A stretch of DNA of 64,000 bases from Rugalucina vietnamica (taxonomy: Eukaryota; Mollusca; Bivalvia; Lucinida; Lucinidae): contig OZ024871.1 of assembly GCA_964017185.1 (NCBI GenBank), positions 60,129,226-60,193,225 of the forward strand, read 5' to 3'. Below the pieces are notes generated by a model. The model saw nothing but the letters and a program-made list of their open reading frames with translations. It was not told the DNA's origin and ran no database searches. The position numbers and the translations under genes were made by a program. Of this stretch, positions 1-64,000 are shown in pieces. Numbering within the stretch: position 1 is the first letter of the stretch; every line of letters starts with the position of its first letter.

Positions 1-1367
1 CTAGCAACTTTCAGGTCTCAGACTGCAACAGTTTCCAAAATATCCATTGTTTTCGCCTTTTCCCATGAAAAAGCCTATGTTTCCAAAATTGACCTTGCCG
101 CAAAATAGGTCAAGGTCATCCTATGGTCAGCATTTGATCAAACTATGATGGGCTGGAGTCCAAAATGCTACATACAAACTTTCGCGAAAATTGGCCTGCC
201 GGTTCTGGAGAAGAAGATTTTTGAGTGGTTTTACCATATATGGGCGTGGCAGCCATCTTGGTCATGTGACCTGGATTTCACGATCAAACTTTCGTCTCCC
301 CTACCCATGGATGCTCCACATAAAATTTCACTTTGATTGGCCCAGCAGTTTCAGAGAAGAAGATCTGTGAAAAGTGTGTATGGACGACAGACTGGCCAAG
401 GTCAAGAGATGACCTTGACCTAAATTAATCATATACCTTCATCTACTCCATTAGTTGTTTGCATCCACCACTTTTCAGGCATCAGGCTGCAATAGTTTTC
501 AAAAAATCCATAGTTTTCACTTTTTTACATGTAAAAGCCTATGTTTCCAAAATTGACCTTGCCGTAAAATAAGGCAAGGTCATCCTAGGGTCATCATTTT
601 ATCAAACTATGATGGGCTGGAGTCCCAAATGCTGCATACCAAATTTCATGAAAATCGGCCTGCCGGTTCTGGAGAAGAAGATTTTTGAGTGGTTTTTACC
701 ATATATGGGCGTGGCGGCCATCTTGGTCATGTGACCTGGATTTCGCGATCAAACTTTCGTCTCCCCTACCCATGGATGCTCCACATAAAATTTCACTTTG
801 ATTGGCCCAGCAATTTCAGAGAAGAAGATCTTTGAAAAGTGTGTATGGACGACAGACTGGCCAAGGTCAAGAGATGACCTTGACCTAAATTAATCACATA
901 CCTTCATCTACTCCATTAGTTGTTTGCATCTACCACTTTTCAGGCCTCAGGCTGCAATAGTTTTCAAAAAATCCATAGTTTTCACTTTTTCCCATGTAAA
1001 AGCCTATGTTTCCAAATTTGACCTTGCCGTAAAATAGGTCAAGGTCATCCAAGGGTCATCATTTTGTCAAACTATGATGGGCTTAAGTCCCCGATGCTAC
1101 ATACCAAGTTTACAGGAAATCGGCCCACCGGTTCTGGAGAAGAAGATTTTTGAGCGGTTTTTAACATATATGGGCGTGGCGGCCATCTTGGTCATGTGAC
1201 CTGGATTTCGCGATCAAACTTGAAATGCCACTACCCAAGGAGGCTCCACATAAAATTTCAACTAGATCGGCCAAGCGGTTTCAGAGAAGAAGATTTTTGA
1301 AATTGTGGACGACGACGGACGACGACGGACGGACGCCGGATCATGGCCATCCTATTAGCTCACCTTG

Positions 1368-1390
<23 letters not shown>
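1..1390 (+). mobile_element. Dispersed repeat element with ~465-bp sub-repeats, 3' part only
   Basis: The segment holds three diverged copies of a sub-repeat about 465 bp long; the landmark 'gatgggct..agtcc' recurs near 147, 611 and 1076. It ends with a GAC/GGAC-rich tract (about 1308-1340) and a hairpin at 1358-1390 whose arms are agctcacc/ggtgagct. The left end lies outside the window. It abuts the tandem array at an A-run. The same architecture recurs in the 1,536-bp elements inside the array, so the two belong to one family. There is no credible coding frame, and I cannot assign a superfamily. The hairpin next to the 3' end recalls Helitrons, but the terminal bases and the target site do not fit. 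Confidence 0.7.
399..415. promoter_or_regulatory. Inverted AGGTCA half-sites, 5-bp spacer
   Basis: AGGTCA, five bases (agaga), then TGACCT form an inverted repeat of nuclear-receptor half-sites. The same arrangement recurs at 864-880 in the next sub-repeat. The match is seen directly; that any receptor binds it is inference. Confidence 0.3.
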
Positions 1391-1398
<8 letters not shown>

Positions 1399-2760
1399 CC
1401 TCTGTTTCAATATTTGTTCTGTTCTGAGTACAAATGCCAAGTTTAGCTATCAGCCGTACACCGGTTTACCTCCAGCTCTGTGCGAAAGATTTTTCTTCGA
1501 TGAGGCTCGGCCGCACAAAATGAACGAGGATTTTTACAAAATAAATGACAAGTTACCTCCTGGCACTGGCTGTCTATGTGCTGCAGGTAGCTGTTGTGGA
1601 TTCCAGGTGAACCCCCAGACTATCCAGCTACTGAAACAAACAGAAACATTTATTAACACAGGGTCTTGAAAATTTGATACCATATCTTCAAAGCATACCC
1701 CCAATTTTATACAAAAAATATGCCTTTTTTACCACTTTTTTTGCAATCAGAAAGCTCAAAAATGCTTATAAATGCTCTTTTCTGTCCATAAGAGCAACAT
1801 AGAGAGTCAATGTCACCCACTAATATCACCAACAGGGTCATAAAGATCATTTGAACAGTATGCAGGGGACTAAAATCAATGTCGCAGGAGTCCGAGCGGC
1901 GAAATCGGACATTTTAGCCGCATCTTGTGGTTGCGCCGATTTCCAAAGCCGGGCTTTTGCAGGTTATGAAAGTCATCAGATTACTAAAACCAAGCAGGAA
2001 TTCAATGAAAAAACATTCTCACTACATCAAAGCATATTATCCAGTGTTGGGGTAGGGTCAAGGCACCCCGCCCCCTCTTCTGGAATCAAGTTTTAGGCAG
2101 ATTTCAAATAAATTGCCCTTCATTGGGGCTCATTTTCATATTTAGAAAGATTCTATGATGAACATTAGCCTAAATAAAGCAGTTTTCAGTGTATGTAGTT
2201 AAAATGCAAAGTAAAATGCTGAGAACTTCAAGTCATGGCAGATAAGGACCCCTGAGTGCAAATTTCTACCTTCTCTATAGGGGTGAAAGCACCATTTAAA
2301 ATCCCATAGACCTCAATACAAACATTTTGGCTAAAACAGTATGTTTCCTGTAATTTGGTGAAACTTTTATCCAGTTACTTGTTTGCATTAGGGTGTCATA
2401 CATAAGTTAAGAAGAAAAAAAGCATACCTCATGTTGCATTTTAGAGCATCAGGGAGTATCGATGAGGTGCGCCATCAAAGGAGGAGATATTTGACCGAAG
2501 CGACCTGAAAAAATATTAAAATTAAAAATTCACTTGCAACCACACCTGGAATCAATAAATCACTGTAGCTAAATAATTACATTACTTTGAGCTTTATATT
2601 TAAATAATTGAAAATAATTATCAATGTATCTATCAGCATTAGTCAATCAGAAAAGCTGAAATTTTAATACCATTTAAATTGTCCACCAAAACTTTTGCGT
2701 ACACAGAAAGTGATGACGTAATGGTGCTTTCACCCCTATACTGTTCCAAATTCCCTCTAA

Positions 2761-3045
2761 ATCAACAAAAAAGACCTCTGTTTCAATATTTGTTCTGTTC
2801 TGAGTACAAATGCCAAGTTTAGCTATCAGCCGTACACCGGTTTACCTCCAGCTCTGTGCGAAAGATTTTTCTTCGATGAGGCTCGGCCGCACAAAATGAA
2901 CGAGGATTTTTACAAAATAAATGACAAGTTACCTCCTGGCACTGGCTGTCTATGTGCTGCAGGTAGCTGTTGTGGATTCCAGGTGAACCCCCAGACTATC
3001 CAGCTACTGAAACAAACAGAAACATTTATTAACACAGGGTCTTGA
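2761..3045 (+). other. 94-codon open frame in each unit, protein-like, unrecognised
   Basis: In unit 2 this frame is open from just after a TAA at 2758-2760 to the TGA at 3043-3045. Its only ATG is at 2896, so an unspliced product would be 49 residues. The translation looks protein-like: an aromatic and proline-rich N-terminal half (YQPYTGLPPALCERFFF), then a Cys-rich stretch (GCLCAAGSCCGFQ). A possible splice acceptor (tttag at about 2818-2822) and donor (CAG/GTGAAC at about 2982) could make it an exon. It could equally be chance. I cannot name a family. Confidence 0.2.
2933..3006 (-). other. Exon-like segment B in the array unit (minus strand)
   Basis: The minus strand has a strong pyrimidine tract and acceptor (gtttctgtttgtttcag), a 74-nt segment, and the donor CCAGGAG/GTAACT. 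After splicing from segment A it would read MSSWIVWGFTWNPQQL and on to the donor, in phase. Without a further splice, the frame reaches a TAA about 25 nt past the donor. The product is not recognised. No transcript evidence is available here. Confidence 0.3.
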
Positions 3046-3226
3046 AAATTTGATACCATATCTTTAAAGCATACCCCCAATTTTATACAAAAAATATGCC
3101 TTTTTTACCACTTTTTTTGCAATCAGAAAGCTCAAAAATGCTTATAAATGCTCTTTTCTGTCCATAAGAGCAACATAGAGAGTCAATGTCACCCACTAAT
3201 ATCACCAACAGGGTCATAAAGATCAT

Positions 3227-3535
3227 TTGAACAGTATGCAGGGGACTAAAATCAATGTCGCAGGAGTCCGAGCGGCGAAATCGGACATTTTAGCCGCATC
3301 TTGTGGTTGCGCCGATTTCCAAAGCCGGGCTTTTGCAGGTTATGAAAGTCATCAGATTACTAAAACCAAGCAGGAATTCAATGAAAAAGACATTCTCACT
3401 ACATCAAAGCATATTATCCAGTGTTGGGGTAGGGTCAAGGCACCCCGCCCCCTCTTCTGGAATCAAGTTTTAGGCAGATTTCAAATAAATTGCCCTTCAT
3501 TGGGGCTCATTTTCATATTTAGAAAGATTCTATGA
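3227..3535 (+). other. Recurrent 102-codon open frame, one per unit; coding status doubtful
   Basis: The frame opens with TTG; its first ATG is at 3236, giving about 99 residues. The same frame recurs at 4581, 7496, 8873, 10250, 11603, 14518, 15895, 17273, 18651, 20028, 21405, 22781, 25398, 26775, 28128, 31043, 32420, 33798, 35176, 36553, 37930, 39306, 41923, 44838 and 46216, with the same translation. In unit 1 (1851) one G is lost in the A-run at about 2010, shifting the frame. In unit 28, CGA has become TGA at about 47634. The sequence has no signal peptide, domain or motif I know. An AATAAA lies about 20 bp after the stop, followed by a GT-rich stretch. Identity between copies follows from recent amplification and is not evidence of selection. 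Confidence 0.2.
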
Positions 3536-3656
3536 TGAACATTAGCCTAAATAAAGCAGTTTTCAGTGTATGTAGTTAAAATGCAAAGTAAAATGCTGAG
3601 AACTTCAAGTCATGGCAGATAAGGACCCCTGAGTGCAAATTTCTACCTTCTCTATA

Positions 3657-4090
3657 GGGGTGAAAGCACCATTTAAAATCCCATAGACCTCAATACAAAC
3701 ATTTTGGCTAAAACAGTATGTTTCCTGTAATTTGGTGAAACTTTTATCCAGTTACTTGTTTGCATTAGGAAAAACACATACCTCATGTTGCATTTTAGAG
3801 CATCAGGGAGTATCGATGAGGTGCGCCATCAAAGGAGGAGATATTTGACCGAAGCGACCTGAAAAAATATTAAAATTAAAAATTCACTTGCAACCACACC
3901 TGGAATCAATAAATCACTGTAGCTAAATAATTACATTACTTTGAGCTTTATATTTAAATAATTGAAAATAATTATCAATGTATCTATCAGCATTAGTCAA
4001 TCAGAAAAGCTGAAATTTTAATACCATTTAAATTGTCCACCAAAACTTTTGCGTACACAGAAAGTGATGACGTAATGGTGCTTTCACCCC
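3657..4090. mobile_element. MITE embedded in every array unit
   Basis: Perfect 17-bp terminal inverted repeats (GGGGTGAAAGCACCATT at 3657-3673 and its complement at 4074-4090) are flanked on both sides by TATA, read as a TATA or TA target duplication. The body is 434 bp here and about 457 bp in long units. It starts 890 bp after the unit start in every complete unit lacking an insertion, so it was present before amplification. A CRE-like TGACGTAA lies just inside the right terminus. It has no coding capacity. Superfamily uncertain. Confidence 0.7.
3782..3858 (-). other. Exon-like segment A in the array unit (minus strand)
   Basis: Read on the minus strand, a T-rich tract ending tttttcag precedes this 77-nt segment, and CATGAG/GTATG follows it. 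It contains an ATG at 3786-3784, followed by two bases before the donor. Joined to segment B, the frame stays open: ATG AG/T AGC TGG and onward. The segment occurs in every unit with the same signals. Function unknown; possibly a gene remnant amplified with the unit. Confidence 0.3.
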
Positions 4091-5866
4091 TATACTGTTT
4101 CAAATTCCCTCTAAATCAACAAAAAAGACCTCTGTTTCAATATTTGTTCTGTTCTGAGTACAAATGCCAAGTTTAGCTATCAGCCGTACACCGGTTTACC
4201 TCCAGCTCTGTGCGAAAGATTTTTCTTCGATGAGGCTCGGCCGCACAAAATGAACGAGGATTTTTACAAAATAAATGACAAGTTACCTCCTGGCACTGGC
4301 TGTCTATGTGCTGCAGGTAGCTGTTGTGGATTCCAGGTGAACCCCCAGACTATCCAGCTACTGAAACAAACAGAAACATTTATTAACACAGGGTCTTGAA
4401 AATTTGATACCATATCTTTAAAGCATACCCCCAATTTTATACAAAAAATATGCCTTTTTTACCACTTTTTTTGCAATCAGAAAGCTCAAAAATGCTTATA
4501 AATGCTCTTTTCTGTCCATAAGAGCAACATAGAGAGTCAATGTCACCCACTAATATCACCAACAGGGTCATAAAGATCATTTGAACAGTATGCAGGGGAC
4601 TAAAATCAATGTCGCAGGAGTCCGAGCGGCGAAATCGGACATTTTAGCCGCATCTTGTGGTTGCGCCGATTTCCAAAGCCGGGCTTTTGCAGGTTATGAA
4701 AGTCATCAGATTACTAAAACCAAGCAGGAATTCAATGAAAAAGACATTCTCACTACATCAAAGCATATTATCCAGTGTTGGGGTAGGGTCAAGGCACCCC
4801 GCCCCCTCTTCTGGAATCAAGTTTTAGGCAGATTTCAAATAAATTGCCCTTCATTGGGGCTCATTTTCATATTTAGAAAGATTCTATGATGAACATAAGC
4901 CTAAATAAAGCAGTTTTCAGTGTATGTAGTTAAAATGCAAAGTAAAATGCTGAGAACTTCAAGTCATGGCAGATAAGGACCCCTGAGTGCAAATTTCTAC
5001 CTTCTCTATAGGGGTGAAAGCACCATTTAAAATCCCATAGACCTCAATACAAACATTTTGGCTAAAACAGTATGTTTCCTGTAATTTGGTGAAACTTTTA
5101 TCCAGTTACTTGTTTGCATTAGGGTGTCATACATAAGTTAAGAAGAAAAAAAGCATACCTCATGTTGCATTTTAGAGCATCAGGGAGTATCGATGAGGTG
5201 CGCCATCAAAGGAGGAGATATTTGACCGAAGCGACCTGAAAAAATATTAAAATTAAAAATTCACTTGCAACCACACCTGGAATCAATAAATCACTGTAGC
5301 TAAATAATTACATTACTTTGAGCTTTATATTTAAATAATTGAAAATAATTATCAATGTATCTATCAGCATTAGTCAATCAGAAAAGCTGAAATTTTAATA
5401 CCATTTAAATTGTCCACCAAAACTTTTGCGTACACAGAAAGTGATGACGTAATGGTGCTTTCACCCCTATACTGTTCCAAATTCCCTCTAAATCAACAAA
5501 ACAGACCTCTGTTTCAATATTTGTTCTGTTCTGAGTACAAATGCCAAGTTTAGCTATCAGCCGTACACCGGTTTACCTCCAGCTCTGTGCGAAAGATTTT
5601 TCTTCGATGAGGCTCGGCCGCACAAAATGAACGAGGATTTTTACAAAATAAATGACAAGTTACCTCCTGGCACTGGCTGTCTATGTGCTGCAGGTAGCTG
5701 TTGTGGATTCCAGGTGAACCCCCAGACTATCCAGCTACTGAAACAAACAGAAACATTTATTAACACAGGGTCTTGAAAATTTGATACCATATCTTTAAAG
5801 CATACCCCCAATTTTATACAAAAAATATGCCTTTTTTACCACTTTTTTTGCAATCAGAAAGCTCAA

Positions 5867-7402
5867 CCAGAGGACCAATGGTCCTGTAAACGCTCACCTG
5901 AAACCCGAGATATATACCAATAAACTTGTTTGACTAGAATGGTAATACCCATGTATATAACCCCAGGGCTTGGTCAGAGCAACCCCTGGAGTCAATTTCT
6001 TTTTGAAAACATAAAACTGCAGTCCATTTGCCAATTTACTGAAAGTTTTGCCCTTCAAATGACATTTTAACAATTTTCCCCATTCAAATGCATGGGTGGC
6101 CTAAGTTGACCTTGCCGTAAAATAGGTCAAGGTCATCAAAGGGTCACAATTTATATAACTTTGTAGAGCTCCATTGCCTGATGCTTCATACCAAGTTTCA
6201 AAATCATAGGCCTTCTGGTTCTGGAGGGAAAGATTTTTAAAGGTTTTTGCTATTTATAGCCCTGACAGCCATCTTGGTCATGTGACCATGACAATTTATA
6301 TACACTTTCATTCCCACTTCCTAACAATGCTCCTAATAAAGTTTGGCTTTGATTGGCCAAGCAGTTTCAGAGAAGAAGATCTTTGAATATCACTGTAATA
6401 TGCATGTATATTGCCCCGGGGTGGGGGCTGACATACCCCTGGGGTCCAAATTTTTTCAGAATCATCAATCTTAAGTCCATTTGCCCATTTCCTGCAAGTT
6501 TTTCCCTACAAATGACATTTTAACATTTTTCCCCATTCAAATGCATGAGCAACCTATGTTGACCTTGCCGTAAAATAGGTCAAGGTCATCCAAGGGTCAT
6601 GATTTATATAAACTTTGTAGAGCTCCAGTCACTGATGCTTCACACCAAGTTTCAAAATCATTGGCCTTCTGGTTCTGAAGAAGAAGATTTTTAAAGGTTT
6701 TTTCTATTTATAGCCATGGCGGCCATCTTGGTCCTGTGACCTTGACCATATATATAAACTTTCTTTCCCCCTTCCCAAGGATGCTCCATATGAAGTTTGG
6801 CTTTGATTGGCCATGCGGTTTCAGGGGAGAAGATGTTTCATTATTATGGAAATATACATGTATATAGCCCCGGGGCAGGGGCAGACAACCCCCCAGGGGC
6901 TAAAATTTTCCATTAACATTAATCTTTTGTCCATTTGCCTATTCCCAGTAAGTTTTACCCATTAAATAGCAATCTACCATTTTTTCCCATTCAAATGCAT
7001 TGGCGACCTAAGTTGACCTTGCCGTAAAATAGGTCAAGGTCATCCTAGGGTCATGATTTATATAAACTATGATGGGCCCACGTCCCTGATGCTACATACC
7101 AAGTTTCGTGGAAATCGGCCCACTGGTTCTGGAGAAGAAGATTTTTAAAGGTTTTTGCTATTTATAGCCATGGCGGCCATCTTGGTCATGTGACCTGGAC
7201 CATTTATATAAACTTTCGTTCCCCCTTCCTAAGGATGCTCCACATGAAGTTTGGCTTTGATTGGCCAAGCGGTTTCAGAGGAGAAGATCTTTGAAATTGT
7301 GGACGACGGACGACAGAAGACGGACGACGGACGGACGACGGACGGACGCCGGAGCATGGGTATACTATAAGCTCACCTGTGAGCCTTTGGCTCAGGTGAG
7401 CT
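5867..7402 (+). mobile_element. 1,536-bp repeat element in unit 4
   Basis: Comparison with empty units shows an insertion into 'gctcaaaaatgc', with two A's duplicated. The left end carries a small hairpin (aggaccaatggtcct at about 5871-5885) and 'cgctcacctgaa'. The body has three sub-repeats of about 454 bp, each with the phrase 'gaccttgccgtaaaatagg' (about 6106, 6560, 7015). The right end has a GGAC-rich tract (7301-7353) and a hairpin (7370-7402) ending ggtgagct. It has no open frame of note and is non-autonomous. Confidence 0.85.
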
Positions 7403-10400
7403 AAAAATGCTTATAAATGCTCTTTTCTGTCCATAAGAGCAACATAGAGAGTCAATGTCACCCACTAATATCACCAACAGGGTCATAAAGATCATTTGAA
7501 CAGTATGCAAGGGACTAAAATCAATGTCGCAGGAGTCCGAGCGGCGAAATCGGACATTTTAGCCGCATCTTGTGGTTGCGCCGATTTCCAAAGCCGGGCT
7601 TTTGCAGGTTATGAAAGTCATCAGATTACTAAAACCAAGCAGGAATTCAATGAAAAAGACATTCTCACTACATCAAAGCATATTATCCAGTGTTGGGGTA
7701 GGGTCAAGGCACCCCGCCCCCTCTTCTGGAATCAAGTTTTAGGCAGATTTCAAATAAATTGCCCTTCATTGGGGCTCATTTTCATATTTAGAAAGATTCT
7801 ATGATGAACATTAGCCTAAATAAAGCAGTTTTCAGTGTATGTAGTTAAAATGCAAAGTAAAATGCTGAGAACTTCAAGTCATGGCAGATAAGGACCCCTG
7901 AGTGCAAATTTCTACCTTCTCTATAGGGGTGAAAGCACCATTTAAAATCCCATAGACCTCAATTCAAACATTTTGGCTAAAACAGTATGTTTCCTGTAAT
8001 TTGGTGAAACTTTTATCCAGTTACTTGTTTGCATTAGGGTGTCATACATAAGTTAAGAAGAAAAAAAGCATACCTCATGTTGCATTTTAGAGCATCAGGG
8101 AGTATCGATGAGGTGCGCCATCAAAGGAGGAGATATTTGACCGAAGCGACCTGAAAAAATATTAAAATTAAAAATTCACTTGCAACCACACCTGGAATCA
8201 ATAAATCACTGTAGCTAAATAATTACATTACTTTGAGCTTTATATTTAAATAATTGAAAATAATTATCAATGTATCTATCAGCATTAGTCAATCAGAAAA
8301 GCTGAAATTTTAATACCATTTAAATTGTCCACCAAAACTTTTGCGTACACAGAAAGTGATGACGTAATGGTGCTTTCACCCCTATACTGTTCCAAATTCC
8401 CTCTAAATCAACAAAAAAGACCTCTGTTTCAATATTTGTTCTGTTCTGAGTACAAATGCCAATTTTGGCTATCAGCCGTACACCGGTTTACCTCCAGCTC
8501 TGTGCGAAAGATTTTTCTTCGATGAGGCTCGGCCGCACAAAATGAACGAGGATTTTTACAAAATAAATGACAAGTTACCTCCTGGCACTGGCTGTCTATG
8601 TGCTGCAGGTAGCTGTTGTGGATTCCAGGTGAACCCCCAGACTATCCAGCTACTGAAACAAACAGAAACATTTATTAACACAGGGTCTTGAAAATTTGAT
8701 ACCATATCTTTAAAGCATACCCCCAATTTTATACAAAAAATATGCCTTTTTTACCACTTTTTTTGCAATCAGAAAGCTCAAAAATGCTTATAAATGCTCT
8801 TTTCTGTCCATAAGAGCAACATAGAGAGTCAATGTCACCCACTAACATCACCAACAGGGTCATAAAGATCATTTGAACAGTATGCAGGGGACTAAAATCA
8901 ATGTCGCAGGAGTCCGAGCGGCGAAATCGGACATTTTAGCCGCATCTTGTGGTTGCGCCGATTTCCAAAGCCGGGCTTTTGCAGGTTATGAAAGTCATCA
9001 GATTACTAAAACCAAGCAGGAATTCAATGAAAAAGACATTCTCACTACATCAAAGCATATTATCCAGTGTTGGGGTAGGGTCAAGGCACCCCGCCCCCTC
9101 TTCTGGAATCAAGTTTTAGGCAGATTTCAAATAAATTGCCCTTCATTGGGGCTCATTTTCATATTTAGAAAGATTCTATGATGAACATTAGCCTAAATAA
9201 AGCAGTTTTCAGTGTATGTAGTTAAAATGCAAAGTAAAATGCTGAGAACTTCAAGTCATGGCAGATAAGGACCCCTGAGTGCAAATTTCTACCTTCTCTA
9301 TAGGGGTGAAAGCACCATTTAAAATCCCATAGACCTCAATACAAACATTTTGGCTAAAACAGTATGTTTCCTGTAATTTGGTGAAACTTTTATCCAGTTA
9401 CTTGTTTGCATTAGGGTGTCATACATAAGTTAAGAAGAAAAAAAGCATACCTCATGTTGCATTTTAGAGCATCAGGGAGTATCGATGAGGTGCGCCATCA
9501 AAGGAGGAGATATTTGACCGAAGCGACCTGAAAAAATATTAAAATTAAAAATTCACTTGCAACCACACCTGGAATCAATAAATCACTGTAGCTAAATAAT
9601 TACATTACTTTGAGCTTTATATTTAAATAATTGAAAATAATTATCAATGTATCTATCAGCATTAGTCAATCAGAAAAGCTGAAATTTTAATACCATTTAA
9701 ATTGTCCACCAAAACTTTTGCGTACACAGAAAGTGATGACGTAATGGTGCTTTCACCCCTATACTGTTCCAAATTCCCTCTAAATCAACAAAAAAGACCT
9801 CTGTTTCAATATTTGTTCTGTTCTGAGTACAAATGCCAAGTTTAGCTATCAGCCGTACACCGGTTTACCTCCAGCTCTGTGCGAAAGATTTTTCTTCGAT
9901 GAGGCTCGGCCGCACAAAATGAACGAGGATTTTTACAAAATAAATGACAAGTTACCTCCTGGCACTGGCTGTCTATGTGCTGCAGGTAGCTGTTGTGGAT
10001 TCCAGGTGAACCCCCAGACTATCCAGCTACTGAAACAAACAGAAACATTTATTAACACAGGGTCTTGAAAATTTGATACCATATCTTTAAAGCATACCCC
10101 CAATTTTATACAAAAAATATGCCTTTTTTACCACTTTTTTTGCAATCAGAAAGCTCAAAAATGCTTATAAATGCTCTTTTCTGTCCATAAGAGCAACATA
10201 GAGAGTCAATGTCACCCACTAACATCACCAACAGGGTCATAAAGATCATTTGAACAGTATGCAGGGGACTAAAATCAATGTCGCAGGAGTCCGAGCGGCG
10301 AAATCGGACATTTTAGCCGCATCTTGTGGTTGCGCCGATTTCCAAAGCCGGGCTTTTGCAGGTTATGAAAGTCATCAGATTACTAAAACCAAGCAGGAAT

Positions 10401-12888
10401 TCAATGAAAAAGACATTCTCACTACATCAAAGCATATTATCCAGTGTTGGGGTAGGGTCAAGGCACCCCGCCCCCTCTTCTGGAATCAAGTTTTAGGCAG
10501 ATTTCAAATAAATTGCCCTTCATTGGGGCTCATTTTCATATTTAGAAAGATTCTATGATGAACATTAGCCTAAATAAAGCAGTTTTCAGTGTATGTAGTT
10601 AAAATGCAAAGTAAAATGCTGAGAACTTCAAGTCATGGCAGATAAGGACCCCTGAGTGCAAATTTCTACCTTCTCTATAGGGGTGAAAGCACCATTTAAA
10701 ATCCCATAGACCTCAATACAAACATTTTGGCTAAAACAGTATGTTTCCTGTAATTTGGTGAAACTTTTATCCAGTTACTTGTTTGCATTAGGAAAAACGC
10801 ATACCTCATGTTGCATTTTAGAGCATCAGGGAGTATCGATGAGGTGCGCCATCAAAGGAGGAGATATTTGACCGAAGCGACCTGAAAAAATATTAAAATT
10901 AAAAATTCACTTGCAACCACACCTGGAATCAATAAATCACTGTAGCTAAATAATTACATTACTTTGAGCTTTATATTTAAATAATTGAAAATAATTATCA
11001 ATGTATCTATCAGCATTAGTCAATCAGAAAAGCTGAAATTTTAATACCATTTAAATTGTCCACCAAAACTTTTGCGTACACAGAAAGTGATGACGTAATG
11101 GTGCTTTCACCCCTATACTGTTTCAAATTCCCTCTAAATCAACAAAAAAGACCTCTGTTTCAATATTTGTTCTGTTCTGAGTACAAATGCCAAGTTTAGC
11201 TATCAGCCGTACACCGGTTTACCTCCAGCTCTGTGCGAAAGATTTTTCTTCGATGAGGCTCGGCCGCACAAAATGAACGAGGATTTTTACAAAATAAATG
11301 ACAAGTTACCTCCTGGCACTGGCTGTCTATGTGCTGCAGGTAGCTGTTGTGGATTCCAGGTGAACCCCCAGACTATCCAGCTACTGAAACAAACAGAAAC
11401 ATTTATTAACACAGGGTCTTGAAAATTTGATACCATATCTTTAAAGCATACCCCCAATTTTATACAAAAAATATGCCTTTTTTACCACTTTTTTGCAATC
11501 AGAAAGCTCAAAAATGCTTATAAATGCTCTTTTCTGTCCATAAGAGCAACATAGAGAGTCAATGTCACCCACTAATATCACCAACAGGGTCATAAAGATC
11601 ATTTGAACAGTATGCAGGGGACTAAAATCAATGTCGCAGGAGTCCGAGCGGCGAAATCGGACATTTTAGCCGCATCTTGTGGTTGCGCCGATTTCCAAAG
11701 CCGGGCTTTTGCAGGTTATGAAAGTCATCAGATTACTAAAACCAAGCAGGAATTCAATGAAAAAGACATTCTCACTACATCAAAGCATATTATCCAGTGT
11801 TGGGGTAGGGTCAAGGCACCCCGCCCCCTCTTCTGGAATCAAGTTTTAGGCAGATTTCAAATAAATTGCCCTTCATTGGGGCTCATTTTCATATTTAGAA
11901 AGATTCTATGATGAACATAAGCCTAAATAAAGCAGTTTTCAGTGTATGTAGTTAAAATGCAAAGTAAAATGCTGAGAACTTCAAGTCATGGCAGATAAGG
12001 ACCCCTGAGTGCAAATTTCTACCTTCTCTATAGGGGTGAAAGCACCATTTAAAATCCCATAGACCTCAATACAAACATTTTGGCTAAAACAGTATGTTTC
12101 CTGTAATTTGGTGAAACTTTTATCCAGTTACTTGTTTGCATTAGGGTGTCATACATAAGTTAAGAAGAAAAAAAGCATACCTCATGTTGCATTTTAGAGC
12201 ATCAGGGAGTATCGATGAGGTGCGCCATCAAAGGAGGAGATATTTGACCGAAGCGACCTGAAAAAATATTAAAATTAAAAATTCACTTGCAACCACACCT
12301 GGAATCAATAAATCACTGTAGCTAAATAATTACATTACTTTGAGCTTTATATTTAAATAATTGAAAATAATTATCAATGTATCTATCAGCATTAGTCAAT
12401 CAGAAAAGCTGAAATTTTAATACCATTTAAATTGTCCACCAAAACTTTTGCGTACACAGAAAGTGATGACGTAATGGTGCTTTCACCCCTATACTGTTCC
12501 AAATTCCCTCTAAATCAACAAAACAGACCTCTGTTTCAATATTTGTTCTGTTCTGAGTACAAATGCCAAGTTTAGCTATCAGCCGTACACCGGTTTACCT
12601 CCAGCTCTGTGCGAAAGATTTTTCTTCGATGAGGCTCGGCCGCACAAAATGAACGAGGATTTTTACAAAATAAATGACAAGTTACCTCCTGGCACTGGCT
12701 GTCTATGTGCTGCAGGTAGCTGTTGTGGATTCCAGGTGAACCCCCAGACTATCCAGCTACTGAAACAAACAGAAACATTTATTAACACAGGGTCTTGAAA
12801 ATTTGATACCATATCTTTAAAGCATACCCCCAATTTTATACAAAAAATATGCCTTTTTTACCACTTTTTTTGCAATCAGAAAGCTCAA

Positions 12889-14424
12889 CCAGAGGACCAA
12901 TGGTCCTGTAAACGCTCACCTGAAACCCGAGATATATACCAATAAACTTGTTTGACTAGAATGGTAATACCCATGTATATAACCCCAGGGCTTGGTCAGA
13001 GCAACCCCTGGAGTCAATTTCTTTTTGAAAACATAAAACTGCAGTCCATTTGCCAATTTACTGAAAGTTTTGCCCTTCAAATGACATTTTAACAATTTTC
13101 CCCATTCAAATGCATGGGTGGCCTAAGTTGACCTTGCCGTAAAATAGGTCAAGGTCATCAAAGGGTCACAATTTATATAACTTTGTAGAGCTCCATTGCC
13201 TGATGCTTCATACCAAGTTTCAAAATCATAGGCCTTCTGGTTCTGGAGGGAAAGATTTTTAAAGGTTTTTGCTATTTATAGCCCTGACAGCCATCTTGGT
13301 CATGTGACCATGACAATTTATATATACTTTCATTCCCACTTCCTAACAATGCTCCTAATAAAGTTTGGCTTTGATTGGCCAAGCAGTTTCAGAGAAGAAG
13401 ATCTTTGAATATCACTGTAATATGCATGTATATTGCCCCGGGGTGGGGGCTGACATACCCCTGGGGTCCAAATTTTTTCAGAATCATCAATCTTAAGTCC
13501 ATTTGCCCATTTCCTGCAAGTTTTTCCCTACAAATGACATTTTAACATTTTTCCCCATTCAAATGCATGAGCAACCTATGTTGACCTTGCCGTAAAATAG
13601 GTCAAGGTCATCCAAGGGTCATGATTTATATAAACTTTGTAGAGCTCCAGTCACTGATGCTTCACACCAAGTTTCAAAATCATTGGCCTTCTGGTTCTGA
13701 AGAAGAAGATTTTTAAAGGTTTTTTCTATTTATAGCCATGGCGGCCATCTTGGTCCTGTGACCTTGACCATATATATAAACTTTCTTTCCCCCTTCCCAA
13801 GGATGCTCCATATGAAGTTTGGCTTTGATTGGCCATGCGGTTTCAGGGGAGAAGATGTTTCATTATTATGGAAATATACATGTATATAGCCCCGGGGCAG
13901 GGGCAGACAACCCCCCAGGGGCTAAAATTTTCCATTAACATTAATCTTTTGTCCATTTGCCTATTCCCAGTAAGTTTTACCCATTAAATAGCAATCTACC
14001 ATTTTTTCCCATTCAAATGCATTGGCGACCTAAGTTGACCTTGCCGTAAAATAGGTCAAGGTCATCCTAGGGTCATGATTTATATAAACTATGATGGGCC
14101 CACGTCCCTGATGCTACATACCAAGTTTCGTGGAAATCGGCCCACTGGTTCTGGAGAAGAAGATTTTTAAAGGTTTTTGCTATTTATAGCCATGGCGGCC
14201 ATCTTGGTCATGTGACCTGGACCATTTATATAAACTTTCGTTCCCCCTTCCTAAGGATGCTCCACATGAAGTTTGGCTTTGATTGGCCAAGCGGTTTCAG
14301 AGGAGAAGATCTTTGAAATTGTGGACGACGGACGACAGAAGACGGACGACGGACGGACGACGGACGGACGCCGGAGCATGGGTATACTATAAGCTCACCT
14401 GTGAGCCTTTGGCTCAGGTGAGCT
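12889..14424 (+). mobile_element. 1,536-bp repeat element in unit 8
   Basis: Same insertion point, ends and orientation as the copy in unit 4. It therefore spread by duplication of the host unit and not by a new insertion. It has 'tatatatac' near 13320 where the unit 4 copy has 'tatatacac'. Confidence 0.85.
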
Positions 14425-17400
14425 AAAAATGCTTATAAATGCTCTTTTCTGTCCATAAGAGCAACATAGAGAGTCAATGTCACCCACTAATATCACCAAC
14501 AGGGTCATAAAGATCATTTGAACAGTATGCAAGGGACTAAAATCAATGTCGCAGGAGTCCGAGCGGCGAAATCGGACATTTTAGCCGCATCTTGTGGTTG
14601 CGCCGATTTCCAAAGCCGGGCTTTTGCAGGTTATGAAAGTCATCAGATTACTAAAACCAAGCAGGAATTCAATGAAAAAGACATTCTCACTACATCAAAG
14701 CATATTATCCAGTGTTGGGGTAGGGTCAAGGCACCCCGCCCCCTCTTCTGGAATCAAGTTTTAGGCAGATTTCAAATAAATTGCCCTTCATTGGGGCTCA
14801 TTTTCATATTTAGAAAGATTCTATGATGAACATTAGCCTAAATAAAGCAGTTTTCAGTGTATGTAGTTAAAATGCAAAGTAAAATGCTGAGAACTTCAAG
14901 TCATGGCAGATAAGGACCCCTGAGTGCAAATTTCTACCTTCTCTATAGGGGTGAAAGCACCATTTAAAATCCCATAGACCTCAATTCAAACATTTTGGCT
15001 AAAACAGTATGTTTCCTGTAATTTGGTGAAACTTTTATCCAGTTACTTGTTTGCATTAGGGTGTCATACATAAGTTAAGAAGAAAAAAAGCATACCTCAT
15101 GTTGCATTTTAGAGCATCAGGGAGTATCGATGAGGTGCGCCATCAAAGGAGGAGATATTTGACCGAAGCGACCTGAAAAAATATTAAAATTAAAAATTCA
15201 CTTGCAACCACACCTGGAATCAATAAATCACTGTAGCTAAATAATTACATTACTTTGAGCTTTATATTTAAATAATTGAAAATAATTATCAATGTATCTA
15301 TCAGCATTAGTCAATCAGAAAAGCTGAAATTTTAATACCATTTAAATTGTCCACCAAAACTTTTGCGTACACAGAAAGTGATGACGTAATGGTGCTTTCA
15401 CCCCTATACTGTTCCAAATTCCCTCTAAATCAACAAAACAGACCTCTGTTTCAATATTTGTTCTGTTCTGAGTACAAATGCCAAGTTTAGCTATCAGCCG
15501 TACACCGGTTTACCTCCAGCTCTGTGCGAAAGATTTTTCTTCGATGAGGCTCGGCCGCACAAAATGAACGAGGATTTTTACAAAATAAATGACAAGTTAC
15601 CTCCTGGCACTGGCTGTCTATGTGCTGCAGGTAGCTGTTGTGGATTCCAGGTGAACCCCCAGACTATCCAGCTACTGAAACAAACAGAAACATTTATTAA
15701 CACAGGGTCTTGAAAATTTGATACCATATCTTTAAAGCATACCCCCAATTTTATACAAAAAATATGCCTTTTTTACCACTTTTTTTGCAATCAGAAAGCT
15801 CAAAAATGCTTATAAATGCTCTTTTCTGTCCATAAGAGCAACATAGAGAGTCAATGTCACCCACTAACATCACCAACAGGGTCATAAAGATCATTTGAAC
15901 AGTATGCAGGGGACTAAAATCAATGTCGCAGGAGTCCGAGCGGCGAAATCGGACATTTTAGCCGCATCTTGTGGTTGCGCCGATTTCCAAAGCCGGGCTT
16001 TTGCAGGTTATGAAAGTCATCAGATTACTAAAACCAAGCAGGAATTCAATGAAAAAGACATTCTCACTACATCAAAGCATATTATCCAGTGTTGGGGTAG
16101 GGTCAAGGCACCCCGCCCCCTCTTCTGGAATCAAGTTTTAGGCAGATTTCAAATAAATTGCCCTTCATTGGGGCTCATTTTCATATTTAGAAAGATTCTA
16201 TGATGAACATTAGCCTAAATAAAGCAGTTTTCAGTGTATGTAGTTAAAATGCAAAGTAAAATGCTGAGAACTTCCAAGTCATGGCAGATAAGGACCCCTG
16301 AGTGCAAATTTCTACCTTCTCTATAGGGGTGAAAGCACCATTTAAAATCCCATAGACCTCAATACAAACATTTTGGCTAAAACAGTATGTTTCCTGTAAT
16401 TTGGTGAAACTTTTATCCAGTTACTTGTTTGCATTAGGGTGTCATACATAAGTTAAGAAGAAAAAAAGCATACCTCATGTTGCATTTTAGAGCATCAGGG
16501 AGTATCGATGAGGTGCGCCATCAAAGGAGGAGATATTTGACCGAAGCGACCTGAAAAAATATTAAAATTAAAAATTCACTTGCAACCACACCTGGAATCA
16601 ATAAATCACTGTAGCTAAATAATTACATTACTTTGAGCTTTATATTTAAATAATTGAAAATAATTATCAATGTATCTATCAGCATTAGTCAATCAGAAAA
16701 GCTGAAATTTTAATACCATTTAAATTGTCCACCAAAACTTTTGCGTACACAGAAAGTGATGACGTAATGGTGCTTTCACCCCTATACTGTTCCAAATTCC
16801 CTCTAAATCAACAAAAAAGACCTCTGTTTCAATATTTGTTCTGTTCTGAGTACAAATGCCAAGTTTAGCTATCAGCCGTACACCGGTTTACCTCCAGCTC
16901 TGTGCGAAAGATTTTTCTTCGATGAGGCTCGGCCGCACAAAATGAACGAGGATTTTTACAAAATAAATGACAAGTTACCTCCTGGCACTGGCTGTCTATG
17001 TGCTGCAGGTAGCTGTTGTGGATTCCAGGTGAACCCCCAGACTATCCAGCTACTGAAACAAACAGAAACATTTATTAACACAGGGTCTTGAAAATTTGAT
17101 ACCATATCTTTAAAGCATACCCCCAATTTTATACAAAAAATATGCCTTTTTTACCACTTTTTTTGCAATCAGAAAGCTCAAAAATGCTTATAAATGCTCT
17201 TTTCTGTCCATAAGAGCAACATAGAGAGTCAATGTCACCCACTAACATCACCAACAGGGTCATAAAGATCATTTGAACAGTATGCAGGGGACTAAAATCA
17301 ATGTCGCAGGAGTCCGAGCGGCGAAATCGGACATTTTAGCCGCATCTTGTGGTTGCGCCGATTTCCAAAGCCGGGCTTTTGCAGGTTATGAAAGTCATCA

Positions 17401-20400
17401 GATTACTAAAACCAAGCAGGAATTCAATGAAAAAGACATTCTCACTACATCAAAGCATATTATCCAGTGTTGGGGTAGGGTCAAGGCACCCCGCCCCCTC
17501 TTCTGGAATCAAGTTTTAGGCAGATTTCAAATAAATTGCCCTTCATTGGGGCTCATTTTCATATTTAGAAAGATTCTATGATGAACATTAGCCTAAATAA
17601 AGCAGTTTTCAGTGTATGTAGTTAAAATGCAAAGTAAAATGCTGAGAACTTCCAAGTCATGGCAGATAAGGACCCCTGAGTGCAAATTTCTACCTTCTCT
17701 ATAGGGGTGAAAGCACCATTTAAAATCCCATAGACCTCAATACAAACATTTTGGCTAAAACAGTATGTTTCCTGTAATTTGGTGAAACTTTTATCCAGTT
17801 ACTTGTTTGCATTAGGGTGTCATACATAAGTTAAGAAGAAAAAAAGCATACCTCATGTTGCATTTTAGAGCATCAGGGAGTATCGATGAGGTGCGCCATC
17901 AAAGGAGGAGATATTTGACCGAAGCGACCTGAAAAAATATTAAAATTAAAAATTCACTTGCAACCACACCTGGAATCAATAAATCACTGTAGCTAAATAA
18001 TTACATTACTTTGAGCTTTATATTTAAATAATTGAAAATAATTATCAATGTATCTATCAGCATTAGTCAATCAGAAAAGCTGAAATTTTAATACCATTTA
18101 AATTGTCCACCAAAACTTTTGCGTACACAGAAAGTGATGACGTAATGGTGCTTTCACCCCTATACTGTTCCAAATTCCCTCTAAATCAACAAAAAAGACC
18201 TCTGTTTCAATATTTGTTCTGTTCTGAGTACAAATGCCAAGTTTAGCTATCAGCCGTACACCGGTTTACCTCCAGCTCTGTGCGAAAGATTTTTCTTCGA
18301 TGAGGCTCGGCCGCACAAAATGAACGAGGATTTTTACAAAATAAATGACAAGTTACCTCCTGGCACTGGCTGTCTATGTGCTGCAGGTAGCTGTTGTGGA
18401 TTCCAGGTGAACCCCCAGACTATCCAGCTACTGAAACAAACAGAAACATTTATTAACACAGGGTCTTGAAAATTTGATACCATATCTTTAAAGCATACCC
18501 CCAATTTTATACAAAAAATATGCCTTTTTTACCACTTTTTTTGCAATCAGAAAGCTCAAAAATGCTTATAAATGCTCTTTTCTGTCCATAAGAGCAACAT
18601 AGAGAGTCAATGTCACCCACTAACATCACCAACAGGGTCATAAAGATCATTTGAACAGTATGCAGGGGACTAAAATCAATGTCGCAGGAGTCCGAGCGGC
18701 GAAATCGGACATTTTAGCCGCATCTTGTGGTTGCGCCGATTTCCAAAGCCGGGCTTTTGCAGGTTATGAAAGTCATCAGATTACTAAAACCAAGCAGGAA
18801 TTCAATGAAAAAGACATTCTCACTACATCAAAGCATATTATCCAGTGTTGGGGTAGGGTCAAGGCACCCCGCCCCCTCTTCTGGAATCAAGTTTTAGGCA
18901 GATTTCAAATAAATTGCCCTTCATTGGGGCTCATTTTCATATTTAGAAAGATTCTATGATGAACATTAGCCTAAATAAAGCAGTTTTCAGTGTATGTAGT
19001 TAAAATGCAAAGTAAAATGCTGAGAACTTCAAGTCATGGCAGATAAGGACCCCTGAGTGCAAATTTCTACCTTCTCTATAGGGGTGAAAGCACCATTTAA
19101 AATCCCATAGACCTCAATACAAACATTTTGGCTAAAACAGTATGTTTCCTGTAATTTGGTGAAACTTTTATCCAGTTACTTGTTTGCATTAGGGTGTCAT
19201 ACATAAGTTAAGAAGAAAAAAAGCATACCTCATGTCGCATTTTAGAGCATCAGGGAGTATCGATGAGGTGCGCCATCAAAGGAGGAGATATTTGACCGAA
19301 GCGACCTGAAAAAATATTAAAATTAAAAATTCACTTGCAACCACACCTGGAATCAATAAATCACTGTAGCTAAATAATTACATTACTTTGAGCTTTATGT
19401 TTAAATAATTGAAAATAATTATCAATGTATCTATCAGCATTAGTCAATCAGAAAAGCTGAAATTTTAATACCATTTAAATTGTCCACCAAAACTTTTGCG
19501 TACACAGAAAGTGATGACGTAATGGTGCTTTCACCCCTATACTGTTCCAAATTCCCTCTAAATCAACAAAAAAGACCTCTGTTTCAATATTTGTTCTGTT
19601 CTGAGTACAAATGCCAAGTTTAGCTATCAGCCGTACACCGGTTTACCTCCAGCTCTGTGCGAAAGATTTTTCTTCGATGAGGCTCGGCCGCACAAAATGA
19701 ACGAGGATTTTTACAAAATAAATGACAAGTTACCTCCTGGCACTGGCTGTCTATGTGCTGCAGGTAGCTGTTGTGGATTCCAGGTGAACCCCCAGACTAT
19801 CCAGCTACTGAAACAAACAGAAACATTTATTAACACAGGGTCTTGAAAATTTGATACCATATCTTTAAAGCATACCCCCAATTTTATACAAAAAATATGC
19901 CTTTTTTACCACTTTTTTTGCAATCAGAAAGCTCAAAAATGCTTATAAATGCTCTTTTCTGTCCATAAGAGCAACATAGAGAGTCAATGTCACCCACTAA
20001 TATCACCAACAGGGTCATAAAGATCATTTGAACAGTATGCAGGGGACTAAAATCAATGTCGCAGGAGTCCGAGCGGCGAAATCGGACATTTTAGCCGCAT
20101 CTTGTGGTTGCGCCGATTTCCAAAGCCGGGCTTTTGCAGGTTATGAAAGTCATCAGATTACTAAAACCAAGCAGGAATTCAATGAAAAAGACATTCTCAC
20201 TACATCAAAGCATATTATCCAGTGTTGGGGTAGGGTCAAGGCACCCCGCCCCCTCTTCTGGAATCAAGTTTTAGGCAGATTTCAAATAAATTGCCCTTCA
20301 TTGGGGCTCATTTTCATATTTAGAAAGATTCTATGATGAACATTAGCCTAAATAAAGCAGTTTTCAGTGTATGTAGTTAAAATGCAAAGTAAAATGCTGA

Positions 20401-23321
20401 GAACTTCAAGTCATGGCAGATAAGGACCCCTGAGTGCAAATTTCTACCTTCTCTATAGGGGTGAAAGCACCATTTAAAATCCCATAGACCTCAATACAAA
20501 CATTTTGGCTAAAACAGTATGTTTCCTGTAATTTGGTGAAACTTTTATCCAGTTACTTGTTTGCATTAGGGTGTCATACATAAGTTAAGAAGAAAAAAAG
20601 CATACCTCATGTTGCATTTTAGAGCATCAGGGAGTATCGATGAGGTGCGCCATCAAAGGAGGAGATATTTGACCGAAGCGACCTGAAAAAATATTAAAAT
20701 TAAAAATTCACTTGCAACCACACCTGGAATCAATAAATCACTGTAGCTAAATAATTACATTACTTTGAGCTTTATATTTAAATAATTGAAAATAATTATC
20801 AATGTATCTATCAGCATTAGTCAATCAGAAAAGCTGAAATTTTAATACCATTTAAATTGTCCACCAAAACTTTTGCGTACACAGAAAGTGATGACGTAAT
20901 GGTGCTTTCACCCCTATACTGTTCCAAATTCCCTCTAAATCAACAAAAAAGACCTCTGTTTCAATATTTGTTCTGTTCTGAGTACAAATGCCAAGTTTAG
21001 CTATCAGCCGTACACCGGTTTACCTCCAGCTCTGTGCGAAAGATTTTTCTTCGATGAGGCTCGGCCGCACAAAATGAACGAGGATTTTTACAAAATAAAT
21101 GACAAGTTACCTCCTGGCACTGGCTGTCTATGTGCTGCAGGTAGCTGTTGTGGATTCCAGGTGAACCCCCAGACTATCCAGCTACTGAAACAAACAGAAA
21201 CATTTATTAACACAGGGTCTTGAAAATTTGATACCATATCTTTAAAGCATACCCCCAATTTTATACAAAAAATATGCCTTTTTTACCACTTTTTTTGCAA
21301 TCAGAAAGCTCAAAAATGCTTATAAATGCTCTTTTCTGTCCATAAGAGCAACATAGAGAGTCAATGTCACCCACTAATATCACCAACAGGGTCATAAAGA
21401 TCATTTGAACAGTATGCAGGGGACTAAAATCAATGTCGCAGGAGTCCGAGCGGCGAAATCGGACATTTTAGCCGCATCTTGTGGTTGCGCCGATTTCCAA
21501 AGCCGGGCTTTTGCAGGTTATGAAAGTCATCAGATTACTAAAACCAAGCAGGAATTCAATGAAAAAGACATTCTCACTACATCAAAGCATATTATCCAGT
21601 GTTGGGGTAGGGTCAAGGCACCCCGCCCCCTCTTCTGGAATCAAGTTTTAGGCAGATTTCAAATAAATTGCCCTTCATTGGGGCTCATTTTCATATTTAG
21701 AAAGATTCTATGATGAACATTAGCCTAAATAAAGCAGTTTTCAGTGTATGTAGTTAAAATGCAAAGTAAAATGCTGAGAACTTCAAGTCATGGCAGATAA
21801 GGACCCCTGAGTGCAAATTTCTACCTTCTCTATAGGGGTGAAAGCACCATTTAAAATCCCATAGACCTCAATACAAACATTTTGGCTAAAACAGTATGTT
21901 TCCTGTAATTTGGTGAAACTTTTATCCAGTTACTTGTTTGCATTAGGGTGTCATACATAAGTTAAGAAGAAAAAAAGCATACCTCATGTTGCATTTTAGA
22001 GCATCAGGGAGTATCGATGAGGTGCGCCATCAAAGGAGGAGATATTTGACCGAAGCGACCTGAAAAAATATTAAAATTAAAAATTCACTTGCAACCACAC
22101 CTGGAATCAATAAATCACTGTAGCTAAATAATTACATTACTTTGAGCTTTATATTTAAATAATTGAAAATAATTATCAATGTATCTATCAGCATTAGTCA
22201 ATCAGAAAAGCTGAAATTTTAATACCATTTAAATTGTCCACCAAAACTTTTGCGTACACAGAAAGTGATGACGTAATGGTGCTTTCACCCCTATACTGTT
22301 CCAAATTCCCTCTAAATCAACAAAAAAGACCTCTGTTTCAATATTTGTTCTGTTCTGAGTACAAATGCCAAGTTTAGCTATCAGCCGTACACCGGTTTAC
22401 CTCCAGCTCTGTGCGAAAGATTTTTCTTCGATGAGGCTCGGCCGCACAAAATGAACGAGGATTTTTACAAAATAAATGACAAGTTACCTCCTGGCACTGG
22501 CTGTCTATGTGCTGCAGGTAGCTGTTGTGGATTCCAGGTGAACCCCCAGACTATCCAGCTACTGAAACAAACAGAAACATTTATTAACACAGGGTCTTGA
22601 AAATTTGATACCATATCTTTAAAGCATACCCCCAATTTTATACAAAAAATATGCCTTTTTTACCACTTTTTTGCAATCAGAGAGCTCAAAAATGCTTATA
22701 AATGCTCTTTTCTGTCCATAAGAGCAACATAGAGAGTCAATGTCACCCACTAATATCACCAACAGGGTCATAAAGATCATTTGAACAGTATGCAGGGGAC
22801 TAAAATCAATGTCGCAGGAGTCCGAGCGGCGAAATCGGACATTTTAGCCGCATCTTGTGGTTGCGCCGATTTCCAAAGCCGGGCTTTTGCAGGTTATGAA
22901 AGTCATCAGATTACTAAAACCAAGCAGGAATTCAATGAAAAAGACATTCTCACTACATCAAAGCATATTATCCAGTGTTGGGGTAGGGTCAAGGCACCCC
23001 GCCCCCTCTTCTGGAATCAAGTTTTAGGCAGATTTCAAATAAATTGCCCTTCATTGGGGCTCATTTTCATATTTAGAAAGATTCTATGATGAACATTAGC
23101 CTAAATAAAGCAGTTTTCAGTGTATGTAGTTAAAATGCAAAGTAAAATGCTGAGAACTTCAAGTCATGGCAGATAAGGACCCCTGAGTGCAAATTTCTAC
23201 CTTCTCTATAGGGGTGAAAGCACCATTTAAAATCCCATAGACCTCAATACAAACATTTTGGCTAAAACAGTATGTTTCCTGTAATTTGGTGAAACTTTTA
23301 TCCAGTTACTTGTTTGCATTA

Positions 23322-24581
23322 GGGCTATTCCAGTAAAACATAAGTACGGGGGGAAGAAGGCACTTTGAATTTTGACCCTCCACCTATAGAAGTGAATTTC
23401 ATCTTGACTGAGCCACCTACAGAACCGTTCATTTCAATAAAACACCCTCCTACAGAAGCAAAATTTAATACGGATAGAAGTAAATTAAGAGGGATTTTTT
23501 TAGGAACAGAAGTAAATTTTTGTATTGCTGTTTTACGGAACTGTATTGTGTGATTGTTGTCAAAAGTCATTAAAATAATGTTCTCACGATAATAATAAAG
23601 ATTGAATACCTATTTTTTGAAAATATATCTTCATTTTATCATCCTGATCAGCAAGCCATGTGGACAAGGAAGCTTGTTTGAATCTCATCAGCTTTCATGA
23701 TTATTGTGCCTATTTTCAACAATGGGCTAGTATATCCAATTAATTATATGTATAACGTCACTCTTAACCGTTATCATGCTGAGATTTTATTTGTTTCCAA
23801 TAACGTGTGCCACTGAGATTTAAAGAAAAAAAAAAAAATCGCTTTTTCGCCACTTTTCAGGCTTCAAAAAACACTATGTTGCATTTTCCAAAAAGCTAAT
23901 ACTTGCTTTGGGAGACCGATACAAGTCGGTATATCGCTACGTTTTGTGTCTAAACATCATTAAATTCATCAATGAGCCGCCATTTTAGCTTTCAACAGGT
24001 CTGTAATTGTGATTTCTGACCGAAATCCCGGTTCAAATGCCTTTTCTAGGCTTAAAATGCCAAAAAACAACCTCGATTGCTGACAGTTTTTTTTTGCACA
24101 CGTCACCAGCGCGAACGTGATCGAGAGCACTCTCACCATTCTCGCGAGATCAGACGATACCTCATCTTTATCTCTCGCATTTGACGCTTTGAATTGTGGG
24201 ATATAGCCGATTTTGGCTACAGACGACACACGAAGAAAGCTGGGGCATCCCGCATGAATTTCCCAGATCCCATTGGCCAACTGCGACAGGTCAGTGCGTG
24301 AAGCGCTACCTGTCAGCGACAATGCACTCTCACAGGAAAAAATCGAAGTCGGATCGGGCGAACGAAAGGTTTTTAGTCTGTTCAATTTGCTTCTATGCAT
24401 TGCATTGAATTTTACACCTTAGAACCGATTTTCAACACGAAAAATACCCCACCTCCTATAGAAGCAATTTTTCTCCAACTCCCACCACGTACAGAAGTAT
24501 TTTAACCAACAAATGACCCTACGATAGAAGTTTATTAAAGTGCCGTCTTCCCGGGGTACCTATGTTCAACTGGAATAGCCC
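23322..24581. mobile_element. Non-autonomous PIF/Harbinger-like element, unit 14
   Basis: Insertion of exactly 1,260 bp into 'gcattagg', with TTA duplicated (23319-23321 and 24582-24584). Terminal inverted repeats of about 47 bp, imperfect, begin GGGCTATTCCAGT and end ACTGGAATAGCCC. A 3-bp TTA target and G-rich termini are typical of PIF/Harbinger. No transposase is present. The interior has a 143-codon minus-strand frame (23969-24400), without a domain I recognise, overlapping a CpG-rich, promoter-like stretch. The element sits inside the MITE carried by each unit, so it is nested. Confidence 0.8.
24140..24149. promoter_or_regulatory. TCTCGCGAGA palindrome inside the PIF-like element
   Basis: Perfect TCTCGCGAGA, a known core element of CpG-rich animal promoters; also at 40665-40674. 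Nearby is AAAATGGCGGC on the minus strand (about 23977-23987), matching the YY1 consensus. The region is richer in CpG than the rest of the element. The motifs are seen; activity is inferred. Confidence 0.4.
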
Positions 24582-27500
24582 TTAGGAAAAAAGCATACCT
24601 CATGTTGCATTTTAGAGCATCAGGGAGTATCGATGAGGTGCGCCATCAAAGGAGGAGATATTTGACCGAAGCGACCTGAAAAAATATTAAAATTAAAAAT
24701 TCACTTGCAACCACACCTGGAATCAATAAATCACTGTAGCTAAATAATTACATTACTTTGAGCTTTATATTTAAATAATTGAAAATAATTATCAATGTAT
24801 CTATCAGCATTAGTCAATCAGAAAAGCTGAAATTTTAATACCATTTAAATTGTCCACCAAAACTTTTGCGTACACAGAAAGTGATGACGTAATGGTGCTT
24901 TCACCCCTAAACTGTTTCAAATTCCCTCTAAATCAACAAAAAAGACCTCTGTTTCAATATTTGTTCTGTTCTGAGTACAAATGCCAAGTTTAGCTATCAG
25001 CCGTACACCGGTTTACCTCCAGCTCTGTGCGAAAGATTTTTCTTCGATGAGGCTCGGCCGCACAAAATGAACGAGGATTTTTACAAAATAAATGACAAGT
25101 TACCTCCTGGCACTGGCTGTCTATGTGCTGCAGGTAGCTGTTGTGGATTCCAGGTGAACCCCCAGACTATCCAGCTACTGAAACAAACAGAAACATTTAT
25201 TAACACAGGGTCTTGAAAATTTGATACCATATCTTTAAAGCATACCCCCAATTTTATACAAAAAATATGCCTTTTTTACCACTTTTTTTGCAATCAGAAA
25301 GCTCAAAAATGCTTATAAATGCTCTTTTCTGTCCATAAGAGCAACATAGAGAGTCAATGTCACCCACTAATATCACCAACAGGGTCATAAAGATCATTTG
25401 AACAGTATGCAGGGGACTAAAATCAATGTCGCAGGAGTCCGAGCGGCAAAATCGGACATTTTAGCCGCATCTTGTGGTTGCGCCGATTTCCAAAGCCGGG
25501 CTTTTGCAGGTTATGAAAGTCATCAGATTACTAAAACCAAGCAGGAATTCAATGAAAAAGACATTCTCACTACATCAAAGCATATTATCCAGTGTTGGGG
25601 TAGGGTCAAGGCACCCCGCCCCCTCTTCTGGAATCAAGTTTTAGGCAGATTTCAAATAAATTGCCCTTCATTGGGGCTCATTTTCATATTTAGAAAGATT
25701 CTATGATGAACATTAGCCTAAATAAAGCAGTTTTCAGTGTATGTAGTTAAAATGCAAAGTAAAATGCTGAGAACTTCAAGTCATGGCAGATAAGGACCCC
25801 TGAGTGCAAATTTCTACCTTCTCTATAGGGGTGAAAGCACCATTTAAAATCCCATAGACCTCAATACAAACATTTTGGCTAAAACAGTATGTTTCCTGTA
25901 ATTTGGTGAAACTTTTATCCAGTTACTTGTTTGCATTAGGGTGTCATACATAAGTTAAGAAGAAAAAAAGCATACCTCATGTTGCATTTTAGAGCATCAG
26001 GGAGTATCGATGAGGTGCGCCATCAAAGGAGGAGATATTTGACCGAAGCGACCTGAAAAAATATTAAAATTAAAAATTCACTTGCAACCACACCTGGAAT
26101 CAATAAATCACTGTAGCTAAATAATTACATTACTTTGAGCTTTATATTTAAATAATTGAAAATAATTATCAATGTATCTATCAGCATTAGTCAATCAGAA
26201 AAGCTGAAATTTTAATACCATTTAAATTGTCCACCAAAACTTTTGCGTACACAGAAAGTGATGACGTAATGGTGCTTTCACCCCTATACTGTTCCAAATT
26301 CCCTCTAAATCAACAAAAAAGACCTCTGTTTCAATATTTGTTCTGTTCTGAGTACAAATGCCAAGTTTAGCTATCAGCCGTACACCGGTTTACCTCCAGC
26401 TCTGTGCGAAAGATTTTTCTTCGATGAGGCTCGGCCGCACAAAATGAACGAGGATTTTTACAAAATAAATGACAAGTTACCTCCTGGCACTGGCTGTCTA
26501 TGTGCTGCAGGTAGCTGTTGTGGATTCCAGGTGAACCCCCAGACTATCCAGCTACTGAAACAAACAGAAACATTTATTAACACAGGGTCTTGAAAATTTG
26601 ATACCATATCTTTAAAGCATACCCCCAATTTTATACAAAAAATATGCCTTTTTTACCACTTTTTTTGCAATCAGAAAGCTCAAAAATGCTTATAAATGCT
26701 CTTTTCTGTCCATAAGAGCAACATAGAGAGTCAATGTCACCCACTAACATCACCAACAGGGTCATAAAGATCATTTGAACAGTATGCAGGGGACTAAAAT
26801 CAATGTCGCAGGAGTCCGAGCGGCGAAATCGGACATTTTAGCCGCATCTTGTGGTTGCGCCGATTTCCAAAGCCGGGCTTTTGCAGGTTATGAAAGTCAT
26901 CAGATTACTAAAACCAAGCAGGAATTCAATGAAAAAGACATTCTCACTACATCAAAGCATATTATCCAGTGTTGGGGTAGGGTCAAGGCACCCCGCCCCC
27001 TCTTCTGGAATCAAGTTTTAGGCAGATTTCAAATAAATTGCCCTTCATTGGGGCTCATTTTCATATTTAGAAAGATTCTATGATGAACATTAGCCTAAAT
27101 AAAGCAGTTTTCAGTGTATGTAGTTAAAATGCAAAGTAAAATGCTGAGAACTTCAAGTCATGGCAGATAAGGACCCCTGAGTGCAAATTTCTACCTTCTC
27201 TATAGGGGTGAAAGCACCATTTAAAATCCCATAGACCTCAATACAAACATTTTGGCTAAAACAGTATGTTTCCTGTAATTTGGTGAAACTTTTATCCAGT
27301 TACTTGTTTGCATTAGGAAAAACGCATACCTCATGTTGCATTTTAGAGCATCAGGGAGTATCGATGAGGTGCGCCATCAAAGGAGGAGATATTTGACCGA
27401 AGCGACCTGAAAAAATATTAAAATTAAAAATTCACTTGCAACCACACCTGGAATCAATAAATCACTGTAGCTAAATAATTACATTACTTTGAGCTTTATA

Positions 27501-29413
27501 TTTAAATAATTGAAAATAATTATCAATGTATCTATCAGCATTAGTCAATCAGAAAAGCTGAAATTTTAATACCATTTAAATTGTCCACCAAAACTTTTGC
27601 GTACACAGAAAGTGATGACGTAATGGTGCTTTCACCCCTATACTGTTTCAAATTCCCTCTAAATCAACAAAAAAGACCTCTGTTTCAATATTTGTTCTGT
27701 TCTGAGTACAAATGCCAAGTTTAGCTATCAGCCGTACACCGGTTTACCTCCAGCTCTGTGCGAAAGATTTTTCTTCGATGAGGCTCGGCCGCACAAAATG
27801 AACGAGGATTTTTACAAAATAAATGACAAGTTACCTCCTGGCACTGGCTGTCTATGTGCTGCAGGTAGCTGTTGTGGATTCCAGGTGAACCCCCAGACTA
27901 TCCAGCTACTGAAACAAACAGAAACATTTATTAACACAGGGTCTTGAAAATTTGATACCATATCTTTAAAGCATACCCCCAATTTTATACAAAAAATATG
28001 CCTTTTTTACCACTTTTTTGCAATCAGAAAGCTCAAAAATGCTTATAAATGCTCTTTTCTGTCCATAAGAGCAACATAGAGAGTCAATGTCACCCACTAA
28101 TATCACCAACAGGGTCATAAAGATCATTTGAACAGTATGCAGGGGACTAAAATCAATGTCGCAGGAGTCCGAGCGGCGAAATCGGACATTTTAGCCGCAT
28201 CTTGTGGTTGCGCCGATTTCCAAAGCCGGGCTTTTGCAGGTTATGAAAGTCATCAGATTACTAAAACCAAGCAGGAATTCAATGAAAAAGACATTCTCAC
28301 TACATCAAAGCATATTATCCAGTGTTGGGGTAGGGTCAAGGCACCCCGCCCCCTCTTCTGGAATCAAGTTTTAGGCAGATTTCAAATAAATTGCCCTTCA
28401 TTGGGGCTCATTTTCATATTTAGAAAGATTCTATGATGAACATAAGCCTAAATAAAGCAGTTTTCAGTGTATGTAGTTAAAATGCAAAGTAAAATGCTGA
28501 GAACTTCAAGTCATGGCAGATAAGGACCCCTGAGTGCAAATTTCTACCTTCTCTATAGGGGTGAAAGCACCATTTAAAATCCCATAGACCTCAATACAAA
28601 CATTTTGGCTAAAACAGTATGTTTCCTGTAATTTGGTGAAACTTTTATCCAGTTACTTGTTTGCATTAGGGTGTCATACATAAGTTAAGAAGAAAAAAAG
28701 CATACCTCATGTTGCATTTTAGAGCATCAGGGAGTATCGATGAGGTGCGCCATCAAAGGAGGAGATATTTGACCGAAGCGACCTGAAAAAATATTAAAAT
28801 TAAAAATTCACTTGCAACCACACCTGGAATCAATAAATCACTGTAGCTAAATAATTACATTACTTTGAGCTTTATATTTAAATAATTGAAAATAATTATC
28901 AATGTATCTATCAGCATTAGTCAATCAGAAAAGCTGAAATTTTAATACCATTTAAATTGTCCACCAAAACTTTTGCGTACACAGAAAGTGATGACGTAAT
29001 GGTGCTTTCACCCCTATACTGTTCCAAATTCCCTCTAAATCAACAAAACAGACCTCTGTTTCAATATTTGTTCTGTTCTGAGTACAAATGCCAAGTTTAG
29101 CTATCAGCCGTACACCGGTTTACCTCCAGCTCTGTGCGAAAGATTTTTCTTCGATGAGGCTCGGCCGCACAAAATGAACGAGGATTTTTACAAAATAAAT
29201 GACAAGTTACCTCCTGGCACTGGCTGTCTATGTGCTGCAGGTAGCTGTTGTGGATTCCAGGTGAACCCCCAGACTATCCAGCTACTGAAACAAACAGAAA
29301 CATTTATTAACACAGGGTCTTGAAAATTTGATACCATATCTTTAAAGCATACCCCCAATTTTATACAAAAAATATGCCTTTTTTACCACTTTTTTTGCAA
29401 TCAGAAAGCTCAA

Positions 29414-30949
29414 CCAGAGGACCAATGGTCCTGTAAACGCTCACCTGAAACCCGAGATATATACCAATAAACTTGTTTGACTAGAATGGTAATACCCATG
29501 TATATAACCCCAGGGCTTGGTCAGAGCAACCCCTGGAGTCAATTTCTTTTTGAAAACATAAAACTGCAGTCCATTTGCCAATTTACTGAAAGTTTTGCCC
29601 TTCAAATGACATTTTAACAATTTTCCCCATTCAAATGCATGGGTGGCCTAAGTTGACCTTGCCGTAAAATAGGTCAAGGTCATCAAAGGGTCACAATTTA
29701 TATAACTTTGTAGAGCTCCATTGCCTGATGCTTCATACCAAGTTTCAAAATCATAGGCCTTCTGGTTCTGGAGGGAAAGATTTTTAAAGGTTTTTGCTAT
29801 TTATAGCCCTGACAGCCATCTTGGTCATGTGACCATGACAATTTATATATACTTTCATTCCCACTTCCTAACAATGCTCCTAATAAAGTTTGGCTTTGAT
29901 TGGCCAAGCAGTTTCAGAGAAGAAGATCTTTGAATATCACTGTAATATGCATGTATATTGCCCCGGGGTGGGGGCTGACATACCCCTGGGGTCCAAATTT
30001 TTTCAGAATCATCAATCTTAAGTCCATTTGCCCATTTCCTGCAAGTTTTTCCCTACAAATGACATTTTAACATTTTTCCCCATTCAAATGCATGAGCAAC
30101 CTATGTTGACCTTGCCGTAAAATAGGTCAAGGTCATCCAAGGGTCATGATTTATATAAACTTTGTAGAGCTCCAGTCACTGATGCTTCACACCAAGTTTC
30201 AAAATCATTGGCCTTCTGGTTCTGAAGAAGAAGATTTTTAAAGGTTTTTTCTATTTATAGCCATGGCGGCCATCTTGGTCCTGTGACCTTGACCATATAT
30301 ATAAACTTTCTTTCCCCCTTCCCAAGGATGCTCCATATGAAGTTTGGCTTTGATTGGCCATGCGGTTTCAGGGGAGAAGATGTTTCATTATTATGGAAAT
30401 ATACATGTATATAGCCCCGGGGCAGGGGCAGACAACCCCCCAGGGGCTAAAATTTTCCATTAACATTAATCTTTTGTCCATTTGCCTATTCCCAGTAAGT
30501 TTTACCCATTAAATAGCAATCTACCATTTTTTCCCATTCAAATGCATTGGCGACCTAAGTTGACCTTGCCGTAAAATAGGTCAAGGTCATCCTAGGGTCA
30601 TGATTTATATAAACTATGATGGGCCCACGTCCCTGATGCTACATACCAAGTTTCGTGGAAATCGGCCCACTGGTTCTGGAGAAGAAGATTTTTAAAGGTT
30701 TTTGCTATTTATAGCCATGGCGGCCATCTTGGTCATGTGACCTGGACCATTTATATAAACTTTCGTTCCCCCTTCCTAAGGATGCTCCACATGAAGTTTG
30801 GCTTTGATTGGCCAAGCGGTTTCAGAGGAGAAGATCTTTGAAATTGTGGACGACGGACGACAGAAGACGGACGACGGACGGACGACGGACGGACGCCGGA
30901 GCATGGGTATACTATAAGCTCACCTGTGAGCCTTTGGCTCAGGTGAGCT
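29414..30949 (+). mobile_element. 1,536-bp repeat element in unit 18
   Basis: Lies exactly 16,525 bp from the unit 8 copy and shares its 'tatatatac' variant. Part of the second higher-order block. Confidence 0.85.
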
Positions 30950-33900
30950 AAAAATGCTTATAAATGCTCTTTTCTGTCCATAAGAGCAACATAGAGAGTC
31001 AATGTCACCCACTAATATCACCAACAGGGTCATAAAGATCATTTGAACAGTATGCAAGGGACTAAAATCAATGTCGCAGGAGTCCGAGCGGCGAAATCGG
31101 ACATTTTAGCCGCATCTTGTGGTTGCGCCGATTTCCAAAGCCGGGCTTTTGCAGGTTATGAAAGTCATCAGATTACTAAAACCAAGCAGGAATTCAATGA
31201 AAAAGACATTCTCACTACATCAAAGCATATTATCCAGTGTTGGGGTAGGGTCAAGGCACCCCGCCCCCTCTTCTGGAATCAAGTTTTAGGCAGATTTCAA
31301 ATAAATTGCCCTTCATTGGGGCTCATTTTCATATTTAGAAAGATTCTATGATGAACATTAGCCTAAATAAAGCAGTTTTCAGTGTATGTAGTTAAAATGC
31401 AAAGTAAAATGCTGAGAACTTCAAGTCATGGCAGATAAGGACCCCTGAGTGCAAATTTCTACCTTCTCTATAGGGGTGAAAGCACCATTTAAAATCCCAT
31501 AGACCTCAATTCAAACATTTTGGCTAAAACAGTATGTTTCCTGTAATTTGGTGAAACTTTTATCCAGTTACTTGTTTGCATTAGGGTGTCATACATAAGT
31601 TAAGAAGAAAAAAAGCATACCTCATGTTGCATTTTAGAGCATCAGGGAGTATCGATGAGGTGCGCCATCAAAGGAGGAGATATTTGACCGAAGCGACCTG
31701 AAAAAATATTAAAATTAAAAATTCACTTGCAACCACACCTGGAATCAATAAATCACTGTAGCTAAATAATTACATTACTTTGAGCTTTATATTTAAATAA
31801 TTGAAAATAATTATCAATGTATCTATCAGCATTAGTCAATCAGAAAAGCTGAAATTTTAATACCATTTAAATTGTCCACCAAAACTTTTGCGTACACAGA
31901 AAGTGATGACGTAATGGTGCTTTCACCCCTATACTGTTCCAAATTCCCTCTAAATCAACAAAACAGACCTCTGTTTCAATATTTGTTCTGTTCTGAGTAC
32001 AAATGCCAAGTTTAGCTATCAGCCGTACACCGGTTTACCTCCAGCTCTGTGCGAAAGATTTTTCTTCGATGAGGCTCGGCCGCACAAAATGAACGAGGAT
32101 TTTTACAAAATAAATGACAAGTTACCTCCTGGCACTGGCTGTCTATGTGCTGCAGGTAGCTGTTGTGGATTCCAGGTGAACCCCCAGACTATCCAGCTAC
32201 TGAAACAAACAGAAACATTTATTAACACAGGGTCTTGAAAATTTGATACCATATCTTTAAAGCATACCCCCAATTTTATACAAAAAATATGCCTTTTTTA
32301 CCACTTTTTTTGCAATCAGAAAGCTCAAAAATGCTTATAAATGCTCTTTTCTGTCCATAAGAGCAACATAGAGAGTCAATGTCACCCACTAACATCACCA
32401 ACAGGGTCATAAAGATCATTTGAACAGTATGCAGGGGACTAAAATCAATGTCGCAGGAGTCCGAGCGGCGAAATCGGACATTTTAGCCGCATCTTGTGGT
32501 TGCGCCGATTTCCAAAGCCGGGCTTTTGCAGGTTATGAAAGTCATCAGATTACTAAAACCAAGCAGGAATTCAATGAAAAAGACATTCTCACTACATCAA
32601 AGCATATTATCCAGTGTTGGGGTAGGGTCAAGGCACCCCGCCCCCTCTTCTGGAATCAAGTTTTAGGCAGATTTCAAATAAATTGCCCTTCATTGGGGCT
32701 CATTTTCATATTTAGAAAGATTCTATGATGAACATTAGCCTAAATAAAGCAGTTTTCAGTGTATGTAGTTAAAATGCAAAGTAAAATGCTGAGAACTTCC
32801 AAGTCATGGCAGATAAGGACCCCTGAGTGCAAATTTCTACCTTCTCTATAGGGGTGAAAGCACCATTTAAAATCCCATAGACCTCAATACAAACATTTTG
32901 GCTAAAACAGTATGTTTCCTGTAATTTGGTGAAACTTTTATCCAGTTACTTGTTTGCATTAGGGTGTCATACATAAGTTAAGAAGAAAAAAAGCATACCT
33001 CATGTTGCATTTTAGAGCATCAGGGAGTATCGATGAGGTGCGCCATCAAAGGAGGAGATATTTGACCGAAGCGACCTGAAAAAATATTAAAATTAAAAAT
33101 TCACTTGCAACCACACCTGGAATCAATAAATCACTGTAGCTAAATAATTACATTACTTTGAGCTTTATATTTAAATAATTGAAAATAATTATCAATGTAT
33201 CTATCAGCATTAGTCAATCAGAAAAGCTGAAATTTTAATACCATTTAAATTGTCCACCAAAACTTTTGCGTACACAGAAAGTGATGACGTAATGGTGCTT
33301 TCACCCCTATACTGTTCCAAATTCCCTCTAAATCAACAAAAAAGACCTCTGTTTCAATATTTGTTCTGTTCTGAGTACAAATGCCAAGTTTAGCTATCAG
33401 CCGTACACCGGTTTACCTCCAGCTCTGTGCGAAAGATTTTTCTTCGATGAGGCTCGGCCGCACAAAATGAACGAGGATTTTTACAAAATAAATGACAAGT
33501 TACCTCCTGGCACTGGCTGTCTATGTGCTGCAGGTAGCTGTTGTGGATTCCAGGTGAACCCCCAGACTATCCAGCTACTGAAACAAACAGAAACATTTAT
33601 TAACACAGGGTCTTGAAAATTTGATACCATATCTTTAAAGCATACCCCCAATTTTATACAAAAAATATGCCTTTTTTACCACTTTTTTTGCAATCAGAAA
33701 GCTCAAAAATGCTTATAAATGCTCTTTTCTGTCCATAAGAGCAACATAGAGAGTCAATGTCACCCACTAACATCACCAACAGGGTCATAAAGATCATTTG
33801 AACAGTATGCAGGGGACTAAAATCAATGTCGCAGGAGTCCGAGCGGCGAAATCGGACATTTTAGCCGCATCTTGTGGTTGCGCCGATTTCCAAAGCCGGG

Positions 33901-36900
33901 CTTTTGCAGGTTATGAAAGTCATCAGATTACTAAAACCAAGCAGGAATTCAATGAAAAAGACATTCTCACTACATCAAAGCATATTATCCAGTGTTGGGG
34001 TAGGGTCAAGGCACCCCGCCCCCTCTTCTGGAATCAAGTTTTAGGCAGATTTCAAATAAATTGCCCTTCATTGGGGCTCATTTTCATATTTAGAAAGATT
34101 CTATGATGAACATTAGCCTAAATAAAGCAGTTTTCAGTGTATGTAGTTAAAATGCAAAGTAAAATGCTGAGAACTTCCAAGTCATGGCAGATAAGGACCC
34201 CTGAGTGCAAATTTCTACCTTCTCTATAGGGGTGAAAGCACCATTTAAAATCCCATAGACCTCAATACAAACATTTTGGCTAAAACAGTATGTTTCCTGT
34301 AATTTGGTGAAACTTTTATCCAGTTACTTGTTTGCATTAGGGTGTCATACATAAGTTAAGAAGAAAAAAAGCATACCTCATGTTGCATTTTAGAGCATCA
34401 GGGAGTATCGATGAGGTGCGCCATCAAAGGAGGAGATATTTGACCGAAGCGACCTGAAAAAATATTAAAATTAAAAATTCACTTGCAACCACACCTGGAA
34501 TCAATAAATCACTGTAGCTAAATAATTACATTACTTTGAGCTTTATATTTAAATAATTGAAAATAATTATCAATGTATCTATCAGCATTAGTCAATCAGA
34601 AAAGCTGAAATTTTAATACCATTTAAATTGTCCACCAAAACTTTTGCGTACACAGAAAGTGATGACGTAATGGTGCTTTCACCCCTATACTGTTCCAAAT
34701 TCCCTCTAAATCAACAAAAAAGACCTCTGTTTCAATATTTGTTCTGTTCTGAGTACAAATGCCAAGTTTAGCTATCAGCCGTACACCGGTTTACCTCCAG
34801 CTCTGTGCGAAAGATTTTTCTTCGATGAGGCTCGGCCGCACAAAATGAACGAGGATTTTTACAAAATAAATGACAAGTTACCTCCTGGCACTGGCTGTCT
34901 ATGTGCTGCAGGTAGCTGTTGTGGATTCCAGGTGAACCCCCAGACTATCCAGCTACTGAAACAAACAGAAACATTTATTAACACAGGGTCTTGAAAATTT
35001 GATACCATATCTTTAAAGCATACCCCCAATTTTATACAAAAAATATGCCTTTTTTACCACTTTTTTTGCAATCAGAAAGCTCAAAAATGCTTATAAATGC
35101 TCTTTTCTGTCCATAAGAGCAACATAGAGAGTCAATGTCACCCACTAACATCACCAACAGGGTCATAAAGATCATTTGAACAGTATGCAGGGGACTAAAA
35201 TCAATGTCGCAGGAGTCCGAGCGGCGAAATCGGACATTTTAGCCGCATCTTGTGGTTGCGCCGATTTCCAAAGCCGGGCTTTTGCAGGTTATGAAAGTCA
35301 TCAGATTACTAAAACCAAGCAGGAATTCAATGAAAAAGACATTCTCACTACATCAAAGCATATTATCCAGTGTTGGGGTAGGGTCAAGGCACCCCGCCCC
35401 CTCTTCTGGAATCAAGTTTTAGGCAGATTTCAAATAAATTGCCCTTCATTGGGGCTCATTTTCATATTTAGAAAGATTCTATGATGAACATTAGCCTAAA
35501 TAAAGCAGTTTTCAGTGTATGTAGTTAAAATGCAAAGTAAAATGCTGAGAACTTCAAGTCATGGCAGATAAGGACCCCTGAGTGCAAATTTCTACCTTCT
35601 CTATAGGGGTGAAAGCACCATTTAAAATCCCATAGACCTCAATACAAACATTTTGGCTAAAACAGTATGTTTCCTGTAATTTGGTGAAACTTTTATCCAG
35701 TTACTTGTTTGCATTAGGGTGTCATACATAAGTTAAGAAGAAAAAAAGCATACCTCATGTCGCATTTTAGAGCATCAGGGAGTATCGATGAGGTGCGCCA
35801 TCAAAGGAGGAGATATTTGACCGAAGCGACCTGAAAAAATATTAAAATTAAAAATTCACTTGCAACCACACCTGGAATCAATAAATCACTGTAGCTAAAT
35901 AATTACATTACTTTGAGCTTTATGTTTAAATAATTGAAAATAATTATCAATGTATCTATCAGCATTAGTCAATCAGAAAAGCTGAAATTTTAATACCATT
36001 TAAATTGTCCACCAAAACTTTTGCGTACACAGAAAGTGATGACGTAATGGTGCTTTCACCCCTATACTGTTCCAAATTCCCTCTAAATCGACAAAAAAGA
36101 CCTCTGTTTCAATATTTGTTCTGTTCTGAGTACAAATGCCAAGTTTAGCTATCAGCCGTACACCGGTTTACCTCCAGCTCTGTGCGAAAGATTTTTCTTC
36201 GATGAGGCTCGGCCGCACAAAATGAACGAGGATTTTTACAAAATAAATGACAAGTTACCTCCTGGCACTGGCTGTCTATGTGCTGCAGGTAGCTGTTGTG
36301 GATTCCAGGTGAACCCCCAGACTATCCAGCTACTGAAACAAACAGAAACATTTATTAACACAGGGTCTTGAAAATTTGATACCATATCTTTAAAGCATAC
36401 CCCCAATTTTATACAAAAAATATGCCTTTTTTACCACTTTTTTTGCAATCAGAAAGCTCAAAAATGCTTATAAATGCTCTTTTCTGTCCATAAGAGCAAC
36501 ATAGAGAGTCAATGTCACCCACTAATATCACCAACAGGGTCATAAAGATCATTTGAACAGTATGCAGGGGACTAAAATCAATGTCGCAGGAGTCCGAGCG
36601 GCGAAATCGGACATTTTAGCCGCATCTTGTGGTTGCGCCGATTTCCAAAGCCGGGCTTTTGCAGGTTATGAAAGTCATCAGATTACTAAAACCAAGCAGG
36701 AATTCAATGAAAAAGACATTCTCACTACATCAAAGCATATTATCCAGTGTTGGGGTAGGGTCAAGGCACCCCGCCCCCTCTTCTGGAATCAAGTTTTAGG
36801 CAGATTTCAAATAAATTGCCCTTCATTGGGGCTCATTTTCATATTTAGAAAGATTCTATGATGAACATTAGCCTAAATAAAGCAGTTTTCAGTGTATGTA

Positions 36901-39846
36901 GTTAAAATGCAAAGTAAAATGCTGAGAACTTCAAGTCATGGCAGATAAGGACCCCTGAGTGCAAATTTCTACCTTCTCTATAGGGGTGAAAGCACCATTT
37001 AAAATCCCATAGACCTCAATACAAACATTTTGGCTAAAACAGTATGTTTCCTGTAATTTGGTGAAACTTTTATCCAGTTACTTGTTTGCATTAGGGTGTC
37101 ATACATAAGTTAAGAAGAAAAAAAGCATACCTCATGTTGCATTTTAGAGCATCAGGGAGTATCGATGAGGTGCGCCATCAAAGGAGGAGATATTTGACCG
37201 AAGCGACCTGAAAAAATATTAAAATTAAAAATTCACTTGCAACCACACCTGGAATCAATAAATCACTGTAGCTAAATAATTACATTACTTTGAGCTTTAT
37301 ATTTAAATAATTGAAAATAATTATCAATGTATCTATCAGCATTAGTCAATCAGAAAAGCTGAAATTTTAATACCATTTAAATTGTCCACCAAAACTTTTG
37401 CGTACACAGAAAGTGATGACGTAATGGTGCTTTCACCCCTATACTGTTCCAAATTCCCTCTAAATCAACAAAAAAGACCTCTGTTTCAATATTTGTTCTG
37501 TTCTGAGTACAAATGCCAAGTTTAGCTATCAGCCGTACACCGGTTTACCTCCAGCTCTGTGCGAAAGATTTTTCTTCGATGAGGCTCGGCCGCACAAAAT
37601 GAACGAGGATTTTTACAAAATAAATGACAAGTTACCTCCTGGCACTGGCTGTCTATGTGCTGCAGGTAGCTGTTGTGGATTCCAGGTGAACCCCCAGACT
37701 ATCCAGCTACTGAAACAAACAGAAACATTTATTAACACAGGGTCTTGAAAATTTGATACCATATCTTTAAAGCATACCCCCAATTTTATACAAAAAATAT
37801 GCCTTTTTTACCACTTTTTTTGCAATCAGAAAGCTCAAAAATGCTTATAAATGCTCTTTTCTGTCCATAAGAGCAACATAGAGAGTCAATGTCACCCACT
37901 AATATCACCAACAGGGTCATAAAGATCATTTGAACAGTATGCAGGGGACTAAAATCAATGTCGCAGGAGTCCGAGCGGCGAAATCGGACATTTTAGCCGC
38001 ATCTTGTGGTTGCGCCGATTTCCAAAGCCGGGCTTTTGCAGGTTATGAAAGTCATCAGATTACTAAAACCAAGCAGGAATTCAATGAAAAAGACATTCTC
38101 ACTACATCAAAGCATATTATCCAGTGTTGGGGTAGGGTCAAGGCACCCCGCCCCCTCTTCTGGAATCAAGTTTTAGGCAGATTTCAAATAAATTGCCCTT
38201 CATTGGGGCTCATTTTCATATTTAGAAAGATTCTATGATGAACATTAGCCTAAATAAAGCAGTTTTCAGTGTATGTAGTTAAAATGCAAAGTAAAATGCT
38301 GAGAACTTCAAGTCATGGCAGATAAGGACCCCTGAGTGCAAATTTCTACCTTCTCTATAGGGGTGAAAGCACCATTTAAAATCCCATAGACCTCAATACA
38401 AACATTTTGGCTAAAACAGTATGTTTCCTGTAATTTGGTGAAACTTTTATCCAGTTACTTGTTTGCATTAGGGTGTCATACATAAGTTAAGAAGAAAAAA
38501 AGCATACCTCATGTTGCATTTTAGAGCATCAGGGAGTATCGATGAGGTGCGCCATCAAAGGAGGAGATATTTGACCGAAGCGACCTGAAAAAATATTAAA
38601 ATTAAAAATTCACTTGCAACCACACCTGGAATCAATAAATCACTGTAGCTAAATAATTACATTACTTTGAGCTTTATATTTAAATAATTGAAAATAATTA
38701 TCAATGTATCTATCAGCATTAGTCAATCAGAAAAGCTGAAATTTTAATACCATTTAAATTGTCCACCAAAACTTTTGCGTACACAGAAAGTGATGACGTA
38801 ATGGTGCTTTCACCCCTATACTGTTCCAAATTCCCTCTAAATCAACAAAAAAGACCTCTGTTTCAATATTTGTTCTGTTCTGAGTACAAATGCCAAGTTT
38901 AGCTATCAGCCGTACACCGGTTTACCTCCAGCTCTGTGCGAAAGATTTTTCTTCGATGAGGCTCGGCCGCACAAAATGAACGAGGATTTTTACAAAATAA
39001 ATGACAAGTTACCTCCTGGCACTGGCTGTCTATGTGCTGCAGGTAGCTGTTGTGGATTCCAGGTGAACCCCCAGACTATCCAGCTACTGAAACAAACAGA
39101 AACATTTATTAACACAGGGTCTTGAAAATTTGATACCATATCTTTAAAGCATACCCCCAATTTTATACAAAAAATATGCCTTTTTTACCACTTTTTTGCA
39201 ATCAGAGAGCTCAAAAATGCTTATAAATGCTCTTTTCTGTCCATAAGAGCAACATAGAGAGTCAATGTCACCCACTAATATCACCAACAGGGTCATAAAG
39301 ATCATTTGAACAGTATGCAGGGGACTAAAATCAATGTCGCAGGAGTCCGAGCGGCGAAATCGGACATTTTAGCCGCATCTTGTGGTTGCGCCGATTTCCA
39401 AAGCCGGGCTTTTGCAGGTTATGAAAGTCATCAGATTACTAAAACCAAGCAGGAATTCAATGAAAAAGACATTCTCACTACATCAAAGCATATTATCCAG
39501 TGTTGGGGTAGGGTCAAGGCACCCCGCCCCCTCTTCTGGAATCAAGTTTTAGGCAGATTTCAAATAAATTGCCCTTCATTGGGGCTCATTTTCATATTTA
39601 GAAAGATTCTATGATGAACATTAGCCTAAATAAAGCAGTTTTCAGTGTATGTAGTTAAAATGCAAAGTAAAATGCTGAGAACTTCAAGTCATGGCAGATA
39701 AGGACCCCTGAGTGCAAATTTCTACCTTCTCTATAGGGGTGAAAGCACCATTTAAAATCCCATAGACCTCAATACAAACATTTTGGCTAAAACAGTATGT
39801 TTCCTGTAATTTGGTGAAACTTTTATCCAGTTACTTGTTTGCATTA

Positions 39847-41106
39847 GGGCTATTCCAGTAAAACATAAGTACGGGGGGAAGAAGGCACTTTGAATTTTGA
39901 CCCTCCACCTATAGAAGTGAATTTCATCTTGACTGAGCCACCTACAGAACCGTTCATTTCAATAAAACACCCTCCTACAGAAGCAAAATTTAATACGGAT
40001 AGAAGTAAATTAAGAGGGATTTTTTTAGGAACAGAAGTAAATTTTTGTATTGCTGTTTTACGGAACTGTATTGTGTGATTGTTGTCAAAAGTCATTAAAA
40101 TAATGTTCTCACGATAATAATAAAGATTGAATACCTATTTTTTGAAAATATATCTTCATTTTATCATCCTGATCAGCAAGCCATGTGGACAAGGAAGCTT
40201 GTTTGAATCTCATCAGCTTTCATGATTATTGTGCCTATTTTCAACAATGGGCTAGTATATCCAATTAATTATATGTATAACGTCACTCTTAACCGTTATC
40301 ATGCTGAGATTTTATTTGTTTCCAATAACGTGTGCCACTGAGATTTAAAGAAAAAAAAAAAAATCGCTTTTTCGCCACTTTTCAGGCTTCAAAAAACACT
40401 ATGTTGCATTTTCCAAAAAGCTAATACTTGCTTTGGGAGACCGATACAAGTCGGTATATCGCTACGTTTTGTGTCTAAACATCATTAAATTCATCAATGA
40501 GCCGCCATTTTAGCTTTCAACAGGTCTGTAATTGTGATTTCTGACCGAAATCCCGGTTCAAATGCCTTTTCTAGGCTTAAAATGCCAAAAAACAACCTCG
40601 ATTGCTGACAGTTTTTTTTTGCACACGTCACCAGCGCGAACGTGATCGAGAGCACTCTCACCATTCTCGCGAGATCAGACGATACCTCATCTTTATCTCT
40701 CGCATTTGACGCTTTGAATTGTGGGATATAGCCGATTTTGGCTACAGACGACACACGAAGAAAGCTGGGGCATCCCGCATGAATTTCCCAGATCCCATTG
40801 GCCAACTGCGACAGGTCAGTGCGTGAAGCGCTACCTGTCAGCGACAATGCACTCTCACAGGAAAAAATCGAAGTCGGATCGGGCGAACGAAAGGTTTTTA
40901 GTCTGTTCAATTTGCTTCTATGCATTGCATTGAATTTTACACCTTAGAACCGATTTTCAACACGAAAAATACCCCACCTCCTATAGAAGCAATTTTTCTC
41001 CAACTCCCACCACGTACAGAAGTATTTTAACCAACAAATGACCCTACGATAGAAGTTTATTAAAGTGCCGTCTTCCCGGGGTACCTATGTTCAACTGGAA
41101 TAGCCC
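39847..41106. mobile_element. Non-autonomous PIF/Harbinger-like element, unit 24
   Basis: Copy of the unit 14 element displaced by 16,525 bp, with the same TTA flanks (39844-39846 and 41107-41109). It arose by duplication of the higher-order block, not by transposition. Confidence 0.8.
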
Positions 41107-41462
41107 TTAGGAAAAAAGCATACCTCATGTTGCATTTTAGAGCATCAGGGAGTATCGATGAGGTGCGCCATCAAAGGAGGAGATATTTGACCGAAGCGAC
41201 CTGAAAAAATATTAAAATTAAAAATTCACTTGCAACCACACCTGGAATCAATAAATCACTGTAGCTAAATAATTACATTACTTTGAGCTTTATATTTAAA
41301 TAATTGAAAATAATTATCAATGTATCTATCAGCATTAGTCAATCAGAAAAGCTGAAATTTTAATACCATTTAAATTGTCCACCAAAACTTTTGCGTACAC
41401 AGAAAGTGATGACGTAATGGTGCTTTCACCCCTAAACTGTTTCAAATTCCCTCTAAATCAAC

Positions 41463-42839
41463 AAAAAAGACCTCTGTTTCAATATTTGTTCTGTTCTGAG
41501 TACAAATGCCAAGTTTAGCTATCAGCCGTACACCGGTTTACCTCCAGCTCTGTGCGAAAGATTTTTCTTCGATGAGGCTCGGCCGCACAAAATGAACGAG
41601 GATTTTTACAAAATAAATGACAAGTTACCTCCTGGCACTGGCTGTCTATGTGCTGCAGGTAGCTGTTGTGGATTCCAGGTGAACCCCCAGACTATCCAGC
41701 TACTGAAACAAACAGAAACATTTATTAACACAGGGTCTTGAAAATTTGATACCATATCTTTAAAGCATACCCCCAATTTTATACAAAAAATATGCCTTTT
41801 TTACCACTTTTTTTGCAATCAGAAAGCTCAAAAATGCTTATAAATGCTCTTTTCTGTCCATAAGAGCAACATAGAGAGTCAATGTCACCCACTAATATCA
41901 CCAACAGGGTCATAAAGATCATTTGAACAGTATGCAGGGGACTAAAATCAATGTCGCAGGAGTCCGAGCGGCGAAATCGGACATTTTAGCCGCATCTTGT
42001 GGTTGCGCCGATTTCCAAAGCCGGGCTTTTGCAGGTTATGAAAGTCATCAGATTACTAAAACCAAGCAGGAATTCAATGAAAAAGACATTCTCACTACAT
42101 CAAAGCATATTATCCAGTGTTGGGGTAGGGTCAAGGCACCCCGCCCCCTCTTCTGGAATCAAGTTTTAGGCAGATTTCAAATAAATTGCCCTTCATTGGG
42201 GCTCATTTTCATATTTAGAAAGATTCTATGATGAACATAAGCCTAAATAAAGCAGTTTTCAGTGTATGTAGTTAAAATGCAAAGTAAAATGCTGAGAACT
42301 TCAAGTCATGGCAGATAAGGACCCCTGAGTGCAAATTTCTACCTTCTCTATAGGGGTGAAAGCACCATTTAAAATCCCATAGACCTCAATACAAACATTT
42401 TGGCTAAAACAGTATGTTTCCTGTAATTTGGTGAAACTTTTATCCAGTTACTTGTTTGCATTAGGGTGTCATACATAAGTTAAGAAGAAAAAAAGCATAC
42501 CTCATGTTGCATTTTAGAGCATCAGGGAGTATCGATGAGGTGCGCCATCAAAGGAGGAGATATTTGACCGAAGCGACCTGAAAAAATATTAAAATTAAAA
42601 ATTCACTTGCAACCACACCTGGAATCAATAAATCACTGTAGCTAAATAATTACATTACTTTGAGCTTTATATTTAAATAATTGAAAATAATTATCAATGT
42701 ATCTATCAGCATTAGTCAATCAGAAAAGCTGAAATTTTAATACCATTTAAATTGTCCACCAAAACTTTTGCGTACACAGAAAGTGATGACGTAATGGTGC
42801 TTTCACCCCTATACTGTTCCAAATTCCCTCTAAATCAAC
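41463..42839. repeat. Hybrid unit 25, recombination junction
   Basis: The left part carries unit-15 markers: the start of the unit follows the 'cccctaaactgtttc' variant (about 41430, also at 24905), and there is a seven-T run before 'gcaatcag'. The right part carries markers of units 7 and 17: 'gaacataagcc' at about 42233, and the 'aaaacagacc' start of the next unit. The switch lies between about 41820 and 42237. Confidence 0.8.
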
Positions 42840-43208
42840 AAAACAGACCTCTGTTTCAATATTTGTTCTGTTCTGAGTACAAATGCCAAGTTTAGCTATC
42901 AGCCGTACACCGGTTTACCTCCAGCTCTGTGCGAAAGATTTTTCTTCGATGAGGCTCGGCCGCACAAAATGAACGAGGATTTTTACAAAATAAATGACAA
43001 GTTACCTCCTGGCACTGGCTGTCTATGTGCTGCAGGTAGCTGTTGTGGATTCCAGGTGAACCCCCAGACTATCCAGCTACTGAAACAAACAGAAACATTT
43101 ATTAACACAGGGTCTTGAAAATTTGATACCATATCTTTAAAGCATACCCCCAATTTTATACAAAAAATATGCCTTTTTTACCACTTTTTTTGCAATCAGA
43201 AAGCTCAA

Positions 43209-44744
43209 CCAGAGGACCAATGGTCCTGTAAACGCTCACCTGAAACCCGAGATATATACCAATAAACTTGTTTGACTAGAATGGTAATACCCATGTATAT
43301 AACCCCAGGGCTTGGTCAGAGCAACCCCTGGAGTCAATTTCTTTTTGAAAACATAAAACTGCAGTCCATTTGCCAATTTACTGAAAGTTTTGCCCTTCAA
43401 ATGACATTTTAACAATTTTCCCCATTCAAATGCATGGGTGGCCTAAGTTGACCTTGCCGTAAAATAGGTCAAGGTCATCAAAGGGTCACAATTTATATAA
43501 CTTTGTAGAGCTCCATTGCCTGATGCTTCATACCAAGTTTCAAAATCATAGGCCTTCTGGTTCTGGAGGGAAAGATTTTTAAAGGTTTTTGCTATTTATA
43601 GCCCTGACAGCCATCTTGGTCATGTGACCATGACCATTTATATACACTTTCATTCCCACTTCCTAACAATGCTCCTAATAAAGTTTGGCTTTGATTGGCC
43701 AAGCAGTTTCAGAGAAGAAGATCTTTGAATATCACTGTAATATGCATGTATATTGCCCCGGGGTGGGGGCTGACATACCCCTGGGGTCCAAATTTTTTCA
43801 GAATCATCAATCTTAAGTCCATTTGCCCATTTCCTGCAAGTTTTTCCCTACAAATGACATTTTAACATTTTTCCCCATTCAAATGCATGAGCAACCTATG
43901 TTGACCTTGCCGTAAAATAGGTCAAGGTCATCCAAGGGTCATGATTTATATAAACTTTGTAGAGCTCCAGTCACTGATGCTTCACACCAAGTTTCAAAAT
44001 CATTGGCCTTCTGGTTCTGAAGAAGAAGATTTTTAAAGGTTTTTTCTATTTATAGCCATGGCGGCCATCTTGGTCCTGTGACCTTGACCATATATATAAA
44101 CTTTCTTTCCCCCTTCCCAAGGATGCTCCATATGAAGTTTGGCTTTGATTGGCCATGCGGTTTCAGGGGAGAAGATGTTTCATTATTATGGAAATATACA
44201 TGTATATAGCCCCGGGGCAGGGGCAGACAACCCCCCAGGGGCTAAAATTTTCCATTAACATTAATCTTTTGTCCATTTGCCTATTCCCAGTAAGTTTTAC
44301 CCATTAAATAGCAATCTACCATTTTTTCCCATTCAAATGCATTGGCGACCTAAGTTGACCTTGCCGTAAAATAGGTCAAGGTCATCCTAGGGTCATGATT
44401 TATATAAACTATGATGGGCCCACGTCCCTGATGCTACATACCAAGTTTCGTGGAAATCGGCCCACTGGTTCTGGAGAAGAAGATTTTTAAAGGTTTTTGC
44501 TATTTATAGCCATGGCGGCCATCTTGGTCATGTGACCTGGACCATTTATATAAACTTTCGTTCCCCCTTCCTAAGGATGCTCCACATGAAGTTTGGCTTT
44601 GATTGGCCAAGCGGTTTCAGAGGAGAAGATCTTTGAAATTGTGGACGACGGACGACAGAAGACGGACGACGGACGGACGACGGACGGACGCCGGAGCATG
44701 GGTATACTATAAGCTCACCTGTGAGCCTTTGGCTCAGGTGAGCT
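43209..44744 (+). mobile_element. 1,536-bp repeat element in unit 26
   Basis: Same insertion point as the other three. Near 43633-43645 it reads 'gaccatttatatacac': it shares 'tatacac' with the unit 4 copy and has a private C. Its closest relative may therefore be the unit 4 lineage. Confidence 0.85.
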
Positions 44745-45754
44745 AAAAATGCTTATAAATGCTCTTTTCTGTCCATAAGAGCAACATAGAGAGTCAATGT
44801 CACCCACTAATATCACCAACAGGGTCATAAAGATCATTTGAACAGTATGCAAGGGACTAAAATCAATGTCGCAGGAGTCCGAGCGGCGAAATCGGACATT
44901 TTAGCCGCATCTTGTGGTTGCGCCGATTTCCAAAGCCGGGCTTTTGCAGGTTATGAAAGTCATCAGATTACTAAAACCAAGCAGGAATTCAATGAAAAAG
45001 ACATTCTCACTACATCAAAGCATATTATCCAGTGTTGGGGTAGGGTCAAGGCACCCCGCCCCCTCTTCTGGAATCAAGTTTTAGGCAGATTTCAAATAAA
45101 TTGCCCTTCATTGGGGCTCATTTTCATATTTAGAAAGATTCTATGATGAACATTAGCCTAAATAAAGCAGTTTTCAGTGTATGTAGTTAAAATGCAAAGT
45201 AAAATGCTGAGAACTTCAAGTCATGGCAGATAAGGACCCCTGAGTGCAAATTTCTACCTTCTCTATAGGGGTGAAAGCACCATTTAAAATCCCATAGACC
45301 TCAATTCAAACATTTTGGCTAAAACAGTATGTTTCCTGTAATTTGGTGAAACTTTTATCCAGTTACTTGTTTGCATTAGGGTGTCATACATAAGTTAAGA
45401 AGAAAAAAAGCATACCTCATGTTGCATTTTAGAGCATCAGGGAGTATCGATGAGGTGCGCCATCAAAGGAGGAGATATTTGACCGAAGCGACCTGAAAAA
45501 ATATTAAAATTAAAAATTCACTTGCAACCACACCTGGAATCAATAAATCACTGTAGCTAAATAATTACATTACTTTGAGCTTTATATTTAAATAATTGAA
45601 AATAATTATCAATGTATCTATCAGCATTAGTCAATCAGAAAAGCTGAAATTTTAATACCATTTAAATTGTCCACCAAAACTTTTGCGTACACAGAAAGTG
45701 ATGACGTAATGGTGCTTTCACCCCTATACTGTTCCAAATTCCCTCTAAATCAAC

Positions 45755-48404
45755 AAAAAAAGACCTCTGTTTCAATATTTGTTCTGTTCTGAGTACAAAT
45801 GCCAAGTTTAGCTATCAGCCGTACACCGGTTTACCTCCAGCTCTGTGCGAAAGATTTTTCTTCGATGAGGCTCGGCCGCACAAAATGAACGAGGATTTTT
45901 ACAAAATAAATGACAAGTTACCTCCTGGCACTGGCTGTCTATGTGCTGCAGGTAGCTGTTGTGGATTCCAGGTGAACCCCCAGACTATCCAGCTACTGAA
46001 ACAAACAGAAACATTTATTAACACAGGGTCTTGAAAATTTGATACCATATCTTTAAAGCATACCCCCAATTTTATACAAAAAATATGCCTTTTTTACCAC
46101 TTTTTTTGCAATCAGAAAGCTCAAAAATGCTTATAAATGCTCTTTTCTGTCCATAAGAGCAACATAGAGAGTCAATGTCACCCACTAACATCACCAACAG
46201 GGTCATAAAGATCATTTGAACAGTATGCAGGGGACTAAAATCAATGTCGCAGGAGTCCGAGCGGCGAAATCGGACATTTTAGCCGCATCTTGTGGTTGCG
46301 CCGATTTCCAAAGCCGGGCTTTTGCAGGTTATGAAAGTCATCAGATTACTAAAACCAAGCAGGAATTCAATGAAAAAGACATTCTCACTACATCAAAGCA
46401 TATTATCCAGTGTTGGGGTAGGGTCAAGGCACCCCGCCCCCTCTTCTGGAATCAAGTTTTAGGCAGATTTCAAATAAATTGCCCTTCATTGGGGCTCATT
46501 TTCATATTTAGAAAGATTCTATGATGAACATTAGCCTAAATAAAGCAGTTTTCAGTGTATGTAGTTAAAATGCAAAGTAAAATGCTGAGAACTTCAAGTC
46601 ATGGCAGATAAGGACCCCTGAGTGCAAATTTCTACCTTCTCTATAGGGGTGAAAGCACCATTTAAAATCCCATAGACCTCAATACAAACATTTTGGCTAA
46701 AACAGTATGTTTCCTGTAATTTGGTGAAACTTTTATCCAGTTACTTGTTTGCATTAGGGTGTCATACATAAGTTAAGAAGAAAAAAAGCATACCTCATGT
46801 CGCATTTTAGAGCATCAGGGAGTATCGATGAGGTGCGCCATCAAAGGAGGAGATATTTGACCGAAGCGACCTGAAAAAATATTAAAATTAAAAATTCACT
46901 TGCAACCACACCTGGAATCAATAAATCACTGTAGCTAAATAATTACATTACTTTGAGCTTTATGTTTAAATAATTGAAAATAATTATCAATGTATCTATC
47001 AGCATTAGTCAATCAGAAAAGCTGAAATTTTAATACCATTTAAATTGTCCACCAAAACTTTTGCGTACACAGAAAGTGATGACGTAATGGTGCTTTCACC
47101 CCTATACTGTTCCAAATTCCCTCTAAATCGACAAAAAAGACCTCTGTTTCAATATTTGTTCTGTTCTGAGTACAAATGCCAAGTTTAGCTATCAGCCGTA
47201 CACCGGTTTACCTCCAGCTCTGTGCGAAAGATTTTTCTTCGATGAGGCTCGGCCGCACAAAATGAACGAGGATTTTTACAAAATAAATGACAAGTTACCT
47301 CCTGGCACTGGCTGTCTATGTGCTGCAGGTAGCTGTTGTGGATTCCAGGTGAACCCCCAGACTATCCAGCTACTGAAACAAACAGAAACATTTATTAACA
47401 CAGGGTCTTGAAAATTTGATACCATATCTTTAAAGCATACCCCCAATTTTATACAAAAAATATGCCTTTTTTACCACTTTTTTTGCAATCAGAAAGCTCA
47501 AAAATGCTTATAAATGCTCTTTTCTGTCCATAAGAGCAACATAGAGAGTCAATGTCACCCACTAATATCACCAACAGGGTCATAAAGATCATTTGAACAG
47601 TATGCAGGGGACTAAAATCAATGTCGCAGGAGTCTGAGCGGCGAAATCGGACATTTTAGCCGCATCTTGTGGTTGCGCCGATTTCCAAAGCCGGGCTTTT
47701 GCAGGTTATGAAAGTCATCAGATTACTAAAACCAAGCAGGAATTCAATGAAAAAGACATTCTCACTACATCAAAGCATATTATCCAGTGTTGGGGTAGGG
47801 TCAAGGCACCCCGCCCCCTCTTCTGGAATCAAGTTTTAGGCAGATTTCAAATAAATTGCCCTTCATTGGGGCTCATTTTCATATTTAGAAAGATTCTATG
47901 ATGAACATTAGCCTAAATAAAGCAGTTTTCAGTGTATGTAGTTAAAATGCAAAGTAAAATGCTGAGAACTTCAAGTCATGGCAGATAAGGACCCCTGAGT
48001 GCAAATTTCTACCTTCTCTATAGGGGTGAAAGCACCATTTAAAATCCCATAGACCTCAATACAAACATTTTGGCTAAAACAGTATGTTTCCTGTAATTTG
48101 GTGAAACTTTTATCCAGTTACTTGTTTGCATTAGGGTGTCATACATAAGTTAAGAAGAAAAAAAGCATACCTCATGTTGCATTTTAGAGCATCAGGGAGT
48201 ATCGATGAGGTGCGCCATCAAAGGAGGAGATATTTGACCGAAGCGACCTGAAAAAATATTAAAATTAAAAATTCACTTGCAACCACACCTGGAATCAATA
48301 AATCACTGTAGCTAAATAATTACATTACTTTGAGCTTTATATTTAAATAATTGAAAATAATTATCAATGTATCTATCAGCATTAGTCAATCAGAAAAGCT
48401 GAAA
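45755..48404. repeat. Units 27-28, third partial block and array edge
   Basis: Unit 27 carries the markers of units 11 and 21 (catgtcgcat, tttatgtttaaat), and its end (ctctaaatcgac) is shared only with unit 21. It directly follows unit 26, which is of type 8/18, so equivalents of units 9 and 10 are skipped. Unit 28 resembles unit 22 and stops after 'gctgaaa' at 48404, about 1,272 bp into the unit. At its start, unit 27 has a unique seventh A. Confidence 0.8.
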
Positions 48405-49047
48405 AAGGTGAGCGTTCAGGCCCTTGTCTATTAAGATGGTCCTTGATGACCCCGATATCAATTGACACCTGTGATATTTGTGATTGTACATCTGAAACCT
48501 TTTTGTTTACTTTTAGTTCTAGTTTAGTTTCAGCATTTTTGATTTCTTGCATCAGTTCGGTCTCAGCTGTGAGCCGTCTGTTTGTTTCTTTATCAGCAAT
48601 ATTGGCTATTTCATCAATTCTGCTTTCTACTATTGCGCACCTATTTGAAACTGCATCCATTTTAGTTCCGAATCTCTCAATGAAATGTTGCAAATTGTCA
48701 TCTTGCTTTTTCTCTATTCTAGCTATATCAGCTGCATGTGCTGCATGGTATTTGGCAAATGGAATTAATTGTTTATTGATGGCTGCCAAACTATCAGCAA
48801 TAGTTTCCTGTGGAAGGATTTTGGGGTTTGCTCCCGCAGGTAAATCTATGGATAACTGACCGGTCGTGATTAGCGTTTGCCAGTAATCTTCTCCTAGTCT
48901 TATTTTGACCAAATCTTTCAAAACAATAGGCTCACGGAAACCAGCAATTACTGCATCCCGTAGCTCTACAATTTTCTCTGCTGAGCCGGCTCCAATTTTT
49001 TCAAGCTCAGCAATTTCTTTGGCTGTTGCTGTGTATATGTACAGCAT
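48382..49047 (-). pseudogene. HhH and coiled-coil protein, truncated by the array
   Basis: The frame predicts 221 residues. Residues 5-32 (TATAKEIAELEKIGAGSAEK and following) match the helix-hairpin-helix pattern of ComEA-like proteins: an INTA-type start, GxGxxxA turn, then IVELR. This is a DNA-binding motif. Residues about 95-210 are Lys/Glu-rich with regular hydrophobic spacing and should form a coiled coil. Residues 215-221 and the stop are read from array sequence, because the array joins at 48404, so the natural C-terminus is lost. Just upstream of the ATG the minus strand reads tatttcaccag, a possible splice acceptor (AG at 49054-49053). It may be a host gene fragment or part of a mobile element's first frame; I cannot decide. 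Confidence 0.55.
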
Positions 49048-49141
49048 TTTTGCTGGTGAAATATTGTCATGTGACGTGGAAAATTGGAAATATTATTTTC
49101 TTAATTTTGTCGCGAAAAATGGTGACAATAATAAACCTGTA

Positions 49142-50136
49142 TCGTTGAATATCTTAAGTCCGTGAATATTCCAAGTTCGTGGGGTCAATGTTTGTGTGCC
49201 TCTCTGGCAGACGTCTGCTTGTGCAATGGTTGGAAAGGTGCCAAAATGTTTCAAAGGGTCAACTTCCTTCATTTATAAATAAATTGTTGTAATTCTGATC
49301 TAAATAAGACCAGTTTGTGCAGTTATTTTGCAATGGTCACAAAATATTGAATTTTTCTTATTTCCAAATTTTGTACCTCTTAAAATGCTCTAAAATCTAC
49401 TAAATAAGAACTGTCAAAAACCCAGCATGTGTCTGAAGTTTGTTTACAATATGGCAGTCAAGGTCATGTGATTTCCAGGAAGAGCAAGGCCAAAGACATT
49501 TTTATTATTTGGTTGTTGCAACCTAGGGGTGCTTACCCTTTACCTAAGAATGTGTAGGTTTTTAAAATAAAAACTAATGTATTTTAATTGCATAAAAAAT
49601 AAATGTGATGGATTGATTTTGCATTATCTGACTTGTCAAAGTCTAAATTTTCATTATTAGTCATATTTAGTTTGAAAATATTGCTTTTTCTTGTTATTCT
49701 TGAAAAGAAATGCCCCTAAGGGTATAAGCTCATAAATGACTGCAGAGGTACAGTTGGAGATGAAATCATCATCACATTTGCCAAATTTTGTTTGAATTTC
49801 AATGCTTTTTCTCATTGGAATCATTTTAATGTGCCTTAAGAATTTTTAGCACCCCAATAATTGATTTTTGTGGCCTACTTTTATGGCGGGAATTTCCAAA
49901 CAAGTGACGTCACGGACTTAGGATATACAAAAATGGCTGCCCAATGTAGCAGACAATGTTTGTAAAAAGAGTATTTTAATGAAAAGTTTGGTGTTTGAAA
50001 CTTCAAATTTGATTTAGAAACAGAGGAAAGGAATAAATTACTCTTGATAAGGTAGGAAATTAGACTGTTTTTTCTCTGAAGATTGTGCAAGCTGTCTTTG
50101 ACTTCTTAGCCCCACGAACTTAGCATACTCAAGGAT
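49142..50136. mobile_element. Candidate 995-bp inverted-repeat element
   Basis: ACCTGTA flanks both ends (49135-49141 and 50137-50143). The inner ends are imperfect inverted repeats: TTGAATATCTTAAGTCCGTG on the left, and on the right a complement reading TTGAGTATGCTAAGTTCGTG. A third copy of the motif lies at about 49910-49927 on the minus strand. There is no plausible coding frame. A 7-8-bp duplication would fit hAT-like elements, but the call is tentative. The interior between the repeats is AT-rich and otherwise featureless. Confidence 0.4.
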
Positions 50137-50143
50137 ACCTGTA

Positions 50144-50604
50144 ATTATTTTTCTGTAAATCAGTTTTGAATAAGAAAGACAACAACAGCTATAATGAGCT
50201 GACGTGCCTATTTATTCAATGAGAAAAATGCCACGTGGCGATGAAATATACCAAAAATATCTGAAAATTCAGAAATTTACCTGTTGAAAATTTGCAAATG
50301 TGCTTGGGATTGATTTGAATGAAAAATTCGTATTTTTCTACTATGGTAACACTAAATTCGGTAATGAACCGAAACGTTTCTTTTCCGATTTTTTGAATAA
50401 ATTATCGAAAAGAAATACTGCTGATACCAATTTTATTATTTTCTGATAAATGCAATTGAAATTGTTTGGAAAATTTCAAATTATACAGCGCTAATGGCTA
50501 GAAGACAAAAATACGAATATACGACTCGCTGTGGAAAAATGGCTAACGCCAAAGTTCACAGCGACAAAAAATAATCCGCCGAGAAAATAGAAACAAAAAT
50601 ATCT
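50144..50604. other. AT-rich intergenic stretch
   Basis: I see no gene or recognisable repeat. If the minus-strand transcript proposed from 50611-50890 is real, this is intron sequence. Confidence 0.4.
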
Positions 50605-50610
50605 ACTTAC

Positions 50611-50890
50611 CCGCGTTCCAATTGATTTCTCGCACTACCAATGACGCAAAGTCGTAGAGTTACTTACCTAGATCCCAGGGACTGTGAGATTAACTCGAAC
50701 ACGTCGGTAGGACAGGTAGACAGCAACTGACGATTCTTCCGCTGGTCCAAGTTTTGGCGGGTCGAATAGCACGTGGAACTTGAGGACATCCAGAGGTCAG
50801 AGGTCGACACTGGTGCGACGATTTACCGAATATAGACTAGTCACCAAGGCAGTTTCCCATCAATAGTAATCTATATCCCACAATCCTTTG
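50611..50890 (-). promoter_or_regulatory. Possible minus-strand promoter and 5' exons
   Basis: On the minus strand the segment opens with GGATTGTGGGATATAG (about 50870-50885) and has raised CpG content. Two strong donors follow: CTAG/GTAAGTAA (intron from 50667) and CGCGG/GTAAGTAG (intron from 50610). Between them and the helix-hairpin-helix frame there is an acceptor at 49053. A spliced minus-strand transcript leading into that frame is therefore plausible. No long open frame is present, so these would be untranslated exons. Confidence 0.35.
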
Positions 50891-51881
50891 CGAAGCGTCT
50901 CAGCATCCAATATGTCTCAAACAAATACAAGGTTTACCCGACAATACCTCAAATACAGCTTGTTTAGCTCTCCTTGGCGTTTTGCCTATTGAGGCATTGT
51001 TACACAAGAATCTGCTAAACATGTTTGTAAACATGATTAGAAATGAAAACTCAGTAGAATATGAAATAGCCAAGAGGCAACTGGTAATGAAAGATACGCC
51101 CCGAGAGAGTATTTTCACTCATATTCAAAGCATTTTAGATAGGTATGATTTGCCTTCAGTTTTTGACCTTTTAAATTGCCCACCAACCAAGGAGGCCTGG
51201 AAATCTACACTTAACCACAAAATAAATGATATGGTACAAAAGTTCTGGAGGTCTGATATTGAAAGCAAGTCTTCCACAAAATACTTAAATCCAAATGTAT
51301 TGTGTGTGGGCAGCAGCCACCATATATGGTCAACTTGTTGACGGGCACATATATACTTCAAGCAAATAGGGCAGCCTTCAACCAATACGCTGTAAATCCA
51401 ACCTGTAAACTGTGTAATACAGCTCCAGAGACGAGACAGCATTTTGTGGGGGAGTGTGCTTTCTTTAAAGAAGAGAGGAAGCTCTACATAGAGAAACTGA
51501 AGACGAGCCCGATTCTTTCGGATCAGTATATCCAGAGTCTACGTAACCCAGAATTTCTCACACAGCTAACACTAGATGCGACAGTGATACCAGGCTTAAA
51601 GGAATGTGATTCGGAAGGGTTGGGGTCGCTCGAACTGTGCAACTAGGGAGTATATATTCATAAAATTCATGTGAGACGCATAGTAGCACTGAAGAGGATC
51701 TCATAAAGTTGGTTTACAATAACAGCTAGTGTAAATAAGTTAAAGAGCACATGTAAATATAAACATTCACCAGCTTTGAACGTAAAATTGAACACCTAGC
51801 CCCTAACTGTAAAGTCAATAGACTTGTGCCTCGAAGAAACAAGCGGGGGAGCTCTTACAACAACAACAACAACAACAACAA
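50887..51881 (+). mobile_element. Non-LTR retrotransposon 3' remnant
   Basis: Two overlapping frames give the C-terminal part of a LINE polyprotein, after the reverse-transcriptase core. The first (about 50889-51341) contains TACLALLGVLPIEALLHKN, the thumb-side segment common in these elements. The second (to the TAG at 51644-51646) contains LLTGTYILQANRAAFNQ and a C-x2-C-x8-H-x4-C zinc knuckle (51404-51457). The frames differ, and the stretch between HHIW and LLTGTY seems shortened, so a deletion with frameshift probably occurred near 51330. A 3' UTR of about 210 bp and a CAA tail (51857-51881) follow. The element is 5'-truncated and dead. Confidence 0.8.
51857..51881 (+). repeat. (CAA)n tail of the retrotransposon
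   Basis: About eight CAA repeats close the retrotransposon remnant, as in several LINE clades that end in short tandem repeats rather than poly(A). Confidence 0.8.
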
Positions 51882-52057
51882 TATGGCGGAATAATCTTTT
51901 ATTGTGTAAAATTTCTGAATTATCGTTGAATTTACGGAAACTATTTGTGTTTTTTGTGTATTTTTGGAATAATTTTATGTGGGCAACGTTTTGTCAATAG
52001 ACGAGTATAATTTCTTTCTAGTTCGTGTTCTATTCTTGGAGAAAAATGTTCGAATAA

Positions 52058-52069
52058 CCGGAACACGTG
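52058..52069 (+). promoter_or_regulatory. ETS site adjoining an E-box, THAP gene promoter
   Basis: CCGGAA (52058-52063) runs directly into CACGTG (52064-52069), about 96 bp upstream of the start codon. ETS plus USF-type E-box pairs are common in TATA-less animal promoters. ATGGCGG at about 51883-51889 is a further YY1-like match, just past the retrotransposon tail. Confidence 0.45.
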
Positions 52070-52164
52070 ACGGACCGATGATTCGATAACAACAACATTC
52101 GATAGCGACGAAATATTTGTTTGAAACTTTGTTTCGAGATAAAACGGATTAATCTTAGTTAACA

Positions 52165-52551
52165 ATGCCGAGCTGCCACGCAATAAACTGTACGAACTTC
52201 AAAGGTAAAGTGAAGGGGAAGAGTTTTTTCCATTTCCCGAACCCGGAGCTCTCGCGTGGACACAAGGCGCTGTGTAAGAAATGGATAGACAATCTTAGAA
52301 ACGCCAAATTGGACATAAACTCCTTCAAGTTTAGTGCTAGCAAAGTTGTGTGCGAAGATCATTTCACCAAGGACAGTTTTGTGACTTCATATACGTCAGA
52401 GGCAGCACATCTGGTTAATTTTAAACCGAGAAGGAAGGACTTGAAGAAAGATGCAGTGCCCACACTGGTTGACACAGGCCGAGGACCCCTTGCCTGTGAA
52501 AAGGCTAGGGCTTCTACACAGTCTTTACAGAAAAAAAGAAGAGATGCCCAG
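52165..52551 (+). CDS. THAP-Kolobok protein, exon 1 (THAP domain)
   Basis: Codons 1-129. The C2CH zinc-binding THAP fold is seen as C4, C9, C63 and H66, with the invariant-type P25 and W40 and the AVPT box at residues 97-100. THAP is a sequence-specific DNA-binding domain, known in P-element and Kolobok transposases and in human THAP proteins. The start is the ATG at 52165, as the MP-x-C-x4-C opening matches THAP N-termini. The exon ends CAG/GTAAGA in phase 0. Its last residues (QSLQKKRRDAQ) begin a coiled coil that continues into exon 2 (IKEELKSLRKRQL), supporting the join. The protein should act in the nucleus. Confidence 0.9.
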
Positions 52552-52568
52552 GTAAGAATCTATATATG

Positions 52569-52661
52569 GCCCAGCAGGCAGATGACGTCATATCAACGTC
52601 GATGAAGTCGCATGCCATCGACGTTGATATGACGTCATTTTGACGTTATGTGCCCGCTGGG
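52569..52661. repeat. Foldback element just inside intron 1
   Basis: TGACGTCATATCAACGTCGA and its complement form 22-bp perfect inner arms. The outer ends cccagc/gctggg also pair. It starts 17 bp after the splice donor and contains two CRE-type TGACGTCA sites. Confidence 0.7.
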
Positions 52662-52771
52662 TGGTTTGATATAAATAGTAATTGTGGTAAAATGGGGCAG
52701 ATAATGCCGGTATCAATGTCTAATGCACTAACCACTTTCAATCACGTCTACTCCGGGCATACTCCCATAAC

Positions 52772-52837
52772 ATGAGAAATCGGGTATTTCTGATGTTTTT
52801 GGTTTTGACATTTATGTTGAAATACCCGATCTCTCAT
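52772..52837. repeat. Short foldback
   Basis: Arms of 19 bp (atgagaaatcgggtatttc and gaaatacccgatctctcat) with one mismatch and a 28-bp loop. Confidence 0.6.
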
Positions 52838-53212
52838 TCACCATCCGCCATCTTGATTAGCAACTTTAGACATCAAGTGATGTCGGAAATCAAATTCAAC
52901 TTCTACGCCCAATCAGTTTGAATTACTGGCAGAACGTATTCATATATGTCAAAAAAAACACAAATATTCACTTACCTAAGTCTGACAACTTGTTTTAAAA
53001 GGCTTAAAAATACTATTTTCAAACGCTCCCATTCACGTAAATGGAAAATGAAACTAGAGTATCCCAGAAATCTTTGCGGTAAAGAAGTTTCATTGTATTT
53101 TTGAACGAAACGATTTTTTTCATTTGTACAGTCCCGAGCTATTTCGGTCCATATTTTTTTTTCTGATTCCCCATTTTTACATTATTCGCTGGCTTTCAGC
53201 GTAGAAATAACC

Positions 53213-53452
53213 AATATTGGAAATAAAGGTAACCGGCCCCCCCTCCCCTTCCTGACGGGTCCTGGTTACCTGTTTTTCCAATATTGGTTTCCAGAATCGG
53301 GAAACAAGAAGTTTCCGGAAACGGGAACAAGAAACCAGCAAATATTGCAAAAATAGTGAAATAATCACTGTGGAAAATCATCAGGAGGAAAATCAGAATC
53401 CCACTGACCTCAAAGGTCAGGGGAGTTCTGGTTACCTGTGTTTCCAGTATTG
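53213..53452. repeat. Three diverged copies of a GGTTACCTG...CCAATATTG motif
   Basis: Copies at about 53213-53238 (minus), 53263-53289 (plus) and 53427-53452 (plus). The first two form an inverted pair. Probably remnants of one repeat family. Confidence 0.45.
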
Positions 53453-53713
53453 ATTTTTTTGTAAGCTGGAAACCAACAGATAATGCACAAATGGTGAATA
53501 TGTCATGAAACATTACTGAACTACTCTATAAACGCATTTAATCACAAACTGAACTCTTAATCAAATCATTTGCACCTTACTACGCATTTTTCTACTGGTT
53601 GCAAGCTGTCGAAACATCAAGGGTCTGGGGTTATTGATTACCTGTATAAATTTTTAATAACGATAACATCAATATAATACAGGTATTCAATATCTCTTGA
53701 TCTTTCAGTCTTT

Positions 53714-53938
53714 ATGGTCATCGCAGACCTTATCAAAAACGATGAAAAGTGTATACGTCAACAGATAGTTGACGTTCTAACCGTCGGTGAAAAAACTGTG
53801 ATTGATAATTCGGTTTGTACCGGTTGTCAAAGTGCATTATGCGATTGTCGATCATGTAAATGTTGTTCAACTTGCATAAAGAAATGCCCTTGTCAAGAAA
53901 AAAATCAATTTGATTATGGCAAATTCCTTTTCGAGTAG
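53714..53938 (+). CDS. Cysteine-rich small open frame, unrecognised
   Basis: ATG to TAG, 74 residues. Residues about 36-61 hold ten cysteines in the order CxxC, CxC, CxxC, CxCC, CxxC, CxxxC and CxC with interspersed lysines, reminiscent of metal-binding proteins such as metallothioneins; there is no sequence match I can name. The N-terminal half (VIADLIKNDEKCIRQQIVDV) looks helical. A tctttcag acceptor stands a few bases before the ATG, so it could be an exon. An unrelated-looking open frame (53978-54178) follows in another frame. It lies in intron 1 of the THAP gene and could be part of an inserted element. Confidence 0.3.
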   Translation: MVIADLIKNDEKCIRQQIVDVLTVGEKTVIDNSVCTGCQSALCDCRSCKCCSTCIKKCPCQEKNQFDYGKFLFE

Positions 53939-54179
53939 ATCAGTCGGGAGACGATGGTAATATTTGGTGAATGAGGATTGCCTCGCTTGCCTATCAAAGT
54001 TACTTATATTATACAAAACATCGTCACCGGTAGAATTTCGATTCCATCGTACCAAAACTTTGTGGAACCATGCGCATCAATCCAATATCTACATCAATAT
54101 TTCATTTTTCAAGCTCCGAGAGATATTAAAAAAATTTGCAGCAACTCAGCAATACATAATTTAATGTGTGACATCTAAA

Positions 54180-54644
54180 CGTTCCATAGCTTTGGTTAAC
54201 TGGACGCCAAACATGAAGCGTTGAAGTTAGCGAAATAAGTCACAGTGGCTTGATTTCTAGAAGGACTTATTAGTACGTGTATTCTGTGGAAATTTAATAC
54301 AAGTTACGTATTACAAAAGATGGGCTATTTCATGACTAATCACTACTTTGGGACAACCCTCGTATACAAGTTTCTCCAGATGTTGCGAGATTGAGGATAC
54401 GTTAACAAGACAATGTTAAGACATACCGGAAATATACGACAACAGAAGTTTTCTTTCTGTATTTATTTTAATATATTTCGATGTTTAACGGTGATGATGA
54501 TCCCCTGGGGGGTACTATGATTTTTTCTCTATACATAGGCTGTGCCTATTTGGGGTGGTCAATATTTTGATTTTTGTTTATTTATTTAGTTATTTATTCT
54601 TTTTTAGGAGGGGGTCGGGGGTCAGTGGGTCAGAAAAAGTAAGG
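54180..54644. other. Intron 1 sequence without recognisable features
   Basis: AT-rich. I see no coding frame, repeat or RNA gene. Confidence 0.4.
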
Positions 54645-54686
54645 TTTTTTTTTTTTTTTTTTTTTTTGGGGGGGGGGGGGGGGGGG
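54645..54686 (+). repeat. Homopolymer T23 followed by G19
   Basis: Twenty-three T's directly followed by nineteen G's. Length in the assembly may be unreliable. Confidence 0.8.
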
Positions 54687-54975
54687 TATGTTGATTTTTG
54701 CGATATTTTGGTAATTGTTGGTATTTTTTGGGGTGTATGCTCGGAAATTCTGGAATTTTTTGGTGGTTCACCGTCAAACTCGCTATTTTGAGGGGTAGAG
54801 TTAATGCTGGGTTTCAGCATATGTATAAGTAAAATATCAAACTATCCCCTGAATGAGGACCTAAGTGGTTCTGGACCGAATGGATTCATCTAATCTGTAA
54901 TGAATGGCACGAGTACGTCAATAAAATCACAGAAAGAACTGGCACAGTTAATAACATCAGAAATTTCAGAAGGGT

Positions 54976-55029
54976 ACAACAACAACAACAACAGCAAAAA
55001 CAACAACAACAACAACTACAACGACAACA
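54976..55029 (+). repeat. Interrupted (CAA)n microsatellite
   Basis: CAA repeats with a few interruptions. They could be the tail of an eroded retrotransposon, but the upstream sequence shows no recognisable protein. Confidence 0.7.
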
Positions 55030-55344
55030 TCAGTTAGTATATGAATATGTCCATTATACAGAAAGAGTTATGGACCGAAACGACCCGGTAATATTCGATG
55101 GTAATATTTCGTTCAAAATTGATCTTATTTTAAATTGACCGTTTTTACGTCACTGTAATGGCAACCGATGGAAGATTTTTTTTCAACAATTGGGAAACGG
55201 ATTGATTTGTGAGGGTATAAACCATTCAAACGGTAGATATAAGATATATTTTAACACATCATACATGAGGCTTCTATCGGAAGATGTAGGATGAGTGCCA
55301 ATCGCTAGAAAACATTTGTTACGCCTCTCAATTTATGGAAAATA

Positions 55345-55432
55345 GATCGTTTGGCTGTCAGAAAAATGAAAATATAAAAGTCCAAATATAAAAAGAAAAT
55401 GAAAATATCGACTGCCAAACGGTCTATATTAT
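55345..55432. repeat. Short foldback
   Basis: agatcgtttggctgtc and gactgccaaacggtct are inverted with two mismatches, about 55 bp apart. The 315 bp to its left (55030-55344) show nothing I recognise. Confidence 0.5.
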
Positions 55433-55640
55433 AGATCTACTCCGGGCATAGCTGTGAAAATGAGCGCGGCTTGCCCCAAGTTTTGCCACAGCAGTGTGGG
55501 AGAAATACCCTGGGTTTGCTTTATATAGGCAAAAAAGTACCATGAAATGAAAATAACAAGCTGCAGGGGGAAAACAGCAGTGGTTTTACGGAGCAGTCCC
55601 TGCAGGCTGGGGCTTTTACAGTGATATCGTCGGAACTTAC

Positions 55641-56623
55641 GTTTTCACGCACATACGATTTCACGCGCAGTACATTATGGCTGGATATTTTGAGAACGTG
55701 ACACTGTATTACGTCATCGCTTTCTGTTTATTTACACTGACGATGACTTTAAGCAACTGCGATAAAATATGTGAAAAATTTAGCTTGAAACGGTAAATTT
55801 CATACTCACAATTTCAGCGAGGGTAGAAAATGCTATTTTTACTAACTCCCTTTTGTCCCTTTCTTAAAATCCCTCGCATTTCCTTAAAAAGCAGTAAAAT
55901 TGTTCTCTGACTTCTGTGTCTGCTCCCGCCATATGTCATCTTTAAGGTCTCATCCGGGTTACATGACCCTGATAGCCTCATTATAATATTTTCACTGTAT
56001 AGAACATGCTACATGCTAATTTTATTTTATGAGCGGTACCTGGTCATCTCGCCCCCATGTGTGCTTCTTTAGTGTATTTTGTTATGCAACTGGCTATGTG
56101 AGGGCATTAATGCCCATAATCACCTACAGCAATTGGCATCTGCCCATCAGAAAGTGAAGGAGATGAAATGCTCTATAAGAAAGATAACCAGGAATTATGG
56201 AGTTCCAGCAGCTTCTTAGAGAAACAGATTGACAGGCCATGTTAATCCAGAGGGAAACAAGTCAATTTGTTCAAGATAGAAAATAAACGAGCCAATTGCT
56301 TTTTGTTCATTAAATTTCACCTCTCTATGAAACTTTGTCATCTACTCAATAATTTCCTTTTCACCCGACTACTTGCAGCACAGTGACATTGAGAAAAACG
56401 CTATTTTCAGAAAGTGCGTGATTTCTTATGACGTTTTTCACAAGTTATGGAATTTGGGTAGCCCAAAGAAAACATGGCTTCCGTGGTAGGAGATCATTGA
56501 TAATTTGTGGCGATCTTTGTAAATAAACAAGTAATCGCACAGCATTTAACAGACAAAAGGTAAGTGCATAACTTTGTTTGTTGTTCTGCAAACAGAAACA
56601 TTCAAGCGTATGTGCGTGAAAAC
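55641..56623. repeat. Distant inverted 17-mers
   Basis: gttttcacgcacatacg (55641-55657) and its exact complement (56607-56623) bracket about 950 bp. They may be termini of an old element, but I see no target duplication and no coding sequence between them. Confidence 0.3.
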
Positions 56624-56688
56624 CCATATCGCCGGGATAATTCTGGCTCGAAAATACCATGGGAGAAAACCACTCACTAGGCCGAAAC

Positions 56689-56757
56689 GGGCGTGGTAGC
56701 CTAGTGGTGGAGCATCAGACTCCTAAGCGAGAGGTCATGGTATGAGGTCACTATTGA
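56689..56757 (+). repeat. tRNA-like SINE head (degenerate)
   Basis: TAGCCTAGTGG (56697-56707) is a good polymerase III A box, and CTCCTAA resembles an Arg-CCT anticodon loop, but the anticodon stem no longer pairs. The B-box region (gaggtcatggtatgag) is eroded. More likely a SINE fragment than a functional tRNA. Confidence 0.45.
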
Positions 56758-57183
56758 GATTTGTGCCATATCATGAGAAAATCAACAATGTGGTTTCGGG
56801 ACATGTCCAACACAAACAGAGCTGTACAAGCACTGAAGATGGCAAGAGGCTGGAAATTTTTTAGCCAAGAAGCAATGGTTTCATCCCAACATTACTAATA
56901 AGTTGTTGACTGAAGTTAAACTCAATACAAACATACTTTTAGCTCCTGGCGCCATAATACTGTGTGCAGGGCATTTTGTTTTCATTGTCAAAGTTTTAAT
57001 CAAAGCTTTAGTGCACTGGTCAGTCATTTGAAACCACATCCCTTACATGTACCTACAGTCGTCGCAAAATCTGTTTAAGCTAACAGACAACTGCATTTTT
57101 TTATGCACATTTGAAATTATATTGTTTACAAACATGTTCACTTCCCTTAGGCCTATCACCTAATAATATACCTTATCTTTATA
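56758..57183. other. Intron 1 sequence without clear features
   Basis: May include the body of the tRNA-like SINE; no end could be fixed. Confidence 0.3.
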
Positions 57184-57185
57184 TA

Positions 57186-58000
57186 CTTAAACGCAAAAGT
57201 TTCGCAACAATTTACACCCTCGTTTTCTTCTACATTGCCCATGTTAAGATATATTTGAACGTATATTTTATGTTCCGGCACAATGAGTGATGATTTGCCA
57301 TAAACAGGATTTGATCGCATGTTTTCGTTCTGACGTTAATGTGACGTTTATGATTTTTAACAATATGCGTCTAAAATATGGATGTTTATTTCTATTTGAA
57401 ATCAAACAGCATCAATCGATAGACTGGTGTCTGTACATACAGAAAATAACAAAAACGTTTGGAAATTATTGTTTAGCAGCACTCTTAGTTGATGCGTTTC
57501 TTTGTTGACGTCAGCTTATTTTTTCAAACATCCATTACATGCTCATTATGCTTGGCTAGGAAGCGATATTTTTGTCATTTGTGCAATGTACTAAGGGCTA
57601 CGTTATGCCGTTAACAGATTTCGATAAATGGTATTCGTTTGCCTATTAACAGCCAATTACGTAAAATCTTCAACACGTCAGACACACGTTATAAACGTCG
57701 ACCAAGGCATAAAATTTCCATACAAACGTTTGTTGACCTTTTTGCTTTTGAAAACAAACATTGCTTTAAAATTTCATTTTCACATACAATGTAAGGTATT
57801 GTACCCCTGTGACTTTTAAAAAATGGACTACCTTGACGTTTTGACGTTTGCTCGGCAACCATAACCACAGCGTTCTGATTTTCATGTTGTCTGCGAGGCA
57901 AAGAACTGGACTTGTCAATCGTAATATCACCAAAAGATACATTTGAGCCGATAATAAGAAATTTGCATTTTATAAGTGTTGCGAAACTTTTGCGTTTAAG
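57186..58000. mobile_element. Tc1/mariner-like MITE, 815 bp
   Basis: Inverted termini begin CTTAAACGCAAAAGTTTCGC at 57186, with the exact complement ending at 58000, at least 24 bp perfect, flanked by TA. A TA target duplication with these termini fits IS630/Tc1/mariner. No transposase frame remains; the longest internal frame (57287-57508) has no DDE motif. Confidence 0.75.
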
Positions 58001-58115
58001 TATATAATACTGTAGAACCCCTAAGTATTTTTAACTTTGCATGGCTTGGTTCTCTGTCCGTCTGTCGCTGGAAACAACCAGTTTGATTGAGAATAACAAG
58101 CACAGATGAAATCAA

Positions 58116-58307
58116 TTGATGCACGACATTTCGTCAAAAATGTGTTTTGTCGAAAATGTTGTAACTTCAAAAATATTCACCGCAAAATTTTGAGAAGACT
58201 AGCCTATAGGTCCACATTTTGAGCCACCAACCACTAGGGTTTGGGTAAGGGTCTGGACATGGGGACATTTTCGACAAATGTAATTTTCGACGAAATGTCG
58301 CGGAGGC
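58116..58307. mobile_element. Small foldback element with 8-bp flanking repeats
   Basis: Near-matching inverted arms (cgacatttcgtcaaaaatg and onward from 58124; complement ending 58300) span about 36 bp. GAAATCAA lies on both sides (58108-58115 and 58308-58315), which would suit an 8-bp target duplication of hAT type. Superfamily is inferred from the duplication only. Confidence 0.5.
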
Positions 58308-58327
58308 GAAATCAATATAGTGCTGCA

Positions 58328-58591
58328 TTATGTAGATACCTGTCTGGGAACAAATAACATGGATCCATAAGTTGTTCCCATACCAGGGTGTTGTTCCCGG
58401 ACCATGATTTTATTTGGAATTGCCGTATATGGATAATATGGTAGACTGTGTTGGTTGTTCTGTCTCTGGTGACTACAAAAATAAAGGCTCATTGTGACAG
58501 GTGGTTGTCTGTTGACTCGTGTATGGTTGACTTGCATTCTGTGTATTTCTTGGCTTTGCAATGGCATATTTTCAGGATACATGCGATTCAA
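58328..58591 (-). other. Minus-strand open frame, exon-like, unrecognised
   Basis: 87 codons from a TTG (first ATG four codons in), open upstream for about 30 codons more. Rich in Met, Gln, Pro and Tyr. It contains CAG/GTATCT near its 3' end and a tattctgtcag acceptor upstream, so it could be an internal exon. No family recognised. It lies antisense in intron 1. Confidence 0.2.
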
Positions 58592-58838
58592 TAGAGCAAG
58601 TATGCAGACTGTTTTGAAATCTGACAGAATAGAGCTTTTTTGGAAACTGACTGATTATTCATAAGTAAAGTTTACCTTTCAATGTCATTTTGGTCATGCA
58701 AGTAGTTTTGTCTTGAGAGAGCATGCACAAAATCTCAGATAAATGTATCAATACTTCAACTTGAATGCATTGCCATATTTTCCAAGTTGTCAAGACTCAT
58801 ATCTGTAATAAATAGATCACGAAGTAGACCCATCTTAT

Positions 58839-59073
58839 GAGCCGCGACGCAAGAAAACCGGTCTTCGGGGTTTCCAACCAGGTCTGACACAAACCGACAT
58901 ATACAGTCCCAGAAGCAGCATAGAAGCTTGAAATTTCGGATTTAATAAGGAGAGAAAGTGTACTATCCGTGTAGCGAAAACAAAGGCGCTGATCAGCTTC
59001 GCAGTTACTGCGAAGCTGATCTGCGCCTTTGTTTTCGCATAGGCAAAAATCCGGTTTTCTTGTGACGCGGCTC
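58839..59073. mobile_element. Short palindromic MITE
   Basis: Termini GAGCCGCG with about 25-bp imperfect inverted repeats (onward to AAGAAAACCGG) are flanked by TTAT on both sides (58835-58838 and 59074-59077). A 65-bp near-perfect palindrome occupies 58974-59038. Translations of this family (ENKGADQLRS...) turn up widely as spurious invertebrate proteins, by recall. Confidence 0.65.
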
Positions 59074-59077
59074 TTAT

Positions 59078-59759
59078 GATATAAAGTTAAATCTCTTGGG
59101 TAAGTGGTCCAAGTTGCTGCATATTGCCACGAGAAATTCAAGAGTACACATGTACATGTATATATATGTGGTCATACACTGAAAATAGTTCTACATGGCA
59201 AGCTTTTTTTGAAAGAAAATGCTTCTTCATACAGTTATGCCTGTGAGATAATCTATTATGAAAGCTTTAAAACTCATTTCAAAAGGGAAACATGTAAAGG
59301 TTCAAGCATGTTTATTGCTTTTCCTAGTGTTTGTTTGAATTTTTCTCAAATGTTGATTATAAATGTAGCCGTGTCCAGAATGGAATGTTCCTGTGTCTAC
59401 ACATTTGCTGCAGGAATAAATCTTTTACATTTATAACACTTTTACCCTATAATTGAGAGGAATTCATGCTTGAGGTACATCTTCATGTATTAGCTTCATT
59501 TTATTGTGCATTACATACATGTTTAGCATAGTCTCCATAGTTGAACAAACTTTTCCCTGTTTTCAGCTGAGGGATAAATGAAAATGTTTAGTCTAGAATA
59601 AATAGGAAAACCTAAGATTCAAGTACAAACTTTTTCCAAATTTTCTTGGGGAGAGACAAAACTTCTCCCTGAATTTCTTGGCTAGTTTGAAACCTGCATA
59701 CATGTGAACATACTTGTCAGATGTAGATAATGTACAGTCATGTATTTCATGTATTTCAG
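59078..59759. other. End of intron 1
   Basis: AT-rich with tacatgta runs. No gene or repeat recognised. It ends in the acceptor of exon 2. Confidence 0.4.
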
Positions 59760-59915
59760 ATCAAAGAAGAACTGAAAAGTCTGAGAAAAAGACAGTTGAC
59801 ACAAACAGAAAGCCATGGTGGTTTCTTTGAGTCTGAGGTTCCTGAAGCTGAATGTCTATCACCAACAACGACTACACATACTACTTCAACATCACCAGTT
59901 CTTGATGAGATTCAT
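59760..59915 (+). CDS. THAP-Kolobok protein, exon 2 (coiled-coil linker)
   Basis: Codons 130-181. The acceptor is tgtatttcag and the donor is CAT/GTAAGT, both phase 0. The first dozen residues complete the coiled coil that follows the THAP domain. The rest is a Ser/Thr/Pro-rich linker (LSPTTTTHTTSTSP), probably disordered. A further exon inside the 7.2-kb intron cannot be excluded. Confidence 0.75.
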
Positions 59916-60124
59916 GTAAGTTTTTAATACCAACCTATATGACCTCATTTTATCGACCAGTCAACATCTCCGTTATATGACAATGTAAAAATGAATGAAT
60001 GCAGGAATGAAAAACAAACTCGCTTCTCTCATTTCTGTTTTTACAATATTAAATTTTCTTGAGAATGATTGAAAATCGAGAAAAAAATGCCTGAAAATTA
60101 CACTCCAGCCTCTGCCTTACTTGC

Positions 60125-61044
60125 CAATGGTTGATGTCAGAATTCTGCTTCCTACATCGCAACATGACAAACATTGTGTATGGGAAAACCAGTGATTGAT
60201 CCTCATGTCCGGCTCATTTATTTCGTAATTGCTCAGATATTGTTGTTGGTGTTGATTTGCACCAGAATTATTTTTCAGCTCAACACATACATACATGTAC
60301 ATGTAGATCATGATGGAATGAATGTAAAAAAAAAATGAAAATAAATGACTAGTGCATTATGTTTATCAAACCCAGACACCAGGCAATTTAAAATTCTAAC
60401 CCAGACACCAGGCAATTTAAAATTTCAACCCAGACACCAGGCAATTTAAAATTCCAACCCAGACACAGGCCATTTAAAATTCCAACCCAGACACCAGGCA
60501 ATTTAAAATTCCAACCCAGACACCAGGCAATTTAAAATTCCAACCTAGACACCAGGCTATTTAAAAATGGTTGATGTCAGAATTCTGCTCTCTACAGCAT
60601 ATACAGTGCCTGTGTCTGGGTTGGAATTTTAAATTGCCTGGTCAGTGGTGTCTGGGTTGGAATTTTAAAAACATTGTGTATGGGAAAACCAGTGATTGAT
60701 CCTCACGTCCGGCGCATTTATTTCATAATTGTTCAAATATTGTTGTTGGTGTTAATTTACACCAGAATTTTTTTTTCAGCTCATTCATTGGAATGAACGT
60801 AAGAAAAAAAAAAAGAAAAAAATATATAAATGACTAGTGCATTATCATTATGTTTATCAACCCAGATACCAGGCAATTTAAAATTTCAACCCAGACGCCA
60901 GGCAATTAAAAATTCCAAACTAGACACCAGGCAATTTAAATTCCAACCCAGACACAGTCAATTTGAAATTCCAACCAAGACACCAGGCAATTTAAAATTC
61001 CAACCCAGACACCAGGCAATTTAAAATTTTAACCCAGACTCCAA
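60125..61044. repeat. Duplicated segment with 29-bp tandem repeats in both orientations
   Basis: A segment beginning 'ttgatgtcagaattctgc' (60129) is repeated from about 60570; the stretch 60170-60282 matches 60670-60782 closely. Attached is a 29-bp repeat, AACCCAGACACCAGGCAATT plus taaaattcc. There are seven copies at 60368-60570 and about six at 60858-61040 on the plus strand, and two inverted copies at about 60606-60668. It lies in intron 2. Confidence 0.85.
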
Positions 61045-61309
61045 GCAGAAAAGAAAATACAGCATAATTTGATGAAACATCAGCTCTTTTCCAACATGGT
61101 ACCGTAGCCATCCAGCTAGCATCAACCAACTACAAAAGTAGCAATTACAACAGAAAACAAGAAAGACCACAGTAGAACCGTTTTGTAATGGTCAGTAAAG
61201 AAGTCACTTGCGGGTGGGGGGTTTAGTTGATGTAACAAGGCCCCAATCCTCACACTTCCTCTGCTGTGCTTTTCATGAGAATTTAGATGCATACATGTAT
61301 ATATCAGAA

Positions 61310-61508
61310 CCGCATCATGAGAAAACCAACATCTTGCATTTGTGAAAACAAAGTAACTGCAAAGCTGATCAGCGCCTTTGTTTTCTCTACATGGGTAGTA
61401 CAATTTCTCTACTTTCTAAGACTAAATCCACCTTCTGTGCTTGTACAGCTTAGTTTATGTCGGACCTGTTCAGAAACGACATTGTTGGTTTTCTCATTAC
61501 ATGGCTCA
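61310..61508. mobile_element. MITE related to the 58839 element
   Basis: Inverted termini atgagaaaaccaac (about 61316-61329 and the complement at 61484-61497). The inner core shares 'gctgatcagcgcctttgttttc' fragments with the palindrome at 58974-59038. It ends about 50 bp before the exon 3 acceptor. Confidence 0.6.
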
Positions 61509-61559
61509 TCGAAAAGAGCTACATGCAGCATACATTTGCTTTTTTATTTTACATTCCAG

Positions 61560-63512
61560 ATTACACCGACATCTAGTCAACCTGACGTACCTGTACATGT
61601 AGCAGTGCCAGACACCGTCACATCAGTGCCAGAGACAGTGACCAATACAGCTCCTGCGCCAGATTTAGTGCTTTCTTGTGGACATCCTTGTATTATGTGT
61701 ATGGAAAAATATAACATTTCCTCCCAGGGACTCACAAATGATCATTCGTATTACAAAACACCCAAACCACAGTTACCAGTTATTGAAGAGACACCGCTAG
61801 TTCCTTTAATCAAACAGGACTGTTCAACCCCTATAGACAGGAAGAAACTTGTTGGTAAGACACTGAAGTTTTTCGAAGAGACATTGAATTCTGACAATAT
61901 TGAGGAAGACATGTACGATGAGGACAGCATGCTGAATTTAAGCACTGTGTCGAATTCATTTAGGGACGATTCGAAAGATCTAACATATGTTCAAGATGAG
62001 AGTGATGACAATTCAGGTGACGAAATGGATATTGAAGAAAAAAATGACATAGTTTCGCAGAATAAGTACATTTGTTTTGAAGACTGCCTCACAGACTTGT
62101 TTGTCCGTCTGAAATGCACACAGTGTGATTCACCGGTGGATCCGGATGACATTGTTGAAGACAGTAGTGACGGAACATTATTGAAGTGTTCAGTATATTG
62201 TACCGGTGGGCATCTTATTCATTCGTGGTCATCTCAGCCGCTACTGGGGAAGATGCCAGCCGGTAATCTGTTGGCAAGTGCTGCCATTCTTTTTTGTGGT
62301 CAAACATACACCCATATCTCACAAATGGCTAGTTTTTTTAACTTGAAATTTTTGTCACATACATCGTATAACAACATCCAGAGGCAGTATGTGATGCCTG
62401 TTATTATGTACACTTGGGCAACCCTTCAGGATGCTTTGCTGAAAAACCTAAAGGGTAGCGGTAAGATGCTGCGTCTTGCTGGTGATGGCAGGTGCGATAG
62501 CCCTGGTTTTAGTGCTAAGTATTGCACATATTCAATCCTTGAAATGGACTCTGATGCTATAGTAACATTTGTGGTTGTGCAAGTCAGTGAAACAGGCAGT
62601 TCATGCAGAATGGAAGTGGAAGGCTTTCGACGCTGCATGAATTACCTGTTAGATCTGGGTTTCACAGTCCAGGTGCTTGCTACAGATCGGCATGTTCAGA
62701 TCAGGAGTATTATGAGTAAAGAATACTCAAGCACCGATCACCAGTTTGACGTATGGCATCTTTCTAACAACATCAAGAAGAAGTTGATGCAGAGGGCGAA
62801 GGCAAAGGGCTGTGAGGACCTTGGGTTGTGGATCAAGGCCATCTGTAACCACTTGTGGTGGTGTTCCAGCAATTGCAATGGTAACAAAGACTGGCTGGAA
62901 GAATGCTGGAAATCTGTTGTTCACCATGTTGTAAATGAACATTCCTTCACAGGTGAACACATAACTCAATGTCCTCACGAGCCCCTTGAGCCAGAAGTTG
63001 CAAGAAAGAAAAAATGGTTAAAGAAGGGGTCAAAGGCACATAATGCTCTGAAGGAGGTGGTATTAGATAAGAGGTTAACCAAGGACATAAGGCATTTGAG
63101 TGAATTCTGTCACACTGGCAGTCTTGAGGTGTATCACAGTCTAATGACTAAATATGTTCCAAAGAGGCAAGAATTCGATTACGATCAAATGAATGCTCGG
63201 ACCGCTTTGGCTGTGATAGACCACAATATGTCACGTGACAGAATCCAGCTTACCAACAGAAAAGGGGAAAAAATGTTCAAAATTGTTTGCACCAAGGCTA
63301 ATTCGCAATGGGTAGTCAAACCTCGCTATGAGAGCAAGAAATATGACTGGGTTTTGGCCATGATGAAGAAACTTGTTGATGAAAAGCAGGAACGGACTCT
63401 CTCACCTGTCAGAGTTACAAAAATGGGGAACATAGCTCCGACTCCAGCACCTCCAAAATCTCAGCTTATTGGGTCATTGTTGTCGAGATTTTCTAAGAAA
63501 AAAAGTCATTAG
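61560..63512 (+). CDS. THAP-Kolobok protein, exon 3 (DDE transposase domain)
   Basis: Codons 182-831 and the stop. Acceptor acattccag at 61559, phase 0; the frame also stays open into the intron back to 61287, but that part is mobile-element sequence. A Cys pair motif (SCGHPCIMC), an acidic region, and a C-x2-C...C-x3-C..GH zinc-binding-like stretch come first. The catalytic core follows: D490 in LAGDGRCDSP, D557 in ATDRHVQI, the DHQFDVWH block (574-581), and E704 in TGSLEVYHS. These match Kolobok-type transposases, which insert at TTAA. All presumed acidic residues are present and the frame is uninterrupted over 1.95 kb. No flanking inverted repeats were found, so this may be a domesticated gene or an old immobile copy. 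An AATAAA at 63697 could end the mRNA. Confidence 0.88.
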   Translation: MTPTSSQPDVPVHVAVPDTVTSVPETVTNTAPAPDLVLSCGHPCIMCMEKYNISSQGLTNDHSYYKTPKPQLPVIEETPLVPLIKQDCSTPIDRKKLVGKTLKFFEETLNSDNIEEDMYDEDSMLNLSTVSNSFRDDSKDLTYVQDESDDNSGDEMDIEEKNDIVSQNKYICFEDCLTDLFVRLKCTQCDSPVDPDDIVEDSSDGTLLKCSVYCTGGHLIHSWSSQPLLGKMPAGNLLASAAILFCGQTYTHISQMASFFNLKFLSHTSYNNIQRQYVMPVIMYTWATLQDALLKNLKGSGKMLRLAGDGRCDSPGFSAKYCTYSILEMDSDAIVTFVVVQVSETGSSCRMEVEGFRRCMNYLLDLGFTVQVLATDRHVQIRSIMSKEYSSTDHQFDVWHLSNNIKKKLMQRAKAKGCEDLGLWIKAICNHLWWCSSNCNGNKDWLEECWKSVVHHVVNEHSFTGEHITQCPHEPLEPEVARKKKWLKKGSKAHNALKEVVLDKRLTKDIRHLSEFCHTGSLEVYHSLMTKYVPKRQEFDYDQMNARTALAVIDHNMSRDRIQLTNRKGEKMFKIVCTKANSQWVVKPRYESKKYDWVLAMMKKLVDEKQERTLSPVRVTKMGNIAPTPAPPKSQLIGSLLSRFSKKKSH

Positions 63513-64000
63513 AAACTATTTGTACATGTTTGTATAAGGTAAATGGCAACACTCATGTATATGCTTGATTGTCAATTTTCTGAATGGGGCACATGCACAG
63601 TACATGTTATATAATTATCACATGCCCAAAAGTACTGGTTTACTCCCAGGAAGCAATTACTCCTGACAAGACTGAAAAATAATTGACCGGGATGCTAATA
63701 AAAAAAAACACACATAACCTCATAACATGAATGTAACACGTGCTGATCCTGCATGCGGATTCAAGTCGAGTACACGGTAAATGTACATGTAGATTTTACT
63801 GGCTTTTATTCGTTAGAAATAATTCTGAGCTCTACAAACATGACAAAGCACTAAATGTATTTTAACTGCTCAAGCCTCTTTTATCAGATAAAATCTGTTA
63901 GATATAACCATATACTGGACACTGACATCATTTTAGCATTCCAGCAGATATATGTTAGATCCTGCATCAGGGCATTCTATCATGAATGTTTTATCTTCAT
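63513..64000 (+). other. 3' flank of the THAP-Kolobok gene
   Basis: Probable 3' UTR and beyond. AATAAA at 63697-63702, within an A-rich run, could be the poly(A) signal. No other feature seen. Confidence 0.4.

Follow-up and report, generated by a model that had tools for sequence, protein, structure and literature searches.

A 60.5-kb higher-order array in Rugalucina vietnamica, very probably a multimer of a nonautonomous KolobokP-type DNA transposon

In the available parts of Kojima and Bao 2022 (PMC9587614), KolobokP DNA transposons are described with long terminal direct repeats (LTDRs) of ~450 or ~660 bp, each with its own terminal inverted repeats (TIRs; 11–18 bp) and 5'-RR..YY-3' ends; target site duplications (TSDs) are 3–5 bp, without strong site preference, and nonautonomous oyster members measure 1,738–3,261 bp. 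Solo LTDRs, (LTDR-INT)n-LTDR multimers and internal regions (INT) abutted with loss of one short flank are reported in the same parts; in one family INT begins and ends with TATA, INT-INT junctions carry one TATA, and the junction is regarded as a by-product of LTDR excision. Autonomous members encode a DDD/E transposase and, on the opposite strand, a His-Me finger nuclease.

The window (the whole 64,000-nucleotide stretch of DNA that was analysed) contains part of an array of 36 units of 1,377 bp, 60.5 kb in all, running from C3:60117125 to window position 48404 (genome search behind this extent, 40 of 70 candidates scored; pattern list used for the start, ~100 of 145 places listed). Each unit consists of an LTDR (457 bp) and an INT (920 bp), and on its anatomy the array is with high confidence assigned as a long (LTDR-INT)n multimer of a nonautonomous KolobokP-type element. 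The kind of element is already described; the size and layering of the array are the interesting part. Several family copy numbers given below are lower bounds, since some genome searches scored part of the candidates.

1391..48404, + strand: in-window portion of the (LTDR-INT)n multimer, part of the 36-unit array
3129..10151, + strand: ~7,022-bp block, four units and insert A; a similar block begins at 10152
10152..26676, + strand: 16,525-bp higher-order repeat block, ten units; repeated from 26677 with the tenth position changed
18553..19929, + strand: reference 1,377-bp unit, LTDR and INT; phase arbitrary
19081..19537, + strand: 457-bp LTDR in the reference unit, with a perfect 17-bp TIR GGGGTGAAAGCACCATT and TATA on either side

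Self-comparison of the window: the commonest shift between identical 31-mers was 16,525, followed by 1,377, and 7,022 and 7,023 were also high; 8059–26683 aligned with 24584–43208 over 18,625 bp (gap-free, 11 mismatches), and 1391–12888 with 8413–19936 over 11,525 bp (99.6% identity). Since near-identity spans kilobases, chance is excluded as the source of the periods, and the nested periods and ~1.38-kb building block proposed in an earlier note on this DNA are real. Ten units make up a 16,525-bp block (unit starts 10152, 11505, 14421, 15797, 17175, 18553, 19930, 21307, 22683 and 25300), and four units with insert A recur at 7,022 bp. Ten unit types in fixed order had been claimed; the ten units were found, with nine distinct signatures, the units at 15797 and 17175 being alike. 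The second block (from 26677) has the same signature at 8 of 10 positions; the unit at 35078 has the first-block signature plus one extra base change, the tenth (41825) is of a different type, and the third block is incomplete and skips several types. The extent then given, 1391–48404, is right at its end; position 1391 marks the end of insert C, and the array begins 12.1 kb upstream of the window.

The transposon insertions seen earlier as markers are copied along with blocks of units:

1..1390, + strand: insert C, end of second copy; 1.68 kb, ~465-bp core tandem repeats, GGACGAC-type microsatellite, 3' hairpin
5867..7398, + strand: insert A, copy 1, 1,532 bp; ~454-bp core repeats, GGACGAC microsatellite, 3' hairpin
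12889..14420, + strand: insert A, copy 2
29414..30945, + strand: insert A, copy 3
43209..44740, + strand: insert A, copy 4
23325..24583, + strand: insert B, copy 1; TIR GGGCTATTCCAG, TSD TTA by eye
39850..41108, + strand: insert B, copy 2; 0 differences from copy 1

The copies of insert A are 0–2 bases apart; the first copy of insert C lies upstream of the window, in L011. The unit holding the first copy of insert B seems to have carried a 23-bp deletion beforehand; in the genome search for insert B, 40 of 1100 candidates were scored.

Elsewhere in the genome the element occurs as ~1.83-kb LTDR-INT-LTDR insertions with the 457-bp repeat at both ends (seven undisrupted monomers, 1,829–1,836 bp, within the nonautonomous size range), as solo LTDRs, as a dimer (L013), as an insertion with abutted INTs (L026), and on C1 as an array LTDR-(INT)3-LTDR-(INT)5-LTDR with a stub. 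That the repeating unit is itself a transposon (LTDR and INT), and that a nearby duplicate has it as a single copy at the same target site, had been overlooked. LTDRs end GGGG..CCCC, i.e., GG..CC. INT starts and ends in TATA, and INT-INT junctions carry one TATA (pattern matches: 7 of 8 were such junctions, the eighth an LTDR end). Where an INT-bearing insertion has both ends intact, its 4-bp TSD is exact (11 of 11), with 10 different sequences (e.g., ATCA, TTAA, GAAT, CACT and AGAG); this count leaves aside copies with a lost end or fragments (L019, L024, L025, L027, L028, L050, L051 and L052), the C1 array, whose right end runs past an LTDR, and the window array, whose right end is lost. Independent solo LTDRs (L032/L037 and L038/L039 merged as duplicate loci, L049 included) had an exact 4-bp TSD in 6 of 14 cases, a 3-of-4 match in four, 2-of-4 in three and an offset-only match in one.

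A TRIM-like LTR retrotransposon, its direct repeats having recombined to a TDRx_I(x-1) array as in the biv-TRIM of clams (published arrays reach 58 repeats in the available part of PMC6934838), would also be compatible with the terminal direct repeats, the 4-bp TSDs, and the solo and arrayed forms. In most cases the repeats belonging to one insertion group with each other, and variants private to an insertion were common to both its repeats in 7 of 11 rows scored (L022, 5; L012 and L013, 3 each; L016 and L021, 2 each; L020 and L025, 1 each), a pattern also expected of an LTR element; the remaining four (L014, L017, L018 and L024) had none. This origin is nevertheless highly improbable: the repeat has a perfect 17-bp TIR and ends GG..CC, not TG..CA; by eye, neither strand has a TGG (sought as the sign of a primer-binding site) in the 12 bases next to the repeat, and the opposite border has no clear polypurine tract; and the TATA flanking the LTDR, together with single-TATA INT-INT junctions, equals what was reported for LTDR excision.

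Hardly credible is an origin by insertion of a MITE into a 916-bp satellite, the monomer of which would later have been carried about between MITE pairs as an ad hoc composite. At C1 and C15, INT-INT units without a seam do resemble an empty site; in a midpoint-rooted tree of internal regions (4 of 31 array hits included; weak support within C1), however, they nest within the clade of filled ones, and INT is already followed by LTDR in a decayed relative (C4 and C1; 65–70% identity). On these two grounds and on the published KolobokP anatomy, in the available part of which (PMC9587614) the same junction is a by-product of LTDR excision, a MITE in an older satellite was dropped in favour of the KolobokP-type multimer.

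In centromeric higher-order satellites, long arrays at centromeres show nested periods and a fixed order of monomer types. A satellite of this type, with which the earlier note compared the periodicity, is not supported by the INT genome search (30 of 30 first-look candidates scored), which listed this array, one array of eight INTs (C1), a single dimer, and insertions that were single or fragmentary. Nor is a gene-like unit supported: no Pfam match over cut-off was obtained with the two longest element ORFs (94 and 111 aa), and neither a transposase nor a His-Me nuclease was recognised in them, as expected for a nonautonomous family. The window had no Rfam match at gathering scores; CpG observed/expected was 0.49 in the unit vs 0.69 in the right flank.

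A duplicate of the locus 162 kb away (L012) holds one 1,834-bp element with TSD ATCA at the same site as the array, from which it follows that the array grew in place. The left flanks of the two match over ~9 kb (98.7%), then over 247 and ~200 bp, with two extra stretches between the matching segments in the array copy only; on the right, 53 bp and 129 bp are identical:

48405..50861, unstranded: foreign DNA adjoining the array on the right; it has replaced the terminal 75 bp of an LTDR together with the right TSD and ~17 bp of flank
50862..50914, unstranded: right flank of the insertion site; 53 bp shared without difference with the L012 right flank
51879..52007, unstranded: next right-flank stretch, 129 bp, identical to L012

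Insertion at one site is read from the left end and the duplicate, since the right end and TSD of the array are lost. A locus at C5:32.24 Mb was rejected as an empty site; it has the right flank alone in common, from ~10 bp beyond the element end.

Four family loci have a same-chromosome duplicate (22, 71, 159 and 162 kb apart; roughly 95–99% identity), as unpurged haplotypes might give. An assembly artefact of this kind, or a false duplication of the 16.5-kb block, was weighed from the assembly sequence and is highly improbable: the blocks are 11 substitutions apart, the third skips types, and the history told by unit types and insert copies is coherent; L024/L025, among the four duplicate pairs, is inverted; and the right flank includes an ORF with at least three local copies on C3 (74 of 216 candidates scored), which points to segmental duplication. 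The pattern is best explained by repeated local duplication.

Autonomous relatives: the genome contains 39 matches to PF05551, a homing-endonuclease family (49 of 49 candidates scored), with 0 in 14 control genomes. Many are in tandem (periods 4,231, 4,606 and ~4,981 bp), with seven to about twelve units per array. The one autonomous unit examined (L054) has a transposase ORF (PF20700, E 1.9e-55) and, on the opposite strand, a nuclease ORF (PF05551, E 9.5e-10); its LTDR ends were not discernible and it had no similarity to the element. No autonomous element with the same 457-bp LTDR was found; around and beyond a 741-aa ORF, there was no LTDR pair and, by eye, no ORF recognisable as a nuclease. 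C4:37732420-37740089, tried as autonomous partner, was rejected as an LTDR split by a ~7.2-kb insertion.

The following history is proposed. One ~1.83-kb LTDR-INT-LTDR element entered the ATCA site, as the single-copy duplicate and the left end of the array show; units may then have been added in place by unequal exchange between the 457-bp direct repeats or by integration of LTDR-INT circles. Afterwards the transposable elements A, B and C would have inserted into single units, and larger exchanges could have copied blocks of units with their insertions, giving the observed 7,022- and 16,525-bp periods. Transposase may have been supplied in trans by the autonomous KolobokP-like elements present in tandem in this genome, and the His-Me nuclease, published as a proposed inducer of such exchanges, perhaps also acted in trans. 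It is tentatively suggested that KolobokP-type multimers are a route from transposon to higher-order satellite, here from a single insertion to 36 units with block duplication at two levels, the drive possibly coming in trans from the His-Me nuclease of the autonomous copies in tandem arrays. One genome offers single copy, dimer, mixed array of eight INTs and 36-unit higher-order array of one element, the unexpanded form occupying the target site of the largest array; the routes proposed for KolobokP multimers (unequal exchange, circle integration and nuclease-induced exchange) become directly testable, and higher-order periodicity is seen to arise from a DNA transposon.

Fixed order and nested periods are alike in centromeric higher-order satellites and in this locus, which is one local mobile-element array at C3:60.1 Mb. 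Cassandra and other plant tandem LTR-retrotransposon arrays likewise share internal terminal repeats but are plant retrotransposons (available parts of PMC7215508 and PMC11899658). The biv-TRIM of bivalves resembles the element in its terminal direct repeats and, in clams, in its long TDRx_I(x-1) arrays (up to TDR58_I57); it differs in being LTR-type, with 202–218-bp repeats, a 77–80-bp interior, a 7-bp polypurine tract and, in the available part of PMC6934838, no mention of a long TIR. With KolobokP, above all its nonautonomous families and KolobokP-1 of Mercenaria, are shared the LTDR-INT-LTDR anatomy, LTDR length class, TIR length, RR..YY ends and TSD length, as well as solo LTDRs, multimers and abutted INTs with a single TATA. 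The present array differs in its 36 units, ten-unit higher-order repeat and nested transposons; no array so large or so layered is described in the available parts of PMC9587614.

Genome searches covered the assembly of 1.09 Gb (47 contigs), in which the window occupies C3:60129226-60193225; COX1, translated with the invertebrate mitochondrial code, lies on a separate contig of 30.7 kb. The 1,377-bp unit is composed of a 457-bp long terminal direct repeat (LTDR) and a 920-bp internal region (INT), and its copies are 98.0–100% identical across window 1391-48404. The array starts upstream of the window, at C3:60117125 (C3 is the contig of the window); it comprises 36 units (60.5 kb total), the first and the last being partial. 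Full-length LTDR matches were obtained for 33 of the 36 LTDRs; by the unit table, two of the others are interrupted by insert B and the last one is truncated.

Used as a genome query, the unit gave solo matches to its positions 529-985 and dispersed copies running 529-1377 and then 1-985. This layout identifies the 457-bp segment as a terminal direct repeat. The LTDR ends are perfect 17-bp inverted repeats, exact 4-bp target-site duplications (TSDs) were found at all INT-bearing insertions with both ends intact (11/11), and L013, with TSD TTAA, is a dimeric insertion. TATA flanks the LTDR on each side in the full unit; a single TATA stands at the six repeat-less INT-INT junctions of the C1 array, ordered LTDR-(INT)3-LTDR-(INT)5-LTDR plus a stub, and at one such junction on C15. 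Solo LTDRs, expected by-products of exchange, are present in the genome; an exact flush TSD is absent in 8 of 14, three of the eight having 2/4 TSD bases matching. Recombination between different copies would leave such mismatches, and mutation can account for the near matches. No coding capacity was recognised in the element (Pfam, two longest ORFs). A decayed old relative of INT plus right LTDR (65–70% identity) was seen at L050 3551-4880 and in L051.

The pattern of variants between the two repeats of one insertion is also expected of an LTR-type element, and private variants common to both repeats were found in 7 of 11 rows; however, exchange within arrays also accounts for these. The array is read here as a multimer of a nonautonomous KolobokP-type element.

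Point variants, small indels and insertions give each array unit a signature. The 16,525-bp block contains ten units with nine distinct signatures; the second block is identical in signature to the first at eight positions, has a one-base change at one and a different type at the tenth, and the third is incomplete, several unit types being missing. Aligned copies at this period differ at 11 of 18,625 positions. The 7,022-bp period is a block of four units plus insert A. Insert A is present in four copies (0–2 differences), B in two (0 differences) and C in two, indels being the sole differences; for A and B the simplest reading is one insertion event each, followed by copying along with the host units. 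Insert B (TSD TTA, read by eye) lies in a unit that appears to have carried a 23-bp deletion and the variant 995C>T beforehand (by eye and unit table), and has at least 31 full-length relatives elsewhere in the genome (91–98% identity; 40 of 1100 candidates scored). Inserts A and C have a common 42-bp start (90% identity), core tandem repeats (~454 bp in A, ~465 bp in C), a GGACGAC-type microsatellite and a 3' hairpin. We take A and C to be putative Helentron-like elements and B a putative Harbinger-like one.

A nearby duplicate locus (L012), ~162 kb downstream on C3, carries one 1,834-bp element with TSD ATCA. The left flank there matches that of the array in three segments, ~9 kb (98.7% identity), 247 bp (99.2%) and the last ~200 bp before the element, between which the array copy has two extra stretches (1.6 and 1.1 kb). 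On the right, 53 bp and 129 bp of the L012 flank recur unchanged at window 50862-50914 and 51879-52007; the right end of the array itself is lost. The L012 INT is at practically zero distance from the first array INT (internal-region tree). Since the flanks match and the INT distance is near zero, both the array and the single copy go back to the same insertion event, and the single copy is likely the older state. Local segmental duplication is favoured over an unpurged haplotype because a right-flank ORF has copies on C3 at 60190953, 60338199 and 60436571-60438348. Four pairs of duplicate family loci lie 22 to 162 kb apart on the same chromosome (L024/L025, L032/L037, L038/L039, L010/L012; one pair inverted), as segmental duplications or unpurged haplotypes. 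Pieces of the window right flank, mostly 99–100% identical, occur at C5:32240376-32244887, starting ~10 bp past the element end.

One insertion site is thus common to the single copy and the array, with nested insertions and block duplication in the latter; the copying step would be unequal exchange or circle integration, and transposase may be supplied in trans. Neighbouring features were:

Window 48382-49047, - strand: 221-aa ORF, weak sub-threshold helix-hairpin-helix match; starts at the array right end, mostly within DNA replacing it
Window 49138-50137 and 55624-56639: two dispersed repeats, ~1 kb, many copies each, 96–99% identity
Window 61287-63512, + strand: 741-aa ORF, sub-threshold match to PF20700 (Mutator-like transposase); at least 76 matches in the genome (of 216 candidates, 74 were scored); two more near-identical copies lie on C3
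L044 5670-9965, downstream of the window: satellite-like array, 42- and 89-bp spacings

The His-Me homing-endonuclease family PF05551 gave 39 matches in the genome, many in tandem:

C12:28.967-28.993 Mb: period 4,231 bp, 7 matches
C2:67.351-67.383 Mb: period 4,606 bp, 8 matches, one step shorter (another pair of matches also has this period)
C4:68.181-68.232 Mb (L054): period ~4,981 bp, 12 matches, spacing partly uneven

These sets appear to be multimers, 7 to about 12 units long, of autonomous KolobokP-like elements. The one unit read, from C4, has a transposase ORF strongly matching PF20700 (E 1.9e-55), the family of the 741-aa ORF match, and on the opposite strand a nuclease ORF (PF05551, E 9.5e-10; best PDB matches I-PpoI, E 0.06, weak). 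The KolobokP kind is thus probably present in the genome. The C4 unit speaks for the kind and not for itself as the partner, because it has no sequence similarity to the window element and its LTDR ends were not made out; no partner with the same ends as the window element was found in the genome.

Array length alone is not unprecedented, since biv-TRIM arrays reach 58 repeats (PMC6934838). The accessible portions of PMC9587614, PMC6934838, PMC12628747, PMC7215508 and PMC11899658 contained no higher-order KolobokP array comparable to the 36-unit one. KolobokP was described by Kojima and Bao from almost all bivalve genomes analysed there, with LTDRs of ~450 or ~660 bp, TIRs of 11–18 bp, RR..YY ends and TSDs of 3–5 bp, as monomers, solo LTDRs, multimers and abutted INTs, one family having an INT with TATA at both ends and one TATA per junction (PMC9587614). 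This anatomy and that of the window element are alike.
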